This document shows, piece by piece, positions 1 to 64,000 of a stretch of 64,000 nt of DNA. Made by a program: the position numbers and the translations under genes. The notes beneath the pieces were generated by a model. It searched no databases, had not been told where the DNA came from, and saw only the letters and a program-made list of their open reading frames with translations. Each line of letters begins with the position of its first letter. The first letter of the stretch is position 1. Location: the NCBI GenBank assembly GCA_951812995.1, contig CATOTD010000002.1:627468-691467 (forward strand), given 5' to 3'. The stretch comes from an uncultured Gammaproteobacteria bacterium. GTDB taxonomy: Bacteria; Pseudomonadota; Gammaproteobacteria; Eutrophobiales; Eutrophobiaceae.

Positions 1-2
1 AC

Positions 3-317
3 CTTGATGGTACTGTAAAAGGAAATGTCATTGCCGAAAATGATGGTCGTTCCATGTTGTCGCTTAGCGAGTGTGGAAAAGTTGAAGGTGAAGTAAGCGT
101 CCCTTATGTTACTATCAATGGTGTCGTAATCGGCGATGTGCATGGTAGTGAACATGTTGAACTCACATCAAAAGCAAGGGTCACAGGCAATGTGTACTAC
201 AATATGGTAGAAATGGTGGCGGGTGCTGAAGTGAACGGAAAACTGATTCATTCCCCTGAGACACCTGATTCGTCACTGACAGTCAATCATGCTGAACCAC
301 TCAAAACAAGCGATTAA
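3..317 (+). CDS. Bactofilin (polymer-forming cytoskeletal protein), 3' part
   Basis: The open frame enters from before the window and stops with TAA at 315-317, so only the C-terminal ~104 residues are seen. It shows the short beta-helical rungs typical of bactofilins (DUF583): repeated G-x-V/I patterns such as 'GTVKGNVIAENDG' and 'ARVTGNVYYNMVEM', followed by a hydrophilic tail. Bactofilins self-assemble into cytosolic filaments that scaffold cell-wall or polar machinery. The gene lies 22 bp upstream of erpA on the same strand and is probably cotranscribed with it. An internal ATG at 54 is not the start, because the frame and the repeat pattern continue upstream of it. Confidence 0.85.
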   Translation, partial: LDGTVKGNVIAENDGRSMLSLSECGKVEGEVSVPYVTINGVVIGDVHGSEHVELTSKARVTGNVYYNMVEMVAGAEVNGKLIHSPETPDSSLTVNHAEPLKTSD

Positions 318-339
318 ATAATTACTGGTTGGAAAAAAT

Positions 340-693
340 ATGAACTCCGTTGAAGAAGCAATCCCAAGCCCACTGATTTTTAGTGAGGCTGCAGCTAATA
401 AAGTCAAAGAACTCATTGAAGAAGAAGGTAATGCGGCATTGAAATTACGTGTTTTTATTTCTGGTGGTGGTTGCTCTGGATTTCAATATGGCTTTACCTT
501 TGATGAAGAAATCGGTGAAGGTGACACGGTTGTTGAAAATGCAGGGGTGACATTATTGGTTGACCCGCTGAGTTTTCAATATTTGTCGGGTGCTGAAATT
601 GATTATTCTGAAGGCATGGAAGGCGCGCAGTTTGTTATTCGTAATCCAAACGCAACCACTACCTGTGGCTGCGGTTCGTCCTTTTCTGTTTGA
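340..693 (+). CDS. erpA: ErpA, iron-sulfur cluster insertion protein
   Basis: A 117-residue A-type Fe-S carrier that delivers clusters to apoproteins in the cytosol. The three conserved cysteines are present: Cys45 in '[11 protein letters not shown]' and Cys109/Cys111 in the C-terminal 'TTCGCGSSF'. Length and N-terminus fit ErpA rather than IscA. The ATG at 340 follows a short spacer after the bactofilin gene and has an upstream GGTTGGAA stretch that can serve as ribosome-binding site. It converges with the mrcA gene, 33 bp away, and no strong terminator is visible between them. Confidence 0.95.
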
Positions 694-726
694 TGCTTAA
701 AAAAAGCGTTATACAGCCTCTCTCGA

Positions 727-3195
727 TTAGAATAGTGGGTCAGGGCTTGAGCGGGTCGTATCATACTGTATGGAGTCAGGCTGCCGGGTCACAGTTGTCG
801 ATTTTGGTGCCTGTTCTAATCTGAATACTTCAAAAATTGCCTCTGGATTATTGGCACCTGCAAGTTGCCCAGTAGCCGGATCAATACGCACATTGATCAA
901 TCCCTTAGGCCTTTCCATGATTGACTCTGGCGTTCCTTCAAGTGCCACTCTCATATAATCGATCCACATCGGTAACGCCGCTTTTGCGCCAGTTTCGCCA
1001 CTGCCTAGCGGTCGGAATTTGTCGAAGCCAACCCAACAGACCGCGACTATGTTGGCATTAAAACCAGAGAACCAGGCATCATATTGATCATTTGTTGTAC
1101 CAGTTTTTCCAGATAGATCGTTTCGATTTAATTGTAATGCCCGCCGACCCGTACCATTTTTTATGACATTGCGGGTAATGGAATTCATGATCCAGATATT
1201 TTGTGCGCTGACAACACGAGGAGCATAGCGCTTGGCAATGTTTAGATCTTCTGTACCAGATGGCGTTATTGTTGCATTGCTTTTATCGCCAGCATTTTCT
1301 GATTTTGTGTCAATAGATGCCACACTATCATTTTCAATACATTTATTGCATACGGTCAATGGATCAGCTTGAAAAACCACCTCGCCATTATAGTCTTTTA
1401 TCTGATTGAGATAGTAGGGGTCGATCAAATAGCCACCATTCGCAAAAACACTGTACCCACGGGCAAGATCCCATGGTGTTATTTCGGCACTGCCCAGAGA
1501 CAGTGACAGATTGTGTGGTAGCTGGTTTACATCGAAACCAAATTTTTGAATATGTTCGATGGCGAAAGGAATGCCAATAGCGTATAGCAACTTGATCGAT
1601 ACCAGGTTGCGAGAATGCGTTAATGCATATCTTAATCGGGTCGGCCCATAATTTTTACGGCTGTAATTTTCAGGACGCCAGCCATCTTTAGTGCTTGAGT
1701 CATCAAAGACTATAGGCGCATCATTAATCAGTGTTGCCGCAGTCATGCCGTATGCAATGGCGGCCGAATATATAAATGGTTTAAATCCAGATCCGGGTTG
1801 CCTGCGTGCTTGCGTAATTCGATTAAATTTATTTTTATAGAAATCAAAACCCCCGACCAAGGCGACCGTTGCGCCATCATGCGGTGCCAGCGATACCAGT
1901 CCGCCTTCGACAGCGGGTATTTGCGTGAGTGCCCAATCACCATTTTCAGTTTCTATTAAACGAATAACATCGCCAGGTGATAAAATTTCATCCGCCGTTT
2001 CCAGTTTGCCGCCGCGACGATTTTCTGTGATGTATTTTCGCGCCCATTGCAATCCTTCCCAGTCAATCTCTATTGCCCCGATACCAGCAATATAGGCCGT
2101 GACGGATTGTTTATTAACTTGAGTTACTAACCCTGGGTACAGATTGCCTAGTGTTGGAAAGCTTTTAAGCAAAGCCTTGATATCATATTCAGTCTTTGTT
2201 TGTATAGCGTCTATGTGATGTTCCGGACCTCGGTAACCATGTCGTTTATCATAGGCGAGTAAAGCATTGCGCAATGCTTGATTGGCGGCGTTTTGATTTT
2301 TGTCGCGAATGGTTGTTGTTACTGTTAGTCCGTTACTGTAGGCAGTCTCACCTTGTTCTTGGACTAAATCTCTTCTGATCATTTCCGCGATATAGGGTGC
2401 TTCTACAATAATATCAGCGGTATGCAGAGAAGCACTTATCGGCGAATTTGAGGCCTGGTCATATTCATCTTGCGTGATATATGAAAGCGATAACATCCTT
2501 CGCAGTACATAATTTCTACGCAACAGGGCACCTTCAGGATCAGTTATCGGATTAGCCTCCGATGGTTTCTGCGGCAGACCTGCGATCATCGCAATTTGAG
2601 GCAGGTTTAATGCGTTGATATCGACACCATAATATACTTGCGCCGCAGCAGCGATACCGTACGCTCTTTTTCCGAAATATATTTTATTCAAATAAAGCTC
2701 AAGGATTTCATCTTTGCTTAGTTCACGTTCTATTTTAAATGATAGAAATATCTCCGCTAATTTTCTGAGGTAGGTCTTCTCACGGCTCAAGAAAAAATTT
2801 CTCGCAACCTGCATTGTTATTGTGCTGCCACCTTGTTTTTTTGAACCGGTTTTTATTAAATAATAAAAGGCTCTTGTAAGGCCTTGCCAATCAACGCCAG
2901 GGTGGTCATAAAAGCGATCATCTTCGGCTGCTAGAAAAGCTTGAATCAATTTAGGTTGCACATATTCAATATTAATCGGCGTGCGTTTTTTTTCTCCAAA
3001 CTCGGCAATGAGTGATAAATCGGCACTATAAATTCGTAATGGTACTTGCAATTTTACATTCTTTAGAGTTGCTATATCGGGTAGCTCAGGGATCACATAC
3101 CAAGATATAATTAGGGTTGCCAGAATGCCCAAAACCATTATTGAGAGCAGAAAATTAAAGAAAAAGCGCAACATCTTGTGTAGATAATACATCAA
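727..3195 (-). CDS. mrcA: Penicillin-binding protein 1A, bifunctional
   Basis: An 822-residue class A penicillin-binding protein that polymerises and cross-links peptidoglycan in the periplasm. One N-terminal membrane anchor lies at about residues 9-33. The glycosyltransferase (GT51) domain carries 'EDDRFYDHPG' (catalytic Glu at 91) and 'GGSTITMQ' (122-129). The transpeptidase domain has the SxxK motif 'SGFK' (469-472), 'SRN' (528-530) and 'KTGT' (697-700). The domain between them matches the OB-like insert of gammaproteobacterial PBP1A. The gene is divergent from pilM, the usual arrangement in this class. Nothing is missing. The start could be either of the first two Met codons. Confidence 0.96.
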   Translation of the reverse strand: MMYYLHKMLRFFFNFLLSIMVLGILATLIISWYVIPELPDIATLKNVKLQVPLRIYSADLSLIAEFGEKKRTPINIEYVQPKLIQAFLAAEDDRFYDHPGVDWQGLTRAFYYLIKTGSKKQGGSTITMQVARNFFLSREKTYLRKLAEIFLSFKIERELSKDEILELYLNKIYFGKRAYGIAAAAQVYYGVDINALNLPQIAMIAGLPQKPSEANPITDPEGALLRRNYVLRRMLSLSYITQDEYDQASNSPISASLHTADIIVEAPYIAEMIRRDLVQEQGETAYSNGLTVTTTIRDKNQNAANQALRNALLAYDKRHGYRGPEHHIDAIQTKTEYDIKALLKSFPTLGNLYPGLVTQVNKQSVTAYIAGIGAIEIDWEGLQWARKYITENRRGGKLETADEILSPGDVIRLIETENGDWALTQIPAVEGGLVSLAPHDGATVALVGGFDFYKNKFNRITQARRQPGSGFKPFIYSAAIAYGMTAATLINDAPIVFDDSSTKDGWRPENYSRKNYGPTRLRYALTHSRNLVSIKLLYAIGIPFAIEHIQKFGFDVNQLPHNLSLSLGSAEITPWDLARGYSVFANGGYLIDPYYLNQIKDYNGEVVFQADPLTVCNKCIENDSVASIDTKSENAGDKSNATITPSGTEDLNIAKRYAPRVVSAQNIWIMNSITRNVIKNGTGRRALQLNRNDLSGKTGTTNDQYDAWFSGFNANIVAVCWVGFDKFRPLGSGETGAKAALPMWIDYMRVALEGTPESIMERPKGLINVRIDPATGQLAGANNPEAIFEVFRLEQAPKSTTVTRQPDSIQYDTTRSSPDPLF

Positions 3196-3273
3196 TCAAA
3201 CTATATATTCTGTTTTTTAACGAAAATGTAAAATTGAAGACATTAACATTACGTTAAAAACTTCAAAAATTTA

Positions 3274-3302
3274 TTGTTTTTTACATTTCTCTTGGCTATA
3301 GT
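3274..3302 (+). promoter_or_regulatory. Candidate sigma70 promoter for pilMNOPQ
   Basis: TTGTTT (3274-3279), a 17-bp spacer and TATAGT (3297-3302) lie about 68 bp before the pilM start, in an AT-rich intergenic region shared with divergent mrcA. The spacing is ideal and the -35 box matches moderately. This is read by eye and not tested. Confidence 0.45.
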
Positions 3303-3369
3303 AGCTGAAGTAAGTTAATGTTATATTACATATATAAGCCATAACTAATGACTACAAAAGGAAAAAATA

Positions 3370-4431
3370 GTGTTTTCTTTTAATAAAAAGTCCGTTCCAA
3401 TATTAGGTATCGATATAAGTGCAACTGCAATAAAGTTGCTCGAACTTAGCCGCAGTGGTAACAGATACCGCGTGGAAAGTTATGCCGTTGAGCCGTTGCC
3501 TGCTAATTTAGTCACCGACAAAATTATAAGCGATATTGAGCAAGTCGGCGAGGCTGTCGCACGAGCAGTCAAAAAAGCTAGAACACGGACTAAACACGCT
3601 GCCGTTTGTGTTGCTGGTTCTTCAGTTATTACGAAAGTTATCAATATGCCTGCCGGGCTTTCTGATGATGAAATGGAAAATCAAATTCATATTGAGGCCG
3701 ATCAATATATCCCCTTTCCCCTTGAAGAGGTGGCTATGGATTTTGAGGTTATTGGAGAACCTCAAGAAGGTTCTGACAGTGTAGATGTATTGCTTGCCGC
3801 ATCACGCAGTGAAATAGTAGACAATGTTGTTGCTGCTTTAGAGGTAGGCGGACTTACGCCCAAGATTGTTGATATAGAAGCTTTCGCTATTGAAAACACA
3901 ATAAAATTAATAAGTGATGATTTTATAGAAAGTGTAGCGAAAGATGCGGTTGCGGTGGCAGACGTTGGTTCTGCGGTAACGACCTTTAGCGTCTTGGAAA
4001 ACATGCAGACAATCTATTCACGCGAAGAAACATTTGGCGGTGCGCAATTAACGGAAGATATTCAACGTCGGTATGGTTTGTCCTATGAAGAGGCGGGCTT
4101 GGCCAAAAAACAAGGCGGTTTGCCAGATAATTATGGGCCTGAGGTTCTGGATCCTTTCAAAGATAATATGGCTTCACAAATTGGACGGGCTTTGCAATTC
4201 TTTTATTCATCCAGTCAAATAAGTGCTGTTGATACCCTTATTCTTGCAGGTGGTTGTGCATCAATACCTGACATTACTGAAGTAGTAGAAGCAAAGTTGG
4301 ACGTTAAGACGATAATTGCAAATCCCTTTGCAAACATGGCAGTGGCTTCGAAAATTCAGACAAAAAGTCTTATGAATGATGCACCAGCGATGATGATCGC
4401 CTGTGGTTTGGCACTAAGAGGAGAAGGCTAA
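3370..4431 (+). CDS. pilM: PilM, type IV pilus inner-membrane platform protein
   Basis: A 353-residue actin-like (FtsA/SHS2 fold) cytoplasmic protein that binds the N-terminus of PilN and couples the pilus motor to the alignment complex. Visible motifs include 'LGIDISATAIKLLEL' near the N-terminus, 'AVADVGSAVTTFSV' in the middle and 'LILAGGCASIPDI' near the C-terminus, which together form the nucleotide pocket. The start is GTG at 3370, 7 bp after an AAAGGA ribosome-binding site (3357-3362). It is the first gene of pilMNOPQ. Its TAA stop overlaps the ATG of pilN by one base, indicating translational coupling. Confidence 0.95.
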   Translation: MFSFNKKSVPILGIDISATAIKLLELSRSGNRYRVESYAVEPLPANLVTDKIISDIEQVGEAVARAVKKARTRTKHAAVCVAGSSVITKVINMPAGLSDDEMENQIHIEADQYIPFPLEEVAMDFEVIGEPQEGSDSVDVLLAASRSEIVDNVVAALEVGGLTPKIVDIEAFAIENTIKLISDDFIESVAKDAVAVADVGSAVTTFSVLENMQTIYSREETFGGAQLTEDIQRRYGLSYEEAGLAKKQGGLPDNYGPEVLDPFKDNMASQIGRALQFFYSSSQISAVDTLILAGGCASIPDITEVVEAKLDVKTIIANPFANMAVASKIQTKSLMNDAPAMMIACGLALRGEG

Positions 4432-5000
4432 TGTCTACAATTAATTTACTCCCATGGCGTGAGGAGCGGCGTAAAGAACTAAAAACGCAGTTTGTAGCAT
4501 CTGCCGTGGTTATTACATTGTTAGCCCTGATTTTTTGGGGTATCGGGCATTTTTACCATGCTCAATTAATTGATGTTCAAAATAGTCGTATTGCGCTTAT
4601 AGATAGCAATATTGAAGTGCTTGATAAAAAGATTGCAGAAATAAAAGAGCTTGAAAAACAAAAAGAACGGCTATTGTCACGAATGCGCGCTATTGAACAA
4701 TTACAAGGCAATAGACCCTTGATTGTACGTTTTTTTGATGAATTGATTGAGAGTTTACCGGAAGGGTTGACAGTATCTGATATTCAGCAAAGTGGATCGA
4801 ATATTACGGTAAATGGACTGGCACAATCCAATGCACGAATTTCTGCTTTTATGAGAAAACTCGAAAGTTCAGAATGGTTAGCAAACCCTAATTTGAAAGT
4901 GATTCAAGAATCCAATGCTGGCGGGGAAGAAAAGCTCGTAAATAATTTTACCCTCACCTTTTCACAGGTTGTGCCTAAAGTGGAGGTTAAAGATATATGA
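4431..5000 (+). CDS. pilN: PilN, type IV pilus assembly protein
   Basis: A 189-residue bitopic inner-membrane protein of the alignment subcomplex. The conserved cytoplasmic PilM-binding motif 'INLLPWREERRKE' is at the very N-terminus. It is followed by one transmembrane segment at about residues 24-42, a coiled-coil stretch (about 55-90, rich in K/E/L) and a periplasmic ferredoxin-like domain that pairs with PilO. It overlaps pilM by 1 bp and pilO by 4 bp (ATGA), so it is cotranslated with both. Confidence 0.95.
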   Translation: MSTINLLPWREERRKELKTQFVASAVVITLLALIFWGIGHFYHAQLIDVQNSRIALIDSNIEVLDKKIAEIKELEKQKERLLSRMRAIEQLQGNRPLIVRFFDELIESLPEGLTVSDIQQSGSNITVNGLAQSNARISAFMRKLESSEWLANPNLKVIQESNAGGEEKLVNNFTLTFSQVVPKVEVKDI

Positions 5001-5596
5001 GTTTCATAGATGATATAAATAACCTGGATCCCAGTAATCCTGGTGTCTGGCCTATGCCATTCAAAATAATTGTGTTTGTTATTTTATTCGTGCTTATATT
5101 GGTTGGCGGTTGGAAATTCGACATAACAGACCAGCGCACGGAACTGGTCAGTCTGGAGCAGAAAGAAAAAGAACGGTTAGAGGTTTTGGATATCCGGCAG
5201 AGAAAATCTGCAAACCTGAATGCTTTAAAAGATCAGATGAAAGAGATGGAGCAAAATTTTGGTGATATGGTGCGTCAACTGCCAAACAATACTGAAGTCG
5301 CAGGTTTGTTGATAGACATTTCTCAGACAGGATTGGGAGCAGGTTTAGAATTTAAATTATTTCAACCAAGTGGTGAGTCGCCAAAAGAATTTTATGCTGA
5401 GCTACCTATCAATATCTCGGTCGTTGGTGGCTATCATGAATTGGGCGATTTTGTCAGTGGTCTTGCGGCATTACCAAGAATTGTAACGACACACGATATA
5501 GTGATTCAGCCTATAGGCGACTCTTATAGCGATGGAACTCCTTTGTTGCAAATGCAGGCAATAGTTAGAACATATCGTGCACTTGAACAAGAGTAA
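4997..5596 (+). CDS. pilO: PilO, type IV pilus assembly protein
   Basis: A 199-residue inner-membrane protein that forms heterodimers with PilN and binds the lipoprotein PilP. It has one transmembrane helix at about residues 23-42, a coiled coil from about 47 to 95, then a periplasmic domain with the family-typical 'YHELGDFVSGLAALPRIV'. The start ATG sits in an ATGA overlap with the pilN stop. The stop TAA is 4 bp before the pilP ATG. Confidence 0.95.
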   Translation: MSFIDDINNLDPSNPGVWPMPFKIIVFVILFVLILVGGWKFDITDQRTELVSLEQKEKERLEVLDIRQRKSANLNALKDQMKEMEQNFGDMVRQLPNNTEVAGLLIDISQTGLGAGLEFKLFQPSGESPKEFYAELPINISVVGGYHELGDFVSGLAALPRIVTTHDIVIQPIGDSYSDGTPLLQMQAIVRTYRALEQE

Positions 5597-5602
5597 AGAA
5601 TA

Positions 5603-6175
5603 ATGAAATCCCGTATTCAGACAAACAAATATTTAAAGGTCATTATCTGTTTATCAGTTATAACCATATTTTCAGGTTGTGTCTCAAGAGATATTGGCGA
5701 CCTTGAAAGTCAGATTTCCGAACTTATGGGAAGGCCGGGAGGGCGTATTGAGCCATTGCCTGAAATAAAACCATACGAAGCTTATGCTTACCAATCAGGA
5801 AAAATAGACGCGCATAATCCATTTAAACTGTTTTATGTTATAGCACCGCCAAAAGTTGAAGAAAGTTTGGCTGATAACGCTTTAACAGAAGAGATGGAGC
5901 GTGAAATTGTAAATCGCAATCGCGAAGAGTTGGAGCAGTATGAACTAGACAGTTTGCGCATGGTTGGGACGATTGAAAACGACAGTAATAATTGGGCTGT
6001 GGTGTTAGATCCGGATGGTGTGATACATCGCGTAGGTGTAGGTAATTATCTTGGTTTAAACATTGGCAAGGTTATCAATATTTTCGAGGATCGAATTGAA
6101 CTCAGAGAAATTATTCAAGATAGTAGCGGTCGTTGGGAAGAACGTGAGGCCGCAATTGCTTTGGTAGAAGAGTAG
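5603..6175 (+). CDS. pilP: PilP, type IV pilus lipoprotein
   Basis: A 190-residue lipoprotein that bridges the PilN/PilO complex to the PilQ secretin. The signal peptide has a lipobox 'IFSGC' (Cys at about 26). It is followed by a proline-rich linker with the family motif 'YQSGKIDAHNPF' and a C-terminal beta-sandwich containing 'LRMVGTIENDSNNWAVV'. It ends in TAG, with an in-frame TGA three codons further on. It is the fourth gene of the operon, 68 bp before pilQ. Maturation of such a lipoprotein needs Lgt, whose only visible copy in this window is truncated. Confidence 0.94.
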   Translation: MKSRIQTNKYLKVIICLSVITIFSGCVSRDIGDLESQISELMGRPGGRIEPLPEIKPYEAYAYQSGKIDAHNPFKLFYVIAPPKVEESLADNALTEEMEREIVNRNREELEQYELDSLRMVGTIENDSNNWAVVLDPDGVIHRVGVGNYLGLNIGKVINIFEDRIELREIIQDSSGRWEEREAAIALVEE

Positions 6176-6243
6176 TTTGATTATTGAGGTATTAAAAAAG
6201 ACTTGTCAGCAGAAGATTAACATTTAATAAAGGTTATAAAATC

Positions 6244-8361
6244 ATGATAACTAAATTAGAAAATTTTACGCGCATATTATTGTTTTCGGTATTGGGATTA
6301 ATAAATATATCCGCTTATGCAATCTCATTGGACGATGTTAGTTTCGCATCATTGCCGGGTGAACGTGTTCAAATTAAACTTACTTTATCAGAGATGCTCC
6401 CTGCCGATCCATTAAGTTTTACCACTGATAATCCGTCCAGAATTGCGCTTGATTTTCCAAATACATCATTAAATTTAGCTGAGAAATCACAGGTTATCGG
6501 AATTGGTATGGCCAATAGTATAAATGCCGTTGAAGCGGCGGGTCGAACACGGGTTGTAATCAACCTAACTCAATCCGTTGCGTATGATATAAATGTTGAA
6601 GGCAATACGGTTATTTTAAACTTGGAAAATGGGACAGTTGGCATGGCATCGCCCGCATTGACCAGTGCAAGTAGCCAACAAAATACATCAGGATCTTTTC
6701 GAGGTTTAGAATCTATTGACTTTCGTAGAGGCGAAAATGGCGAAGGCAGGATTATCGTCGAGTTATCTGAGCCTTCTATCCCAATAGATATGGGCATAGA
6801 GGCCGGCAAAGTCGTAATAAATTTTATTGATACACAGCTACCGGCGAATCTTGATAGAAAGCTGGACGTAATAGATTTTGCCACGCCAGTAAAAGAAATA
6901 GATACAGTAGCCGCTGGTAATAATGTAAAAATGACAATCAGTGCGGTTTCGGAAGATTATGATCACTTAGCATATCAATCTGAAAATCAGTACACAATAG
7001 AATTTAAGCCCATGACTAAAGAAGATAGGGAATTGCAACAGAAAAATAAGTTCAAATACACAGGCGAGCGATTGTCTTTGAATTTCCAAAGCATTGAAGT
7101 CAGAGCCGTGTTGCAATTAATAGCTGATTTTACGGAATTAAACCTGGTGACCAGTGACGCTGTAAGTGGAAATGTAACGTTGCGATTGAAAAATGTCCCA
7201 TGGGATCAGGCACTTGATATTATTTTAAAATCACGCGGCTTAGGTATGCGACAAGCTGGTAATGTGATTATGATCGGGCCTTCAGAAGAAATCACAGCAC
7301 GCGAACGTCTCGAACTAGAAGCGAATCGCCAGATTGAAGAATTAGCACCATTGCGTACGGAGTTTGTGCAGATTAACTACGCCGATGCCAATGATTTAAT
7401 GGGACTTATACAGGCCTCAGAAAACAGCCTATTGTCTGAACGTGGCAATGTGTCGATAGACGCACGCACAAACACCCTTGTCGTACAAGATGTGGCAAGT
7501 AGTCTTGAAGCGATTAGAACGTTGGTTACCAAGCTCGATATCCCGGTCCGGCAAGTCTTGATTGAGTCGCGTATTGTGAATGCTGATGAGTCCTTTGCGA
7601 AAGATATTGGTGTGCGTTTTGGGTATAGTAAGGATACCAAGAAAGGTCCAAGTAGTAGAGCTGACATCGGCGAGGCTGGATCAGCGGATCCTTTCGTTGC
7701 AATTGGTGGCGGCAACGAAGGCAATATATCTTATGGTGGTGTTGGAACTGGGTTTGTTACGGGTGAAAATGAAAACTACATTGTTGATTTACCAGCGACA
7801 CCTGTTTCTGGGAGCGCGACATCATTAATGCTGGCAGTCGGCAAAGTAGGTTCTTACTTATTGCAATTGGAGTTATCTGCTTTAATTGCTGAAGGCCGGG
7901 GTGAAAATATTGCAAGTCCGCGCGTTATTACATCAAACCAGAATGAAGCCAAGATAGAACAAGGTGTGCAGATACCGTATCAAGAAGCATCATCAAGTGG
8001 TGCTACCGCCACATCATTTCAAGATGCGGTATTAAGTTTGCGTGTAACACCGCAGATTACACCCGATGATAATATCATCATGGACCTGGAGGTAAGTCAG
8101 GATACAGTCAACGATAATTTCACTCCTCCAGGGATCAATACAAGAAGCGTTGCAACGCAGGTATTGGTTGAAAATGGTGAAACCGTTGTTTTAGGGGGTG
8201 TTTATACTTCTAGAGAAAGTAAATCTGTTAGTAAAACGCCATTCTTTGGCGACCTACCTTATGTCGGATTTCTATTTAAAAGCACATCAAATCGTGCAAG
8301 TAAAGAGGAATTGCTGATATTCATCACACCGAAGATATTGAAAGACAGCTTTACAATTTAA
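6244..8361 (+). CDS. pilQ: PilQ, type IV pilus outer-membrane secretin
   Basis: A 705-residue secretin through which the pilus crosses the outer membrane. After a signal peptide (cleavage near 'SAYA') come two AMIN domains (about 30-120 and 140-235), a secretin/TonB short N-terminal domain beginning near 'RLSLNFQSIEVRAVLQL' (about 275), a NolW-type N1 domain near 'RTEFVQINYADANDL' and the C-terminal secretin domain. The last contains 'SPRVITSNQNEAKIEQG', the VPQ-like loop 'QIPYQEASSS' and the signature 'VENGETVVLGGVY'. All secretin landmarks are intact. It ends the operon. The usual next genes aroK-aroB are absent; IS debris follows directly. Confidence 0.96.
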   Translation: MITKLENFTRILLFSVLGLINISAYAISLDDVSFASLPGERVQIKLTLSEMLPADPLSFTTDNPSRIALDFPNTSLNLAEKSQVIGIGMANSINAVEAAGRTRVVINLTQSVAYDINVEGNTVILNLENGTVGMASPALTSASSQQNTSGSFRGLESIDFRRGENGEGRIIVELSEPSIPIDMGIEAGKVVINFIDTQLPANLDRKLDVIDFATPVKEIDTVAAGNNVKMTISAVSEDYDHLAYQSENQYTIEFKPMTKEDRELQQKNKFKYTGERLSLNFQSIEVRAVLQLIADFTELNLVTSDAVSGNVTLRLKNVPWDQALDIILKSRGLGMRQAGNVIMIGPSEEITARERLELEANRQIEELAPLRTEFVQINYADANDLMGLIQASENSLLSERGNVSIDARTNTLVVQDVASSLEAIRTLVTKLDIPVRQVLIESRIVNADESFAKDIGVRFGYSKDTKKGPSSRADIGEAGSADPFVAIGGGNEGNISYGGVGTGFVTGENENYIVDLPATPVSGSATSLMLAVGKVGSYLLQLELSALIAEGRGENIASPRVITSNQNEAKIEQGVQIPYQEASSSGATATSFQDAVLSLRVTPQITPDDNIIMDLEVSQDTVNDNFTPPGINTRSVATQVLVENGETVVLGGVYTSRESKSVSKTPFFGDLPYVGFLFKSTSNRASKEELLIFITPKILKDSFTI

Positions 8362-8385
8362 TCAACAATAAACGCTCCAATATTT

Positions 8386-8417
8386 AAAGGGATGTGCCGG
8401 TTAGGGTGCATCCCTTT
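8386..8417 (+). terminator. Rho-independent terminator after pilQ
   Basis: A 9-bp perfect stem, AAAGGGATG (8386-8394) with CATCCCTTT (8409-8417), encloses a 14-base loop and ends in a short T run, 25 bp after the pilQ stop. The stem is symmetrical with its A/T flanks, so it could work in both directions. Confidence 0.7.
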
Positions 8418-8650
8418 TGCTGTTATAAAAGCCATTGATGTACTGGAATATCTCCGTTTCGGCTTGCCTACGAGTTTTCCAGTCCTACCGCCATATAAGT
8501 TCAGCCTGCATCGTCTTGAAGAAAGACTCAACAACAGCATTATCATAACAATCTCCTTTGCTACTCATCAACACCTGAAAGCCATGCTCGTACAATATCC
8601 GCTGATAATCATGCGCACAGTACTGACTACCGGTAGTGTAAAGAATCTTT
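8418..8650 (-). pseudogene. IS3-family transposase OrfB, C-terminal remnant
   Basis: Read on the minus strand, the region translates to the end of an IS3 OrfB integrase: 'QYCAHDYQRILYEHGFQ', then 'SSKGDCYDNAVVESFF', which carries the catalytic Glu of the DDE triad, then after one in-frame TAG 'DWKTRRQAETEIFQYING' and 'FYNSKR'. Everything upstream (OrfA, most of the rve domain) is missing and the far C-terminus is lost into the pilQ terminator. The remnant abuts a repeated IS256-1 end at 8632. A matching OrfA piece of an IS3 element occurs far away at 32472. Confidence 0.75.
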
Positions 8651-8797
8651 CGCACTTTCTGATTTGGTAGTGTCAATTTTCTTTCGCACTTTCTGATTTG
8701 GCTTTCCCTTAAATCTGGTTGTTACGCGATCTGAAAATCCTTTTCTTTATCCATCTCTTGGAGCAAATCCATGTTCAGATATTTCCGCGTTCCCCAC
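8632..8797 (-). mobile_element. IS256-1 right-end remnant with duplicated terminal repeat
   Basis: The stretch from about 8666 to 8797 is the reverse complement of the last ~130 bp of the IS256-1 element seen complete at 34303-35672. It includes the end of the transposase gene ('NMDLLQEMDKE' region) and the terminal repeat. The outer ~34 bp occur twice in tandem (8632-8665 and 8666-8700), sharing CTTTCGCACTTTCTGATTTG. The element is cut at 8797-8799 by IS5-1 copy A. Confidence 0.75.
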
Positions 8798-9077
8798 TTG
8801 GAAGCCTCTAAAAACCGTGCATTTTGTGGTACGATCTGATTCACTTGATGTGGGAGGATTTTGTTTATGCACGCACCTGGATTGTTTGATTTGACGGATC
8901 ATTTGGCGCGTTCTTTATCCATCTCTTGGAGCAAATCCATGTTCAGATATTTCCGCGTTCCCACTTGGAAGCCTCTAAAAACCGTGCATTTTGTGGTACG
9001 ATCTGATTCACTTGATGTGGGAGGATTTTGTTTATGCACGCACCTGGATTGTTTGATTTGACGGATCATTTGGCGCG
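8743..9077 (+). repeat. 168/167-bp tandem duplication spanning an IS junction
   Basis: Bases 8743-8910 and 8911-9077 are the same sequence apart from one C lost in the second unit (CCCCAC versus CCCAC). Each unit holds the end of IS256-1 plus the left terminal repeat, ribosome-binding site and first ~15 codons of IS5-1. The duplication therefore arose after IS5-1 landed next to IS256-1. Confidence 0.9.
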
Positions 9078-10265
9078 GCTTTCGGCGATGGGAGATCCGC
9101 TTGAGGTTTTGGAGCGGCACGTTGATTTCGAAGTGTTTCGCCCAGTTCTTGTTGAAGCACTTGGCTATGGGGAACGTCCCAAAGGTGGTCGCCCGCCCTA
9201 TGATGCCGTTGTGATGTTCAAGGTGCTGGTGTTGGCCTCGATGCACAATCTGAGCGATGAGCGGATGGAGTTTCTCATTCGTGACCGTTTCAGTTGGCTA
9301 CGGTTCCTGGGATTTCAAATCGGGGAGCCGACACCTGATCAGAAGACGATCTGGCTTTTCAGAGAGAAGCTGACCTAGGCGGGTGTCTTCAAGGCCCTGT
9401 TTGCCGCGTTTGAAGCTCAGCTCTGCGCGCGGGGATACAAACCGACCGGCGGTCAGATTGTGGATGCCACGTTGGTCTTTGCCCCGCGCCAGCGGATGAC
9501 GAAAGAAGAGAAAGCGCGCGCCAAGGCAGGTGAGGCTGCGTCTGACATCTGGCCCGATGATCTGTCCAAGGCAGCGCAGAAAGACATCGATGCGCGTTGG
9601 ACGGTCAAGTATTCAAAGGCCAAGACGACCAAGGAGGGTGAGGAGGATACTGGCCTTGTCGATATTTCGGTTCCGCACTTTGGGTACAAGAACCACGTGT
9701 CCATTGATCGCAAATGGCGCTTCATCCGGGGTGAGACTGGCACGAATGCGGCTCGCTACGACGGGCATGAACTCTCCTCGGTTCTGGACGAGACAAACAG
9801 CTCGAAGGCTGTTTGGGCCGATACCGGGTACCGCTCGGCCAGGAATGAGGCTTGGCTGAAGGCGCAAGGGTACCGCTCACATATTCACCGCAAGAAACCG
9901 CGCGGCAAACCCATGGCCAGGCATATTCGTCGGGGCAACGCGACACGCTCCGCCATCCGCGCCTGTGTTCGGCTACGAGAAAGGGCCCATGGCTCTGACC
10001 ATCCGCTCAATCGGCCAAAACCGTGCGAAGGCCCGCATGACCATGGCCAACCTGAGCTACAACTTCCGCCGTCTCATCTTCCACGAGCGACGACAGGCCA
10101 CAGCCTGACTCCGCCCAAATTCCGGAAATACCCGCCCTGGCAGTCCCAAACAGCGCAACACAGCCTCAAATACCACCGACCTTGACCTTCACACCCACTA
10201 TGCGGGTGACAACGACTGGTGCTCGCGTCAAAACCCATCCAGAATCAGCGTTGTTCGAGGTATCC
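8967..10265 (+). mobile_element. IS5-1 copy A (IS5 family)
   Basis: A 1.3-kb IS5-family element. The left end GGAAGCCTCTAAAAACCG and the right end (reverse complement GGATACCTCGAACAACGC) form imperfect inverted repeats. The flanks differ: the left is IS256-1 end in minus orientation and the right is an internal IS256-1 segment in plus orientation, with no target duplication. This copy therefore sits at a rearranged junction rather than at a clean insertion. Confidence 0.85.
9034..10108 (+). pseudogene. IS5-1 transposase, copy A (amber and frameshift)
   Basis: The ATG at 9034 follows GGGAGG by 9 bp. The N-terminal DUF772-type domain runs 'GLFDLTDHLARLSAMGDPL' to 'FREKLT', then a TAG (9376-9378) replaces the CAG found in copies C and E. 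The middle DDE part ('QIVDATLVFAPRQR', 'HFGYKNHVSID', 'AVWADTGYRS') is readable after the stop. Near 9960 the frame shifts, and the natural C-terminus 'FGYEKGPMALTIRSIGQ' to the stop at 10106-10108 lies in another frame. The missing stretch would hold the catalytic Glu of the IS5 R(3)E(6)K signature. Inactive. Confidence 0.88.
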
Positions 10266-10617
10266 AGTTATCGAGTGTAGCGGATTGGCTGGGTAGTGCA
10301 TGGAAGAGACCCTGACGTATTATCGGTTCCCAGCAGAGCACTGGATTCGCATTCGGACTAACAATCCTTTGGAGCGGATCATCCGAGAAATCAGGCGGCG
10401 AACACGAGTAGTGGGAGCATTCCCGGATGGCAACTCGGCGTTGATGCTTTGTGCGGCAAGGCTTAGACACATCGCGGGGAGCTAGTGGGGAACGCGGACA
10501 TATCTGAACATGGATTTGCTCCAAGAGATGGATAAAGAAAAGGACTTTCAGATCGCGTAACAACCAGATTTAAGGGAAAGCCAAATCAGAAAGTGCGAGA
10601 GATTATTGACACTACCC
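10266..10617 (+). mobile_element. IS256-1 3' fragment
   Basis: Matches the last ~350 bp of the IS256-1 element at 34303-35672. The readable part encodes 'EETLTYYRFPAEHWIRIRT', 'NNPLERIIREIRRRT' and 'ALMLCAARLRHIAGS', then a TAG and in the same frame 'WGTRTYLNMDLLQEMDKE' ending at TAA (10558-10560). It carries the same one-base deletion before 'EETL' and the same TAG as the larger copy. It ends at the terminal repeat (GACACTACC, 10609-10617), which is joined directly to an inverted piece of another IS256-1. Confidence 0.85.
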
Positions 10618-10910
10618 AGACCGGTAGTCTTTGCGCGTCTCAGTGCGTGCATATCGATCAGCACCCACCAGCGCATCAGCCTCAGCGTCCAGAATCTGGT
10701 TGCGGGTGTCTTCCACAGTCTTCAGTACCACTTTGTTGAGATGGCCATGCAGTTCCTGTTCATCAATAGGGACTACGTTGTTCAAGTGCTTGCTTGTATC
10801 ATCGCTCATGGCGACTCTTCTCCTGGTCAAATAAATGGTTATGTCACTTTTTATTTAACCAGATAAAGGAAAACCGCCTCTTCATATTTGCGAAAGATAA
10901 TTTATGTTAT
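10618..10910 (-). mobile_element. IS256-1 5' fragment, inverted
   Basis: Reverse complement of the left end of IS256-1: the terminal repeat near 10893-10910 (GATAATTTATGTTAT), leader, ribosome-binding site, and the first ~65 codons of the transposase ('MSDDTSKHLNNVVPIDEQE' to 'ARTETRKDYRSG'). It is cut at codon ~65 by the terminus of the neighbouring 3' fragment. This looks like one IS256-1 copy inserted into another in opposite orientation, followed by deletion. Confidence 0.85.
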
Positions 10911-11090
10911 CCATTAGCCTTGCTGGATCAGTTTGAAGGTATTTTATATGCACGGCACCTGGTTACTATTGAAGGCTACGCCCAAGCCGCGTTTGCCTAC
11001 GTCATAAAAGATAGATACAAGACGTGTTTGGAAAATAAAGAATGGCGTATTGATGAATGTAGACGGCAGGATCTTGCAATATTCAATTAA
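10911..11090 (+). pseudogene. 3' remnant of an unrecognised gene
   Basis: The open frame from the IS256-1 end to TAA at 11088-11090 encodes about 59 residues, including 'LLDQFEGILYARHLVTIEGY' and 'KTCLENKEWRIDECRRQDLA'. The composition looks like protein. The start is lost to the insertion element. It converges with slmA, and the two stop codons overlap at 11087-11090. No family was recognised. Confidence 0.35.
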
Positions 11091-11707
11091 GAAGCCTCGG
11101 TTTTTTTGCATGGCACTTCTCTAAATAATCCGCCTTTCAATACAATCCACTGATCATGCCAATGTTCAGTAGGTTTTTTTGTAAAGGAGCTACGCACAAA
11201 TCGCGACATCTTGCCTTCAGTATAGGTCAACATTTGATTGGTAGCGGCCTCAAGATTGCTGATGGCCCGGGTGCCATCACTCAAATTGGCCTCGCGTAAT
11301 ATTTGCCGCAATGTTGTCTCCAGGCGTTCAAAATATTGCGTTACCCGTGCATGCAATCGCTCATTTTCGCCAAGTAAGGCATCGCCGATAAGAATGCGGG
11401 TTATACCCGGGTTTTTTTCAGAAAAGCCCAATATTAATAGAATAATTTTTTCGCAACGGACCGCTGCATCCGTTTCATTATTGATAATTTTATTGGCTAA
11501 GCCAAAGACTGATTCTTCAGCGAAATCAATTAATGCCTCAAACATCTTTGCCTTACTGGAAAAATGTCGATACAAGGCGGCTTCTGACACACCAACTGCA
11601 CTGGCAAGATTAGCTGTCGTAATCCTAAGCCCTGGCTTGGTTTCCAATTCACTGGCCAATACTTCGAGGATATGTTGGCGTCTGTTGGGTTTTGAAGTGG
11701 CTGTCAT
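11087..11707 (-). CDS. slmA: SlmA, nucleoid occlusion factor (TetR family)
   Basis: A 206-residue TetR-fold DNA-binding protein that blocks FtsZ ring assembly over the nucleoid. The N-terminal helix-turn-helix covers about residues 27-52 ('TANLASAVGVSEAALYRHF'), and family-specific stretches 'PNRRQHILEVLASELE' and 'NPGITRILIGDALLGENERL' follow. The C-terminus 'WILKGGLF'-type motif is present as 'WIVLKGGLFREV'. It lies 13 bp downstream of argB and is probably cotranscribed with it, part of the widespread coaBC-dut-algC-argB-slmA cluster. Confidence 0.95.
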   Translation of the reverse strand: MTATSKPNRRQHILEVLASELETKPGLRITTANLASAVGVSEAALYRHFSSKAKMFEALIDFAEESVFGLANKIINNETDAAVRCEKIILLILGFSEKNPGITRILIGDALLGENERLHARVTQYFERLETTLRQILREANLSDGTRAISNLEAATNQMLTYTEGKMSRFVRSSFTKKPTEHWHDQWIVLKGGLFREVPCKKTEAS

Positions 11708-11720
11708 CTTGTCTTCTTAG

Positions 11721-12638
<918 letters not shown>

Positions 12639-12669
12639 TCATTTCTTAAACATTGGGTTTTATGTAAAA

Positions 12670-12685
12670 CACCCGCGCGAGGGTG
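12670..12685 (-). terminator. Hairpin upstream of argB
   Basis: CACCC/GGGTG inverted repeat (12670-12674 and 12681-12685) with a 6-base GC-rich loop. On the minus strand it is followed by TTTT. It could end transcription arriving from the algC side or act in the argB leader. The stem is short, so confidence is modest. Confidence 0.35.
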
Positions 12686-12806
12686 CTTGAACTTTAAGTG
12701 TTATGACAATTAAAAAGGGAATTATATACTTTACTCCAACTTCACTACAAAATACAAACACAATGATTTGTTAGTTTTTTCAAGTAACAAGCTCACCATG
12801 CTCACC

Positions 12807-13128
12807 TGTTACCTTATGCAATTTTTCAATTGCACTCCATTTTGGGTTAAACCATCTTTTCTTGTCTTTCGTTTGCACGCAACGACAATAAAAAGGTTTT
12901 TATCGGTTTTTTATCTTTGTTGAATACTGCAATATCAAGCGGATACTCTTTTTTGGTATCAGATGGCCTTACTTTTACACGCCACTGTGGTCGTGTTTGT
13001 AATTGTTCTTTGGGGTATCCGTAATCTTCGACAAGTGTTTCGGAAAAGACTTGTACTGCTTCTACTTCTTCTGGCGTAGCTTTTACTTCTTCACCACTTA
13101 TATAGTCTTTGATGTAACCTTCTCTCAT
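12807..13128 (-). pseudogene. HsdR-type N-terminal domain remnant (restriction-modification)
   Basis: From ATG at 13126-13128 the frame reads 'MREGYIKDYISGEEVKATPE' and 'VEDYGYPKEQLQTRPQWRVK', the start of type I restriction proteins or methylases with an N-terminal HSDR_N-type nuclease domain. After 'DIAVFNKDK' the frame is lost, but one frame over reads 'NLFIVVACKRKTRKDGL'. This is the family's PD-(D/E)xK core, with the expected Glu before Cys-Lys replaced by Ala. So there is a frameshift, a damaged active site and loss of the remaining gene. The upstream in-frame ATG at 13147-13149 is an unlikely start. It abuts the IS1595 element at about 13150. Confidence 0.7.
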
Positions 13129-13168
13129 TATCGTCCTGTATATCCGCATTCTATTTCCATTGCTTTGC

Positions 13169-14100
13169 TCATGCTAGCACCTCGCGATAGGTAATCCGTT
13201 TACCTATCGCGTTGCTTATAAGTGATTCTATACGTTGATTGGTTGGTAACTTACATGGTCCGTTATTCAGTCTAAAAGTCACTTCGTTCACATAGCGATG
13301 TAAGTGTTTGGTGCTGGCATGAGGCCATACCCCATACAGACCGCGTTTGAGTAAAGCCCAGACACTTTCAATGCTATTGGTATGAATGTTGTTTGAACCC
13401 ACATATTCTCCCGCACTATGGGTTACCGTACCATGCTGATAAGCAGACTGTAAATGCTGATATGACCTGTGTTCATCTGTGTAAATGGTGGCCCCATATT
13501 CCACTGAACAGCCAATCTCTTTGTGCAGGGTCGGTATATCAGTTGATGGGATAGGCTTAGCCCTTGTGCGGCCACCGCGCTCACGCATTCCGACCACTAC
13601 CTGCTTGCCAGCTACGCCACGGCCTGCGCGGACTTTCTTGTGTTTGTGTTTGTTATGTTCCTTCCCACCGATATAGGTCTCATCAATCTCAACAATGCCA
13701 GAAAGTAAATTATCTGTATTATCGTTACAGGTTTCACGAATGCGGGCCTGCATAAACCAGGCGGTCTTTTGAGTTACTCCAATTTGTTTAGATAACTGCA
13801 AGCTAGATATGCCCTTGCGCGAGGTGACAGTTAAGTAAATAGCATATAGCCATTTATGTAGTGGAACATGAGAACGTTCAAAGATAGTGCCGGTTCTCAC
13901 CGTAAACTCACTCTTACAGTCCCGGCATAAGTAATATCCTGTCCGCTTTCCTTTGCGCGGGGTAATACGCTTAAATTCCCCACAATGAGGACAGGATATG
14001 TAATCTCCCCAGCGCGTTGTCCCTCAAAATACAATCTAGCGGCTTCAGCATCCGGAAACTGGCGAAATAACTCAAATGTGGATATGGTATTGTCTTTCAT
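13169..14100 (-). pseudogene. IS1595-family transposase (type 1), frameshifted
   Basis: An IS1595/ISXO2-like transposase in two frames. The start 'MKDNTISTFELFRQFPDAEA' (14100) runs to about 14015. Then a one-base slip leads to the zinc-ribbon 'CPHCGEFKRITPRKGKRTGY' and 'CRDCKSEFTVRTGTIF', continuing to TGA at 13169-13171. The DDE-type landmarks are present: 'VEIDETYIGGKEHN', 'TDEHRSYQHL' and 'NSIESVWALLKRGLYG'. Only the N-terminal frameshift is obvious, so this is a recently inactivated copy. It sits between the restriction remnant and algC. Confidence 0.85.
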
Positions 14101-14176
14101 TGATGCCCCTCCGTTTTATTGCATTTTTATGTTAGATTATATGGGTTATTTATTGGAGTCAAGTATATAATTCCCA

Positions 14177-16669
14177 TTAAAAAGGTAGATCAACCGAGAT
14201 AATAGACTGTATCGCTGTACGAAATTCGGACTTTATGCGTTCCAGTGCCGCTTCATTTTCTCCCTCAAACCGCAAGATAATGTTGGGTGATGTATTGGAT
14301 GGTCGCGCCAACCCCCAGCCATCATCAAACTCAATACGCAATCCATCAATGTCGATGATTTCTGCATCTAACCTGGTTATTCTATCTGCCAATTCTTCCA
14401 TAAAACCAACATGCTGATCTTCAGATAGGGGTATTCTTAATTCAGGTGTAGCGACACCGCCTGGTAACGCCGCGAATAATGCTGTCGGCGTTTTTCCGGC
14501 ATTTGTAAATATCTCGATGAAGCGGGCGGCGGCATACAACGCATCATCAAATCCGTACCAACGTTCTTTAAAAAAGAGATGACCGCTCATCTCGCCCGCT
14601 AATGGCGCATCAAACGCTTTCATTTTACTCTTAATAAGAGAATGCCCCGTTTTCGACATCAACGGTTTACCACCGTTGCTTTCAATGATGGATTTAAGGT
14701 GGCGACTACACTTCACATCAAAAATAATCGTAGCATCCGGATTGCGCGAAAGAACATCTTTAGCCAATAACATAAGTTGTCGATCCGGCCAGATGATGTT
14801 GCCCACGGCATCAACAATACCTAATCGGTCGCCATCACCATCGAACGCAAAACCAATATCAGCATCTTCTGCTTTGACTTTATCAATTAAATCTTGCAGA
14901 TTTTCAGGCTGGCTGGGATCAGGGTGATGGTTTGGAAACCCGCCATCAATGTCGCAATACATTGCAACGACATCATGGCCGATGGCATTCAGCAGTTGCG
15001 GTGCCAGGATGCCAGCAACGCCATTGCCACAATCAACAACGATCTTCAGCGCAGCACCTGCGGCGGGCGCAATATCTTCTGTTATGCGCTGTATATAGTC
15101 GGCCGCAATATCGACATGGCGCAACCCGCCGACCCCCGTTGCATGGGTTCTCGAGGTCGTACGCTGTTTAATCTCTTGTATGTCATCACCGCTTAGCGTA
15201 CTGCCGGCCAGCATCATTTTCAGTCCATTATATGTAGCCGCGTTGTGGCTACCGGTCACCATGACACCACTGCCTGTTTTAAGGTGATGCGTGGCAAAAT
15301 ACAGCACTGGCGTTGGCACCATGCCAATATCAATCACATCCCGCCCGGTACTGCGTAAACCTTTTATCAAGGCATCACAAAGCGCTGGACTGGAATCTCT
15401 GCCATCACGCGCAACGACCATACTCTGTTGATCACGTTCATGCGCCATCGTACCGAGTGCTCTTGCAATCTCATATACGGCTGTGTCGGTTAATGACTCA
15501 CCCACTATCCCACGAATATCATAGGCACGGAAAATAACGGGGGCTATTTCCAGCGGCGCAGGGCGCTTAGTCGTCTCTTCTGATCCCGTGCTTATATCAA
15601 GTATGTCGGACTGATCTTGATCTATATCAGTCTCACGCAAAGAAGCACTCATCTGCGTATTAGAAAACAATGCTTGTGATAAAGGTTTTAGATGGGCTGT
15701 AGCCCGACTCGCTTTTGGGAGATGTGAGGTTATATGCTCAATACCCGCATGGGCACCTTCTGCAATGGCCCGTACTGCACCTTCGTACGTAATTAGCGCT
15801 GCTTTAGCAGCAGTGGATTCACGGGTTTTTTTCATGGCGATAAAATACGCAACACCGATCAGCAATAATAGGCAAATAATCGGTATTATCGGTAGACCAG
15901 AGGCAGTTGATCTATTCGCTACTGATCTATCCGCTACACCAGGCCAATAGGTAATTGTCCAGGCAGTATCAGCCACACCCGCCGTCGCGGCATGACCTTG
16001 CCGGTGTTCAACATCACCCATCTTCGCGAGGACTAATGTTTGATCAGCAACACGCTCGGTCAGCTCAACATAACCATGATCCATGGCCAGGCCGCCAAGC
16101 ATGCTATCGAACAGGCGCAAGTCCATACTCAAGTGTAATAAACCAATCAGCGCAGGCCTACTATTAACGACCTGTTCTACCAGCACAATGTGTTGATTGA
16201 CCGTTCCCAACAGATGCGCTTCTGGATTGATTTGGCTTGTCAGACGGGCTTTTTTTAGCATCTCCAGCGAGGCATAACTTAATGCCGGGATCTGATCATT
16301 AAGCGTCGTAGCATTTGGTTTTAGGTAGCGTAATTGCAAAGCGTGATCGAATAATGATTGTTTTTCTGCGGCTGCTGCCTGTAAGGCTTCATCGTCTACG
16401 CCCTGTTGAAAAATGGCAATGGTTTGTTCGTCTTCAGCGATGGCGGTTAATGTTTGTTTTAATTGATCCAGATGCGTTTGCACCTGTCGTGCAATGCTGT
16501 GCGCCATAGTTTCTGTTATGGCCTCATTTTCAGTATCAGCAAAAACCGTCGGGATCACACTCCAACTGCCAACTATGATTGGCGTAGCCAGCACGTAAAT
16601 CAGTAGCATCAACGCCTTACAGCGAGTGCGCCGACTAAATTGACGATGAGCAACCGGATCATCAATCAT
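14177..16669 (-). CDS. algC: AlgC-type phosphomannomutase/phosphoglucomutase with membrane N-terminal domain
   Basis: An 830-residue fusion. The N-terminus has two membrane segments (about 17-38 and 255-275) enclosing a ~210-residue extracytoplasmic sensor-like region. The C-terminal ~460 residues are an alpha-D-phosphohexomutase that interconverts mannose or glucose 6- and 1-phosphates for nucleotide-sugar synthesis. Catalytic landmarks are 'FRAYDIRGIVGE', the phosphoserine loop 'VMVTGSHNAATYNG', the metal loop 'FAFDGDGDRLGIVD', the sugar loop 'GEMSGHLFFKERW' and the phosphate loop 'RPSNTSPNI'. The active-site Pro common after TGSHN is Ala. The long form occurs in Pseudomonas-like AlgC. It is followed upstream by dut and coaBC. 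Confidence 0.93.
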   Translation of the reverse strand: MIDDPVAHRQFSRRTRCKALMLLIYVLATPIIVGSWSVIPTVFADTENEAITETMAHSIARQVQTHLDQLKQTLTAIAEDEQTIAIFQQGVDDEALQAAAAEKQSLFDHALQLRYLKPNATTLNDQIPALSYASLEMLKKARLTSQINPEAHLLGTVNQHIVLVEQVVNSRPALIGLLHLSMDLRLFDSMLGGLAMDHGYVELTERVADQTLVLAKMGDVEHRQGHAATAGVADTAWTITYWPGVADRSVANRSTASGLPIIPIICLLLLIGVAYFIAMKKTRESTAAKAALITYEGAVRAIAEGAHAGIEHITSHLPKASRATAHLKPLSQALFSNTQMSASLRETDIDQDQSDILDISTGSEETTKRPAPLEIAPVIFRAYDIRGIVGESLTDTAVYEIARALGTMAHERDQQSMVVARDGRDSSPALCDALIKGLRSTGRDVIDIGMVPTPVLYFATHHLKTGSGVMVTGSHNAATYNGLKMMLAGSTLSGDDIQEIKQRTTSRTHATGVGGLRHVDIAADYIQRITEDIAPAAGAALKIVVDCGNGVAGILAPQLLNAIGHDVVAMYCDIDGGFPNHHPDPSQPENLQDLIDKVKAEDADIGFAFDGDGDRLGIVDAVGNIIWPDRQLMLLAKDVLSRNPDATIIFDVKCSRHLKSIIESNGGKPLMSKTGHSLIKSKMKAFDAPLAGEMSGHLFFKERWYGFDDALYAAARFIEIFTNAGKTPTALFAALPGGVATPELRIPLSEDQHVGFMEELADRITRLDAEIIDIDGLRIEFDDGWGLARPSNTSPNIILRFEGENEAALERIKSEFRTAIQSIISVDLPF

Positions 16670-16689
16670 TAATTCTTTCCTCTATATTT

Positions 16690-17145
16690 TTATGACACGC
16701 CTGTGTGACCGAATCCACCCTCACCTCTAGTCGTCTCTGGAAATGAATCCACGTCTTCAAACTCCGCTTGCACGACAGGAACAATGACCATCTGCGCAAT
16801 CCTGTCCCCTGGGTTGATGGTAAATGACAAACTACTACGGTTCCAGCATGAGACCTGGATTTCACCCTGGTAATCTGAATCAATCAGCCCCGTTAAATTG
16901 CCAAGCACGATGCCATGTTTATGACCCAATCCAGAACGTGGCAACAACAGGGCCGCATAAGCATGGTCGGCAATATGAATCGCAAAACCCGCCGGAATCA
17001 TTACGCTCTCGTCAGGTTTTATCGCTATTGGCTTATCAATGCAAGCACATAAATCAAACCCGGCAGCACCAGGTGTTTTATAGTCAGGCATTGGGAATGT
17101 CTTGCCTAAACGCCTGTCAATGAGCTTTCTGTGTATTTTTTTCAT
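16690..17145 (-). CDS. dut: dUTP diphosphatase
   Basis: About 151 residues from ATG at 17145 (an earlier ATG at 17160 would add five residues). It hydrolyses dUTP to dUMP as a cytosolic homotrimer. The five trimeric-dUTPase motifs are visible, including '[10 protein letters not shown]', '[13 protein letters not shown]', '[13 protein letters not shown]', 'PGDRIAQMV' and the C-terminal arm '[11 protein letters not shown]'. The start overlaps the end of coaBC by about 29 bp, an overlap typical of the dfp-dut pair. The gap to algC is only 20 bp. Confidence 0.95.
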
Positions 17146-18331
17146 TATATTTATCGGCAATCAGTGTTATCAGTGTTTTAGCAATGCTGGATTTTGATGC
17201 TTGCGGTAATTGTTTGCGTTCGTTGTCCCAAAATACGGTCAAGGCGTTCATCTCGGCATCAAAGCCAAGTGCCGCGCCGACCTGATTGGCCGCGATCATA
17301 TCCAATTTTTTTGTACGCAATTTTGTCAGTGCATTAGCCTCAAGGTTCTCTGTTTCTGCTGCAAAACCGACTGTAAATGGCGGTTTATGCAAAGCGGTTA
17401 CTTCAGTTAAAATATCGGGGTTTTGCTTCAGGTTTAATGTACACAAAGCGCTGGTTTTTTTTATTTTTTGTGTGGCTATTGTCTCTAAACTGAAGTCGGC
17501 TACTGCGGCGGCAGCCACAAAAATATCGGTCTGCGTTATATTTTGCATGACCGTACTATACATTTCTGTTGCCGACAGCACATTAATGACGGTTGCACGA
17601 TCAGGCGTTGGCAAGTTTACCGGACCGGAGATGAGCGTAACTTTGGCACCCGCTTCAATCGCCGCTGTTGCAACTGCATAACCCATGCGCCCAGAGCTAC
17701 GATTACTGATATAACGCACCGGGTCTATCGCCTCGCGTGTTGGTCCGGCCGTTACCAAAAGGCGTGCGCCACGGAGCTTATTGCTGGTAAATGATTTTGC
17801 CACAAGCAACGCGATGTCTTCTGCTTCTGGCATACGCCCGGGGCCATTTTCGCCACAGGCTTGATCGCCTGCGACCGGGTCAATGATACCGATGCCGCGG
17901 GTCTTTATCTTTTCAATATTGTCTTGTGTTGCCGCATTTAACCACATCTGCTGATTCATGGCCGGGGCGAATATTATGGGTCCGGTTGCGGCAAGACAGA
18001 TCGTACTTAAAAGATCGTCGGCAAACCCATACGCTACTCGGGCTATAAAATTTGCGCTGGCCGGGGCGACCAGGATTAGATCGGCCCACCGCGCCAGATC
18101 GATATGCAACATTGCTGATTCTGTTGCCTGCGCCAACGATTCGATATGTACGGTCTTTCCCGACAGTGCCTGCATGGTGAGCGGCGTTATAAATTGACAG
18201 GCATTCTGCGTCATAACAACGCGCACATCCGCGCCATGTCGGCGTAACAGTCGCAACAACACGGCAGATTTGTAGGCTCCGATACCGCCTGTTATACCCA
18301 AGACGATACGTTTTGTGGTTAGTTGATACAT
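17117..18331 (-). CDS. coaBC: CoaBC, phosphopantothenoylcysteine synthetase/decarboxylase
   Basis: A 404-residue bifunctional flavoprotein of coenzyme A synthesis. The N-terminal CoaC decarboxylase (about 1-185) shows '[18 protein letters not shown]', the active-site His in 'LLHIDLAR'-like context, 'APAMNQQMW' and '[12 protein letters not shown]'. The C-terminal CoaB synthetase (about 190-400) shows '[18 protein letters not shown]', '[11 protein letters not shown]' and '[12 protein letters not shown]'. It is divergent from rpmB-rpmG. Both domains are complete. Confidence 0.96.
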
Positions 18332-18474
18332 AGTTTGATTTTACATTATTCTTGTCGCAAGTGATGCACTGATTGCATAGCGGTTGGCTACCCTTGAGAT
18401 TATTCATCACAAAGGGTGCGAGAGCCAGACTTCCCGGCGGCCGCTTACCGCGACCCGCGCCTGCCGCCAAATGC

Positions 18475-18503
18475 TTGGATCTGGTATTTATTCCCTGTAC
18501 AAT
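18475..18503 (+). promoter_or_regulatory. Candidate sigma70 promoter for rpmB-rpmG
   Basis: TTGGAT (18475-18480), a 17-bp spacer and TACAAT (18498-18503) lie about 36 bp before the rpmB start. Good matches and ideal spacing between the divergent coaBC and rpmB genes. Confidence 0.55.
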
Positions 18504-18539
18504 CGTGCTCCTTTTTTATTGTGAACGATGAGCATAACT

Positions 18540-18776
18540 ATGTCACGACTATGTGAAGTAACGGGGAAAGCCCCAATGGTAGGGAATAACGTTTCTCACG
18601 CCAATAACAAAACGAAACGCCGTTTTCTGCCCAACTTGCAATCGCGCCGCTTCTGGATAGAGAGTGAAAATCGTTGGATCAGGTTGCGTGTCAGCGTACA
18701 AGGGTTGCGTATTATTGATAAAAAAGGCATTGAAAATGTCCTTGCCGACATTAAAGCCCGTCGCAAAATAGCCTGA
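18540..18776 (+). CDS. rpmB: 50S ribosomal protein L28
   Basis: A 78-residue large-subunit protein, the usual length when started at ATG 18540 ('[20 protein letters not shown]'). An upstream in-frame ATG at 18528 would add four residues and does not fit the family start. The conserved features '[18 protein letters not shown]' and '[18 protein letters not shown]' are present. It is followed 11 bp later by rpmG, the standard pair. Confidence 0.96.
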
Positions 18777-18787
18777 GGGAATAGATT

Positions 18788-18943
18788 ATGCGTGATAAAA
18801 TCAAGCTCGTCTCATCCGCAAAAACCGGTCATTATTACACCACGACCAAGAACAAACGCACTATGCCAGATAAGTTAGAAATGAAAAAATATGATCCGGT
18901 AGTGCGGAAACATGTGTTTTATAAAGAAGCCAAGATCAAATAA
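18788..18943 (+). CDS. rpmG: 50S ribosomal protein L33
   Basis: A 51-residue protein beginning '[20 protein letters not shown]' and ending '[10 protein letters not shown]', matching the cysteine-free L33 type. It is second in the rpmB-rpmG operon and is followed at once by a strong terminator. Confidence 0.96.
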
Positions 18944-18967
18944 AAACCCGAGTTAAGCGGGTTTTTA
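18944..18967 (+). terminator. Rho-independent terminator after rpmG
   Basis: AAAACCCG and CGGGTTTTT flank a 7-base loop directly after the rpmG stop, giving a strong stem with a T run. A second hairpin, GGCACCT/AGGTGCC (18970-18989), without a T run follows. Confidence 0.85.
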
Positions 18968-19002
18968 TTGGCACCTCATTCAAGGTGCCTGAAACGACTG
19001 GA

Positions 19003-19135
19003 TTATGACGGTATCTTCATATTATCGATGCCAGGACGATCTGGCGTGGTATCAGACCTTTGCACAAAAATCGTATATCCCGGCAATGGTTCAATGTTTA
19101 GCCACTGTGGTGACTGCTGATTCTTATTGCCCTTA
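19003..19135 (-). pseudogene. C-terminal remnant of an unrecognised gene
   Basis: The minus-strand open frame ending at TAA (19003-19005) encodes about 43 plausible residues, such as 'SPQWLNIEPLPGYTIFVQRS' and 'TPDRPGIDNMKIPS'. Its upstream part meets the GntR fragment on the other strand near 19140, which marks a junction. No family recognised. It may be chance, though the proline- and aspartate-rich C-terminus looks coded. Confidence 0.25.
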
Positions 19136-19138
19136 GTG

Positions 19139-19270
19139 TCGGGTTCGGCTGGGCCGAAAATAAGCAAACCTGTTTTGGCACATAAGTTTGGCATTAGTCG
19201 CGGCCCTTTGCGTGAGGCCTTGAGTCGACTGGAAGCCTGCAATTTGATTGAGCGAAAACCTAATATTGGG
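19139..19270 (+). pseudogene. GntR-family regulator, winged-helix fragment
   Basis: The plus strand reads 'KISKPVLAHKFGISRGPLRE' followed by 'ALSRLEACNLIERKPNIGS'. This is the recognition helix and wing of a GntR transcriptional regulator (FadR/PrpR-like). The start and the whole effector-binding domain are missing. The 3' side is cut by the terminal repeat of IS256-3 at 19271. Only about 44 residues remain, so it cannot function. Confidence 0.65.
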
Positions 19271-20183
19271 AGCCTTTCCCGAATTCTGTGTAACTGCCGT
19301 TGCTTAAACGAAGTCCTTTAGTCGGTCTTCGAATTCGATCATAAAGCGATTCATCGCTGGTTGCCAATATTTAATCGGCATAGTCCACTTCTTTGATGCA
19401 TCTTGAATGGCCAGATAGCTCACCTTTCTGGTAGCGTCATCGGTTGGAAACAACTTACGTTTTTTGATGGCTTTCCTGATGACGCTGTTGAGCGATGCAA
19501 TGGCGTTGGTGGTATAGATTGTCTTGCGCATGTCCTGCGGGTAATCAAACAGGGTGTTGAGGTTCTGCCAATGACTCTGCCAGGAACGGCTGGTCTTAGG
19601 GTATTTGGCATCCCATTCGTCACCAAAGACATCAAGCACCAACAGTGCTTCCGCCTCCGTAGCTGACTGGTAGATTTGCTACAAGTCGACTACAACCGCC
19701 TTGTAGTCCTTCCAGGTAACATACTGCATCGCGTGCCTGATCCTATGCACAATGCATCGCTAGATGCGGGTTTGCGGGTAGACGGTATTGATGAGATCAG
19801 GAAAACTCTTGAGTCCGTCAACACAGGCAATCAGGATGTCTCGTACACCGCGGTTATGAAGTTCGGTCAAGACATTGAGCCAGAACTTGGCACCTTCGTG
19901 CTCTGACAGCCACAGCCCTAAAAGCACTTTGTGCCCGTCCAGGTTCACGCCCAGTGCCAGATAAGACAGCCTTGTTGATGACTTTCTTGTCCTGGCGGAT
20001 TTTAACGACTATACAGTCAAGGTATGCGCTGGGGTATATCAGCACCAGTGGCCGATTGCCACGCAATCACCTTTGCTGTCACGCGCGAGAGCAGACTGGT
20101 TGAGACCGCCACGCCCTACATTTCCTGAAACAGCGCGACAATGTCACAGGTGGTATTGCCTTTGGCATAGAGACTGAGAATCT
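19271..20183 (-). mobile_element. IS256-3 copy 1, truncated transposase
   Basis: The right end GAGCCTTTCCCGAATTCTGTG (19271 on) is shared with copies at 36233 and 60783. The transposase is read in pieces on the minus strand to TAA near 19304: 'FQEM' followed by TAG, '[20 protein letters not shown]', then 'YTTNAIASLNSVIRKAIKKR' and 'NRFMIEFEDRLKDFV'. There are frameshifts near 19660-19760 and 19950. Compared with copy 3 (60783-62081), the first ~45% is missing, cut by IS5-1 copy B at 20184. Confidence 0.82.
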
Positions 20184-21481
20184 GGAAGCCTCTAAAAACC
20201 GTACATTTTGGGTATGATCTGATTCATTGGGTGTGGGAGGATTTTGTTTATGCACGCACCTGGATTGTTTGATTTGACGGATCATTTGGCGCGGCTTTCG
20301 GCGATGGGAGATCCGCTTGAGGTTTTGGAGCGGCACGTTGATTTCGAAGTGTTTCGCCCAGTTCTTGTTGAAACACTTGGCTATGGGGAACGTCCCAAAG
20401 GTGGTCGTCCGCCCTATGATGCAGTTGTGATGTTCAAGGTTCTGGTGTTGGCATTGATGCACAATCTGAGCGATGAGCGGATGGAGTTTCTCATTCGTGA
20501 CCGTTTCAGTTGGCTACGGTTCCTGGGATTTCAAATCGGGGAGCCGACACCTGATCAGAAGACGATCTGGCTTTTCAGAGAGAAGCTGACCTAGGCGGGT
20601 GTCTTCAAGGCCCTGTTTGCCGCGTTTGAAGCTCAGCTCTGCGCGCGGGGATACAAACCGACCGGCGGTCAGATTGTGGATGCCACGTTGGTCTTTGCCC
20701 CGCGCCAGCGGATGACGAAAGAAGAGAAAGCGCGCGCCAAGGCAGGTGAGGCTGCATCTGACATCTGGCCCGATGATCTGTCCAAGGCAGCGCAGAAAGA
20801 CACCGATGTGCGTTGGACGGTCAAGTATTCAAAGGCCAAGACGACCAAGGAGGGTGAGGAGGATACTGGCCTTGTCGATATTTCGGTTCCGCACTTTGGG
20901 TACAAGAACCACGTGTCCATTGACCGCAAATGGCGCTTCATCCGGGGTGAGACTGGCACGAATGCGGCTCGCTACGACGGGCATGAACGCTCCTCGGTTC
21001 TGGACGAGACAAACAGCTCGAAGGCGGTTTGGGCCGATACCAGGTACCGCTCGGCCAGGAATGAGGCTTGGCTGAAGGCGCAAGGGTACCGCTCACATAT
21101 CCATCGCAAGAAGCCACGCGGCAAACCCATGGCCAGGCATATTCGCCGGGGCAACGCGACACGCTCCGCCATCCGCGCCTGTGTTCGGCTACGAGAAAGG
21201 GCCCATGGCTCTGACCATCCGCTCAATCGGCCAAACCCGTGCGAAGGCCCGCATGACCATGGCCAACCTGAGCTACAACTTCCGCCGTCTCATCTTCCAC
21301 GAGCGACGACAGGCCACAGCCTGACTCCGCCCAAATTCCGGAAATACCCGCCCTGGCAGACCCAAACAGCGCAACACAGCCTCAAATACCACCGACCTTG
21401 ACCTTCACACCCACTATGCGGGTGACAACGACTGGTGCTCGCGTCAAAATCCATCCAGAATCAGCGTTGTTCGAGGTCTCC
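20184..21481 (+). mobile_element. IS5-1 copy B (IS5 family)
   Basis: 1,298 bp with the same ends as copy A. The left flank is IS256-3 (cut at the sequence GAGAATC) and the right flank is the terminus of IS256-2. The flanks belong to different elements and there is no target duplication, so recombination or deletion has removed one side of the original insertion. Confidence 0.85.
20250..21324 (+). pseudogene. IS5-1 transposase, copy B (amber and frameshift)
   Basis: Nearly identical to copy A. It carries TAG at 20592-20594 in place of Gln and the same missing segment near 21176 that removes the catalytic Glu and shifts the C-terminal frame (natural stop at 21322-21324). It has private changes such as 'DTDVRW' for 'DIDARW' and 'DTRYRS' for 'DTGYRS'. 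Confidence 0.88.
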
Positions 21482-22545
21482 AGTTAAGGTCTCTAACTTG
21501 TCAGACACTACTTTTGACAATAGCTCTCGAAACGTTCCTCAAAGTCATCGAACACCTGCTCTGCGTCAACGCGGCCCTCTGCCATCCAGACCCTGCTTTG
21601 CTTTCTCCTGAACAGACTTGGGCAGATAGTTCAGCACATTGCCGGTCTTGTGCATCCAGCAACGTTGCACATCCGTCTCTGGATACACTGCCTCAAGGGC
21701 TGCCCAGAAACCCAAAGCACCATCGTCAATGGCCAGCTTTGGGGCTGACCCAAGCCTCTTTGTTGCAACGACAACAACACTGCTCGCCAGCGCTGTTTCG
21801 ATTCCCTGACACCCTATTCAATCGACATAAAATGCTTCTGACCGCGACTGTTCACACCGATGATGACCAGGCAACACAATCAACCATCGTCACCTCGAAG
21901 ACCACTGTAGATGCCATCAGTCCAGATATAGACCCATTCATTAGACACCGCTCGAGTACACCATTGCTTGTATGTAGCTTCCCATTGCCGTTTCAAACAA
22001 CCCACGACATTGGCCGACAGCCCTTTAGCCTCCAGTCCGACAATCGCTTCCAGTGCACTTTGCATCTGACCACTCGAAACACCCTTCAAATAAAGCCAGG
22101 GAATCGCCGCATCCAGGGTCGCTGTGCGCCGGATGTAGGGCGGTACAAGCAAAGATTGGAAGCTCGCCGGTTTACCCTCACGGCTACGGATATTGGGCAC
22201 CTCGACGCTGACCTTGCCAACCCCGATGATGATCTCTCGTTCTGGATGATGACCGCTACGGACAACACGCTGGCATCCGTCAGCCGTTTTTTGATCATCA
22301 TACTGCCTCATCAACTCATCTGGCTCTACCTGGACAGCTTCGGTGATTAACTGCCTCGCACCAGATCTGAGTAACTCTGTCAGTGGATCAATTCCCTCTG
22401 GTGTACCCAGATCAATCACAGTATTGTTTGTCATGTGTGGCGTACTCCTCTTGTTACTTTTGATTGCTAGACAAAACCGATTCCAGCAAGGCACGCCGCA
22501 TACTTCAACCTCTTCAGACATCAGGTTCGATTATAACTCAGCAAA
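21482..22545 (-). mobile_element. IS256-2 copy 1, internally deleted
   Basis: An IS256-family element in minus orientation. The transposase starts at ATG 22434 after AGAGGAG ('MTNNTVIDLGTPEGIDPLTE') and runs to a TGA where copy 2 has CGA (about 21880). It then continues as pieces with a further TAG, to 'AEQVFD', where it jumps directly to the terminal repeat (GAGAGCTATTGTC, reverse strand of 21510-21525). The last third of the gene is deleted. The left end lies near 22530-22545 (GTTATAATCGAACCTG type). Confidence 0.82.
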
Positions 22546-22931
22546 TACCTATGGATACATCAACGTTATAAACACCGTCCAGGCGAATCTTATCCATACT
22601 GATAAACATGCTTAAATAGTTTTAATCGGTTAGTTATCATGATGCCAGTTGCATCTCTATGGTTTTTAAAACTTATCATCTAATATGATTTTTAAAGGAT
22701 AATGGTGCGTGATCTATAATTGACTCATGCGGAGAAACAGCAGTAGAATCCTTTTTTTGTTATCAGCTTAATGGGTGACATTTGCAATATACTTGTTTTT
22801 GCATGAAGTTGTTTTTCCATCGACCATTGACTCATTCTCGCGTATCTGTCACAAGTCCCTAAAAACAACAGCATCCAAACACCCATGTCCCGTTAGAAGG
22901 CATATATACATAATATTAGGAGCATGCAACA
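22546..22931 (+). other. Gene-free leader of the type I secretion operon
   Basis: 386 bp without a convincing gene, AT-rich, between IS256-2 and the ABC transporter gene. An AGGAG ribosome-binding site (22918-22922) precedes the ATG at 22932. Promoter boxes cannot be chosen with confidence here. Confidence 0.4.
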
Positions 22932-25076
22932 ATGAGCATCATTAGTTTGGACAGACATGCGCATGGTACTGAGTCGGACTTTCTCCCGGCATTGGTTGCA
23001 ATCGGTCGATTTTTCGGTCGGACAATGACACCGAGCAGTTTGATTCGTGGATTGCCTTTGACAAATGATCGTCTCGATGCCGACACTTTGCTGGAAGCAG
23101 CTACTCGCGCACAGCTTCATGTAGCCTCGCTGGATAAAACCGCCAACGCGCTGTCACGTACCGAATTGCCTGCCATCGTGCAGCTTAACAATAATCGGGT
23201 TATTGCGCTTTTGCGCCGTGATAGTAACGGTTTTGTAACGGGCATCGGCGATAAACCGACAGGTTGGATTTCGCATGCCGACATGAAGGGAGAGCAGGGT
23301 CAAGTCTGGTGTGTGCGGCCGATATTTTTCTTTGATCAGCGCAGTCTTTTGTTTGATCTGATTAAGCATCAACGCTGGTTTGCAGGACCGTTGTTTGCCA
23401 ACAAATCGTTATATGGTTTCGCGATGTTGGCTGGATTGTTCACTAATCTGGCCGCTGTTGCTGTCTCAATTTTCGTGATGGCCGTTTATGATCGCGTCGT
23501 GCCGAACAACGCCTTGCATTCGCTAGTCGCGCTGTTAATCGGTATTAGTATGGTCGCTATCATGGATTTCGTGATGAAAGGAATCCGAGGCTACTTGATT
23601 GATGCTGGCGGGCGGCGTTTCGATTTGACGGTTGGTGCCAGCATGTTCGCGCAGATACTCAACATGCGATCAGCAACCCGGCCGCAATCATCTGGCACGC
23701 TGGCCAACGTGGTACGTGAATTTGAAACTGTGCGTGATTTTTTCACATCTGCTACGCTGGTAACGCTCGGTGATTTACCGTTCGTGCTCTTGTATTTGTT
23801 TGTGATCTGGGTTATTGCAGGGCCAGTGGTTTATGTGGTGCTGACTGGTATTCCCCTCGTAATCATCGCTGGGTTGCTACTACAATGGCCATTATCACGG
23901 CTGGTTGCGCGTGGTTCGCGTGAAAGTGCACAGAAAGCCGCTTTTCTCCATGAGGTCACCATTGGCATTGATACAATTAAGGCGATCAATTCCCAAGCGT
24001 GGGCGCGGCGTCAGTGGGAAGGTTATATTGTGCAAAATGCCGATACGAATCTGAAAAGTCGCCAGCTTTCTCATTTGTCATTAAATATTGCGAGTTCTAT
24101 GGCGATATTTGTAACCATTGGCACGGTCACGTTCGGTGTCCTAGAAATTGCCGCTGGCAATATTACGACGGGCGCGTTGATTGCGTCAACGATCCTGTCG
24201 GGGCGGGCGATGGCACCATTTGGCCAGATCGCCAATTTGATGGCACGCTGGCAGCAAACCCGGTTTGCTGTTTCGACACTGGATAAGATCATGGCGGCGG
24301 AATCTGAAGAAGATCAGGCTAGCACCCAACTCCAGCGTTTCCAAATCCAGGGTGAAATCGAGTTCAACGATGTGACATTTGTCTATCCAGTTCAGAATCA
24401 GCGCGATGTGATTCCCGAGCCAGCACTAAAAGAGGTGTCTTTTCATATCCCGACGGGTGAGATGGTTGCGCTACTAGGACGTGTGGGTTCGGGGAAAAGC
24501 ACCTTATTGAAGCTGATAATTAATCTCCATGCTGCCAATACTGGCCATGTGAAAGTCGATGATGTGGAGGTGCGCCAGATTCATCCAGCCGAGCTACGCG
24601 GTCAGATCGGCTATGCCGGGCAGGATGCCGTTCTGTTTCACGGATCGGTTCAAGACAACATTACCCACGGCGCGACGAATCCAAGTGATGAGGCTGTTTT
24701 GGCCGCCGCTCGTGCTGTCGGTCTCGACAGTCTACTGGCACAATCAGCGCAGGGGTTAGGCACGCCCGTTGGTGAGCGTGGGCAATTATTGTCTGGCGGG
24801 CAGCGCCAAGCTGTCGCGCTGGCGCGTTCCTTGATTCAGCAACCACCCATTTTATTATTAGATGAACCGACTAGCATGATGGATCACAGCACCGAGACAC
24901 AGTTTCTTGCCGAACTAAAAAAAATGCGCGTGGGTTTAACGACTATTATCGTGACGCACAAGCCGAGTGTTTTGCAGTTGGTAAGTCGGATTTTAGTGTT
25001 TGAGCGGGGCAAACTTGCGCTCGACGGACCGCGCGACGAAGTCATGGACAAATTGGCCAATAGGGTTGTAAAATGA
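22932..25076 (+). CDS. Type I secretion ABC transporter (HlyB/LapB type)
   Basis: A 714-residue inner-membrane ATPase that energises one-step export of RTX-type proteins or adhesins. The N-terminus (about 15-135) is a C39-peptidase-like domain lacking the catalytic Cys, as in LapB/HlyB, which recognises but does not cut substrates. Six transmembrane helices fall at about 155-430. The nucleotide-binding domain has Walker A 'GRVGSGKST' (about 516), signature 'LSGGQRQAVALARSL' (about 619), Walker B 'PILLLDEPTSMMD' (about 640) and an H-loop His in 'TIIVTHK'. It overlaps the fusion protein gene by 4 bp. No TolC-like gene or intact substrate gene is adjacent. Confidence 0.94.
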   Translation: MSIISLDRHAHGTESDFLPALVAIGRFFGRTMTPSSLIRGLPLTNDRLDADTLLEAATRAQLHVASLDKTANALSRTELPAIVQLNNNRVIALLRRDSNGFVTGIGDKPTGWISHADMKGEQGQVWCVRPIFFFDQRSLLFDLIKHQRWFAGPLFANKSLYGFAMLAGLFTNLAAVAVSIFVMAVYDRVVPNNALHSLVALLIGISMVAIMDFVMKGIRGYLIDAGGRRFDLTVGASMFAQILNMRSATRPQSSGTLANVVREFETVRDFFTSATLVTLGDLPFVLLYLFVIWVIAGPVVYVVLTGIPLVIIAGLLLQWPLSRLVARGSRESAQKAAFLHEVTIGIDTIKAINSQAWARRQWEGYIVQNADTNLKSRQLSHLSLNIASSMAIFVTIGTVTFGVLEIAAGNITTGALIASTILSGRAMAPFGQIANLMARWQQTRFAVSTLDKIMAAESEEDQASTQLQRFQIQGEIEFNDVTFVYPVQNQRDVIPEPALKEVSFHIPTGEMVALLGRVGSGKSTLLKLIINLHAANTGHVKVDDVEVRQIHPAELRGQIGYAGQDAVLFHGSVQDNITHGATNPSDEAVLAAARAVGLDSLLAQSAQGLGTPVGERGQLLSGGQRQAVALARSLIQQPPILLLDEPTSMMDHSTETQFLAELKKMRVGLTTIIVTHKPSVLQLVSRILVFERGKLALDGPRDEVMDKLANRVVK

Positions 25077-26401
25077 CCATACAGTCAGGGGAAGATGTCA
25101 CCATGACCACGATCTCGCCGAGTATGGATCCGATGCGCGGTCCGCGCCGCATCATCGTTTTAATGCTGGTCGTCATTGCCGTGTTTGTGGTCGGATTATT
25201 GTTGTGGGCACATTTTGTTAAGCTGGACATCACGGCAACGGGGATCGGGCAGGTGATCCCATCTAGTCATGTGCAGACGGTACAAAATCTTGAAGGCGGT
25301 ATCATCACCGAGGTCTTGGTCAAGGAAGGAGACGAGGTGCAAGCAGATCAGGTTGTTGCCCGGATCGACAGTACTGGACTTGCCTCATCGTATCGTGAGG
25401 ACTACTCCATCTACCTCCGCTTATCGGCGAAGGCCGCGCGATTGACCGCAGAAACAGCAAGTAAGCCGCTGATATTTCCTGATTTTATCAGCGAAGATCA
25501 CAAGGGCACGACCTTGATACTGGAGGAACGTAAACAGCTAGAGAGTCGGCTACGAAGTTTGGCGGACAAGGTTGCCGTGTTGAGTGGGGTGGTGAAGGCC
25601 TCTGGGGAAGCCATTGCGAATGCCCGTTCACGTATCGGTAATCTGCAAAATCGGCTCGGTCTGGTGCGTGAGGAATTATCGATTGTGGCACCACAGGTGG
25701 CGCGTGGGTTGGTTTCTACGGTCGAAGAGTTGAAGCTTAAAGGGCAGATTGCCGAAATTCAGGAACAGATCACAGTGGTTCGCGGGACCATCCTCTCAGC
25801 CCAGCAAAATCGTCAGGAAGCAGAAGACAGGATGATTCAGGAAAAGTCCAGCTTTGCCAATGAGGCGCTAGAAGAGTTGGGGCGGGTTAAGTTGGAGCTA
25901 GATGCGCTTGAGGAGAAGTTGGTGGCGCACCGTGATCGGGTGACGCGACGCGATGTGCGTTCGCCAGCTAATGGTGTGGTCAAGCGGGTGGCGGCGACAA
26001 TGGCGGGTGCGGTGATCCGACCTGGGGATCCGATTATGGAGATTGTCCCAGTGGATGACACACTTTTGATTGAGGCCAGAATCAATCCTCGCGACATCGC
26101 TTTTATCCATTCCGGTCAGACGGCGCAGGTACGGATCACCGCTTATGATGCCTCTATTTACGGCGCATTATCGGGCAAGGTGGATCGCGTCGGTGCCGAC
26201 ACGATCCAAACCCGTGAAGGTGAGAGCTACTATCCAGTCAAGGTTCGGATTGACGATGTACAATTGTCAGCACATGCGGATCAACCGATTATTCCGGGCA
26301 TGGTCGCCGATGTTAGTATTGTGACCGGTACGCGCACCATCCTTGATTATCTGCTAAAACCTATCACCAAACTTAAAGATCGTGCCTTGACGGAGCGCTA
26401 G
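25073..26401 (+). CDS. Type I secretion membrane fusion protein (HlyD/LapC type)
   Basis: A 442-residue periplasmic adaptor joining the ABC transporter to an outer-membrane TolC-like channel. It has a short cytoplasmic N-terminus, one membrane helix at about 24-45, a lipoyl half-motif 'VQTVQNLEGGIITEVLVKEG', a long coiled-coil hairpin (about 130-290), the second lipoyl half 'VRSPANGVVKRV' and a C-terminal beta-barrel domain ('GQTAQVRITAYD'). The ATG is in an ATGA overlap with the upstream gene, so the two are translationally coupled. It stops at TAG (26399-26401). Confidence 0.94.
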   Translation: MTIQSGEDVTMTTISPSMDPMRGPRRIIVLMLVVIAVFVVGLLLWAHFVKLDITATGIGQVIPSSHVQTVQNLEGGIITEVLVKEGDEVQADQVVARIDSTGLASSYREDYSIYLRLSAKAARLTAETASKPLIFPDFISEDHKGTTLILEERKQLESRLRSLADKVAVLSGVVKASGEAIANARSRIGNLQNRLGLVREELSIVAPQVARGLVSTVEELKLKGQIAEIQEQITVVRGTILSAQQNRQEAEDRMIQEKSSFANEALEELGRVKLELDALEEKLVAHRDRVTRRDVRSPANGVVKRVAATMAGAVIRPGDPIMEIVPVDDTLLIEARINPRDIAFIHSGQTAQVRITAYDASIYGALSGKVDRVGADTIQTREGESYYPVKVRIDDVQLSAHADQPIIPGMVADVSIVTGTRTILDYLLKPITKLKDRALTER

Positions 26402-26544
26402 GCGGTTAATGGGATTGTCAATTAATTAACGCCAATCAGTGCGGCGGCGGCAATCAATCAGAGGGGAATTTGGAATAATTCTATTTTTCGTCAAATTGAA
26501 TTTGAAGATCGCAGGCGGGCGAGGCCAAGCGTTTAGTGACTGTC

Positions 26545-26847
26545 ATGGTTAAAGATACAATACACAGAATGTGTATAATATCGAATAAACCGATTTTATT
26601 TTCAGGCAATAAGTCTTTTCGTTTTTTTATTGTATTGATGGTAGTTTTTATAATTGGGATTTATTCTGGTGATGGGGCGGCATCCATGCTCTTGTTTCTG
26701 TCCGTTATTTTTGTTGAACTAACCCTGTCGATGATTGGTTTATTTTGGTTATTAGTTAGTTTCATAATTGCACGCACTCTCAAAATCGATATTTTTGTGA
26801 TGTTGAAAAAACAAATTTCTATTCCAAGAAGCAAGTATATAACCTAA
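26545..26847 (+). CDS. Small hypothetical membrane protein
   Basis: About 100 residues from ATG 26545 (a GTG at 26536 would add three). Two hydrophobic segments, around 'FFIVLMVVFIIGIYSG' and 'IGLFWLLVSFIIA', suggest a two-helix membrane protein. The tail is basic. No clear ribosome-binding site and no recognised family. Base composition is more AT-rich than the secretion genes upstream. It may be genuine or a chance frame in degraded DNA. Confidence 0.35.
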   Translation: MVKDTIHRMCIISNKPILFSGNKSFRFFIVLMVVFIIGIYSGDGAASMLLFLSVIFVELTLSMIGLFWLLVSFIIARTLKIDIFVMLKKQISIPRSKYIT

Positions 26848-27191
26848 TCTATTTATATGGTAGCTCACTTTATATACGCTGTAAGTAGTGTCGTATGTTG
26901 CACTAGAACTTTAGTTTTCTTTGAGTATATAGTGCTTTGGGCTGGAGAGATGGTTACGTGCCTTTCTCTTGGATGCTACCAAGCTGGTGGTAATTAATCG
27001 TATTTAAAGGCGAGGTAAGGTTGCAGTTTCTTAGCTGGATTATGGGTTATTAAAGACGAGAAAAGGGGAGGATGGATGATTTTATAAGCGTTTATCTGAA
27101 GTTGTTGATACTACCTACTAGTCCCAAATTCTTGCGTCTGAGCTATAATTAGGGGGCTCACTTGCCACGACCCAAAAGGTCGCCAGCATAA
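26848..27191 (+). other. Gene-free degraded stretch
   Basis: No reading frame with protein-like composition, repeat or recognisable terminal repeat was seen. It is probably decayed DNA between the secretion genes and the RTX-like scrap. Confidence 0.4.
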
Positions 27192-27273
27192 TTCTTTGCC
27201 ACACAAACAGCCTACGTCTACCCACTGATACTGGACTTAAACGGTGATGGAGTGCGATTGATATTTTGCAAGC
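27192..27273 (+). pseudogene. RTX-type protein scrap (possible lost type I substrate)
   Basis: The short frame after a TAA at 27189 reads 'TAYVYPLILDLNGDGVRLIF'. The pattern PLxLDLNGDGV is a recurrent calcium-binding signature of RTX haemolysins and large type I secreted proteins. It is about 800 bp downstream of the type I secretion pair and in the same direction. Only about 27 codons remain. The call rests on one motif. Confidence 0.35.
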
Positions 27274-27299
27274 ATGATGTCCCACATGGCATTCTATTC

Positions 27300-27400
27300 T
27301 GCCTCTGACCCATCTCATTACACCAAACAATATCGTCCGGTTGATATAATGCCGTTATGGTATCGACCCAAGTTAGTAATTTTTTATGCGTGATTGTCAT
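27300..27400 (-). pseudogene. pckG: GTP-dependent PEP carboxykinase, N-terminal scrap
   Basis: From ATG 27400 the minus strand reads 'MTITHKKLLTWVDTITALYQ' and 'PDDIVWCNEMGQ'. This matches the start of PEP carboxykinase (GTP), where KLLxWVxExAALxQPDxxxWCDG is characteristic. After about 33 residues the similarity stops. The remaining ~570 residues of the enzyme are absent from the window. The AT-rich DNA at 27400-27480 may be its old promoter region. Confidence 0.55.
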
Positions 27401-27557
27401 CTGTTTTGATCCTCTGCAGATCTTAAATTTATAAATCAAAAAGTATAAGGCTTTGCAATTTTTAATCAAAAATATTTTAGTGATCTGTGACGGTGGCGAT
27501 AGTCGTTGCGCTGCGTTGATTTATTACGAACATTTGCAGAATAAGTTAATTATATTT

Positions 27558-28235
27558 GGGTCTTAGGAAGTCAAGCCATCAAATAGGCTTCTCACGAAGC
27601 AGTTTCAGTAAGACGGGGTAGAGGTTATCACGACGATGATTAAACCGAAATTCGGTTTCTTTAGATGGTAGTAAAACATATGTTTTTGAATGCCCTTTAT
27701 CTTGCTCAGCCTCAATTTGGCGTAGGCCCAAAAGGACTCAATCCCGTTGCTATGGGATTGGTCATTGGCGAACTCATTGTTGCCATGTTCAACCCTAAAA
27801 TGCTTGGCATAGCCCACATCAACCAAGCCATGATAGTTGCGTCATCCGCATGAATGACGCTATCCATACCTACCTTGCCTCGTATAAGCCTTTGTAGCGT
27901 GCGTTTTTGCATATCTGGTATAATTTTTTGTCGATACCCAGCCGTTGCGTTTGAACAGGCCAAAGTACGATTCATCGACTGCAATGTGGTCACTAACGGG
28001 AGCATGCTGTTCGCATTCTTCCAACCAAGCGTTGGCGCAATTTGATGTAAATCGTGTTCACAGAGCGAACACTAATGTGGATCAACCGAGCGGTATCCGA
28101 AGCCGACAAATCAAGCGAAAAATAGCGAATCAGCGGGCGAAAATGTCGCTCTGTGATTTGGGAACTGCGGTAATACCTGTTTTTATAAATCATTAGCTTA
28201 GCACCTATCAGCAGATGCTTAATTTCCTAAGACCC
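27558..28235 (-). mobile_element. IS1595-family element (type 2) with ends and target duplication
   Basis: A 678-bp element bounded by inverted repeats GGGTCTTAGGAAGTCAAGC (27558-27576) and, at the other end, GGGTCTTAGGAAATTAAGC (reverse strand of 28217-28235). The flanks TTATATTT (27550-27557) and TTATGTTT (28236-28243) are an 8-bp target duplication with one mismatch. The element sits just upstream of lgt. Confidence 0.88.
27579..28193 (-). pseudogene. IS1595-family transposase (type 2), frameshifted
   Basis: It starts 'MIYKNRYYRSSQITERHFRP' and 'DLSASDTARLIHISVRSVNT' at 28193, then breaks into other frames. Readable blocks include 'RTLQRLIRGKVGMDSVIHAD', 'VDVGYAKHFRVEHGNNEFAN', 'SNGIESFWAYAKLRL' and 'NLYPVLLKLLREKPI', up to TGA (27579-27581). 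At least three frameshifts and a missing stretch in the middle make it inactive. It is an IS1016-like type distinct from the element near 13169. Confidence 0.82.
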
Positions 28236-28281
28236 TTATGTTTTATCAATGGATCGAATATCTGTATTATTTCCGATGACT

Positions 28282-28560
28282 ATGATGACCTATCCTGATA
28301 TTAATCCTGTTGCCTTAGACCTTGGGTTTTTGAAAGTGCATTGGTATGGCATCAGCTATCTTGTTGGGATTTTAGGCGCGTGGTGGTTATTACGCTTGCG
28401 GGGTCGGCAGGCGCAATGGGATTATAGTGCTGAGCAAGTGTCTGATCTCATTTTTTATACTATATTGGGGATAATCGTCGTCGGCCGACTCGGATCTATT
28501 ATGTTCTATAATTTGCCTTATTATCTTCACGGAACCTCTATTAATGCAATCACTTTCCAG
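28282..28560 (+). pseudogene. lgt: Prolipoprotein diacylglyceryl transferase, truncated
   Basis: It encodes the N-terminal ~93 residues of Lgt, the membrane enzyme that lipidates prolipoproteins: 'MTYPDINPVALDLGFLKVHW' followed by 'YGISYLVGILGAWWLLRLRG', then 'GIIVVGRLGSIMFYNLPYYL'. After about 28555 the sequence no longer matches. The catalytic HGGLxG and later Arg motifs are missing. It lies between an IS1595 element (ends 28235) and an IS5-2 remnant. Start choices are 28276, 28282 or 28285. An intact copy must exist elsewhere if the organism makes lipoproteins such as PilP. Confidence 0.78.
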
Positions 28561-28599
28561 TTTATTGGCTCAGAGAGGTTAAAACAATAACCAATTTGA

Positions 28600-28983
28600 T
28601 CCAAAAAGCCGGTAGTCTCCGTACAGCCCTTGTCTCGGCTTTACTTCGTTTTCAAGACGCACTGACCCGTTCCAGAAAGCATAAACGCCTCATGTTGTAC
28701 CTTAGATTCATCAAACCGATATGCATGTTTGTGCGCGTAATGCAAATGCAAGGAACCGCTTTGCGGTGTAAATTGCGCTGTGCTCCAAACACAGGTTCGA
28801 CCCGACTACGAACTTTGGAGCGCGTGCGCTTACCTTGCGCCTTGAGAAACGCTACTTTTTCCTCTGACCGATAGGCACTGTCAGCCCAGACATCTTTACT
28901 GGTATTGCTGTCATCTGGCAGGTCGGCAAAAACCTGCGCATCATGGACGCTGGCATCAGTGACCTGATAGTCACGAAGCAGCT
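28600..28983 (-). pseudogene. IS5-2 transposase, C-terminal part
   Basis: The minus strand reads 'LLRDYQVTDASVHDAQVFAD', 'DVWADSAYRSEEKVAFLKAQ', 'RTRSKVRSRVEPVFGAQ' and 'HIGLMNLRYNMRRLCFLERV'. This is the second half of an IS5-family transposase different from IS5-1, with the catalytic Asp and Glu regions recognisable and a short internal deletion. It continues the protein interrupted by IS5-1 copy C: the upstream half ends at 30287 with 'QIDHDNKL'. Confidence 0.8.
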
Positions 28984-30282
28984 GGAGAACTCGAACAACG
29001 CTGATTCTGGATGGATTTTGACGCGAGCACCAGTCGTTGTCACCCGCATAGCGGGTGTGAAGGTCAAGGTCGGTGGTATTTGAGGCTGTGTTGCGCTGTT
29101 TGGGTCTGCCAGGGCGGGTATTTCCGGAATTTGGGCGGAGTCAGGCTGTGGCCTGTCGTCGTTCGTGGAAGATGAGACGGCGGAAGTTGTAGCTCAGGTT
29201 GGCCATGGTCATGCGGGCCTTCGCACGGGTTTGGCCGATTGAGCGGATGGTCAGAGCCATGGGTCCTTTCTCGTAGCCGAACACAGGCGCGGATGGCGGA
29301 GCGTGTCGCGTTGCCCCGGCGAATATGCCTGGCCATGGGTTTGCCGCGTGGCTTCTTGCGATGGATATGTGAGCGGTACCCTTGCGCCTTCAGCCAAGCC
29401 TCATTCCTGGCCGAGCGGTACCTGGTATCGGCCCAAACCGCCTTCGAGCTGTTTGTCTCGTCCAGAACCGAGGAGCGTTCATGCCCGTCGTAGCGAGCCG
29501 CATTCGTGCCAGTCTCACTCCGGATGAAGCGCCATTTGCGGTCTATGGACACGTGGTTCTTGTAGCCAAAGTGCGGAACCAAAATATCGACAAGGCCAGT
29601 ATCCTCCTCACCCTTCTTGGTCGTCTTGGCCTTTGAATACTTGACCGTCCAACGCGCATCGGTGTCTTTCTGCGCTGCCTTGGACAGATCATCGGGCCAG
29701 ATGTCAGATGCGGCCTCACCTGCCTTGGCGCGCGCTTTCTCTTCTTTCGTCATCCGCTGGCGCGGGGCAAAGACCAACGTGGCATCCACAATCTGACCGC
29801 CGGTGGGTTTGTATCCCCGCGCGCAGAGCTGAGCTTCAAACGCGGCAAACAGGGCCTTGAAGACACCCGCCTGGGTCAGCTTCTCTCTGAAAAGCCAGAT
29901 CGTCTTCTGATCAGGTGTCGGCTCCCCGATTTGAAATCCCAGGAACCGCAACCAACTGAAACGGGCACGAATGAGAAACTCTATCCGCTCATCGCTCAGA
30001 TTGTGCATCGAGGCCAACACCAGCACCTTGAACATCACAACGGCATCATAGGGTGGGCAACCACCTTTGGGACGTTCCCCATAGCCAAGCGTTTCAACAA
30101 GAACTGGGCGAAACACTTCGAAATTCACATGACAGTCCAGAGCTTCAAGCGGATATCCCATCGCCGAAAGCCGCGCCAAATGATCCGTCAAATCAAACAA
30201 TCCAGGTGCGTGCATAAACAAAATCCTCCCACATCAAGTGAATCAGACCGTACCACAAAATGTACGGTTTTTAGAGGCTTCC
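28984..30282 (-). mobile_element. IS5-1 copy C, clean insertion into IS5-2
   Basis: 1,299 bp, reverse orientation. A perfect 4-bp duplication AGCT flanks it (28980-28983 and 30283-30286), and the host IS5-2 reading frame is continuous across (DNK-L-LRD). This is the only IS5-1 copy with intact context, so it defines the element ends as GGAAGCC...TCTCC. Confidence 0.9.
29141..30215 (-). pseudogene. IS5-1 transposase, copy C (no amber, same deletion)
   Basis: It starts at ATG 30215. Codon 117 is CAG (Gln), so the frame is open through the DDE core ('QIVDATLVFAPRQR', 'HFGYKNHVSIDRKW', 'AVWADTRYRSARNE'). Near 29284 it has the same missing segment as every other copy. The catalytic Glu region is lost and the true C-terminus ('GPMALTIRSIGQTRAKARMT', natural stop 29141-29143) is out of frame. 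Uninterrupted translation gives a 385-residue product with an aberrant tail. Confidence 0.85.
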
Positions 30283-30286
30283 AGCT

Positions 30287-30605
30287 TGTTGTCATGGTCT
30301 ATCTGTATGTGGTTCTTGTAAACAAAATGGCTACGGCTATTTTTCTTCGTCCAGCGGGCCTCGGTATCTTTCTGACACCCTTTGTTATCGCACCAGGACA
30401 GCATCTGCCTTAATCCGTGCATTTTCTTCCCAACGCTTACGCGGCAACAGTGCCGGAATGATTGAGGAGGCAACTATCTGATCCTTGCGAGCGATATAAG
30501 CCGCCTGGTTCAACGACAACTGCTCAAACAACGATGCCATCAGACCCAGCGCCGCTAACCGATGCTTGAATGCCCAGCAGGTTTTGGCATCAGCGACTGG
30601 TTGCT
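30287..30605 (-). pseudogene. IS5-2 transposase, middle part
   Basis: The minus strand reads 'VADAKTCWAFKHRLAALGLM', 'ASLFEQLSLNQAAYIARKDQ', 'PRKRWEENARIKADA', a frameshift, then 'QKDTEARWTKKNSRSHFVYK' and 'NHIQIDHDNKL'. It is the segment between the N-terminal piece at 31981-32277 and the C-terminal piece at 28600-28983, separated from them by IS256-2 copy 2 and IS5-1 copy C. Confidence 0.78.
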
Positions 30606-31980
30606 GGAGTTACAACCGAATCTGGTGTCTGAATAGGTTGAAGTATGCGGCGTGCCTTGCTGGAATCGGTTTTGTCTAGCAATCAAAAGTAACAAGAGGA
30701 GTACGCCACACATGACAAACAATACTGTGATTGATCTGGGTACACCAGAGGGAATTGATCCACTGACAGAGTTACTCAGATCTGGTGCGAGGCAGTTAAT
30801 CACCGAAGCTGTCCAGGTAGAGCCAGATGAGTTGATGAGGCAGTATGATGATCAAAAAACGGCTGACGGATGCCAGCGTGTTGTCCGTAGCGGTCATCAT
30901 CCAGAACGAGAGATCATCATCGGGGTTGGCAAGGTCAGCGTCGAGGTGCCCAATATCCGTAGCCGTGAGGGTAAACCGGCGAGCTTCCAATCTTTGCTTG
31001 TACCGCCCTACATCCGGCGCACAGCGACCCTGGATGCGGCGATTCCCTGGCTTTATTTGAAAGGTGTTTCGAGTGGTCAGATGCAAAGTGCACTGGAAGC
31101 GATTGTCGGACCCGAGGCTAAAGGGCTGTCGGCCAATGTCGTGGGTCGTTTGAAACGGCAATGGGAAGCTACATACAAGCAATGGTGTACACGTTCCGTG
31201 TCTGATGAATGGGTCTATATCTGGACTGATGGCATCTACAGTGGTCTTCGAGGTGACGATGGTCGATTGTGTTGCCTGGTCATCATCGGCGTGAACAGTC
31301 GCGGTCAGAAGCATTTTATGTCGATTGAAGAGGGTGTCAGGGAATCGAAACAGCGCTGGCGAGCAGTGTTGTTGTCGTTGCAACAAAGAGGCTTGGGTCA
31401 GCCCCAAAGCTGGCCATTGGCGATGGTGCTTTGGGTTTCTGGGCAGCCCTTGAGGCAGTGTATCCAGAGACTGATGTGCAACGTTGCTGGATGCACAAGA
31501 CCGGCAATGTGCTGAACTATCTGCCCAAGTCTGTTCAGGAGAAAGCAAAGCAGGGTCTGGATGGCAGAGGGCCGCGTTGACGCAGAGCAGGTGTTCGATG
31601 CATTTGAGGAACGTTTCGGTGTCAAGTATCCCAAGGCAGTGGCATGCTTATCGAAAGACCGTGATGCGTTGCTGGCATTTTATGACTTTCCAGCAGAGCA
31701 CTGGAGCCATATCAGGACAACGAATGTCACCCCGTCGAGCTTTGCGACAATCCGGCATAGAACACGCCAGGCCAAAGGTTGTGTCACGCCGATTACGATG
31801 CTGACGATGATCTACAAGATGGGATTATGCGCAGAAGATTCCTGGCGCAAATTGAGAGGCTTCAGACACCTGGCGAAGGTGATTGAAGGCGTGAAGCTTA
31901 AAGATGGAATCGAGGTAACTGAGGACGACAAGGTAGCCGCATGATTAACTTGTTAGACACTACTTTTGACAATAGCTCTC
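30606..31980 (+). mobile_element. IS256-2 copy 2, near full length, inserted in IS5-2
   Basis: About 1.37 kb. The left end is near GTTACAACCGAATCTGGTGTC (30608 on) and the right end is GAGAGCTATTGTCAAAAG (reverse strand, ending about 31980). Both flanks are IS5-2 coding sequence that joins into one protein when the element is removed. Possible decayed 9-bp target duplications (GTTGCTGGA and TTGTTGCCT) flank it. Confidence 0.8.
30712..31944 (+). pseudogene. IS256-2 transposase, copy 2 (frameshifted)
   Basis: ATG 30712 after AGAGGAG. The frame is good through 'PWLYLKGVSSGQMQSALEAI' and 'WTDGIYSGLRGDDGRLCCLV' (first DDE Asp) to about 31395. Then one frame over comes 'KLAIGDGALGFWAALEAVYP' (second Asp) and 'RCWMHKTGNVLNYL', then back to the first frame at 31561 for 'AEGRVDAEQVFDAFEERFGV', 'FYDFPAEHWSHIRTTN' and 'LCAEDSWRKLRGFRHLAKV'. 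The expected NPxES motif holding the catalytic Glu reads NVTPSS through paired small indels. Inactive. Confidence 0.82.
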
Positions 31981-32277
31981 GTTGTTGCCTATAAAGACCC
32001 AGAAACTGCTGAAAACTGCAACGGTCTTCGATTTGGTATTCCAACCGGTCATCGCTAAGACCATACAGATTTTGCACAAGCAGTCCCTTGAACATCATCA
32101 CTACGTTTGTTGGGCGTTGCCCGCCTGACGCTTACGTTGTTTCTCATGAACCTTGTTCAACAACGACCGAAAAGATCCCCAGTCAACCGTCTTTTCCAGT
32201 TCAGGCAGAGGATTACCCAACTGTTTGAGACGATAGTCTTGAAGATTAAACAGGGAACCGAAAATGTCATTGCTCAT
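31981..32277 (-). pseudogene. IS5-2 transposase, N-terminal part
   Basis: From ATG 32277 the frame reads 'MSNDIFGSLFNLQDYRLKQL', then a frameshift near 32105, then 'VVMMFKGLLVQNLYGLSDDR' and 'EDRCSFQQFLGLYRQQ'. This is the N-terminal DUF772-like domain of the IS5-2 transposase. It is cut at 31981 by IS256-2. The DNA from 32278 to about 32400 probably holds the element's outer end. Confidence 0.75.
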
Positions 32278-32471
32278 GGAAGTTTCTTTGTCAGTTTGGA
32301 AACTTCAACATTGTACCAAATAGCGTCATTAATAGAGATACTCTAAAGCATCCGCTGGAAATATTTTATCTGCATCAGGGTAGCATGTCGTTAAAGGTAG
32401 ACCCCAGATTCTGGATAATCAAGGATGACATAAGTTCTTTCCTCCATTAAGTTAAAGAGGCAATTTATTCA

Positions 32472-32645
32472 TGAGAAGGAAAAGAAGATTGCATAAACCA
32501 GAGTTCAAAGCAAAGGTCGCGTTGACGACCATTAAAGGCGAAATGACGATGGCTGATATGGTCGAAAAACTTGACGTTCAACCTGGCCAAATAACACAGT
32601 GAAAAAACAACTTTTGTTCAGCGCCGGTGCGGCGTTTGATAAACT
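32472..32645 (+). pseudogene. IS3-family OrfA, N-terminal remnant
   Basis: It starts 'MRRKRRLHKPEFKAKVALTT' and 'IKGEMTMADMVEKLDVQPGQ', the helix-turn-helix OrfA of an IS3-family (IS407/IS3-like) element. A one-base deletion turns the expected Trp-Lys-Lys codons into TGA at about 32600. The next frame reads 'KKQLLFSAGAAFDK' until IS5-1 copy D cuts it at 32646. Confidence 0.75.
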
Positions 32646-33944
32646 GGAAGCCTCTAAAAACCGTACATTTTGTGGTACGGTCTGATTCACTTGATGTGGG
32701 AGGATTTTGTTTATGCACGCACCTGGATTGTTTGATTTGACGGATCATTTGGCGCGGCTTTCGGCGATGGGAGATCCGCTTGAGGTTTTGGAGCGGCACG
32801 TTGATTTCGAAGTGTTTCGCCCAGTTCTTGTTGAAACACTTGGCTATGGGGAACGTCCCAAAGGTGGTCGTCCGCCCTATGATGCCGTTGTGATGTTCAA
32901 GGTGCTGGTGTTGGCCTCGATGCACAATCTGAGCGATGAGCGGATGGAGTTTCTCATTCGTGACCGTTTCAGTTGGCTACGGTTCCTGGGATTTCAAATC
33001 GGGGAGCCGACACCTGATCAGAAGACGATCTGGCTTTTCAGAGAGAAGCTGACCTAGGCGGGTGTCTTCAAGGCCCTGTTTGCCGCGTTTGAAGCTCAGC
33101 TCTGCGCGCGGGGATACAAACCGACCGGCGGTCAGATTGTGGATGCCACGTTGGTCTTTGCCCCGCGCCAGCGGATGACGAAAGCAGAGAAAGCGCGCGC
33201 CAAGGCAGGTGAGGCCGCGTCTGACATCTGGCCCGATGATCTGTCCAAGGCAGCGCAGAAAGACACCGATGCGCGTTGGACGGTCAAGTATTCAAAGGCC
33301 AAGACGACCAAGGAGGGTGAGGAGGATACTGGCCTTGTCGATATTTCGGTTCCGCACTTTGGGTACAAGAACCACGTGTCCATTGATCGCAAATGGCGCT
33401 TCATCCGGGGTGAGACTGGCACGAATGCGGCTCGCTACGACGGGCATGAACTGTCCTCGGTTCTGGACGAGACAAACAGCTCGAAGGCGGTTTGGGCCGA
33501 TACCGGGTACCGCTCGGCCAGGAATGAGGCTTGGCTGAAGGCGCAAGGGTACCGCTCACATATCCATCGCAAGAAGCCACGCGGCAAACCCATGGCCAGG
33601 CATATTCGCCGGGGCAACGCGACACGCTCCGCCATCCGCGCCTGTGTTCGGCTACGAGAAAGGGCCCATGGCTCTGACCATCCGCTCAATCGGCCAAACC
33701 CGTGCGAAGGCCCGCATGACCATGGCCAACCTGAGCTACAACTTCCGCCGTCTCATCTTCCACGAGCGACGACAGGCCACAGCCTGACTCCGCCCAAATT
33801 CCGGAAATACCCGCCCTGGCAGACCCAAACAGCGCGACACAGCCTCAAATACCACCGACCTTGACCTTCACACCCACTATGCGGGTGACAACGACTGGTG
33901 CTCGCGTCAAAACCCATCCAGAATCAGCGTTGTTCGAGGTCTCC
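32646..33944 (+). mobile_element. IS5-1 copy D (IS5 family)
   Basis: 1,299 bp. The left flank is an IS3 OrfA remnant and the right flank is an acyltransferase gene fragment. Flanking bases AACT and GACT agree at three of four positions. The different hosts on the two sides mean that DNA has been lost or rearranged around it. Confidence 0.85.
32713..33787 (+). pseudogene. IS5-1 transposase, copy D (amber and frameshift)
   Basis: Same gene as copy A, with TAG at 33055-33057 in place of Gln117 and the same missing catalytic-Glu segment near 33645. The natural stop is at 33785-33787. Private change: 'MTKAEK' for 'MTKEEK'. Confidence 0.88.
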
Positions 33945-34279
33945 GACTGATTAAAAATAAAGGCATTGTTGCCTCTGGTAATGCCATCTCTATCTTTAAA
34001 GAAAAACTAAACTCCAAATCCATCAAAACCAGTGAGCACCTGGAACGCAACAAGTGGATAAATGAGCGCATAGCTGTTATCAGCCAACCCTTAGGCAATG
34101 TGGATGTGCTTGACCCGATGGGTATTTTATGCGGTGAGAAGTTATGCCCCGCAGTCCGCCACTGGCAAAAACCGCTGTATCATGTCCTCTTCCATATGAC
34201 CCCTACGGGATTTAGCTTGCTAAAACCACTATTTGAGCCAATTTTTGCCAAGATGGATCAAATAAGTGAAGGTGAGTAA
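33945..34279 (+). pseudogene. Acyltransferase-3/SGNH protein, C-terminal remnant
   Basis: An uninterrupted frame of about 111 codons with no usable start runs from the IS5-1 end to TAA (34277-34279). It includes 'KTSEHLERNKWINERIAVIS', 'NVDVLDPMGILCGEKLCPAV' and 'KPLYHVLFHMTPTGFSLLKP'. The pattern of two cysteines after LDPMGxLC, then PLYxxxxHMTxxG near the end, resembles the SGNH domain that ends OafA/YrhL-type O-acyltransferases of lipopolysaccharide or peptidoglycan. The expected DxxH is here HxxxH-like (VLFH), so the active site may be altered. The 5' part is lost. Confidence 0.55.
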
Positions 34280-34302
34280 CGCACCGGTATCTAGGCGGTG
34301 GC

Positions 34303-35672
34303 GATAACGTAAATTATCTTTCGCAAATATGAAGAGGCGGTTTTCCTTTATCTGGTTAAATAAAAAGTGACATAACCATTTATTTGACCAGGAGAAGAGT
34401 CGCCATGAGCGATGATACAAGCAAGCACTTGCACAACGTAGTCCCTATTGATGAACAGGCACTGCAGGGCCATCTCAACAAAGTGGTACTGAAGACTGTG
34501 GAAGACACCCGCAACCAGATTCTGGACGCTGAGGCTGATGCGCTGGTGGGTGCTGATCGATATGCACGCACTGAGACGCGCAAAGACGACCGGTCTGGTA
34601 GCTACACCAGGAAGTGCCACACAAGGGCCGGAGAGCTTGAGTTAAAGATGCAGAAGTTGTGCAAGCAGACCTTTGAGATGGCCATCATAGAGCGATACCG
34701 GCACCGTGTAGCGTCAATTGAAGAGGCGTTGCTCGAGATGTATCTGGCAGGTGTTTCAGTACAACGTGTAGAAGACATTACCGCAGCCCTCTGGGGTACC
34801 CGTGTCAGCTTAGGGACTATTTCAAAGCTCAACCAGCGTATCTATGGGCAGATTGAAGAGTGGCGTAATCGCCCCATAGAGGGTGATTCCCCTTATGTGT
34901 ACCTAGACGGTGTTGTGCTCAAACGCAGTTGGGGCGGTGCAGTGAAGAACGTTTCTGTTCTAGTCGCCATAGGTGTTGGGGACGATGGCTACCGCCGCAT
35001 TCCAGGGATTGTTGAAGGTACTAAGGAGGATAAGGTGGGATGGTCAGGATTCCTGCGTCATTTAAAGGCACGCGGTCTCAAGGGCATCAGGTTGGTGCTC
35101 AGTGATGCCTGTCTTGGGCGCAAGGAGTCGATCGGTGACTTCTACCCTGATGCTGGCTGGCAGCGTTGTATTGTGCACTTCTACCGCAACGTCTTCAGTC
35201 ATGTGCCTCGTGGTCGTGTCAAAGAAGTCTCTCGCATGTTGAGGGCTGTCCATGCATCTGAATATCTGGAATCTGCCAGGCATAAGGCCACGGAGGTTGA
35301 GAAGAAACTCAGGGACATGAAGTTATCGAGTGCGGCGGATTGGCTGGGTAGTGCATGGAAGAGACCCTGACGTATTATCGGTTTCTGGCAGAGCACTGGA
35401 TTCGCATTCGGACTAACAATCCTTTGGAGCGGATTATTCAAGAAATCAGGCGGCGAACACGAGTAGTGTGTGCATTCCCGGATAGCAACTCGGCGTTGAT
35501 GTTGTGTGCGGCAAGGCTTAGACACATCGCGGGGAGCTAGTGGGGAACGCGGACATATCTGAACATGGATTTGCTCCAAGAGATGGATAAAGAAAAGGAT
35601 TTTCAGGTAGCGTAACAACCAGATTTAAGGGAAAGCCAAATCAGAAAGTGCGAAAGATTATTGACACTACCC
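34303..35672 (+). mobile_element. IS256-1, near full-length copy
   Basis: About 1.37 kb with imperfect inverted ends GTAAATTATCTTTCGCAAAT (from 34309) and, on the reverse strand of the right end, GTCAATAATCTTTCGCACTT. It lies between the acyltransferase remnant and an IS256-2 fragment. Confidence 0.85.
34405..35615 (+). pseudogene. IS256-1 transposase (one frameshift, one amber)
   Basis: ATG 34405 after AGGAGAAGAG. It is a good IS256/Mutator transposase through 'EEALLEMYLAGVSVQRVEDI', 'PYVYLDGVVLKRSW' (first Asp), 'IRLVLSDACLGRKESIGDFY' (second Asp) and 'WQRCIVHFYRNVFSHVPRGR'. One base is missing at about 35355, where the frame changes into 'EETLTYYRFLAEHWIRIRTN' and 'NPLERIIQEIRRRT' (Glu). 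A TAG at 35538-35540 interrupts '...HIAGS' and 'WGTRTYLNMDLLQEMDKE' before the natural TAA at 35613-35615. Both defects are shared with the fragment at 10266-10617. Confidence 0.85.
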
Positions 35673-35998
35673 CTTGCCAACCCCGGTGATGCTCTCTCGT
35701 TCTGGATGATGGCCACTGCGGACAACGTGCTGGCGTACGTCAGCCGTTTTTTGATCATCATACTGCCTCATCAACTCATCTGGCTCTGCCTGGACAGCTT
35801 CGGTGATTAACTGCTTCGCACCAGATCTGAGTAACTCTGTCAGTGGATCAATGCCCTCTGGTGTACCCAGATCAATCACAGTATTGTTTGTCATGTGTGG
35901 CGTACTCCTCTTGTTACTTTCGATTGCTAGACAAAACCGATTCCAGCAAGGCACGCCGCGCATACTTCAACCTCTTCAGACATCAGGTTCGGTTATAA
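35673..35998 (-). mobile_element. IS256-2 copy 3, left-end fragment
   Basis: Carries the element's left end (near 35980-35998) and the first ~73 codons of the transposase (ATG at 35894, 'MTNNTVIDLGTPEGIDPLTE' to 'HHPERESITGVGKG'). It is truncated at 35673 by the IS256-1 terminus. Relative to copies 1 and 2 it shows several substitutions, for example 'KQLITEAVQAEP' and 'TADVRQHV'. Confidence 0.82.
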
Positions 35999-36002
35999 CT
36001 CC

Positions 36003-36233
36003 ATTGAATCGCTCAACAGCGTAATCAGGAAAACCATCAAAAAACGTAAGTTGTTTCTAACCGACGACGTTGCCAGAAAGGTGATCTATCTGGCCATTCA
36101 AGATGCATCAAAGAAGTGGACTATGCCGATTAAATATTGGAAACCAGCGATGAATCGCTTTATGATCGAATTCGAAGACCGACTAAAGGACTTCGTTTAA
36201 CCAACGGCAGTTACACAGAATTCGGCAAAGGCT
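36003..36233 (+). mobile_element. IS256-3 copy 2, 3' fragment
   Basis: The plus strand reads 'SIESLNSVIRKTIKKRKLFL', 'IYLAIQDASKKWTMPIKYWK' and 'NRFMIEFEDRLKDFV' to TAA near 36200, then the terminal repeat (ACGGCAGTTACACAGAATTCGG). It contains only the last ~65 codons of the transposase. The DNA from 36234 to 36403 shows no gene that can be supported. Confidence 0.8.
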
Positions 36234-36403
36234 CATGCCTGTTAATACTTCAACATGAGCGAGATGCATCATTGCCAGCCATTGCCGGCACTGGGTCGTT
36301 TGCAGTCGGTGCGGTATGTTGGTGAATGGATTTTTCAAGTAGCCGAATAAATTGCAAGTTGGGCGTAATAATGCGCACAGATTTTTTATAGCCCTTGCAA
36401 CCT

Positions 36404-37276
36404 TCAAATCAAGGTATTTAAGTATTTTCTGAAATCAGAGCCGATTTCATTATCATCTAACGCATATTTTACGGATGCCATCATGTACCCTATTTTTGAA
36501 CCGCAATCGTAGCGTGTCCCCTCAAACGCAAGGGCATAAACAGATTCTGTCTTCAACAACAAGCTGATTGCATCTGTTAGTTGGATCTCATTGCCCGCAC
36601 CCTTTGGTGTCTTTTCCAGACAATTAAATATTGCCGGACTGAGCACATATCTACCCACCACACCCAATGTCGATAACGCTTTTTCAGGGGCTGGTTTCTC
36701 CACAATATCTTTTATTTTGAATAATGACGCATCATTCATTATGCCAGTTTCTACAATGCCATATTTCGAGGTGTCTTCTTTCGGCACATCTTGAACGGCA
36801 ACAATACTGCTGCCCTGCTGTTGATATTTATCGATCATCTGCTTAATCACGCCACGCTTTCCATCATCTATCAAGTCATCTGGCAATATGATTGCGAATG
36901 GTTCATCACCGACTGCCGGTTTAGCACACAACACGGCATGACCAAGACCCAATGATTCTGCCTGTCGGATATATAAACAGGTCACGCCCTCTGGAATAAT
37001 ACTTCTGACAATATCGAGTTGGCTGGTTTTACCTTTTTTTTCAAGTTCGGCCTCAAGCTCATAGGCCTTATCGAAATGATCGGTAATGGCACTTTTTGTC
37101 CGGCCCGTAATAAAAATAAGCTCCGTTATGCCCGCAGCAATCGCTTCTTCGACTGCATACTGGATCAAGGGCTTATCAACAATAGGCAACATCTCTTTCG
37201 GATTCGCTTTGGTGGCAGGCAAAAAACGTGTGCCCATGCCAGCAGCAGGGAAAATGGCTTTAGTAATTTTACGCAT
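36404..37276 (-). CDS. galU: UTP-glucose-1-phosphate uridylyltransferase
   Basis: A 290-residue enzyme that makes UDP-glucose from UTP and glucose-1-phosphate for envelope polysaccharides, in the cytosol. The N-terminal nucleotide-binding motif is '[20 protein letters not shown]'. Further landmarks are '[18 protein letters not shown]', '[20 protein letters not shown]', 'LPDDLIDD' and '[14 protein letters not shown]'. It is complete, on the same strand as the giant adhesin gene and 142 bp downstream of its stop. The link to the hexomutase AlgC (which supplies glucose-1-phosphate) is functional rather than positional. Confidence 0.96.
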
Positions 37277-37418
37277 GTAATATTTTGCTTATTTATTTTG
37301 TTGTTATTTTTATGCTTGGGAATACGTGTTCCGATTAAAATGCAATCCCCATTATGTTGTACGATAATACAGTATTGCGTCCCATCGGTCTGAGTATCTT
37401 TGTCTGCGGCACTATTGT

Positions 37419-40400
37419 CTACCATTGTAGACGCAAATCAATTTCAATACTGTTGTTGGCGGGCTTATCTTTTTGTGCATGATGACCCCCTACAATACCC
37501 CAGTCTATGCCTGTCTTATGTTGCCAACGGGCACCGAAGCGATAATTCCGCTCGCTACCGGTAAATTGCATTTTCGTATATGGTGTCAGTAGCGCACGGC
37601 CATTCATGGTGGCTAGACCATAGCCAAGCGTCATCTGGTGATTCAGTTGGTAGTCTTGTTTCTGTACCTGATTATCAATCACCGGATTAACGGGTGATGC
37701 GGCAATATCGTCTACTAACAGGGTGTTTTCGGTATCGCCGTATGCGCTTTGCATCTCCAACGACAACCCTAATCTATTGCGCGCCTGCAGTGTCAACAAA
37801 CCGCTAACGCCCCATTCCTCCAGGCCGCTGCTATGTGTTAGCAGACGTCGCCATTGTAGTTTAGTGCGACTGCCCGTTACAGCATCGTTGTAACGCATTC
37901 CAATAACCATCTCGCTGCCGTGTCCGGTTTGTCCGTCACCTGAATCATCACGCAACCCAAACTCCAACGATGGCATCAACGTATTACCGTTATAAAGCAT
38001 GAACGTATGCTTAGCTTCCAATGACAATCGCGTCTGGTAGGTAACGTACGTTAAACCCTCGATGAGTTCTTCCCGATAGCCATGCACATCAAACTGGTTG
38101 ACCGATGTCTGTAGCTTTACTCGCAGGCTGTCTGAGGGGTTGTCAGACTGGGACAGCAATTCCATATCACCCCCGATAGAAAACTGCACCAAGCGACTAT
38201 CGCTGTTGCGTTTTTTCCCTGATTCTGTGACGGTTATCTCACCCTCACCATAGCCGCCAATCATCCATAGATGGCTGTTGTTTGCCATCTTCCAATTAAC
38301 ATAAGGATGAATACTGGTTAGTGTGCTTTCGTAATCACCCGCTTGGTTCATATCGCCATTTGTATCCATGTAGTCTATTGTAGCCTTGCTCCAGTTCAGA
38401 CTCGCACCCAATAACAAACCATTGTCATGGCGCTTGTCAATGCCGATAATCGCGCTGACAATCTCGCCATCCCACTGTACGTCATCACGCTTGGTGTTGC
38501 TAAGCTGTTCATAAGCACCGTTGCCCCATAACGATACGTCATGCGATATATCGTGGGCGGGTGTATCAGGATTACCCAGCTTGGCAAGCTCGGCCAATGA
38601 AATAGAAAAACCGCTGTTTAGCAACTGCTGTCGCCATGAAACAGTACCCTCTTGCAAGGCTTGCTGATTTGATTGCAACCAGGGCAAAAATGCGTTTTGG
38701 CCATTCAGATTCAGGCGCTGCGGTTGCGCCGATGACGCACTGATCTCATCCATGCGATTGAGTACAGCAGATTTCACCATCCCGGCCATTGCCTTAATCA
38801 TCTGCGGCGCGATGGCTTTATCAATCCGACTCATATCCCGCGTAGCCGTATCATCATCGATAACCTCAATCGCAATACGCTCACCAAACTGACCGTTATA
38901 ATCCCCATCGGTGCTGACCGCATTAGCTAAGCTGATATCAACTTGTTGGTCACCATCGGCCACATCATCGTCTTGACCGGTGACGGTCACTGACTGGGCC
39001 ACATGCCAGTTAGTATCAGTAAAGGTCAAGGTGGCAGGTAATACCGTTGCCTCCCCCGCATCACTGCTGCTAACAGCTATACTGACATTGGCATCTGGCT
39101 CAGACGTTAATACCACACTAAACGTGTCTTGTGTTCCTCTCTCACTGACTGTGGTATCCCCATCCGTCTGCAAGATGGTAATGCCTGGCGCGTCATTGTC
39201 TGTAACAGTAACCGTTATCGTTTGACCAAACTGACCGTTATAATCCCCATCGGTGCTAACCGCATTGGCTAAGCTGATATCAACTTGTTGGTCACCATCG
39301 GCCACATCATCGTCTTGACCGGTGACGGTCACTGACTGGGCCACATGCCAGTTACCTACAGTAAAGGTCAAGGTGGCAGGTAATACCGTTGCCTCCCCCG
39401 CATCACTGCTGCTAACAGCTATACTGACATTGGCATCTGGCTCAGACGTTAATACCACACTAAACGTGTCTTGTGTTCCTCTCTCACTGACTGTGGTATC
39501 CCCATCCGTCTGCAAGATGGTAATGCCTGGCGCGTCATTGTCTGTAACAGTAACCGTTATCGTTTGACCAAACTGACCGTTATAATCCCCATCGGTGCTA
39601 ACCGCATTGGCTAAGCTGATATCAACTTGTTGGTCACCATCGGCCACATCATCGTCTTGACCGGTGACGGTCACTGACTGGGCCACATGCCAGTTAGTAT
39701 CAGTAAAGGTCAAGGTGGCAGGTAATACCGTTGCCTCCCCCGCATCACTACTGCTAATACCAATCACGACATCAGCGGTTGGTTGACTGCTCAAGAGCAC
39801 GGTAAATGTGTCTTGTGTTCCGGTCTCACTGACTGTGGTATCCCCATCCGTCTGCAAGATGGTAATGCCTGGCGCGTCATTGTCTGTAACAGTAACCGTT
39901 ATCGTTTGACCAAACTGACCGTTATAATCCCCATCGGTGCTAACCGCATTGGCTAAGCTGATATCAACTTGTTGGTCACCATCGGCCACATCATCGTCTT
40001 GACCGGTGACGGTCACTGACTGGGCCACATGCCAGTTAGTATCAGTAAAGGTCAAGGTGGCAGGTAATACCGTTGCCTCCCCCGCATCACTGCTGCTAAC
40101 AGCTATACTGACATTGGCATCTGGCTCAGACGTTAATACCACACTAAACGTGTCTTGTGTTCCTCTCTCACTGACTGTGGTATCCCCATCCGTCTGCAAG
40201 ATGGTAATGCCTGGCGCGTCATTGTCTGTAACAGTAACCGTTATCGTTTGACCAAACTGACCGTTATAATCCCCATCGGTGCTAACCGCATTGGCTAAGC
40301 TGATATCAACTTGTTGGTCACCATCGGCCACATCATCGTCTTGACCGGTGACGGTCACTGACTGGGCCACATGCCAGTTAGTATCAGTAAAGGTCAAGGT

Positions 40401-43400
40401 GGCAGGTAATACCGTTGCCTCCCCCGCATCACTACTGCTAACAGCTATACTGACATTGGCATCTGGCTCAGACGTTAATACCACACTAAATGTGTCTTGT
40501 GTTCCGGTCTCACTGACTGTGGTATCCCCATCCGTCTGCAAGATGGTAATGCCTGGCGCGTCATTGTCTGTAACAGTAACCGTTATCGTTTGACCAAACT
40601 GACCGTTATAATCCCCATCGGTGCTAACCGCATTGGCTAAGCTGATATCAACTTGTTGGTCACCATCGGCCACATCATCGTCTTGACCGGTGACGGTCAC
40701 TGACTGGGCCACATGCCAGTTACCTACAGTAAAGGTCAAGGTGGCAGGTAATACCGTTGCCTCCCCCGCATCACTGCTGCTAACAGCTATACTGACATTG
40801 GCATCTGGCTCAGACGTTAATACCACACTAAACGTGTCTTGTGTTCCTCTCTCACTGACTGTGGTATCCCCATCCGTCTGCAAGATGGTAATGCCTGGCG
40901 CGTCATTGTCTGTAACAGTAACCGTTATCGTTTGACCAAACTGACCGTTATAATCCCCATCGGTGCTAACCGCATTGGCTAAGCTGATATCAACTTGTTG
41001 GTCACCATCGGCCACATCATCGTCTTGACCGGTGACGGTCACTGACTGGGCCACATGCCAGTTAGTATCAGTAAAGGTCAAGGTGGCAGGTAATACCGTT
41101 GCCTCCCCCGCATCACTGCTGCTAACAGCTATACTGACATTGGCATCTGGCTCAGACGTTAATACCACACTAAACGTGTCTTGTGTTCCTCTCTCACTGA
41201 CTGTGGTATCCCCATCCGTCTGCAAGATGGTAATGCCTGGCGCGTCATTGTCTGTAACAGTAACCGTTATCGTTTGACCAAACTGACCGTTATAATCCCC
41301 ATCGGTGCTAACCGCATTGGCTAAGCTGATATCAACTTGTTGGTCACCATCGGCCACATCATCGTCTTGACCGGTGACGGTCACTGACTGGGCCACATGC
41401 CAGTTAGTATCAGTAAAGGTCAAGGTGGCAGGTAATACCGTTGCCTCCCCCGCATCACTACTGCTAACAGCTATACTGACATTGGCATCTGGCTCAGACG
41501 TTAATACCACACTAAACGTGTCTTGTGTCCCGGTCTCACTGACTGTGGTATCCCCATCCGTCTGCAAGACGGTAATGCCTGGCGCGTCATTGTCTGTAAC
41601 AGTAACCGTTATCGTTTGACCAAACTGACCGTTATAATCCCCATCGGTGCTAACCGCATTGGCTAAGCTGATATCAACTTGTTGGTCACCATCGGCCACA
41701 TCATCGTCTTGACCGGTGACGGTCACTGACTGGGCCACATGCCAGTTACCTACAGTAAAGGTCAAGGTGGCAGGTAATACCGTTGCCTCCCCCGCATCAC
41801 TGCTGCTAATACCAATCACGACATCAGCGGTTGGTTGACTACCCAATACCACTGTATAGTCTCCAGTGCTACCCTCATCAACCGTCAGTAATGCCCTTGA
41901 TAGCCTGATGCCTGTATTGTCATCATCGGCAACACTGACATCAACATGGCTGCTAAACTTGCCCCCGTAATCCCCATCCGTACTAACCGCATTGGCTAAA
42001 TTGATCTCTATCGCTTGCACTCCATCTGCAATATCATCATTAACACCAGTCACGGTGATAGTCTGTGGCCTATCCCAGTTGGTATCGGTAAAGGTCAAGG
42101 TGGCAGGTAATACCGTTGCCTCCCCCGCATCACTACTGCTAATACCAATCACGACATCAGCGGTTGGTTGACTGCTCAAGAGCACGGTAAATGTGTCTTG
42201 TGTCCCGGTCTCGCTGACTGTGGTATCCCCATCCGTCTGCAAGATGGTAATGCCTGGCGCGTCATTGTCTGTAACAGTAACCGTTATCGTTTGACCAAAC
42301 TGACCGTTATAATCCCCATCGGTGCTAACCGCATTGGCTAAGCTGATATCAACTTGTTGGTCACCATCGGCCACATCATCGTCTTGACCGGTGACGGTCA
42401 CTGACTGGGCCACATGCCAGTTAGTATCAGTAAAGGTCAAGGTGGCAGGTAATACCGTTGCCTCCCCCGCATCACTGCTGCTAATACCAATCACGACATC
42501 AGCGGTTGGTTGACTGCTCAAGAGCACGGTAAATGTGTCTTGTGTTCCGGTCTCACTGACTGTGGTATCCCCATCCGTCTGCAAGATGGTAATGCCTGGC
42601 GCGTCATTGTCTGTAACAGTAACCGTTATCGTTTGACCAAACTGACCGTTATAATCCCCATCGGTGCTAACCGCATTGGCTAAGCTGATATCAACTTGTT
42701 GGTCACCATCGGCCACATCATCGTCTTGACCGGTGACGGTCACTGACTGGGCCACATGCCAGTTAGTATCAGTAAAGGTCAAGGTGGCAGGTAATACCGT
42801 TGCCTCCCCCGCATCACTGCTGCTAACAGCTATACTGACATTGGCATCTGGCTCAGACGTTAATACCACACTAAACGTGTCTTGTGTCCCGGTCTCACTG
42901 ACTGTGGTATCCCCATCCGTCTGCAAGATGGTAATGCCTGGCGCGTCATTGTCTGTAACAGTAACCGTTATCGTTTGACCAAACTGACCGTTATAATCCC
43001 CATCGGTGCTAACCGCATTGGCTAAGCTGATATCAACTTGTTGGTCACCATCGGCCACATCATCGTCTTGACCGGTGACGGTCACTGACTGGGCCACATG
43101 CCAGTTACCTACAGTAAAGGTCAAGGTGGCAGGTAATACCGTTGCCTCCCCCGCATCACTGCTGCTAACAGCTATACTGACATTGGCATCTGGCTCAGAC
43201 GTTAATACCACACTAAACGTGTCTTGTGTTCCTCTCTCACTGACTGTGGTATCCCCATCCGTCTGCAAGATGGTAATGCCTGGCGCGTCATTGTCTGTAA
43301 CAGTAACCGTTATCGTTTGACCAAACTGACCGTTATAATCCCCATCGGTGCTGACCGCATTAGCTAAGCTGATATCAACTTGTTGGTCACCATCGGCCAC

Positions 43401-46400
43401 ATCATCGTCTTGACCGGTGACGGTCACTGACTGGGCCACATGCCAGTTAGTATCAGTAAAGGTCAAGGTGGCAGGTAATACCGTTGCCTCCCCCGCATCA
43501 CTGCTGCTAACAGCTATACTGACATTGGCATCTGGCTCAGACGTTAATACCACACTAAACGTGTCTTGTGTTCCTCTCTCACTGACTGTGGTATCCCCAT
43601 CCGTCTGCAAGATGGTAATGCCTGGCGCGTCATTGTCTGTAACAGTAACCGTTATCGTTTGACCAAACTGACCGTTATAATCCCCATCGGTGCTAACCGC
43701 ATTGGCTAAGCTGATATCAACTTGTTGGTCACCATCGGCCACATCATCGTCTTGACCGGTGACGGTCACTGACTGGGCCACATGCCAGTTACCTACAGTA
43801 AAGGTCAAGGTGGCAGGTAATACCGTTGCCTCCCCCGCATCACTGCTGCTAACAGCTATACTGACATTGGCATCTGGCTCAGACGTTAATACCACACTAA
43901 ACGTGTCTTGTGTTCCTCTCTCACTGACTGTGGTATCCCCATCCGTCTGCAAGATGGTAATGCCTGGCGCGTCATTGTCTGTAACAGTAACCGTTATCGT
44001 TTGACCAAACTGACCGTTATAATCCCCATCGGTGCTAACCGCATTGGCTAAGCTGATATCAACTTGTTGGTCACCATCGGCCACATCATCGTCTTGACCG
44101 GTGACGGTCACTGACTGGGCCACATGCCAGTTAGTATCAGTAAAGGTCAAGGTGGCAGGTAATACCGTTGCCTCCCCCGCATCACTGCTGCTAACAGCTA
44201 TACTGACATTGGCATCTGGCTCAGACGTTAATACCACACTAAACGTGTCTTGTGTCCCGGTCTCACTGACTGTGGTATCCCCATCCGTCTGCAAGATGGT
44301 AATGCCTGGCGCGTCATTGTCTGTAACAGTAACCGTTATCGTTTGACCAAACTGACCGTTATAATCCCCATCGGTGCTAACCGCATTGGCTAAGCTGATA
44401 TCAACTTGTTGGTCACCATCGGCCACATCATCGTCTTGACCGGTGACGGTCACTGACTGGGCCACATGCCAGTTAGTATCAGTAAAGGTCAAGGTGGCAG
44501 GTAATACCGTTGCCTCCCCCGCATCACTGCTGCTAACAGCTATACTGACATTGGCATCTGGCTCAGACGTTAATACCACACTAAACGTGTCTTGTGTCCC
44601 GGTCTCACTGACTGTGGTATCCCCATCCGTCTGCAAGATGGTAATGCCTGGCGCGTCATTGTCTGTAACAGTAACCGTTATCGTTTGACCAAACTGACCG
44701 TTATAATCCCCATCGGTGCTAACCGCATTGGCTAAGCTGATATCAACTTGTTGGTCACCATCGGCCACATCATCGTCTTGACCGGTGACGGTCACTGACT
44801 GGGCCACATGCCAGTTACCTACAGTAAAGGTCAAGGTGGCAGGTAATACCGTTGCCTCCCCCGCATCACTGCTGCTAACAGCTATACTGACATTGGCATC
44901 TGGCTCAGACGTTAATACCACACTAAACGTGTCTTGTGTTCCTCTCTCACTGACTGTGGTATCCCCATCCGTCTGCAAGATGGTAATGCCTGGCGCGTCA
45001 TTGTCTGTAACAGTAACCGTTATCGTTTGACCAAACTGACCGTTATAATCCCCATCGGTGCTGACCGCATTAGCTAAGCTGATATCAACTTGTTGGTCAC
45101 CATCGGCCACATCATCGTCTTGACCGGTGACGGTCACTGACTGGGCCACATGCCAGTTAGTATCAGTAAAGGTCAAGGTGGCAGGTAATACCGTTGCCTC
45201 CCCCGCATCACTGCTGCTAACAGCTATACTGACATTGGCATCTGGCTCAGACGTTAATACCACACTAAACGTGTCTTGTGTTCCTCTCTCACTGACTGTG
45301 GTATCCCCATCCGTCTGCAAGATGGTAATGCCTGGCGCGTCATTGTCTGTAACAGTAACCGTTATCGTTTGACCAAACTGACCGTTATAATCCCCATCGG
45401 TGCTAACCGCATTGGCTAAGCTGATATCAACTTGTTGGTCACCATCGGCCACATCATCGTCTTGACCGGTGACGGTCACTGACTGGGCCACATGCCAGTT
45501 ACCTACAGTAAAGGTCAAGGTGGCAGGTAATACCGTTGCCTCCCCCGCATCACTGCTGCTAACAGCTATACTGACATTGGCATCTGGCTCAGACGTTAAT
45601 ACCACACTAAACGTGTCTTGTGTTCCTCTCTCACTGACTGTGGTATCCCCATCCGTCTGCAAGATGGTAATGCCTGGCGCGTCATTGTCTGTAACAGTAA
45701 CCGTTATCGTTTGACCAAACTGACCGTTATAATCCCCATCGGTGCTAACCGCATTGGCTAAGCTGATATCAACTTGTTGGTCACCATCGGCCACATCATC
45801 GTCTTGACCGGTGACGGTCACTGACTGGGCCACATGCCAGTTAGTATCAGTAAAGGTCAAGGTGGCAGGTAATACCGTTGCCTCCCCCGCATCACTGCTG
45901 CTAACAGCTATACTGACATTGGCATCTGGCTCAGACGTTAATACCACACTAAACGTGTCTTGTGTCCCGGTCTCACTGACTGTGGTATCCCCATCCGTCT
46001 GCAAGATGGTAATGCCTGGCGCGTCATTGTCTGTAACAGTAACCGTTATCGTTTGACCAAACTGACCGTTATAATCCCCATCGGTGCTAACCGCATTGGC
46101 TAAGCTGATATCAACTTGTTGGTCACCATCGGCCACATCATCGTCTTGACCGGTGACGGTCACTGACTGGGCCACATGCCAGTTAGTATCAGTAAAGGTC
46201 AAGGTGGCAGGTAATACCGTTGCCTCCCCCGCATCACTGCTGCTAACAGCTATACTGACATTGGCATCTGGCTCAGACGTTAATACCACACTAAACGTGT
46301 CTTGTGTCCCGGTCTCACTGACTGTGGTATCCCCATCCGTCTGCAAGATGGTAATGCCTGGCGCGTCATTGTCTGTAACAGTAACCGTTATCGTTTGACC

Positions 46401-49400
46401 AAACTGACCGTTATAATCCCCATCGGTGCTAACCGCATTGGCTAAGCTGATATCAACTTGTTGGTCACCATCGGCCACATCATCGTCTTGACCGGTGACG
46501 GTCACTGACTGGGCCACATGCCAGTTAGTATCAGTAAAGGTCAAGGTGGCAGGTAATACCGTTGCCTCCCCCGCATCACTACTGCTAATACCAATCACGA
46601 CATCAGCGGTTGGTTGACTGCTCAAGAGCACGGTAAATGTGTCTTGTGTTCCGGTCTCACTGACTGTGGTATCCCCATCCGTCTGCAAGATGGTAATGCC
46701 TGGCGCGTCATTGTCTGTAACAGTAACCGTTATCGTTTGACCAAACTGACCGTTATAATCCCCATCGGTGCTAACCGCATTGGCTAAGCTGATATCAACT
46801 TGTTGGTCACCATCGGCCACATCATCGTCTTGACCGGTGACGGTCACTGACTGGGCCACATGCCAGTTACCTACAGTAAAGGTCAAGGTGGCAGGTAATA
46901 CCGTTGCCTCCCCCGCATCACTGCTGCTAACAGCTATACTGACATTGGCATCTGGCTCAGACGTTAATACCACACTAAACGTGTCTTGTGTTCCTCTCTC
47001 ACTGACTGTGGTATCCCCATCCGTCTGCAAGATGGTAATGCCTGGCGCGTCATTGTCTGTAACAGTAACCGTTATCGTTTGACCAAACTGACCGTTATAA
47101 TCCCCATCGGTGCTAACCGCATTGGCTAAGCTGATATCAACTTGTTGGTCACCATCGGCCACATCATCGTCTTGACCGGTGACGGTCACTGACTGGGCCA
47201 CATGCCAGTTAGTATCAGTAAAGGTCAAGGTGGCAGGTAATACCGTTGCCTCCCCCGCATCACTACTGCTAATACCAATCACGACATCAGCGGTTGGTTG
47301 ACTGCTCAAGAGCACGGTAAATGTGTCTTGTGTTCCGGTCTCACTGACTGTGGTATCCCCATCCGTCTGCAAGATGGTAATGCCTGGCGCGTCATTGTCT
47401 GTAACAGTAACCGTTATCGTTTGACCAAACTGACCGTTATAATCCCCATCGGTGCTAACCGCATTGGCTAAGCTGATATCAACTTGTTGGTCACCATCGG
47501 CCACATCATCGTCTTGACCGGTGACGGTCACTGACTGGGCCACATGCCAGTTACCTACAGTAAAGGTCAAGGTGGCAGGTAATACCGTTGCCTCCCCCGC
47601 ATCACTGCTGCTAACAGCTATACTGACATTGGCATCTGGCTCAGACGTTAATACCACACTAAACGTGTCTTGTGTTCCTCTCTCACTGACTGTGGTATCC
47701 CCATCCGTCTGCAAGATGGTAATGCCTGGCGCGTCATTGTCTGTAACAGTAACCGTTATCGTTTGACCAAACTGACCGTTATAATCCCCATCGGTGCTAA
47801 CCGCATTGGCTAAGCTGATATCAACTTGTTGGTCACCATCGGCCACATCATCGTCTTGACCGGTGACGGTCACTGACTGGGCCACATGCCAGTTACCTAC
47901 AGTAAAGGTCAAGGTGGCAGGTAATACCGTTGCCTCCCCCGCATCACTGCTGCTAACAGCTATACTGACATTGGCATCTGGCTCAGACGTTAATACCACA
48001 CTAAACGTGTCTTGTGTCCCGGTCTCACTGACTGTGGTATCCCCATCCGTCTGCAAGATGGTAATGCCTGGCGCGTCATTGTCTGTAACAGTAACCGTTA
48101 TCGTTTGACCAAACTGACCGTTATAATCCCCATCGGTGCTAACCGCATTGGCTAAGCTGATATCAACTTGTTGGTCACCATCGGCCACATCATCGTCTTG
48201 ACCGGTGACGGTCACTGACTGGGCCACATGCCAGTTACCTACAGTAAAGGTCAAGGTGGCAGGTAATACCGTTGCCTCCCCCGCATCACTGCTGCTAACA
48301 GCTATACTGACATTGGCATCTGGCTCAGACGTTAATACCACACTAAACGTGTCTTGTGTTCCTCTCTCACTGACTGTGGTATCCCCATCCGTCTGCAAGA
48401 TGGTAATGCCTGGCGCGTCATTGTCTGTAACAGTAACCGTTATCGTTTGACCAAACTGACCGTTATAATCCCCATCGGTGCTAACCGCATTGGCTAAGCT
48501 GATATCAACTTGTTGGTCACCATCGGCCACATCATCGTCTTGACCGGTGACGGTCACTGACTGGGCCACATGCCAGTTAGTATCAGTAAAGGTCAAGGTG
48601 GCAGGTAATACCGTTGCCTCCCCCGCATCACTACTGCTAATACCAATCACGACATCAGCGGTTGGTTGACTGCTCAAGAGCACGGTAAATGTGTCTTGTG
48701 TTCCGGTCTCACTGACTGTGGTATCCCCATCCGTCTGCAAGATGGTAATGCCTGGCGCGTCATTGTCTGTAACAGTAACCGTTATCGTTTGACCAAACTG
48801 ACCGTTATAATCCCCATCGGTGCTAACCGCATTGGCTAAGCTGATATCAACTTGTTGGTCACCATCGGCCACATCATCGTCTTGACCGGTGACGGTCACT
48901 GACTGGGCCACATGCCAGTTACCTACAGTAAAGGTCAAGGTGGCAGGTAATACCGTTGCCTCCCCCGCATCACTGCTGCTAACAGCTATACTGACATTGG
49001 CATCTGGCTCAGACGTTAATACCACACTAAACGTGTCTTGTGTTCCTCTCTCACTGACTGTGGTATCCCCATCCGTCTGCAAGATGGTAATGCCTGGCGC
49101 GTCATTGTCTGTAACAGTAACCGTTATCGTTTGACCAAACTGACCGTTATAATCCCCATCGGTGCTAACCGCATTGGCTAAGCTGATATCAACTTGTTGG
49201 TCACCATCGGCCACATCATCGTCTTGACCGGTGACGGTCACTGACTGGGCCACATGCCAGTTAGTATCAGTAAAGGTCAAGGTGGCAGGTAATACCGTTG
49301 CCTCCCCCGCATCACTGCTGCTAACAGCTATACTGACATTGGCATCTGGCTCAGACGTTAATACCACACTAAACGTGTCTTGTGTTCCTCTCTCACTGAC

Positions 49401-52400
49401 TGTGGTATCCCCATCCGTCTGCAAGATGGTAATGCCTGGCGCGTCATTGTCTGTAACAGTAACCGTTATCGTTTGACCAAACTGACCGTTATAATCCCCA
49501 TCGGTGCTAACCGCATTGGCTAAGCTGATATCAACTTGTTGGTCACCATCGGCCACATCATCGTCTTGACCGGTGACGGTCACTGACTGGGCCACATGCC
49601 AGTTAGTATCAGTAAAGGTCAAGGTGGCAGGTAATACCGTTGCCTCCCCCGCATCACTACTGCTAATACCAATCACGACATCAGCGGTTGGTTGACTGCT
49701 CAAGAGCACGGTAAATGTGTCTTGTGTTCCGGTCTCACTGACTGTGGTATCCCCATCCGTCTGCAAGACGGTAATGCCTGGCGCGTCATTGTCTGTAACA
49801 GTAACCGTTATCGTTTGACCAAACTGACCGTTATAATCCCCATCGGTGCTAACCGCATTGGCTAAGCTGATATCAACTTGTTGGTCACCATCGGCCACAT
49901 CATCGTCTTGACCGGTGACGGTCACTGACTGGGCCACATGCCAGTTACCTACAGTAAAGGTCAAGGTGGCAGGTAATACCGTTGCCTCCCCCGCATCACT
50001 GCTGCTAACAGCTATACTGACATTGGCATCTGGCTCAGACGTTAATACCACACTAAACGTGTCTTGTGTTCCTCTCTCACTGACTGTGGTATCCCCATCC
50101 GTCTGCAAGATGGTAATGCCTGGCGCGTCATTGTCTGTAACAGTAACCGTTATCGTTTGACCAAACTGACCGTTATAATCCCCATCGGTGCTAACCGCAT
50201 TGGCTAAGCTGATATCAACTTGTTGGTCACCATCGGCCACATCATCGTCTTGACCGGTGACGGTCACTGACTGGGCCACATGCCAGTTAGTATCAGTAAA
50301 GGTCAAGGTGGCAGGTAATACCGTTGCCTCCCCCGCATCACTACTGCTAATACCAATCACGACATCAGCGGTTGGTTGACTGCTCAAGAGCACGGTAAAT
50401 GTGTCTTGTGTTCCGGTCTCACTGACTGTGGTATCCCCATCCGTCTGCAAGATGGTAATGCCTGGCGCGTCATTGTCTGTAACAGTAACCGTTATCGTTT
50501 GACCAAACTGACCGTTATAATCCCCATCGGTGCTAACCGCATTGGCTAAGCTGATATCAACTTGTTGGTCACCATCGGCCACATCATCGTCTTGACCGGT
50601 GACGGTCACTGACTGGGCCACATGCCAGTTACCTACAGTAAAGGTCAAGGTGGCAGGTAATACCGTTGCCTCCCCCGCATCACTGCTGCTAACAGCTATA
50701 CTGACATTGGCATCTGGCTCAGACGTTAATACCACACTAAACGTGTCTTGTGTCCCGGTCTCACTGACTGTGGTATCCCCATCCGTCTGCAAGATGGTAA
50801 TGCCTGGCGCGTCATTGTCTGTAACAGTAACCGTTATCGTTTGACCAAACTGACCGTTATAATCCCCATCGGTGCTAACCGCATTGGCTAAGCTGATATC
50901 AACTTGTTGGTCACCATCGGCCACATCATCGTCTTGACCGGTGACGGTCACTGACTGGGCCACATGCCAGTTAGTATCAGTAAAGGTCAAGGTGGCAGGT
51001 AATACCGTTGCCTCCCCCGCATCACTACTGCTAATACCAATCACGACATCAGCGGTTGGTTGACTGCTCAAGAGCACGGTAAATGTGTCTTGTGTTCCGG
51101 TCTCACTGACTGTGGTATCCCCATCCGTCTGCAAGATGGTAATGCCTGGCGCGTCATTGTCTGTAACAGTAACCGTTATCGTTTGACCAAACTGACCGTT
51201 ATAATCCCCATCGGTGCTAACCGCATTGGCTAAGCTGATATCAACTTGTTGGTCACCATCGGCCACATCATCGTCTTGACCGGTGACGGTCACTGACTGG
51301 GCCACATGCCAGTTACCTACAGTAAAGGTCAAGGTGGCAGGTAATACCGTTGCCTCCCCCGCATCACTGCTGCTAACAGCTATACTGACATTGGCATCTG
51401 GCTCAGACGTTAATACCACACTAAACGTGTCTTGTGTTCCTCTCTCACTGACTGTGGTATCCCCATCCGTCTGCAAGATGGTAATGCCTGGCGCGTCATT
51501 GTCTGTAACAGTAACCGTTATCGTTTGACCAAACTGACCGTTATAATCCCCATCGGTGCTAACCGCATTGGCTAAGCTGATATCAACTTGTTGGTCACCA
51601 TCGGCCACATCATCGTCTTGACCGGTGACGGTCACTGACTGGGCCACATGCCAGTTAGTATCAGTAAAGGTCAAGGTGGCAGGTAATACCGTTGCCTCCC
51701 CCGCATCACTACTGCTAATACCAATCACGACATCAGCGGTTGGTTGACTGCTCAAGAGCACGGTAAATGTGTCTTGTGTTCCGGTCTCACTGACTGTGGT
51801 ATCCCCATCCGTCTGCAAGATGGTAATGCCTGGCGCGTCATTGTCTGTAACAGTAACCGTTATCGTTTGACCAAACTGACCGTTATAATCCCCATCGGTG
51901 CTAACCGCATTGGCTAAGCTGATATCAACTTGTTGGTCACCATCGGCCACATCATCGTCTTGACCGGTGACGGTCACTGACTGGGCCACATGCCAGTTAC
52001 CTACAGTAAAGGTCAAGGTGGCAGGTAATACCGTTGCCTCCCCCGCATCACTGTTGCTAACAGCTATACTGACATTGGCATCTGGCTCAGACGTTAATAC
52101 CACACTAAACGTGTCTTGTGTTCCTCTCTCACTGACTGTGGTATCCCCATCCGTCTGCAAGATGGTAATGCCTGGCGCGTCATTGTCTGTAACAGTAACC
52201 GTTATCGTTTGACCAAACTGACCGTTATAATCCCCATCGGTGCTAACCGCATTGGCTAAGCTGATATCAACTTGTTGGTCACCATCGGCCACATCATCGT
52301 CTTGACCGGTGACGGTCACTGACTGGGCCACATGCCAGTTAGTATCAGTAAAGGTCAAGGTGGCAGGTAATACCGTTGCCTCCCCCGCATCACTGCTGCT

Positions 52401-55400
52401 AACAGCTATACTGACATTGGCATCTGGCTCAGACGTTAATACCACACTAAACGTGTCTTGTGTCCCGGTCTCACTGACTGTGGTATCCCCATCCGTCTGC
52501 AAGATGGTAATGCCTGGCGCGTCATTGTCTGTAACAGTAACCGTTATCGTTTGACCAAACTGACCGTTATAATCCCCATCGGTGCTAACCGCATTGGCTA
52601 AGCTGATATCAACTTGTTGGTCACCATCGGCCACATCATCGTCTTGACCGGTGACGGTCACTGACTGGGCCACATGCCAGTTACCTACAGTAAAGGTCAA
52701 GGTGGCAGGTAATACCGTTGCCTCCCCCGCATCACTGCTGCTAACAGCTATACTGACATTGGCATCTGGCTCAGACGTTAATACCACACTAAACGTGTCT
52801 TGTGTTCCTCTCTCACTGACTGTGGTATCCCCATCCGTCTGCAAGATGGTAATGCCTGGCGCGTCATTGTCTGTAACAGTAACCGTTATCGTTTGACCAA
52901 ACTGACCGTTATAATCCCCATCGGTGCTAACCGCATTGGCTAAGCTGATATCAACTTGTTGGTCACCATCGGCCACATCATCGTCTTGACCGGTGACGGT
53001 CACTGACTGGGCCACATGCCAGTTAGTATCAGTAAAGGTCAAGGTGGCAGGTAATACCGTTGCCTCCCCCGCATCACTACTGCTAATACCAATCACGACA
53101 TCAGCGGTTGGTTGACTGCTCAAGAGCACGGTAAATGTGTCTTGTGTTCCTCTCTCACTGACTGTGGTATCCCCATCCGTCTGCAAGATGGTAATGCCTG
53201 GCGCGTCATTGTCTGTAACAGTAACCGTTATCGTTTGACCAAACTGACCGTTATAATCCCCATCGGTGCTAACCGCATTGGCTAAGCTGATATCAACTTG
53301 TTGGTCACCATCGGCCACATCATCGTCTTGACCGGTGACGGTCACTGACTGGGCCACATGCCAGTTAGTATCAGTAAAGGTCAAGGTGGCAGGTAATACC
53401 GTTGCCTCCCCCGCATCACTACTGCTAACAGCTATACTGACATTGGCATCTGGCTCAGACGTTAATACCACACTAAATGTGTCTTGTGTTCCGGTCTCAC
53501 TGACTGTGGTATCCCCATCCGTCTGCAAGATGGTAATGCCTGGCGCGTCATTGTCTGTAACAGTAACCGTTATCGTTTGACCAAACTGACCGTTATAATC
53601 CCCATCGGTGCTAACCGCATTGGCTAAGCTGATATCAACTTGTTGGTCACCATCGGCCACATCATCGTCTTGACCGGTGACGGTCACTGACTGGGCCACA
53701 TGCCAGTTACCTACAGTAAAGGTCAAGGTGGCAGGTAATACCGTTGCCTCCCCCGCATCACTGCTGCTAACAGCTATACTGACATTGGCATCTGGCTCAG
53801 ACGTTAATACCACACTAAACGTGTCTTGTGTTCCTCTCTCACTGACTGTGGTATCCCCATCCGTCTGCAAGATGGTAATGCCTGGCGCGTCATTGTCTGT
53901 AACAGTAACCGTTATCGTTTGACCAAACTGACCGTTATAATCCCCATCGGTGCTAACCGCATTGGCTAAGCTGATATCAACTTGTTGGTCACCATCGGCC
54001 ACATCATCGTCTTGACCGGTGACGGTCACTGACTGGGCCACATGCCAGTTAGTATCAGTAAAGGTCAAGGTGGCAGGTAATACCGTTGCCTCCCCCGCAT
54101 CACTGCTGCTAACAGCTATACTGACATTGGCATCTGGCTCAGACGTTAATACCACACTAAACGTGTCTTGTGTTCCTCTCTCACTGACTGTGGTATCCCC
54201 ATCCGTCTGCAAGATGGTAATGCCTGGCGCGTCATTGTCTGTAACAGTAACCGTTATCGTTTGACCAAACTGACCGTTATAATCCCCATCGGTGCTAACC
54301 GCATTGGCTAAGCTGATATCAACTTGTTGGTCACCATCGGCCACATCATCGTCTTGACCGGTGACGGTCACTGACTGGGCCACATGCCAGTTAGTATCAG
54401 TAAAGGTCAAGGTGGCAGGTAATACCGTTGCCTCCCCCGCATCACTACTGCTAACAGCTATACTGACATTGGCATCTGGCTCAGACGTTAATACCACACT
54501 AAACGTGTCTTGTGTCCCGGTCTCACTGACTGTGGTATCCCCATCCGTCTGCAAGACGGTAATGCCTGGCGCGTCATTGTCTGTAACAGTAACCGTTATC
54601 GTTTGACCAAACTGACCGTTATAATCCCCATCGGTGCTAACCGCATTGGCTAAGCTGATATCAACTTGTTGGTCACCATCGGCCACATCATCGTCTTGAC
54701 CGGTGACGGTCACTGACTGGGCCACATGCCAGTTACCTACAGTAAAGGTCAAGGTGGCAGGTAATACCGTTGCCTCCCCCGCATCACTGCTGCTAATACC
54801 AATCACGACATCAGCGGTTGGTTGACTACCCAATACCACTGTATAGTCTCCAGTGCTACCCTCATCAACCGTCAGTAATGCCCTTGATAGCCTGATGCCT
54901 GTATTGTCATCATCGGCAACACTGACATCAACATGGCTGCTAAACTTGCCCCCGTAATCCCCATCCGTACTAACCGCATTGGCTAAATTGATCTCTATCG
55001 CTTGCACTCCATCTGCAATATCATCATTAACACCAGTCACGGTGATAGTCTGTGGCCTATCCCAGTTGGTATCGGTAAAGGTCAAGGTGGCAGGTAATAC
55101 CGTTGCCTCCCCCGCATCACTACTGCTAATACCAATCACGACATCAGCGGTTGGTTGACTGCTCAAGAGCACGGTAAATGTGTCTTGTGTCCCGGTCTCG
55201 CTGACTTGAGTATCCCCACCGGTCTCGGTGACATCAACCCCAGCCGTATCATCATCTGTAACATGTACACCAACATCGGCTATCAGTACCCCGTCATAAC
55301 CACCGCCTGTAGCACGATGGGTAATCGTGACATCTCGATGTGTGCCATTGTCCTTATCATCATTAACACCGGTCACGGTGATGGTTTGGGGCGTATCCCA

Positions 55401-58400
55401 GTTGGTATCGGTAAAGGTCAAGCTGGCGGGTGTGAGCGTTGCAATACCCGCATCCCCACTCGTTGGGGTAATCGTGACATCGCCTGTTGGCTGACTACCC
55501 AATACCACTGTATAGTCTCCAGTGCTACCCTCATCAACCCTCAGTGATGCGCTTGATAGCCTGATGCCTGTATTGTCATCATCGGCAACACTGACATCAA
55601 CATGGCTGCTAAACTTGCCCCCGTAATCCCCATCCGTACTAACCGCATTGGCTAAATTGATCTCTATCGCTTGCACTCCATCTGCAATATCATCATTAAC
55701 ACCGGTGACGGTTACGATCTGTGGCCTATCCCAGTTGGTATCGGTAAAGGTCAAGCTGGCAGGTCCTACCGTTGCCTCGCCTGTATCACTACTGCTAATA
55801 CCAATCACAACATCGGCATCTGGCTCAGACGTTAATACCACGCTAAACGTGTCTTGTGTCCCGGTCTCGCTGACTTGAGTATCCCCACCGGTCTCGGTGA
55901 CATCAACCCCAGCCGTATCATCATCTGTAACATGTACACCAACATCGGCTATCAGTACCCCGTCATAACCACCGCCTGTAGCACGATGGGTAATCGTGAC
56001 ATCTCGATGTGTGCCATTGTCCTTATCATCATTAACACCGGTCACGGTGATGGTTTGGGGCGTATCCCAGTTGGTATCGGTAAAGGTCAAGCTGGCGGGT
56101 GTGAGCGTTGCAATGTCCGCATCCCCACTCGTTGGGGTAATCGTGACATCGCCTGTTGGCTGACTACCCAATACCACTGTATAGTCTCCAGTGCTACCCT
56201 CATCAACCCTCAGTAATGCGTTTGATAGCCTGATGCCTGTATTGTCATCATCGGCAACACTGACATCAACATGGCTGCTAAACTTGCCCCCGTAATCAAC
56301 ATCCGTACTAACCGCATTGGCTAAATTGATCTCTATCGCTTGCACTCCATCTGCAATATCATCATTAATACCAGTCACGGTGATGGTCTGTGGCCTATCC
56401 CAGTTGGTATCGGTAAAGGTCAAAGTAGCAGGTCCTACCGTTGCCTCGCCTGTATCACTACTGCTAATACCAATCACAACATCGGCATCTGGCTCAGACG
56501 TTAATACCACACTAAATGTGTCTTGTGTCCCTCCCTCGCTGACTTGAGTATCCCCACCGGTCTCGGTGACATCAACCCCAGCCGTATCATCATCTGTAAC
56601 ATGCACATCAACATCGGCTATCAGTACCCCGTCATAACCACCGCCTGTAGCACGATGGGTAATCGTGACATCTCGATGTGTGCCATTGTCCTTATCATCA
56701 TTAACACCGGTCACGGTGATGGTTTGGGGCGTATCCCAGTTGGTATCGGTAAAGGTCAAGCTGGCGGGTGTGAGCGTTGCAATGTCCGCATCCCCACTTG
56801 TTGGGGTAATCGTGACATCGCCTGTTGGCTGACTACCCAATACCACTGTATAGTCTCCAGTGCTACCCTCATCAACCGTCAGTAATGCCCTTGATAGCCT
56901 GATGCCTGTATTGTCATCATCGGCAACACTGACATCAACATGGCTGCTAAACTTGCCCCCGTAATCAACATCCGTACTAACCGCATTGGCTAAATTGATC
57001 TCTATCGCTTGCACTCCATCGGCAATATCATCATTAACACCGGTCACGGTTACGATCTGTGGCCTATCCCAGTTGGTATCGGTAAAGGTCAAAGTAGCAG
57101 GTCCTACCGTTGCCTCGCCTGTATCACTACTGCTAATACCAATCACAACATCGGCATCTGGCTCAGACGTTAATACCACACTAAATGTGTCTTGTGTCCC
57201 TCCCTCGCTGACTTGAGTATCCCCACCGGTCTCGGTGACATCAACCCCAGCCGTATCATCATCTGTAACATGCACATCAACATCGGCTATCAGTACCCCG
57301 TCATAACCACCGCCAACAGCACGATGGGTAATCGTGACATCTCGATGTGTGCCATTGTCCTTATCATCATTAACACCGGTCACGGTGATGGTTTGGGGCG
57401 TATCCCAGTTGGTATCGGTAAAGGTCAAGCTGGCGGGTGTGAGCGTTGCAATACCCGCATCCCCACTCGTTGGGGTAATCGTGACATCGCCTGTTGGCTG
57501 ACTACCCAATACCACTGTATAGTCTCCAGTGCTACCCTCATCAACCCTCAGTGATGCGCTTGATAGCCTGATGCCTGTATTGTCATCATCGGCAACACTG
57601 ACATCAACATGGCTGCTAAACTTGCCCCCGTAATCCCCATCCGTACTAACCGCATTGGCTAAATTGATCTCTATCGCTTGCACTCCATCTGCAATATCAT
57701 CATTAACACCGGTGACGGTTACGATCTGTGGCCTATCCCAGTTGGTATCGGTAAAGGTCAAGCTGGCAGGTCCTACCGTTGCCTCGCCTGTATCACTACT
57801 GCTAATACCAATCACAACATCGGCATCTGGCTCAGACGTTAATACCACGCTAAACGTGTCTTGTGTCCCGGTCTCGCTGACTTGAGTATCCCCACCGGTC
57901 TCGGTGACATCAACCCCAGCCGTATCATCATCTGTAACATGTACATCAACATCGGCTATCAGTACCCCGTCATAACCACCGCCAACAGCACGATGGGTAA
58001 TCGTGACATCTCGATGTGTGCCATTGTCCTTATCATCATTAACACCGGTCACGGTGATGGTTTGGGGCGTATCCCAGTTGGTATCGGTAAAGGTCAAGCT
58101 GGCGGGTGTGAGCGTTGCAATGTCCGCATCCCCACTCGTTGGGGTAATCGTGACATCGCCTGTTGGCTGACTACCCAATACCACTGTATAGTCTCCAGTG
58201 CTACCCTCATCAACCCTCAGTAATGCGTTTGATAGCCTGATGCCTGTATTGTCATCATCGGCAACACTGACATCAACATGGCTGCTAAACTTGCCCCCGT
58301 AATCAACATCCGTACTAACCGCATTGGCTAAATTGATCTCTATCGCTTGCACTCCATCTGCAATATCATCATTAATACCAGTCACGGTGATGGTCTGTGG

Positions 58401-59087
58401 CCTATCCCAGTTGGTATCGGTAAAGGTCAAAGTAGCAGGTCCTACCGTTGCCTCGCCTGTATCACTACTGCTAATACCAATCACAACATCGGCATCTGGC
58501 TCAGACGTTAATACCACGCTAAACGTGTCTTGTGTCCCTCTCTCGCTGACTTGAGTATCCCCACCGGTCTCGGTGACATCAACCCCAGCCGTATCATCAT
58601 CTGTAACATGCACATCAACATCGGCTATCAGTACCCCGTCATAACCACCGCCTGTAGCACGATGGGTAATCGTGACATCTCGATGTGTGCCATTGTCCTT
58701 ATCATCATTAACACCGGTCACGGTGATGGTTTGGGGCGTATCCCAGTTGGTATCGGTAAAGGTCAAGCTGGCGGGTGTGAGCGTTGCAATACCCGCATCC
58801 CCACTCGTTGGGGTAATCGTGACATCGCCTGTTGGCTGACTACCCAATACCACTGTATAGTCTCCAGTGCTACCCTCATCAATCGTCAAGGCATCGGTTG
58901 ATATATTGACGCTTGGCACGAAAGGCGTACCTGTAACCTCGGCCGAGACTGGCCCATTCACCCCATTAACATCAACCGCTCGCAGTTTTAAGGTGTATGG
59001 CGTATTGTTGTTTAAGCCAGTCAGTACATAGCTATTTGCATTAACCCCCTCTGGGTGGCTATTATAATTCGCTGCCATTTTTTCCAT
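37419..59087 (-). CDS. Giant repetitive surface protein: Calx-beta-like repeats and autotransporter barrel (main frame)
   Basis: The open frame covers 7,222 codons from 59087, but the real N-terminus lies upstream in another frame (59021-60181); joined, about 7,587 residues. In order: the second half of a fibronectin-III-like domain ('YVLTGLNNNTPYTLKLRAVD'), six 223-residue double repeats, 46 repeats of 114 residues with Calx-beta-type Asp-rich ends ('VTVTDNDAP', 'QDDDVADGDQQ'), a linker, and from about 'SLWGNGAYEQL' a ~340-residue outer-membrane beta-barrel ending 'DLRLQW' before TAG. The barrel predicts outer-membrane insertion and surface display of the repeats, perhaps as a calcium-dependent adhesin. 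Passengers of this fold are unusual for classical autotransporters. Function is inferred from architecture only. Confidence 0.85.
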   Translation of the reverse strand: MEKMAANYNSHPEGVNANSYVLTGLNNNTPYTLKLRAVDVNGVNGPVSAEVTGTPFVPSVNISTDALTIDEGSTGDYTVVLGSQPTGDVTITPTSGDAGIATLTPASLTFTDTNWDTPQTITVTGVNDDKDNGTHRDVTITHRATGGGYDGVLIADVDVHVTDDDTAGVDVTETGGDTQVSERGTQDTFSVVLTSEPDADVVIGISSSDTGEATVGPATLTFTDTNWDRPQTITVTGINDDIADGVQAIEINLANAVSTDVDYGGKFSSHVDVSVADDDNTGIRLSNALLRVDEGSTGDYTVVLGSQPTGDVTITPTSGDADIATLTPASLTFTDTNWDTPQTITVTGVNDDKDNGTHRDVTITHRAVGGGYDGVLIADVDVHVTDDDTAGVDVTETGGDTQVSETGTQDTFSVVLTSEPDADVVIGISSSDTGEATVGPASLTFTDTNWDRPQIVTVTGVNDDIADGVQAIEINLANAVSTDGDYGGKFSSHVDVSVADDDNTGIRLSSASLRVDEGSTGDYTVVLGSQPTGDVTITPTSGDAGIATLTPASLTFTDTNWDTPQTITVTGVNDDKDNGTHRDVTITHRAVGGGYDGVLIADVDVHVTDDDTAGVDVTETGGDTQVSEGGTQDTFSVVLTSEPDADVVIGISSSDTGEATVGPATLTFTDTNWDRPQIVTVTGVNDDIADGVQAIEINLANAVSTDVDYGGKFSSHVDVSVADDDNTGIRLSRALLTVDEGSTGDYTVVLGSQPTGDVTITPTSGDADIATLTPASLTFTDTNWDTPQTITVTGVNDDKDNGTHRDVTITHRATGGGYDGVLIADVDVHVTDDDTAGVDVTETGGDTQVSEGGTQDTFSVVLTSEPDADVVIGISSSDTGEATVGPATLTFTDTNWDRPQTITVTGINDDIADGVQAIEINLANAVSTDVDYGGKFSSHVDVSVADDDNTGIRLSNALLRVDEGSTGDYTVVLGSQPTGDVTITPTSGDADIATLTPASLTFTDTNWDTPQTITVTGVNDDKDNGTHRDVTITHRATGGGYDGVLIADVGVHVTDDDTAGVDVTETGGDTQVSETGTQDTFSVVLTSEPDADVVIGISSSDTGEATVGPASLTFTDTNWDRPQIVTVTGVNDDIADGVQAIEINLANAVSTDGDYGGKFSSHVDVSVADDDNTGIRLSSASLRVDEGSTGDYTVVLGSQPTGDVTITPTSGDAGIATLTPASLTFTDTNWDTPQTITVTGVNDDKDNGTHRDVTITHRATGGGYDGVLIADVGVHVTDDDTAGVDVTETGGDTQVSETGTQDTFTVLLSSQPTADVVIGISSSDAGEATVLPATLTFTDTNWDRPQTITVTGVNDDIADGVQAIEINLANAVSTDGDYGGKFSSHVDVSVADDDNTGIRLSRALLTVDEGSTGDYTVVLGSQPTADVVIGISSSDAGEATVLPATLTFTVGNWHVAQSVTVTGQDDDVADGDQQVDISLANAVSTDGDYNGQFGQTITVTVTDNDAPGITVLQTDGDTTVSETGTQDTFSVVLTSEPDANVSIAVSSSDAGEATVLPATLTFTDTNWHVAQSVTVTGQDDDVADGDQQVDISLANAVSTDGDYNGQFGQTITVTVTDNDAPGITILQTDGDTTVSERGTQDTFSVVLTSEPDANVSIAVSSSDAGEATVLPATLTFTDTNWHVAQSVTVTGQDDDVADGDQQVDISLANAVSTDGDYNGQFGQTITVTVTDNDAPGITILQTDGDTTVSERGTQDTFSVVLTSEPDANVSIAVSSSDAGEATVLPATLTFTVGNWHVAQSVTVTGQDDDVADGDQQVDISLANAVSTDGDYNGQFGQTITVTVTDNDAPGITILQTDGDTTVSETGTQDTFSVVLTSEPDANVSIAVSSSDAGEATVLPATLTFTDTNWHVAQSVTVTGQDDDVADGDQQVDISLANAVSTDGDYNGQFGQTITVTVTDNDAPGITILQTDGDTTVSERGTQDTFTVLLSSQPTADVVIGISSSDAGEATVLPATLTFTDTNWHVAQSVTVTGQDDDVADGDQQVDISLANAVSTDGDYNGQFGQTITVTVTDNDAPGITILQTDGDTTVSERGTQDTFSVVLTSEPDANVSIAVSSSDAGEATVLPATLTFTVGNWHVAQSVTVTGQDDDVADGDQQVDISLANAVSTDGDYNGQFGQTITVTVTDNDAPGITILQTDGDTTVSETGTQDTFSVVLTSEPDANVSIAVSSSDAGEATVLPATLTFTDTNWHVAQSVTVTGQDDDVADGDQQVDISLANAVSTDGDYNGQFGQTITVTVTDNDAPGITILQTDGDTTVSERGTQDTFSVVLTSEPDANVSIAVSNSDAGEATVLPATLTFTVGNWHVAQSVTVTGQDDDVADGDQQVDISLANAVSTDGDYNGQFGQTITVTVTDNDAPGITILQTDGDTTVSETGTQDTFTVLLSSQPTADVVIGISSSDAGEATVLPATLTFTDTNWHVAQSVTVTGQDDDVADGDQQVDISLANAVSTDGDYNGQFGQTITVTVTDNDAPGITILQTDGDTTVSERGTQDTFSVVLTSEPDANVSIAVSSSDAGEATVLPATLTFTVGNWHVAQSVTVTGQDDDVADGDQQVDISLANAVSTDGDYNGQFGQTITVTVTDNDAPGITILQTDGDTTVSETGTQDTFTVLLSSQPTADVVIGISSSDAGEATVLPATLTFTDTNWHVAQSVTVTGQDDDVADGDQQVDISLANAVSTDGDYNGQFGQTITVTVTDNDAPGITILQTDGDTTVSETGTQDTFSVVLTSEPDANVSIAVSSSDAGEATVLPATLTFTVGNWHVAQSVTVTGQDDDVADGDQQVDISLANAVSTDGDYNGQFGQTITVTVTDNDAPGITILQTDGDTTVSETGTQDTFTVLLSSQPTADVVIGISSSDAGEATVLPATLTFTDTNWHVAQSVTVTGQDDDVADGDQQVDISLANAVSTDGDYNGQFGQTITVTVTDNDAPGITILQTDGDTTVSERGTQDTFSVVLTSEPDANVSIAVSSSDAGEATVLPATLTFTVGNWHVAQSVTVTGQDDDVADGDQQVDISLANAVSTDGDYNGQFGQTITVTVTDNDAPGITVLQTDGDTTVSETGTQDTFTVLLSSQPTADVVIGISSSDAGEATVLPATLTFTDTNWHVAQSVTVTGQDDDVADGDQQVDISLANAVSTDGDYNGQFGQTITVTVTDNDAPGITILQTDGDTTVSERGTQDTFSVVLTSEPDANVSIAVSSSDAGEATVLPATLTFTDTNWHVAQSVTVTGQDDDVADGDQQVDISLANAVSTDGDYNGQFGQTITVTVTDNDAPGITILQTDGDTTVSERGTQDTFSVVLTSEPDANVSIAVSSSDAGEATVLPATLTFTVGNWHVAQSVTVTGQDDDVADGDQQVDISLANAVSTDGDYNGQFGQTITVTVTDNDAPGITILQTDGDTTVSETGTQDTFTVLLSSQPTADVVIGISSSDAGEATVLPATLTFTDTNWHVAQSVTVTGQDDDVADGDQQVDISLANAVSTDGDYNGQFGQTITVTVTDNDAPGITILQTDGDTTVSERGTQDTFSVVLTSEPDANVSIAVSSSDAGEATVLPATLTFTVGNWHVAQSVTVTGQDDDVADGDQQVDISLANAVSTDGDYNGQFGQTITVTVTDNDAPGITILQTDGDTTVSETGTQDTFSVVLTSEPDANVSIAVSSSDAGEATVLPATLTFTVGNWHVAQSVTVTGQDDDVADGDQQVDISLANAVSTDGDYNGQFGQTITVTVTDNDAPGITILQTDGDTTVSERGTQDTFSVVLTSEPDANVSIAVSSSDAGEATVLPATLTFTVGNWHVAQSVTVTGQDDDVADGDQQVDISLANAVSTDGDYNGQFGQTITVTVTDNDAPGITILQTDGDTTVSETGTQDTFTVLLSSQPTADVVIGISSSDAGEATVLPATLTFTDTNWHVAQSVTVTGQDDDVADGDQQVDISLANAVSTDGDYNGQFGQTITVTVTDNDAPGITILQTDGDTTVSERGTQDTFSVVLTSEPDANVSIAVSSSDAGEATVLPATLTFTVGNWHVAQSVTVTGQDDDVADGDQQVDISLANAVSTDGDYNGQFGQTITVTVTDNDAPGITILQTDGDTTVSETGTQDTFTVLLSSQPTADVVIGISSSDAGEATVLPATLTFTDTNWHVAQSVTVTGQDDDVADGDQQVDISLANAVSTDGDYNGQFGQTITVTVTDNDAPGITILQTDGDTTVSETGTQDTFSVVLTSEPDANVSIAVSSSDAGEATVLPATLTFTDTNWHVAQSVTVTGQDDDVADGDQQVDISLANAVSTDGDYNGQFGQTITVTVTDNDAPGITILQTDGDTTVSETGTQDTFSVVLTSEPDANVSIAVSSSDAGEATVLPATLTFTDTNWHVAQSVTVTGQDDDVADGDQQVDISLANAVSTDGDYNGQFGQTITVTVTDNDAPGITILQTDGDTTVSERGTQDTFSVVLTSEPDANVSIAVSSSDAGEATVLPATLTFTVGNWHVAQSVTVTGQDDDVADGDQQVDISLANAVSTDGDYNGQFGQTITVTVTDNDAPGITILQTDGDTTVSERGTQDTFSVVLTSEPDANVSIAVSSSDAGEATVLPATLTFTDTNWHVAQSVTVTGQDDDVADGDQQVDISLANAVSTDGDYNGQFGQTITVTVTDNDAPGITILQTDGDTTVSERGTQDTFSVVLTSEPDANVSIAVSSSDAGEATVLPATLTFTVGNWHVAQSVTVTGQDDDVADGDQQVDISLANAVSTDGDYNGQFGQTITVTVTDNDAPGITILQTDGDTTVSETGTQDTFSVVLTSEPDANVSIAVSSSDAGEATVLPATLTFTDTNWHVAQSVTVTGQDDDVADGDQQVDISLANAVSTDGDYNGQFGQTITVTVTDNDAPGITILQTDGDTTVSETGTQDTFSVVLTSEPDANVSIAVSSSDAGEATVLPATLTFTDTNWHVAQSVTVTGQDDDVADGDQQVDISLANAVSTDGDYNGQFGQTITVTVTDNDAPGITILQTDGDTTVSERGTQDTFSVVLTSEPDANVSIAVSSSDAGEATVLPATLTFTVGNWHVAQSVTVTGQDDDVADGDQQVDISLANAVSTDGDYNGQFGQTITVTVTDNDAPGITILQTDGDTTVSERGTQDTFSVVLTSEPDANVSIAVSSSDAGEATVLPATLTFTDTNWHVAQSVTVTGQDDDVADGDQQVDISLANAVSTDGDYNGQFGQTITVTVTDNDAPGITILQTDGDTTVSERGTQDTFSVVLTSEPDANVSIAVSSSDAGEATVLPATLTFTVGNWHVAQSVTVTGQDDDVADGDQQVDISLANAVSTDGDYNGQFGQTITVTVTDNDAPGITILQTDGDTTVSETGTQDTFSVVLTSEPDANVSIAVSSSDAGEATVLPATLTFTDTNWHVAQSVTVTGQDDDVADGDQQVDISLANAVSTDGDYNGQFGQTITVTVTDNDAPGITILQTDGDTTVSETGTQDTFTVLLSSQPTADVVIGISSSDAGEATVLPATLTFTDTNWHVAQSVTVTGQDDDVADGDQQVDISLANAVSTDGDYNGQFGQTITVTVTDNDAPGITILQTDGDTTVSETGTQDTFTVLLSSQPTADVVIGISSSDAGEATVLPATLTFTDTNWDRPQTITVTGVNDDIADGVQAIEINLANAVSTDGDYGGKFSSHVDVSVADDDNTGIRLSRALLTVDEGSTGDYTVVLGSQPTADVVIGISSSDAGEATVLPATLTFTVGNWHVAQSVTVTGQDDDVADGDQQVDISLANAVSTDGDYNGQFGQTITVTVTDNDAPGITVLQTDGDTTVSETGTQDTFSVVLTSEPDANVSIAVSSSDAGEATVLPATLTFTDTNWHVAQSVTVTGQDDDVADGDQQVDISLANAVSTDGDYNGQFGQTITVTVTDNDAPGITILQTDGDTTVSERGTQDTFSVVLTSEPDANVSIAVSSSDAGEATVLPATLTFTDTNWHVAQSVTVTGQDDDVADGDQQVDISLANAVSTDGDYNGQFGQTITVTVTDNDAPGITILQTDGDTTVSERGTQDTFSVVLTSEPDANVSIAVSSSDAGEATVLPATLTFTVGNWHVAQSVTVTGQDDDVADGDQQVDISLANAVSTDGDYNGQFGQTITVTVTDNDAPGITILQTDGDTTVSETGTQDTFSVVLTSEPDANVSIAVSSSDAGEATVLPATLTFTDTNWHVAQSVTVTGQDDDVADGDQQVDISLANAVSTDGDYNGQFGQTITVTVTDNDAPGITILQTDGDTTVSERGTQDTFSVVLTSEPDANVSIAVSSSDAGEATVLPATLTFTDTNWHVAQSVTVTGQDDDVADGDQQVDISLANAVSTDGDYNGQFGQTITVTVTDNDAPGITILQTDGDTTVSETGTQDTFTVLLSSQPTADVVIGISSSDAGEATVLPATLTFTDTNWHVAQSVTVTGQDDDVADGDQQVDISLANAVSTDGDYNGQFGQTITVTVTDNDAPGITILQTDGDTTVSERGTQDTFSVVLTSEPDANVSIAVSSSDAGEATVLPATLTFTVGNWHVAQSVTVTGQDDDVADGDQQVDISLANAVSTDGDYNGQFGQTITVTVTDNDAPGITILQTDGDTTVSERGTQDTFSVVLTSEPDANVSIAVSSSDAGEATVLPATLTFTDTNWHVAQSVTVTGQDDDVADGDQQVDISLANAVSTDGDYNGQFGERIAIEVIDDDTATRDMSRIDKAIAPQMIKAMAGMVKSAVLNRMDEISASSAQPQRLNLNGQNAFLPWLQSNQQALQEGTVSWRQQLLNSGFSISLAELAKLGNPDTPAHDISHDVSLWGNGAYEQLSNTKRDDVQWDGEIVSAIIGIDKRHDNGLLLGASLNWSKATIDYMDTNGDMNQAGDYESTLTSIHPYVNWKMANNSHLWMIGGYGEGEITVTESGKKRNSDSRLVQFSIGGDMELLSQSDNPSDSLRVKLQTSVNQFDVHGYREELIEGLTYVTYQTRLSLEAKHTFMLYNGNTLMPSLEFGLRDDSGDGQTGHGSEMVIGMRYNDAVTGSRTKLQWRRLLTHSSGLEEWGVSGLLTLQARNRLGLSLEMQSAYGDTENTLLVDDIAASPVNPVIDNQVQKQDYQLNHQMTLGYGLATMNGRALLTPYTKMQFTGSERNYRFGARWQHKTGIDWGIVGGHHAQKDKPANNSIEIDLRLQW
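38870..54790 (-). repeat. 342-bp (114-residue) tandem repeat array, 46 units
   Basis: The landmark 'NWHVAQSVTVTGQ' recurs at exact 342-bp spacing: 9 units from 38980 to 41716 and 37 units from 42391 to 54703, interrupted by one 333-bp hybrid unit near 41790-42130. Units are almost identical at DNA level and differ mainly at three cassette positions: SERG or SETG; 'SVVLTSEPDANVSIAV' or 'TVLLSSQPTADVVIGI'; DTNW or VGNW. Confidence 0.93.
54790..58880 (-). repeat. 669-bp (223-residue) double-repeat array, six units
   Basis: Each unit pairs a module starting 'VDEGSTGDYTVVLGSQPTGD' with one starting 'GVDVTETGGDTQVSE'. Spacing is exactly 669 bp. The variants at the unit start, NALL, SASL and RALL, recur in the same order twice, so three units (2,007 bp) form a higher-order period. 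The last unit grades into the 342-bp array through a hybrid module. Confidence 0.92.
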
Positions 59088-60181
59088 TTTCCTTTCGATG
59101 GCAAAAATTGCTTATATTCATACCAGGCGATTTTTTCATGTTTTGTATGGGCCACAGGCGACCAAGATAACGTCAGTTGCTTATCGCCTGGCAATAGCGT
59201 TAATACGGGTTGCCCCGGCTTGCCCTTGGTACTCGTATCCCCTAAGGGACCTCCATCGAGAATACTCCAGGTATATTGATCGGTTAATATAGTGCGTGCT
59301 GCTTCACCCGCTGTGCTGTATTTGACGGTACCAACACCCAATGTCACGCTTTTTTTGACAGCCAGTTTTGACCAAGCATTAAGCAGTCTATCGTAATGGG
59401 CTGTCGTCAATGCTGTATTGACAAGCATCTGATCCATACTGCTAACCTGACTAATATCCCAGCGGCTAATGTCTTGGTTAAACGAGCTTGCGCCATGGAA
59501 CATGTGATCCATATTGCTTACCCGGCTGACATTCCAACTGCCAATATCCTGGTTAAACGATGTGGCGCCATCAAACATAGCCTCCATGTTGGTAACAGCA
59601 CCCACGTTCCAAGTACCGATGTTGCCATTGAAAGCGGTCGCAACATAGAACATATAACTCATATTGCTTACCTGGCTGACATTCCAATGACCGATATTGC
59701 CATTAAAGGCACGAGCATTATCAAACATATAGCTCATATCACTAACATTGCTGAGATTGGGGGCATCGGTGGCATTGAGCGTTACTTGATTGCAATTACG
59801 GAAAGCATCACGCATAGAGCGCCAGGCCTGGCTGCCCCATTGCTCAATGCTCCGGAGCTTTTGCCGATTGCCGAGGGTGTTATCACAAGCGATAATTCGT
59901 GGGAAATCGCCGCTAATTTTTACGGTATACGTGCCAGCTACTGTATAAGTGTGGCTACGGGGGCCTGTTAGGTTGCTATCAGAATTACCATCGCCCCAAT
60001 CGATCTGATAGTTATAGTTATATCCCCCTCTGGTAGGAATAACAATTTGCTCCCCCGCATTGACCTGCCAAGTGGTAATAAAGGCAGTTGCATCCTGGGC
60101 TTTTGTAGCCGGAGCAAACAACAGACCCTGCAATACAATTACAAATGCTATTAGTCGGATAAAAAACTGCATTTTGTTCAA
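59021..60181 (-). CDS. Giant surface protein, N-terminal part (separate frame)
   Basis: It starts at ATG 60181 with a signal peptide ('IRLIAFVIVLQGLLFAPATKA', cleavage likely after AKA-type 'TKA'). Next comes a PKD-like segment ('YQIDWGDGNSDSN', 'HTYTVAGTYTVKI'), then four to five BspA/DUF285 leucine-rich-like repeats ('NMSYMFYVATAFNGNIGTWN', 'NMDHMFHGASSFNQDISRWD'), then the first half of a fibronectin-III-like domain ('KPGQPVLTLLPGDKQLTLSW'). The true sequence continues in the main frame after 'KGKWKK'. The 22 residues past that point to TGA (59021) are out-of-frame tail. It is divergent from hypF, with 266 bp between them. Confidence 0.85.
   Translation of the reverse strand: MNKMQFFIRLIAFVIVLQGLLFAPATKAQDATAFITTWQVNAGEQIVIPTRGGYNYNYQIDWGDGNSDSNLTGPRSHTYTVAGTYTVKISGDFPRIIACDNTLGNRQKLRSIEQWGSQAWRSMRDAFRNCNQVTLNATDAPNLSNVSDMSYMFDNARAFNGNIGHWNVSQVSNMSYMFYVATAFNGNIGTWNVGAVTNMEAMFDGATSFNQDIGSWNVSRVSNMDHMFHGASSFNQDISRWDISQVSSMDQMLVNTALTTAHYDRLLNAWSKLAVKKSVTLGVGTVKYSTAGEAARTILTDQYTWSILDGGPLGDTSTKGKPGQPVLTLLPGDKQLTLSWSPVAHTKHEKIAWYEYKQFLPSKGKWKKWQRIIIATQRGLMQIAMY
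59078..59083 (-). other. A6 homopolymer at the frameshift of the giant gene
   Basis: Six A residues on the coding strand (T on the plus strand). Adding one A would make the N-terminal frame run directly into the main frame (Trp-Lys-Lys-Met-Ala-Ala-Asn-Tyr) and complete the fibronectin-III-like domain. It may be a replication-slippage on/off switch, a recent mutation or a base-calling error. Confidence 0.75.
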
Positions 60182-60447
60182 CCGTAATCGATATTATGGC
60201 AACACTGGAATATCATAGTTAAAAAATTCTAGTTAGGTATTGATTTTTAAGATACTTTATGTTGCATATTACATGATTGTATCCGCACAATGACATATCT
60301 AATATGCTATATTGTGTTGTTGTTCACCTTATTTTCTTTCCTAACCCTAATATTAAGTATTTTATTAATACATTAGCATTACGCATTGATTATTATAACT
60401 TTTCCTGGTTCTGTAGAATGATCGATAACTAATGTGAGGTACCCTGT
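60182..60447. other. Divergent intergenic region, giant gene/hypF
   Basis: 266 bp, very AT-rich, between two divergent starts. It should hold the promoter of the giant surface-protein gene on the minus strand and the old hypF promoter. Several TATAAT-like boxes are present, and none can be chosen by eye. Confidence 0.4.
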
Positions 60448-60782
60448 TTGAGCGTCAACACAAAAGATACACATACCCGAGTCAATGCAACCATTCGCAT
60501 TCGAGGGATAGTGCAAGGTGTTGGTTTTCGTCCAACCATTTGGCGTATAGCGAATGAATGCGATCTCGTTGGTGAAGTGCTTAATGACACAAACGGCGTA
60601 CTTATACATGTATCTGGCTATTTACAATCTGTCGATCAATTTGTGCAACGTTTACATGCTGAAGCACCGCCATTAGCGCGCATCGACGCAATTGAACGTA
60701 CATCACACAACAAAGACTTAAAAGGCAATCAATTTCGGATAGGGGCCAGTGATTCAGGCAATGCGCTAACTGGCATAGCGCC
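60448..60782 (+). pseudogene. hypF: HypF, truncated after the acylphosphatase domain
   Basis: TTG start at 60448 after GTGAGGT. It encodes the N-terminal acylphosphatase domain of the [NiFe]-hydrogenase maturation carbamoyltransferase: 'IRIRGIVQGVGFRPTIWRIA' and 'GEVLNDTNGVLIHVSGYLQS'. After about 111 residues the IS256-3 terminal repeat begins (60783). The zinc-finger, YrdC-like and Kae1-like domains (over 600 residues) are missing from the window. HypF makes the cyanide ligands of hydrogenases, so this copy is non-functional. Confidence 0.85.
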
Positions 60783-62081
60783 GAGCCTTTCTCTGATTCT
60801 GTGTAACTGCCGTTGGTTAAACGAAGTCCTTTAGTCGGTCTTCGAATTCGATCATAAAGCGATTCATCGCTGGTTTCCAATATTTAATCGACATAGTCCA
60901 CTGCTTTGATGCATCTTGAATGGCCAGATAGCTCACCTTTCTGGTAGCGTCATCGGTTGGGAACAACTTACGTTTTTTGATGGCTTTCCTGATGACGCTG
61001 TTGAGCGATGCAATGGCGTTGGTGGTATAGATTGCCTTGCGCAAGTCCTGCGGGTAATCAAACAGGGTGTTGAGGTTCTGCCAATGACTCTGCCAGGAAC
61101 GGCTGGTCTTAGGGTATTTGGCATCCCATTCGTCACCAAAGACATCAAGCACCAACAGTGCTTCCGCCTCCGTAGCTGACGGGTAGATTTGCTACAAGTC
61201 GACTACAACCGCCTTGTAGTCCTTCCAGGTAACATACTGCATCGCGTGCCTGATCCTATGCACAATGCATCGCTAGATGCGGGTTTGCGGGTAGACGGTA
61301 TTGATGAGATCAGGAAAACTCTTGAGTCCGTCAACACAGGCAATCAGGATGTCTCGTACACCGCGGTTATGAAGTTCGGTCAAGACATTGAGCCAGAACT
61401 TGGCACCTTCGTGCTCTGACAGCCACAGCCCTAAAAGCGCTTTGTGCCCGTCCAGGTTCACGCCCAGTGCCAAATAAGACAGCCTTGTTGATGACTTTCT
61501 TGTCCTGGCGGATTTTAACGACTATGCAGTCAAGGTATGCGCTGGGGTATATCAGTGCTAGTGGCCGATTGCCACGCAATCACCTTTTCTGTCACACACG
61601 AGAGCAGGCTGATTGAGACCGCCACGCCCTACATTTCCTGAAACAGCGCGACAATGTCACAGGTGGTATTGCCTTTGGCATAGAGACTGAGAACCTTGTC
61701 ATCCATACCGGTGAGGCGAGATGGGTGCCACTTGACCAGTGCTGGCACCAAGCTACCCTTTCTGTCGCGTGGTGTTTCCAGCTCGAATGCGCCCTCTTCA
61801 GTGCACAGCATTTTATGACTGCGACCATTACGGCTATTGGATTTTCCGGCCTACTCATGCCTGGCATAGCCAAGGTGTTCATCGAACTCGGCATTCAGTG
61901 CTGTCTCAATGCTTACCCTGGTCAATGCCTGACGAAACGTATGCAGGTCTTCTGCGGTTTTGATGCCCCTTTCAGTTTCACGTGCCAGTGATTTGATTGC
62001 TTCGGGTTGCATGTGCTTATCCTCAACCCCTTCGGGGTAATAATCAATGATAAGCAGTTACACAGTTCTTGGGACTATCTC
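60783..62081 (-). mobile_element. IS256-3 copy 3, full length but decayed
   Basis: About 1.3 kb with ends GAGCCTTTCTCTGATTCTGT (60783 on) and, on the reverse strand from 62081, GAGATAGTCCCAAGAACTGT, both followed by GTAACTGC. The flanks are hypF on one side and an MFS gene on the other, with no target duplication, so the junction reflects recombination between copies rather than simple insertion. Confidence 0.82.
60817..62012 (-). pseudogene. IS256-3 transposase, copy 3
   Basis: ATG 62012 after GAGG: 'MQPEAIKSLARETERGIKTA' and 'EFDEHLGYARHE', then TAG, then 'AGKSNSRNGRS', a frameshifted stretch, 'TGMDDKVLSLYAKGNTTCDI', 'VALFQEM', a second TAG (about 61632), '[20 protein letters not shown]' and finally 'SHWQNLNTLFDYPQDLRKAI' to 'FEDRLKDFV' and TAA (60817-60819). 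Several frameshifts and two ambers make it inactive. The second amber is shared with copy 1. Confidence 0.82.
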
Positions 62082-62375
62082 GATATATGGCCTCTAACTT
62101 CTAATGGGTTTCTTTGCTCTGTTCTTGTTGTATTACTACACTGACATTTTTGGTTTGGCCCCAGCTACTGTCGCCACCATGCTACTGGTAACAAAAATAA
62201 TAGATGCAATTACTGACCCGGCAATGGGGCCTATTGCTGACCGAACCAATACTCGTTGGGGAAAGTACAGACCTTACTTACTATGGATGGCGATTCCTTA
62301 TGGACTATTAGGCTATATGTTATTTCTGGGGCTGAGTTGTCTGATACAGGAAAACTTATCTATGCCTATGTAACT
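62082..62375 (+). pseudogene. MFS/GPH-family sugar symporter, internal fragment
   Basis: It reads 'MASNF', then a stop and one-base slip, then 'GFFALFLLYYYTDIFGLAPA', 'VTKIIDAITDPAMGPIADRT' and 'NTRWGKYRPYLLWMAIPYGL'. This is the second helix region and the signature D-x-DPxMGxxxDRTxxRWGxxRPYLL of melibiose-type (GPH) cation symporters. The start is lost at the IS256-3 end and everything after ~90 residues is lost at IS5-1 copy E. Confidence 0.75.
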
Positions 62376-63673
62376 GGAAGCCTCTAAAAACCGTACATTT
62401 TGTGGTACGGTCTGATTCACTTGATGTGGGAGGATTTTGTTTATGCACGCACCTGGATTGTTTGATTTGACGGATCATTTGGCGCGGCTTTCGGCGACGG
62501 GAGATCCGCTTGAGGTTTTGGAGCGGCACGTTGATTTCGAAGTGTTTCGCCCAGTTCTTGTTGAAGCGCTTGGCTATGGGGAACGTCCCAAAGGTGGTCG
62601 CCCGCCCTATGATGCCGTTGTGATGTTCAAGGTGCTGGTCTTGGCCTTGATGCACAATCTGAGCGATGAGCGGATGGAGTTTCTCATTCGTGACCGTTTC
62701 AGTTGGCTACGGTTCCTGGGATTTCAAATCGGGGAGCCGACACCTGATCAGAAGACGATCTGGCTTTTCAGAGAGAAGCTGACCCAGGCGGGTGTCTGCA
62801 AGGCCCTGTTTGCCGCGTTTGAAGCTCAGCTGCGCGCGCGGGGATACAAACCGACCGGCGGTCAGATTATGGATGCCACGTTGGTCTTTGCCCCGCGCCA
62901 GCGGATGACGAAAGAAGAGAAAGCGCGCGCCAAGGCAGGTGAGGCCGCATCTGACATCTGGCCCGATGATCTGTCCAAGGCAGCGCAGAAAGACACCGAT
63001 GCGCGTTGGACGGTCAAGTATTCAAAGGCCAAGACGACCAAGGAGGGTGAGGAGGATACTGGCCTTGTCGATATTTCGGTTCCGCACTTTGGGTACAAGA
63101 ACCACGTGTCCATTGACCGCAAATGGCGCTTCATCCGGGGTGAGACTGGCACGAATGCGGCTCGCTACGACGGGCATGAACGCTCCTCGGTTCTGGACGA
63201 GACAAACAGCTCGAAGGCGGTTTGGGCCGATACCAGGTACCGCTCGGCCAGGAATGAGGCTTGGCTGAAGGCGCAAGGGTACCGCTCACATATCCATCGC
63301 AAGAAGCCACGCGGCAAACCCATGGCCAGGCATATTCGTCGGGGCAATGCGACACGCTCCGCCATCCGCGCCTGTGTGCGGCTACGAGAAAGGGCCCATG
63401 GCTCTGACCATCCGCTCAATCGGCCAAACCCGTGCGAAGGCCCGCATGACCATGGCCAACCTGAGCTACAACTTCCGCCGTCTCATCTTCCACGAGCGAC
63501 GACAGGCCACAGCCTGACTCTGTCCAAATTCGGAAATACCCGCCCTGGCAGACCCAAACAGCGCAACACAGCCTCAAATACCACCGACCTTGACCTTCAC
63601 ACCCACTATGCGGGTGAGATCGAGCGAAACTCGCTTCGTCCTCGTCCCAAAAACCAAGTTGTTCGAGGTTTCC
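62376..63673 (+). mobile_element. IS5-1 copy E with diverged right end
   Basis: 1,298 bp. The left part matches the other copies closely. The last ~60 bp before the right terminal repeat (about 63615-63660) are different, although the final GTTGTTCGAGG is kept. Flanks are AACT and AGTT with no duplication. Confidence 0.82.
62443..63517 (+). pseudogene. IS5-1 transposase, copy E (no amber, same deletion)
   Basis: ATG 62443 after GGGAGG. Codon 117 is CAG, so the N-terminal and DDE-core frames are joined. Near 63375 it has the same missing segment as all copies, removing the catalytic Glu and shifting the C-terminus. The natural stop would be 63515-63517, while uninterrupted translation runs out of frame beyond the element to 63780. 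Private changes: Cys for Phe ('AGVCKALF') and 'MDATLV' for 'VDATLV'. Confidence 0.85.
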
Positions 63674-63795
63674 AGTTTCTGATAGGATATGGATCGTTTG
63701 TTGCGGCACAACATGAGCTTTATTCTGACTTTACTATCACTGTCGCAGAAGCACTAATTCACTATGTGTACCACACTTAACGAGGGAGAGTAGGC
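63674..63795 (+). other. Short region upstream of the thiolase gene
   Basis: 122 bp between the IS5-1 end and the thiolase ATG. A frame ends at TAA 63778-63780 and may be the tail of a lost upstream gene, but nothing in it is recognisable. The ribosome-binding site GAGGGAGAG (63782-63790) belongs to the thiolase gene. Confidence 0.4.
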
Positions 63796-64000
63796 ATGAC
63801 CGATAACGTCGTCATCGTAGCAGCAGCACGTACAGCAGTAGGCAGTTTTGGTGGATCACTGGCTGGTTTACCGGCCCATACCTTTGGTGCAACAGTGATA
63901 GCGGAGGTCATCCAGAGAGCTGGCATACAACCCGAACAAGTTGACGAAATCATCTTTGGTCAGGTGCTAACTGCTGGCGCTGGGCAGAACCCTGCCCGAC
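63796..64000 (+). CDS. Acetyl-CoA acetyltransferase (thiolase), 5' part
   Basis: ATG 63796 with a strong upstream GAGGGAGAG. The first 68 residues are seen: 'DNVVIVAAARTAVGSFGGSL' and 'VDEIIFGQVLTAGAGQNPAR', the N-terminal domain of biosynthetic thiolases (PhaA/AtoB) that condense two acetyl-CoA into acetoacetyl-CoA. The catalytic Cys lies just past the window end. It could serve polyhydroxyalkanoate synthesis or fatty-acid metabolism; the visible part cannot decide. Confidence 0.92.
   Translation, partial: MTDNVVIVAAARTAVGSFGGSLAGLPAHTFGATVIAEVIQRAGIQPEQVDEIIFGQVLTAGAGQNPAR

Follow-up and report, generated by a model that had tools for sequence, protein, structure and literature searches.

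The question raised by this locus is whether a single gene encodes a giant surface fibre, as the initial annotation proposed for the minus strand between positions 37419 and 60181 of the window (the whole 64 kb stretch of DNA that was analysed; G000:C2:627468-691467 in a genome of 3.05 Mb and 17 contigs). ORF and translation analysis confirmed that the minus strand is coding throughout these 22,763 bases (about 7,590 codons) and that its parts follow each other from signal peptide to barrel as announced. The single 22.8-kb gene itself was not confirmed. The region is not one gene as deposited, because its length is not divisible by three and its translation in a single frame contains 405 stops; it is covered by two ORFs in different frames (Table 1). 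ORF 1 starts with a TTG codon and has an ATG three codons further in. As the signal-like N-terminus is encoded by ORF 1 and the barrel by ORF 2, they are not on the same polypeptide as deposited, and the corresponding database protein (P0001, 7,219 aa) comprises neither the tip nor the signal peptide. Judging from the DNA, we read both ORFs as probable halves of one ancestral gene. The interpretation that we favour, with reasonable but by no means full confidence, is a split-frame giant fibrillar adhesin that works like an autotransporter, with a predicted barrel as its anchor, 59 predicted Calx-beta-like units and a distal DUF285 tip. Searches of the window detected no tRNA and no Rfam match; promoter-like sites upstream of the giant gene occurred at chance level (5, versus 3.3 with a standard deviation of 1.8 in shuffled sequences), and the search for a terminator-like site found none.

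Table 1. Features of the split giant gene (positions within the window)
Feature	Positions	Strand	Remarks
ORF 1: signal peptide, PKD-like segment, DUF285 tip, first half of fn3	59021-60181	-	386 codons
ORF 2: second half of fn3, 59 repeat units, helix, barrel	37419-59087	-	7,222 stop-free codons
Overlap of ORF 1 and ORF 2, frame change inside fn3-like domain	59021-59087	-	67 bases
Apparent Sec signal peptide MQFFIRLIAFVIVLQGLLFAPATKA	60098-60172	-	by inspection only
PKD-like segment	59897-60067	-	limits by inspection; Pfam PF00801 on ORF 1 residues 52-89
DUF285 / PARCEL (BspA-like leucine-rich) tip	59396-59854	-	PF03382, TIGR02167, TRF
Fibronectin-III-like (fn3) domain	58908-59218	-	first half ORF 1, second half ORF 2
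Six 223-residue repeats, each of two units (112 + 111 residues)	54894-58907	-	repeat analysis
46 units of 114 residues and one of 111	38829-54893	-	repeat analysis, TRF
Extra 111-residue unit	41907-42239	-	second copy of the junction between repeat types
Linker helix before barrel, predicted	38736-38825	-	structure model residues 2-31
Outer-membrane beta-barrel, predicted 18 strands, last residue Trp	37422-38537	-	structure model

The N-terminal part bears out three elements of the initial annotation, namely the apparent signal peptide, the PKD-like segment and the DUF285 domain. The last of these scored above the cut-offs of both PF03382 (E 2.6e-56, 189 bits, cut-off 25) and the PARCEL repeat model TIGR02167 (E 3.4e-17, 61.8 bits, cut-off 30); its DNA has a period of 75 bp (TRF), and a search of its own genome found no other DUF285 domain. 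The PKD-like segment matched PF00801 with an E value of 2.6e-4, but its 21.4 bits lie slightly below the Pfam cut-off of 23.5. Likewise, the proposed fn3-like domain is present but straddles the frame break: its first half was recognised by inspection, and only its second half matched the Pfam fn3 profile, below cut-off (E 0.0011, positions 44-83 of 84).

The shaft is composed of 59 beta-sandwich-like units, twelve of them arranged in six pairs, 46 with a length of 114 residues and one of 111. The counts of six 223-residue and 46 114-residue repeats given previously proved exact, but the single 111-residue unit had been missed. Among the 46 units, 14 different DNA sequences and 10 different protein sequences occur, assembled from a few alternative blocks, with a mean pairwise DNA identity of 94.8% (minimum 71%). 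The longest exact repeat of the array measures 2,271 bases, and the junction between both repeat types is present twice, with 2,070 bases identical between the copies. These near-identical units and the duplicated junction suggest that the array grew recently by unequal recombination. The assembled DNA itself establishes the order of tip, fn3, 59 units, helix region and barrel match, as well as the break of the frame within fn3 and the fact that most 114-residue units are nearly identical.

The repeats had been described as Calx-beta-like, which holds for their predicted fold but not for their sequence. The model of a unit is a beta-sandwich resembling the Ca2+-binding Calx-beta (CBD) domains of NCX1 and CALX. 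In contrast, the Calx-beta profile PF03160 matched none of the window stretches scanned with Pfam; a six-frame search of the genome with this profile was negative as well, which is no proof of absence because 14 control genomes were equally silent. A profile search of solved structures yielded a best E value of 0.72, which is not significant, and a sequence search for solved relatives of the units found none. An assignment to Calx-beta by sequence was dropped, and since the PF03160 searches were not significant the designation Calx-beta-like refers to the predicted fold, which supports it. PF03160 does match the relative P0002 (61 bits) and three of the 21 rows of alignment A4 (E up to 0.01). 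Acidic motifs were found in all 59 units and are no more than suggestive of Ca2+ binding.

How did the frame come to be broken? We rate a sequence error and a real mutation as about equally likely. In the case of an error, the cell would have one intact frame, the break would be a base-level artefact and the copy number of the array might be wrong, too; we regard this as a serious possibility that falls short of being probable. The 67-base overlap contains a short homopolymer run, a usual place for base-level sequence errors, and exact repeats of 2,271 bases strain assembly, but the 21.7-kb ORF shows no further frame break and the 14 genes scanned show no sign of such errors. Indeed, these 14 non-transposon Pfam-matched genes of the window (two fragments not counted) match most or all of a profile, which indicates that base quality is not generally poor. 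In the case of a real frameshift, the region would be the pseudogene of a once-working giant adhesin in a genome shaped by transposon spread and gene loss, a reading to which we give nearly the same weight. It agrees with the position of the break inside the fn3 domain, with the transposase genes that flank the region (34384-35370, 62437-63780), with the presence of transposase sequence close to an lgt-like and an acylphosphatase fragment, and with the absence of the barrel from all 11 genus-mates searched; real decay is credible because transposases crowd the neighbourhood. However, 7,222 codons downstream of the break are stop-free and the 14 genes are essentially complete by their profiles, so the break, if real, must be recent. 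These rival explanations deal with the cause of the break and are compatible with the architecture, so that the likelihoods do not add up to one.

Within the 64 kb, seven ORFs match transposases (13169-13900, 21880-22521, 29064-30221, 30652-31515, 33139-33864, 34384-35370 and 62437-63780), and two more ORFs with the same length of 241 codons as that at 33139-33864 are found at 9460-10185 and 20676-21401; transposons appear to be spreading in this genome at present. At 28249-28590, close to a transposase, there is only part of a gene for prolipoprotein diacylglyceryl transferase (PF01790 positions 1-73 of 240); a full-length lgt match is located at G000:C14:34179-34913. Immediately upstream of the giant gene, at 60448-60834, a truncated acylphosphatase domain (PF00708), HypF-like by inspection, adjoins what appears on inspection to be a decayed transposase of the Mutator type. 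At 22932-26401, 11 kb from the giant gene, an ABC transporter whose N-terminus is weakly C39-like precedes an HlyD-type adaptor, the two forming a type I secretion pair.

The C-terminal residues do match an outer-membrane barrel, as the annotation of a C-terminal barrel ending in Trp presupposed: the last ~370 residues hit the autotransporter beta-domain PF03797 (E 1.2e-10, 42 bits, cut-off 26) over profile positions 1-209 of 255 only. The structure prediction that had been proposed as a check, a single AlphaFold2 model, gave an N-terminal helix and a barrel of 18 strands. Family and terminal Trp are upheld, but classical type Va autotransporter barrels have 12 strands. Most translocator alignments start at model residue 1 and include the predicted helix that precedes and enters the barrel; family members spanning helix to stop measure 446-474 residues. 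With its barrel at the C-terminus, the protein differs from inverse autotransporters, which have an N-terminal barrel and a C-terminal passenger. Neither sequence nor profile searches retrieved solved relatives of the barrel, and no NCBIfam model matched the barrel of the window, whereas TIGR01414 matches six of the 42 rows of the family. One may ask whether this barrel is a porin-like anchor only, while the passenger leaves by another route. The 18 strands of the model would fit, and LamB, Opd, VDAC, FhaC and BamA align to its last strands where the autotransporters listed stop at residues 331-392; nevertheless, we regard this as unlikely, given that the highest VIA scores belong to autotransporter translocators, most of them with the helix aligned, that PF03797 matches, and that the barrel lies at most 63 residues from the C-terminus in the 40 listed of 49 barrel giants.

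Two further, weaker barrel copies occur in the same genome. One belongs to a second barrel protein (L002, G000:C2:122142-126500; 1,410-codon frame, barrel 32% identical) with a passenger that is FN3-like and Calx-like by inspection. The barrel was detected in three of 58 related genomes searched and, in a sample of the class, in 10 of 369 genomes (E 1e-20), the own genome included in both cases. A single-sequence scan of genome contigs with the barrel retrieved nothing; an alignment scan of named genomes gave at least 595 pattern stretches, at least 167 of them encoding a relative, of which 80 were kept. Among the matches listed, all 80 loci are in records titled MAG, and the search for the barrel on plasmids gave no match. 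Of the 42 rows in the barrel tree, 10 carry no phylum label; the labels of the others name seven phyla, and further record titles among the barrel loci name Nitrospinota. The family is patchily distributed. At least two of the MAG carriers are sponge symbionts. The record title shows a sponge origin for Porisulfidus TsSOB, and other sample codes among barrel-bearing MAGs are presumably sponge sets. In the tree, built by a quick method, phyla are interleaved with 11 label changes (minimum possible 6; mean of 12.7 for shuffled labels, as few as 11 in 5 of 200 shuffles). The window's row forms a long branch meeting another long branch, and paralogues are abundant; because of these features, and because bins may hold foreign contigs, transfer of the barrel across phyla is not proven.

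Counting fragments, 109 barrel matches turned up when we searched the genomes belonging to 20 of the 80 loci, picked for variety. Of these matches, 29 lie in open frames of 5,000 codons or more, in half of the 20 genomes, and 20 are on frames longer than that of the window (7,230 codons). The longest, a single stop-free frame of 21,139 codons in OY282354.1 (G025, C1:738387-801803; L102-L105), belongs to a member of the window genome's family; it ends in the same barrel and carries repeats that are of Calx-beta type by inspection and are not matched by our unit profile. OY282354.1 contains eleven more barrel matches, one a fragment, in frames of up to 15,554 codons. At the protein level, a search with the barrel yielded 37 giants of 4,040-7,964 aa including that of the window, and the unit profile is present in 20 of them. 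No second strain with the same protein was found, and the P0001 cluster has one member.

The initial annotation had suggested that a BspA tip, a Calx-beta shaft and a barrel anchor might be an undescribed combination. We examined 157 giants, namely the 37 barrel giants and the best 120 of 395 from another search; the barrel was present in 49, the tip in 121 and both in 13. The combination of DUF285 tip and barrel is not unique, since these 13 other giants (P0013, P0040, P0041, P0044, P0049, P0050, P0053, P0057, P0069, P0076, P0114, P0126 and P0136) carry DUF285/PKD-type tip units and the same C-terminal barrel. In contrast to the window's protein, they have no long shaft of the 114-residue type (one unit in P0053 alone), and in most of them the tip unit is repeated many times. 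Among the 157 giants, only that of the window was found to combine a DUF285 tip with a long shaft of such units. The protein can be regarded as a striking but frame-split member of a family of barrel-anchored giant fibres. The literature searched, which did not extend to subscription papers, yielded no description of a DUF285-tipped or Calx-beta-shafted giant autotransporter or of an 18-strand autotransporter barrel in the passages available.

The type Va autotransporters EspP, NalP, EstA and AIDA-I share with the protein the C-terminal PF03797 beta-domain, the helix before the barrel, the terminal aromatic residue and a passenger N-terminal to the barrel. It differs from them by 18 predicted strands instead of 12, by more than 7,000 residues and by a passenger modelled as beta-sandwiches instead of a beta-helix, the latter being usual but not strictly defining for classical type Va autotransporters. 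FN3/cadherin/autotransporter proteins of the sponge symbiont Ca. Synechococcus feldmannii (PMC6506613) similarly combine repeat-domain passengers with an autotransporter domain; the passages concerned mention no DUF285 tip, and barrel frames in the genome of this organism (G058) reach 3,543 codons. Two of its barrels (L020, L021, titled Aphanocapsa feldmannii 277cV) belong to the family described here. The shaft also conforms to the description of Periscope Proteins as single chains of highly identical, individually folding tandem repeats that form a rod (PMC9704523), its fold being predicted only; Gram-negative examples in the text available are mainly inverse autotransporters with a barrel of their own, besides ShdA and CdrA. 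A further trait of Periscope Proteins is a repeat number that differs from strain to strain. Inverse autotransporters of sponge symbionts are mentioned elsewhere (PMC10947273). As described in excerpts on Calx-beta and LapA/BapP-type Ca2+ adhesins (PMC7616799, PMC12153261), tandem beta-sandwich domains with DxD-type linkers and presumed Ca2+ stiffening are a further likeness; LapA, however, carries RTX domains at its C-terminus and is anchored by an N-terminal part, where the C-terminus here is a barrel. The name adhesin is based on architecture, as it is for fibrillar adhesins generally, whose stalk domains were counted as 1-73 in the work defining them (PMC8286594).

By analogy with these families, a full-length product would cross the inner membrane by means of its signal peptide (Sec), its barrel would insert into the outer membrane, and the passenger would be exported through or beside it, C-terminal end first. 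The units may then fold outside the cell and stiffen with Ca2+. At 4-5 nm per unit, 59 units would hold the tip 0.2-0.3 micrometre from the cell, where the DUF285 domain might bind host or neighbour surfaces, and recombination between identical repeats could change the shaft length. Because the frame is broken as deposited, only an unanchored tip fragment would be produced, next to a shaft without signal, unless the break is a sequence error. Slippage at the overlap as an on/off switch or recoding, by which a minor fraction of the cells or transcripts would yield the long protein, is less likely than error or mutation and indeed improbable: the overlap contains a short homopolymer and surface repeat proteins are often phase-variable, but phase-variable tracts are usually longer than this run.

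One can tentatively speculate, at somewhat less than even chances, that the family is a distinct branch of type V secretion. Its 18-strand barrel would serve to export and anchor giant fibres of Ig/Calx-beta type that reach about 21,000 residues and whose eukaryote-like tips (DUF285, PKD, FN3, LRR) can be exchanged, and different phyla of marine sponge symbionts would have this fibre toolkit in common for life in the same host. In the passages available, PF03160 Calx-beta domains are enriched across several bacterial phyla in Ircinia sponge microbiomes, their carrier proteins not being named there (PMC9531527); giant barrel-anchored fibres are one candidate carrier. Eukaryotic-like domains such as FN3, LRR, cadherin and Calx-beta are reported to abound in sponge microbiomes (PMC9531527, PMC6506613). 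The barrel family may offer one testable answer to how they are displayed to the host, namely on giant fibres with a predicted outer-membrane anchor. Very long single-chain fibres with a larger predicted barrel would also provide a test of how far autotransport can go.
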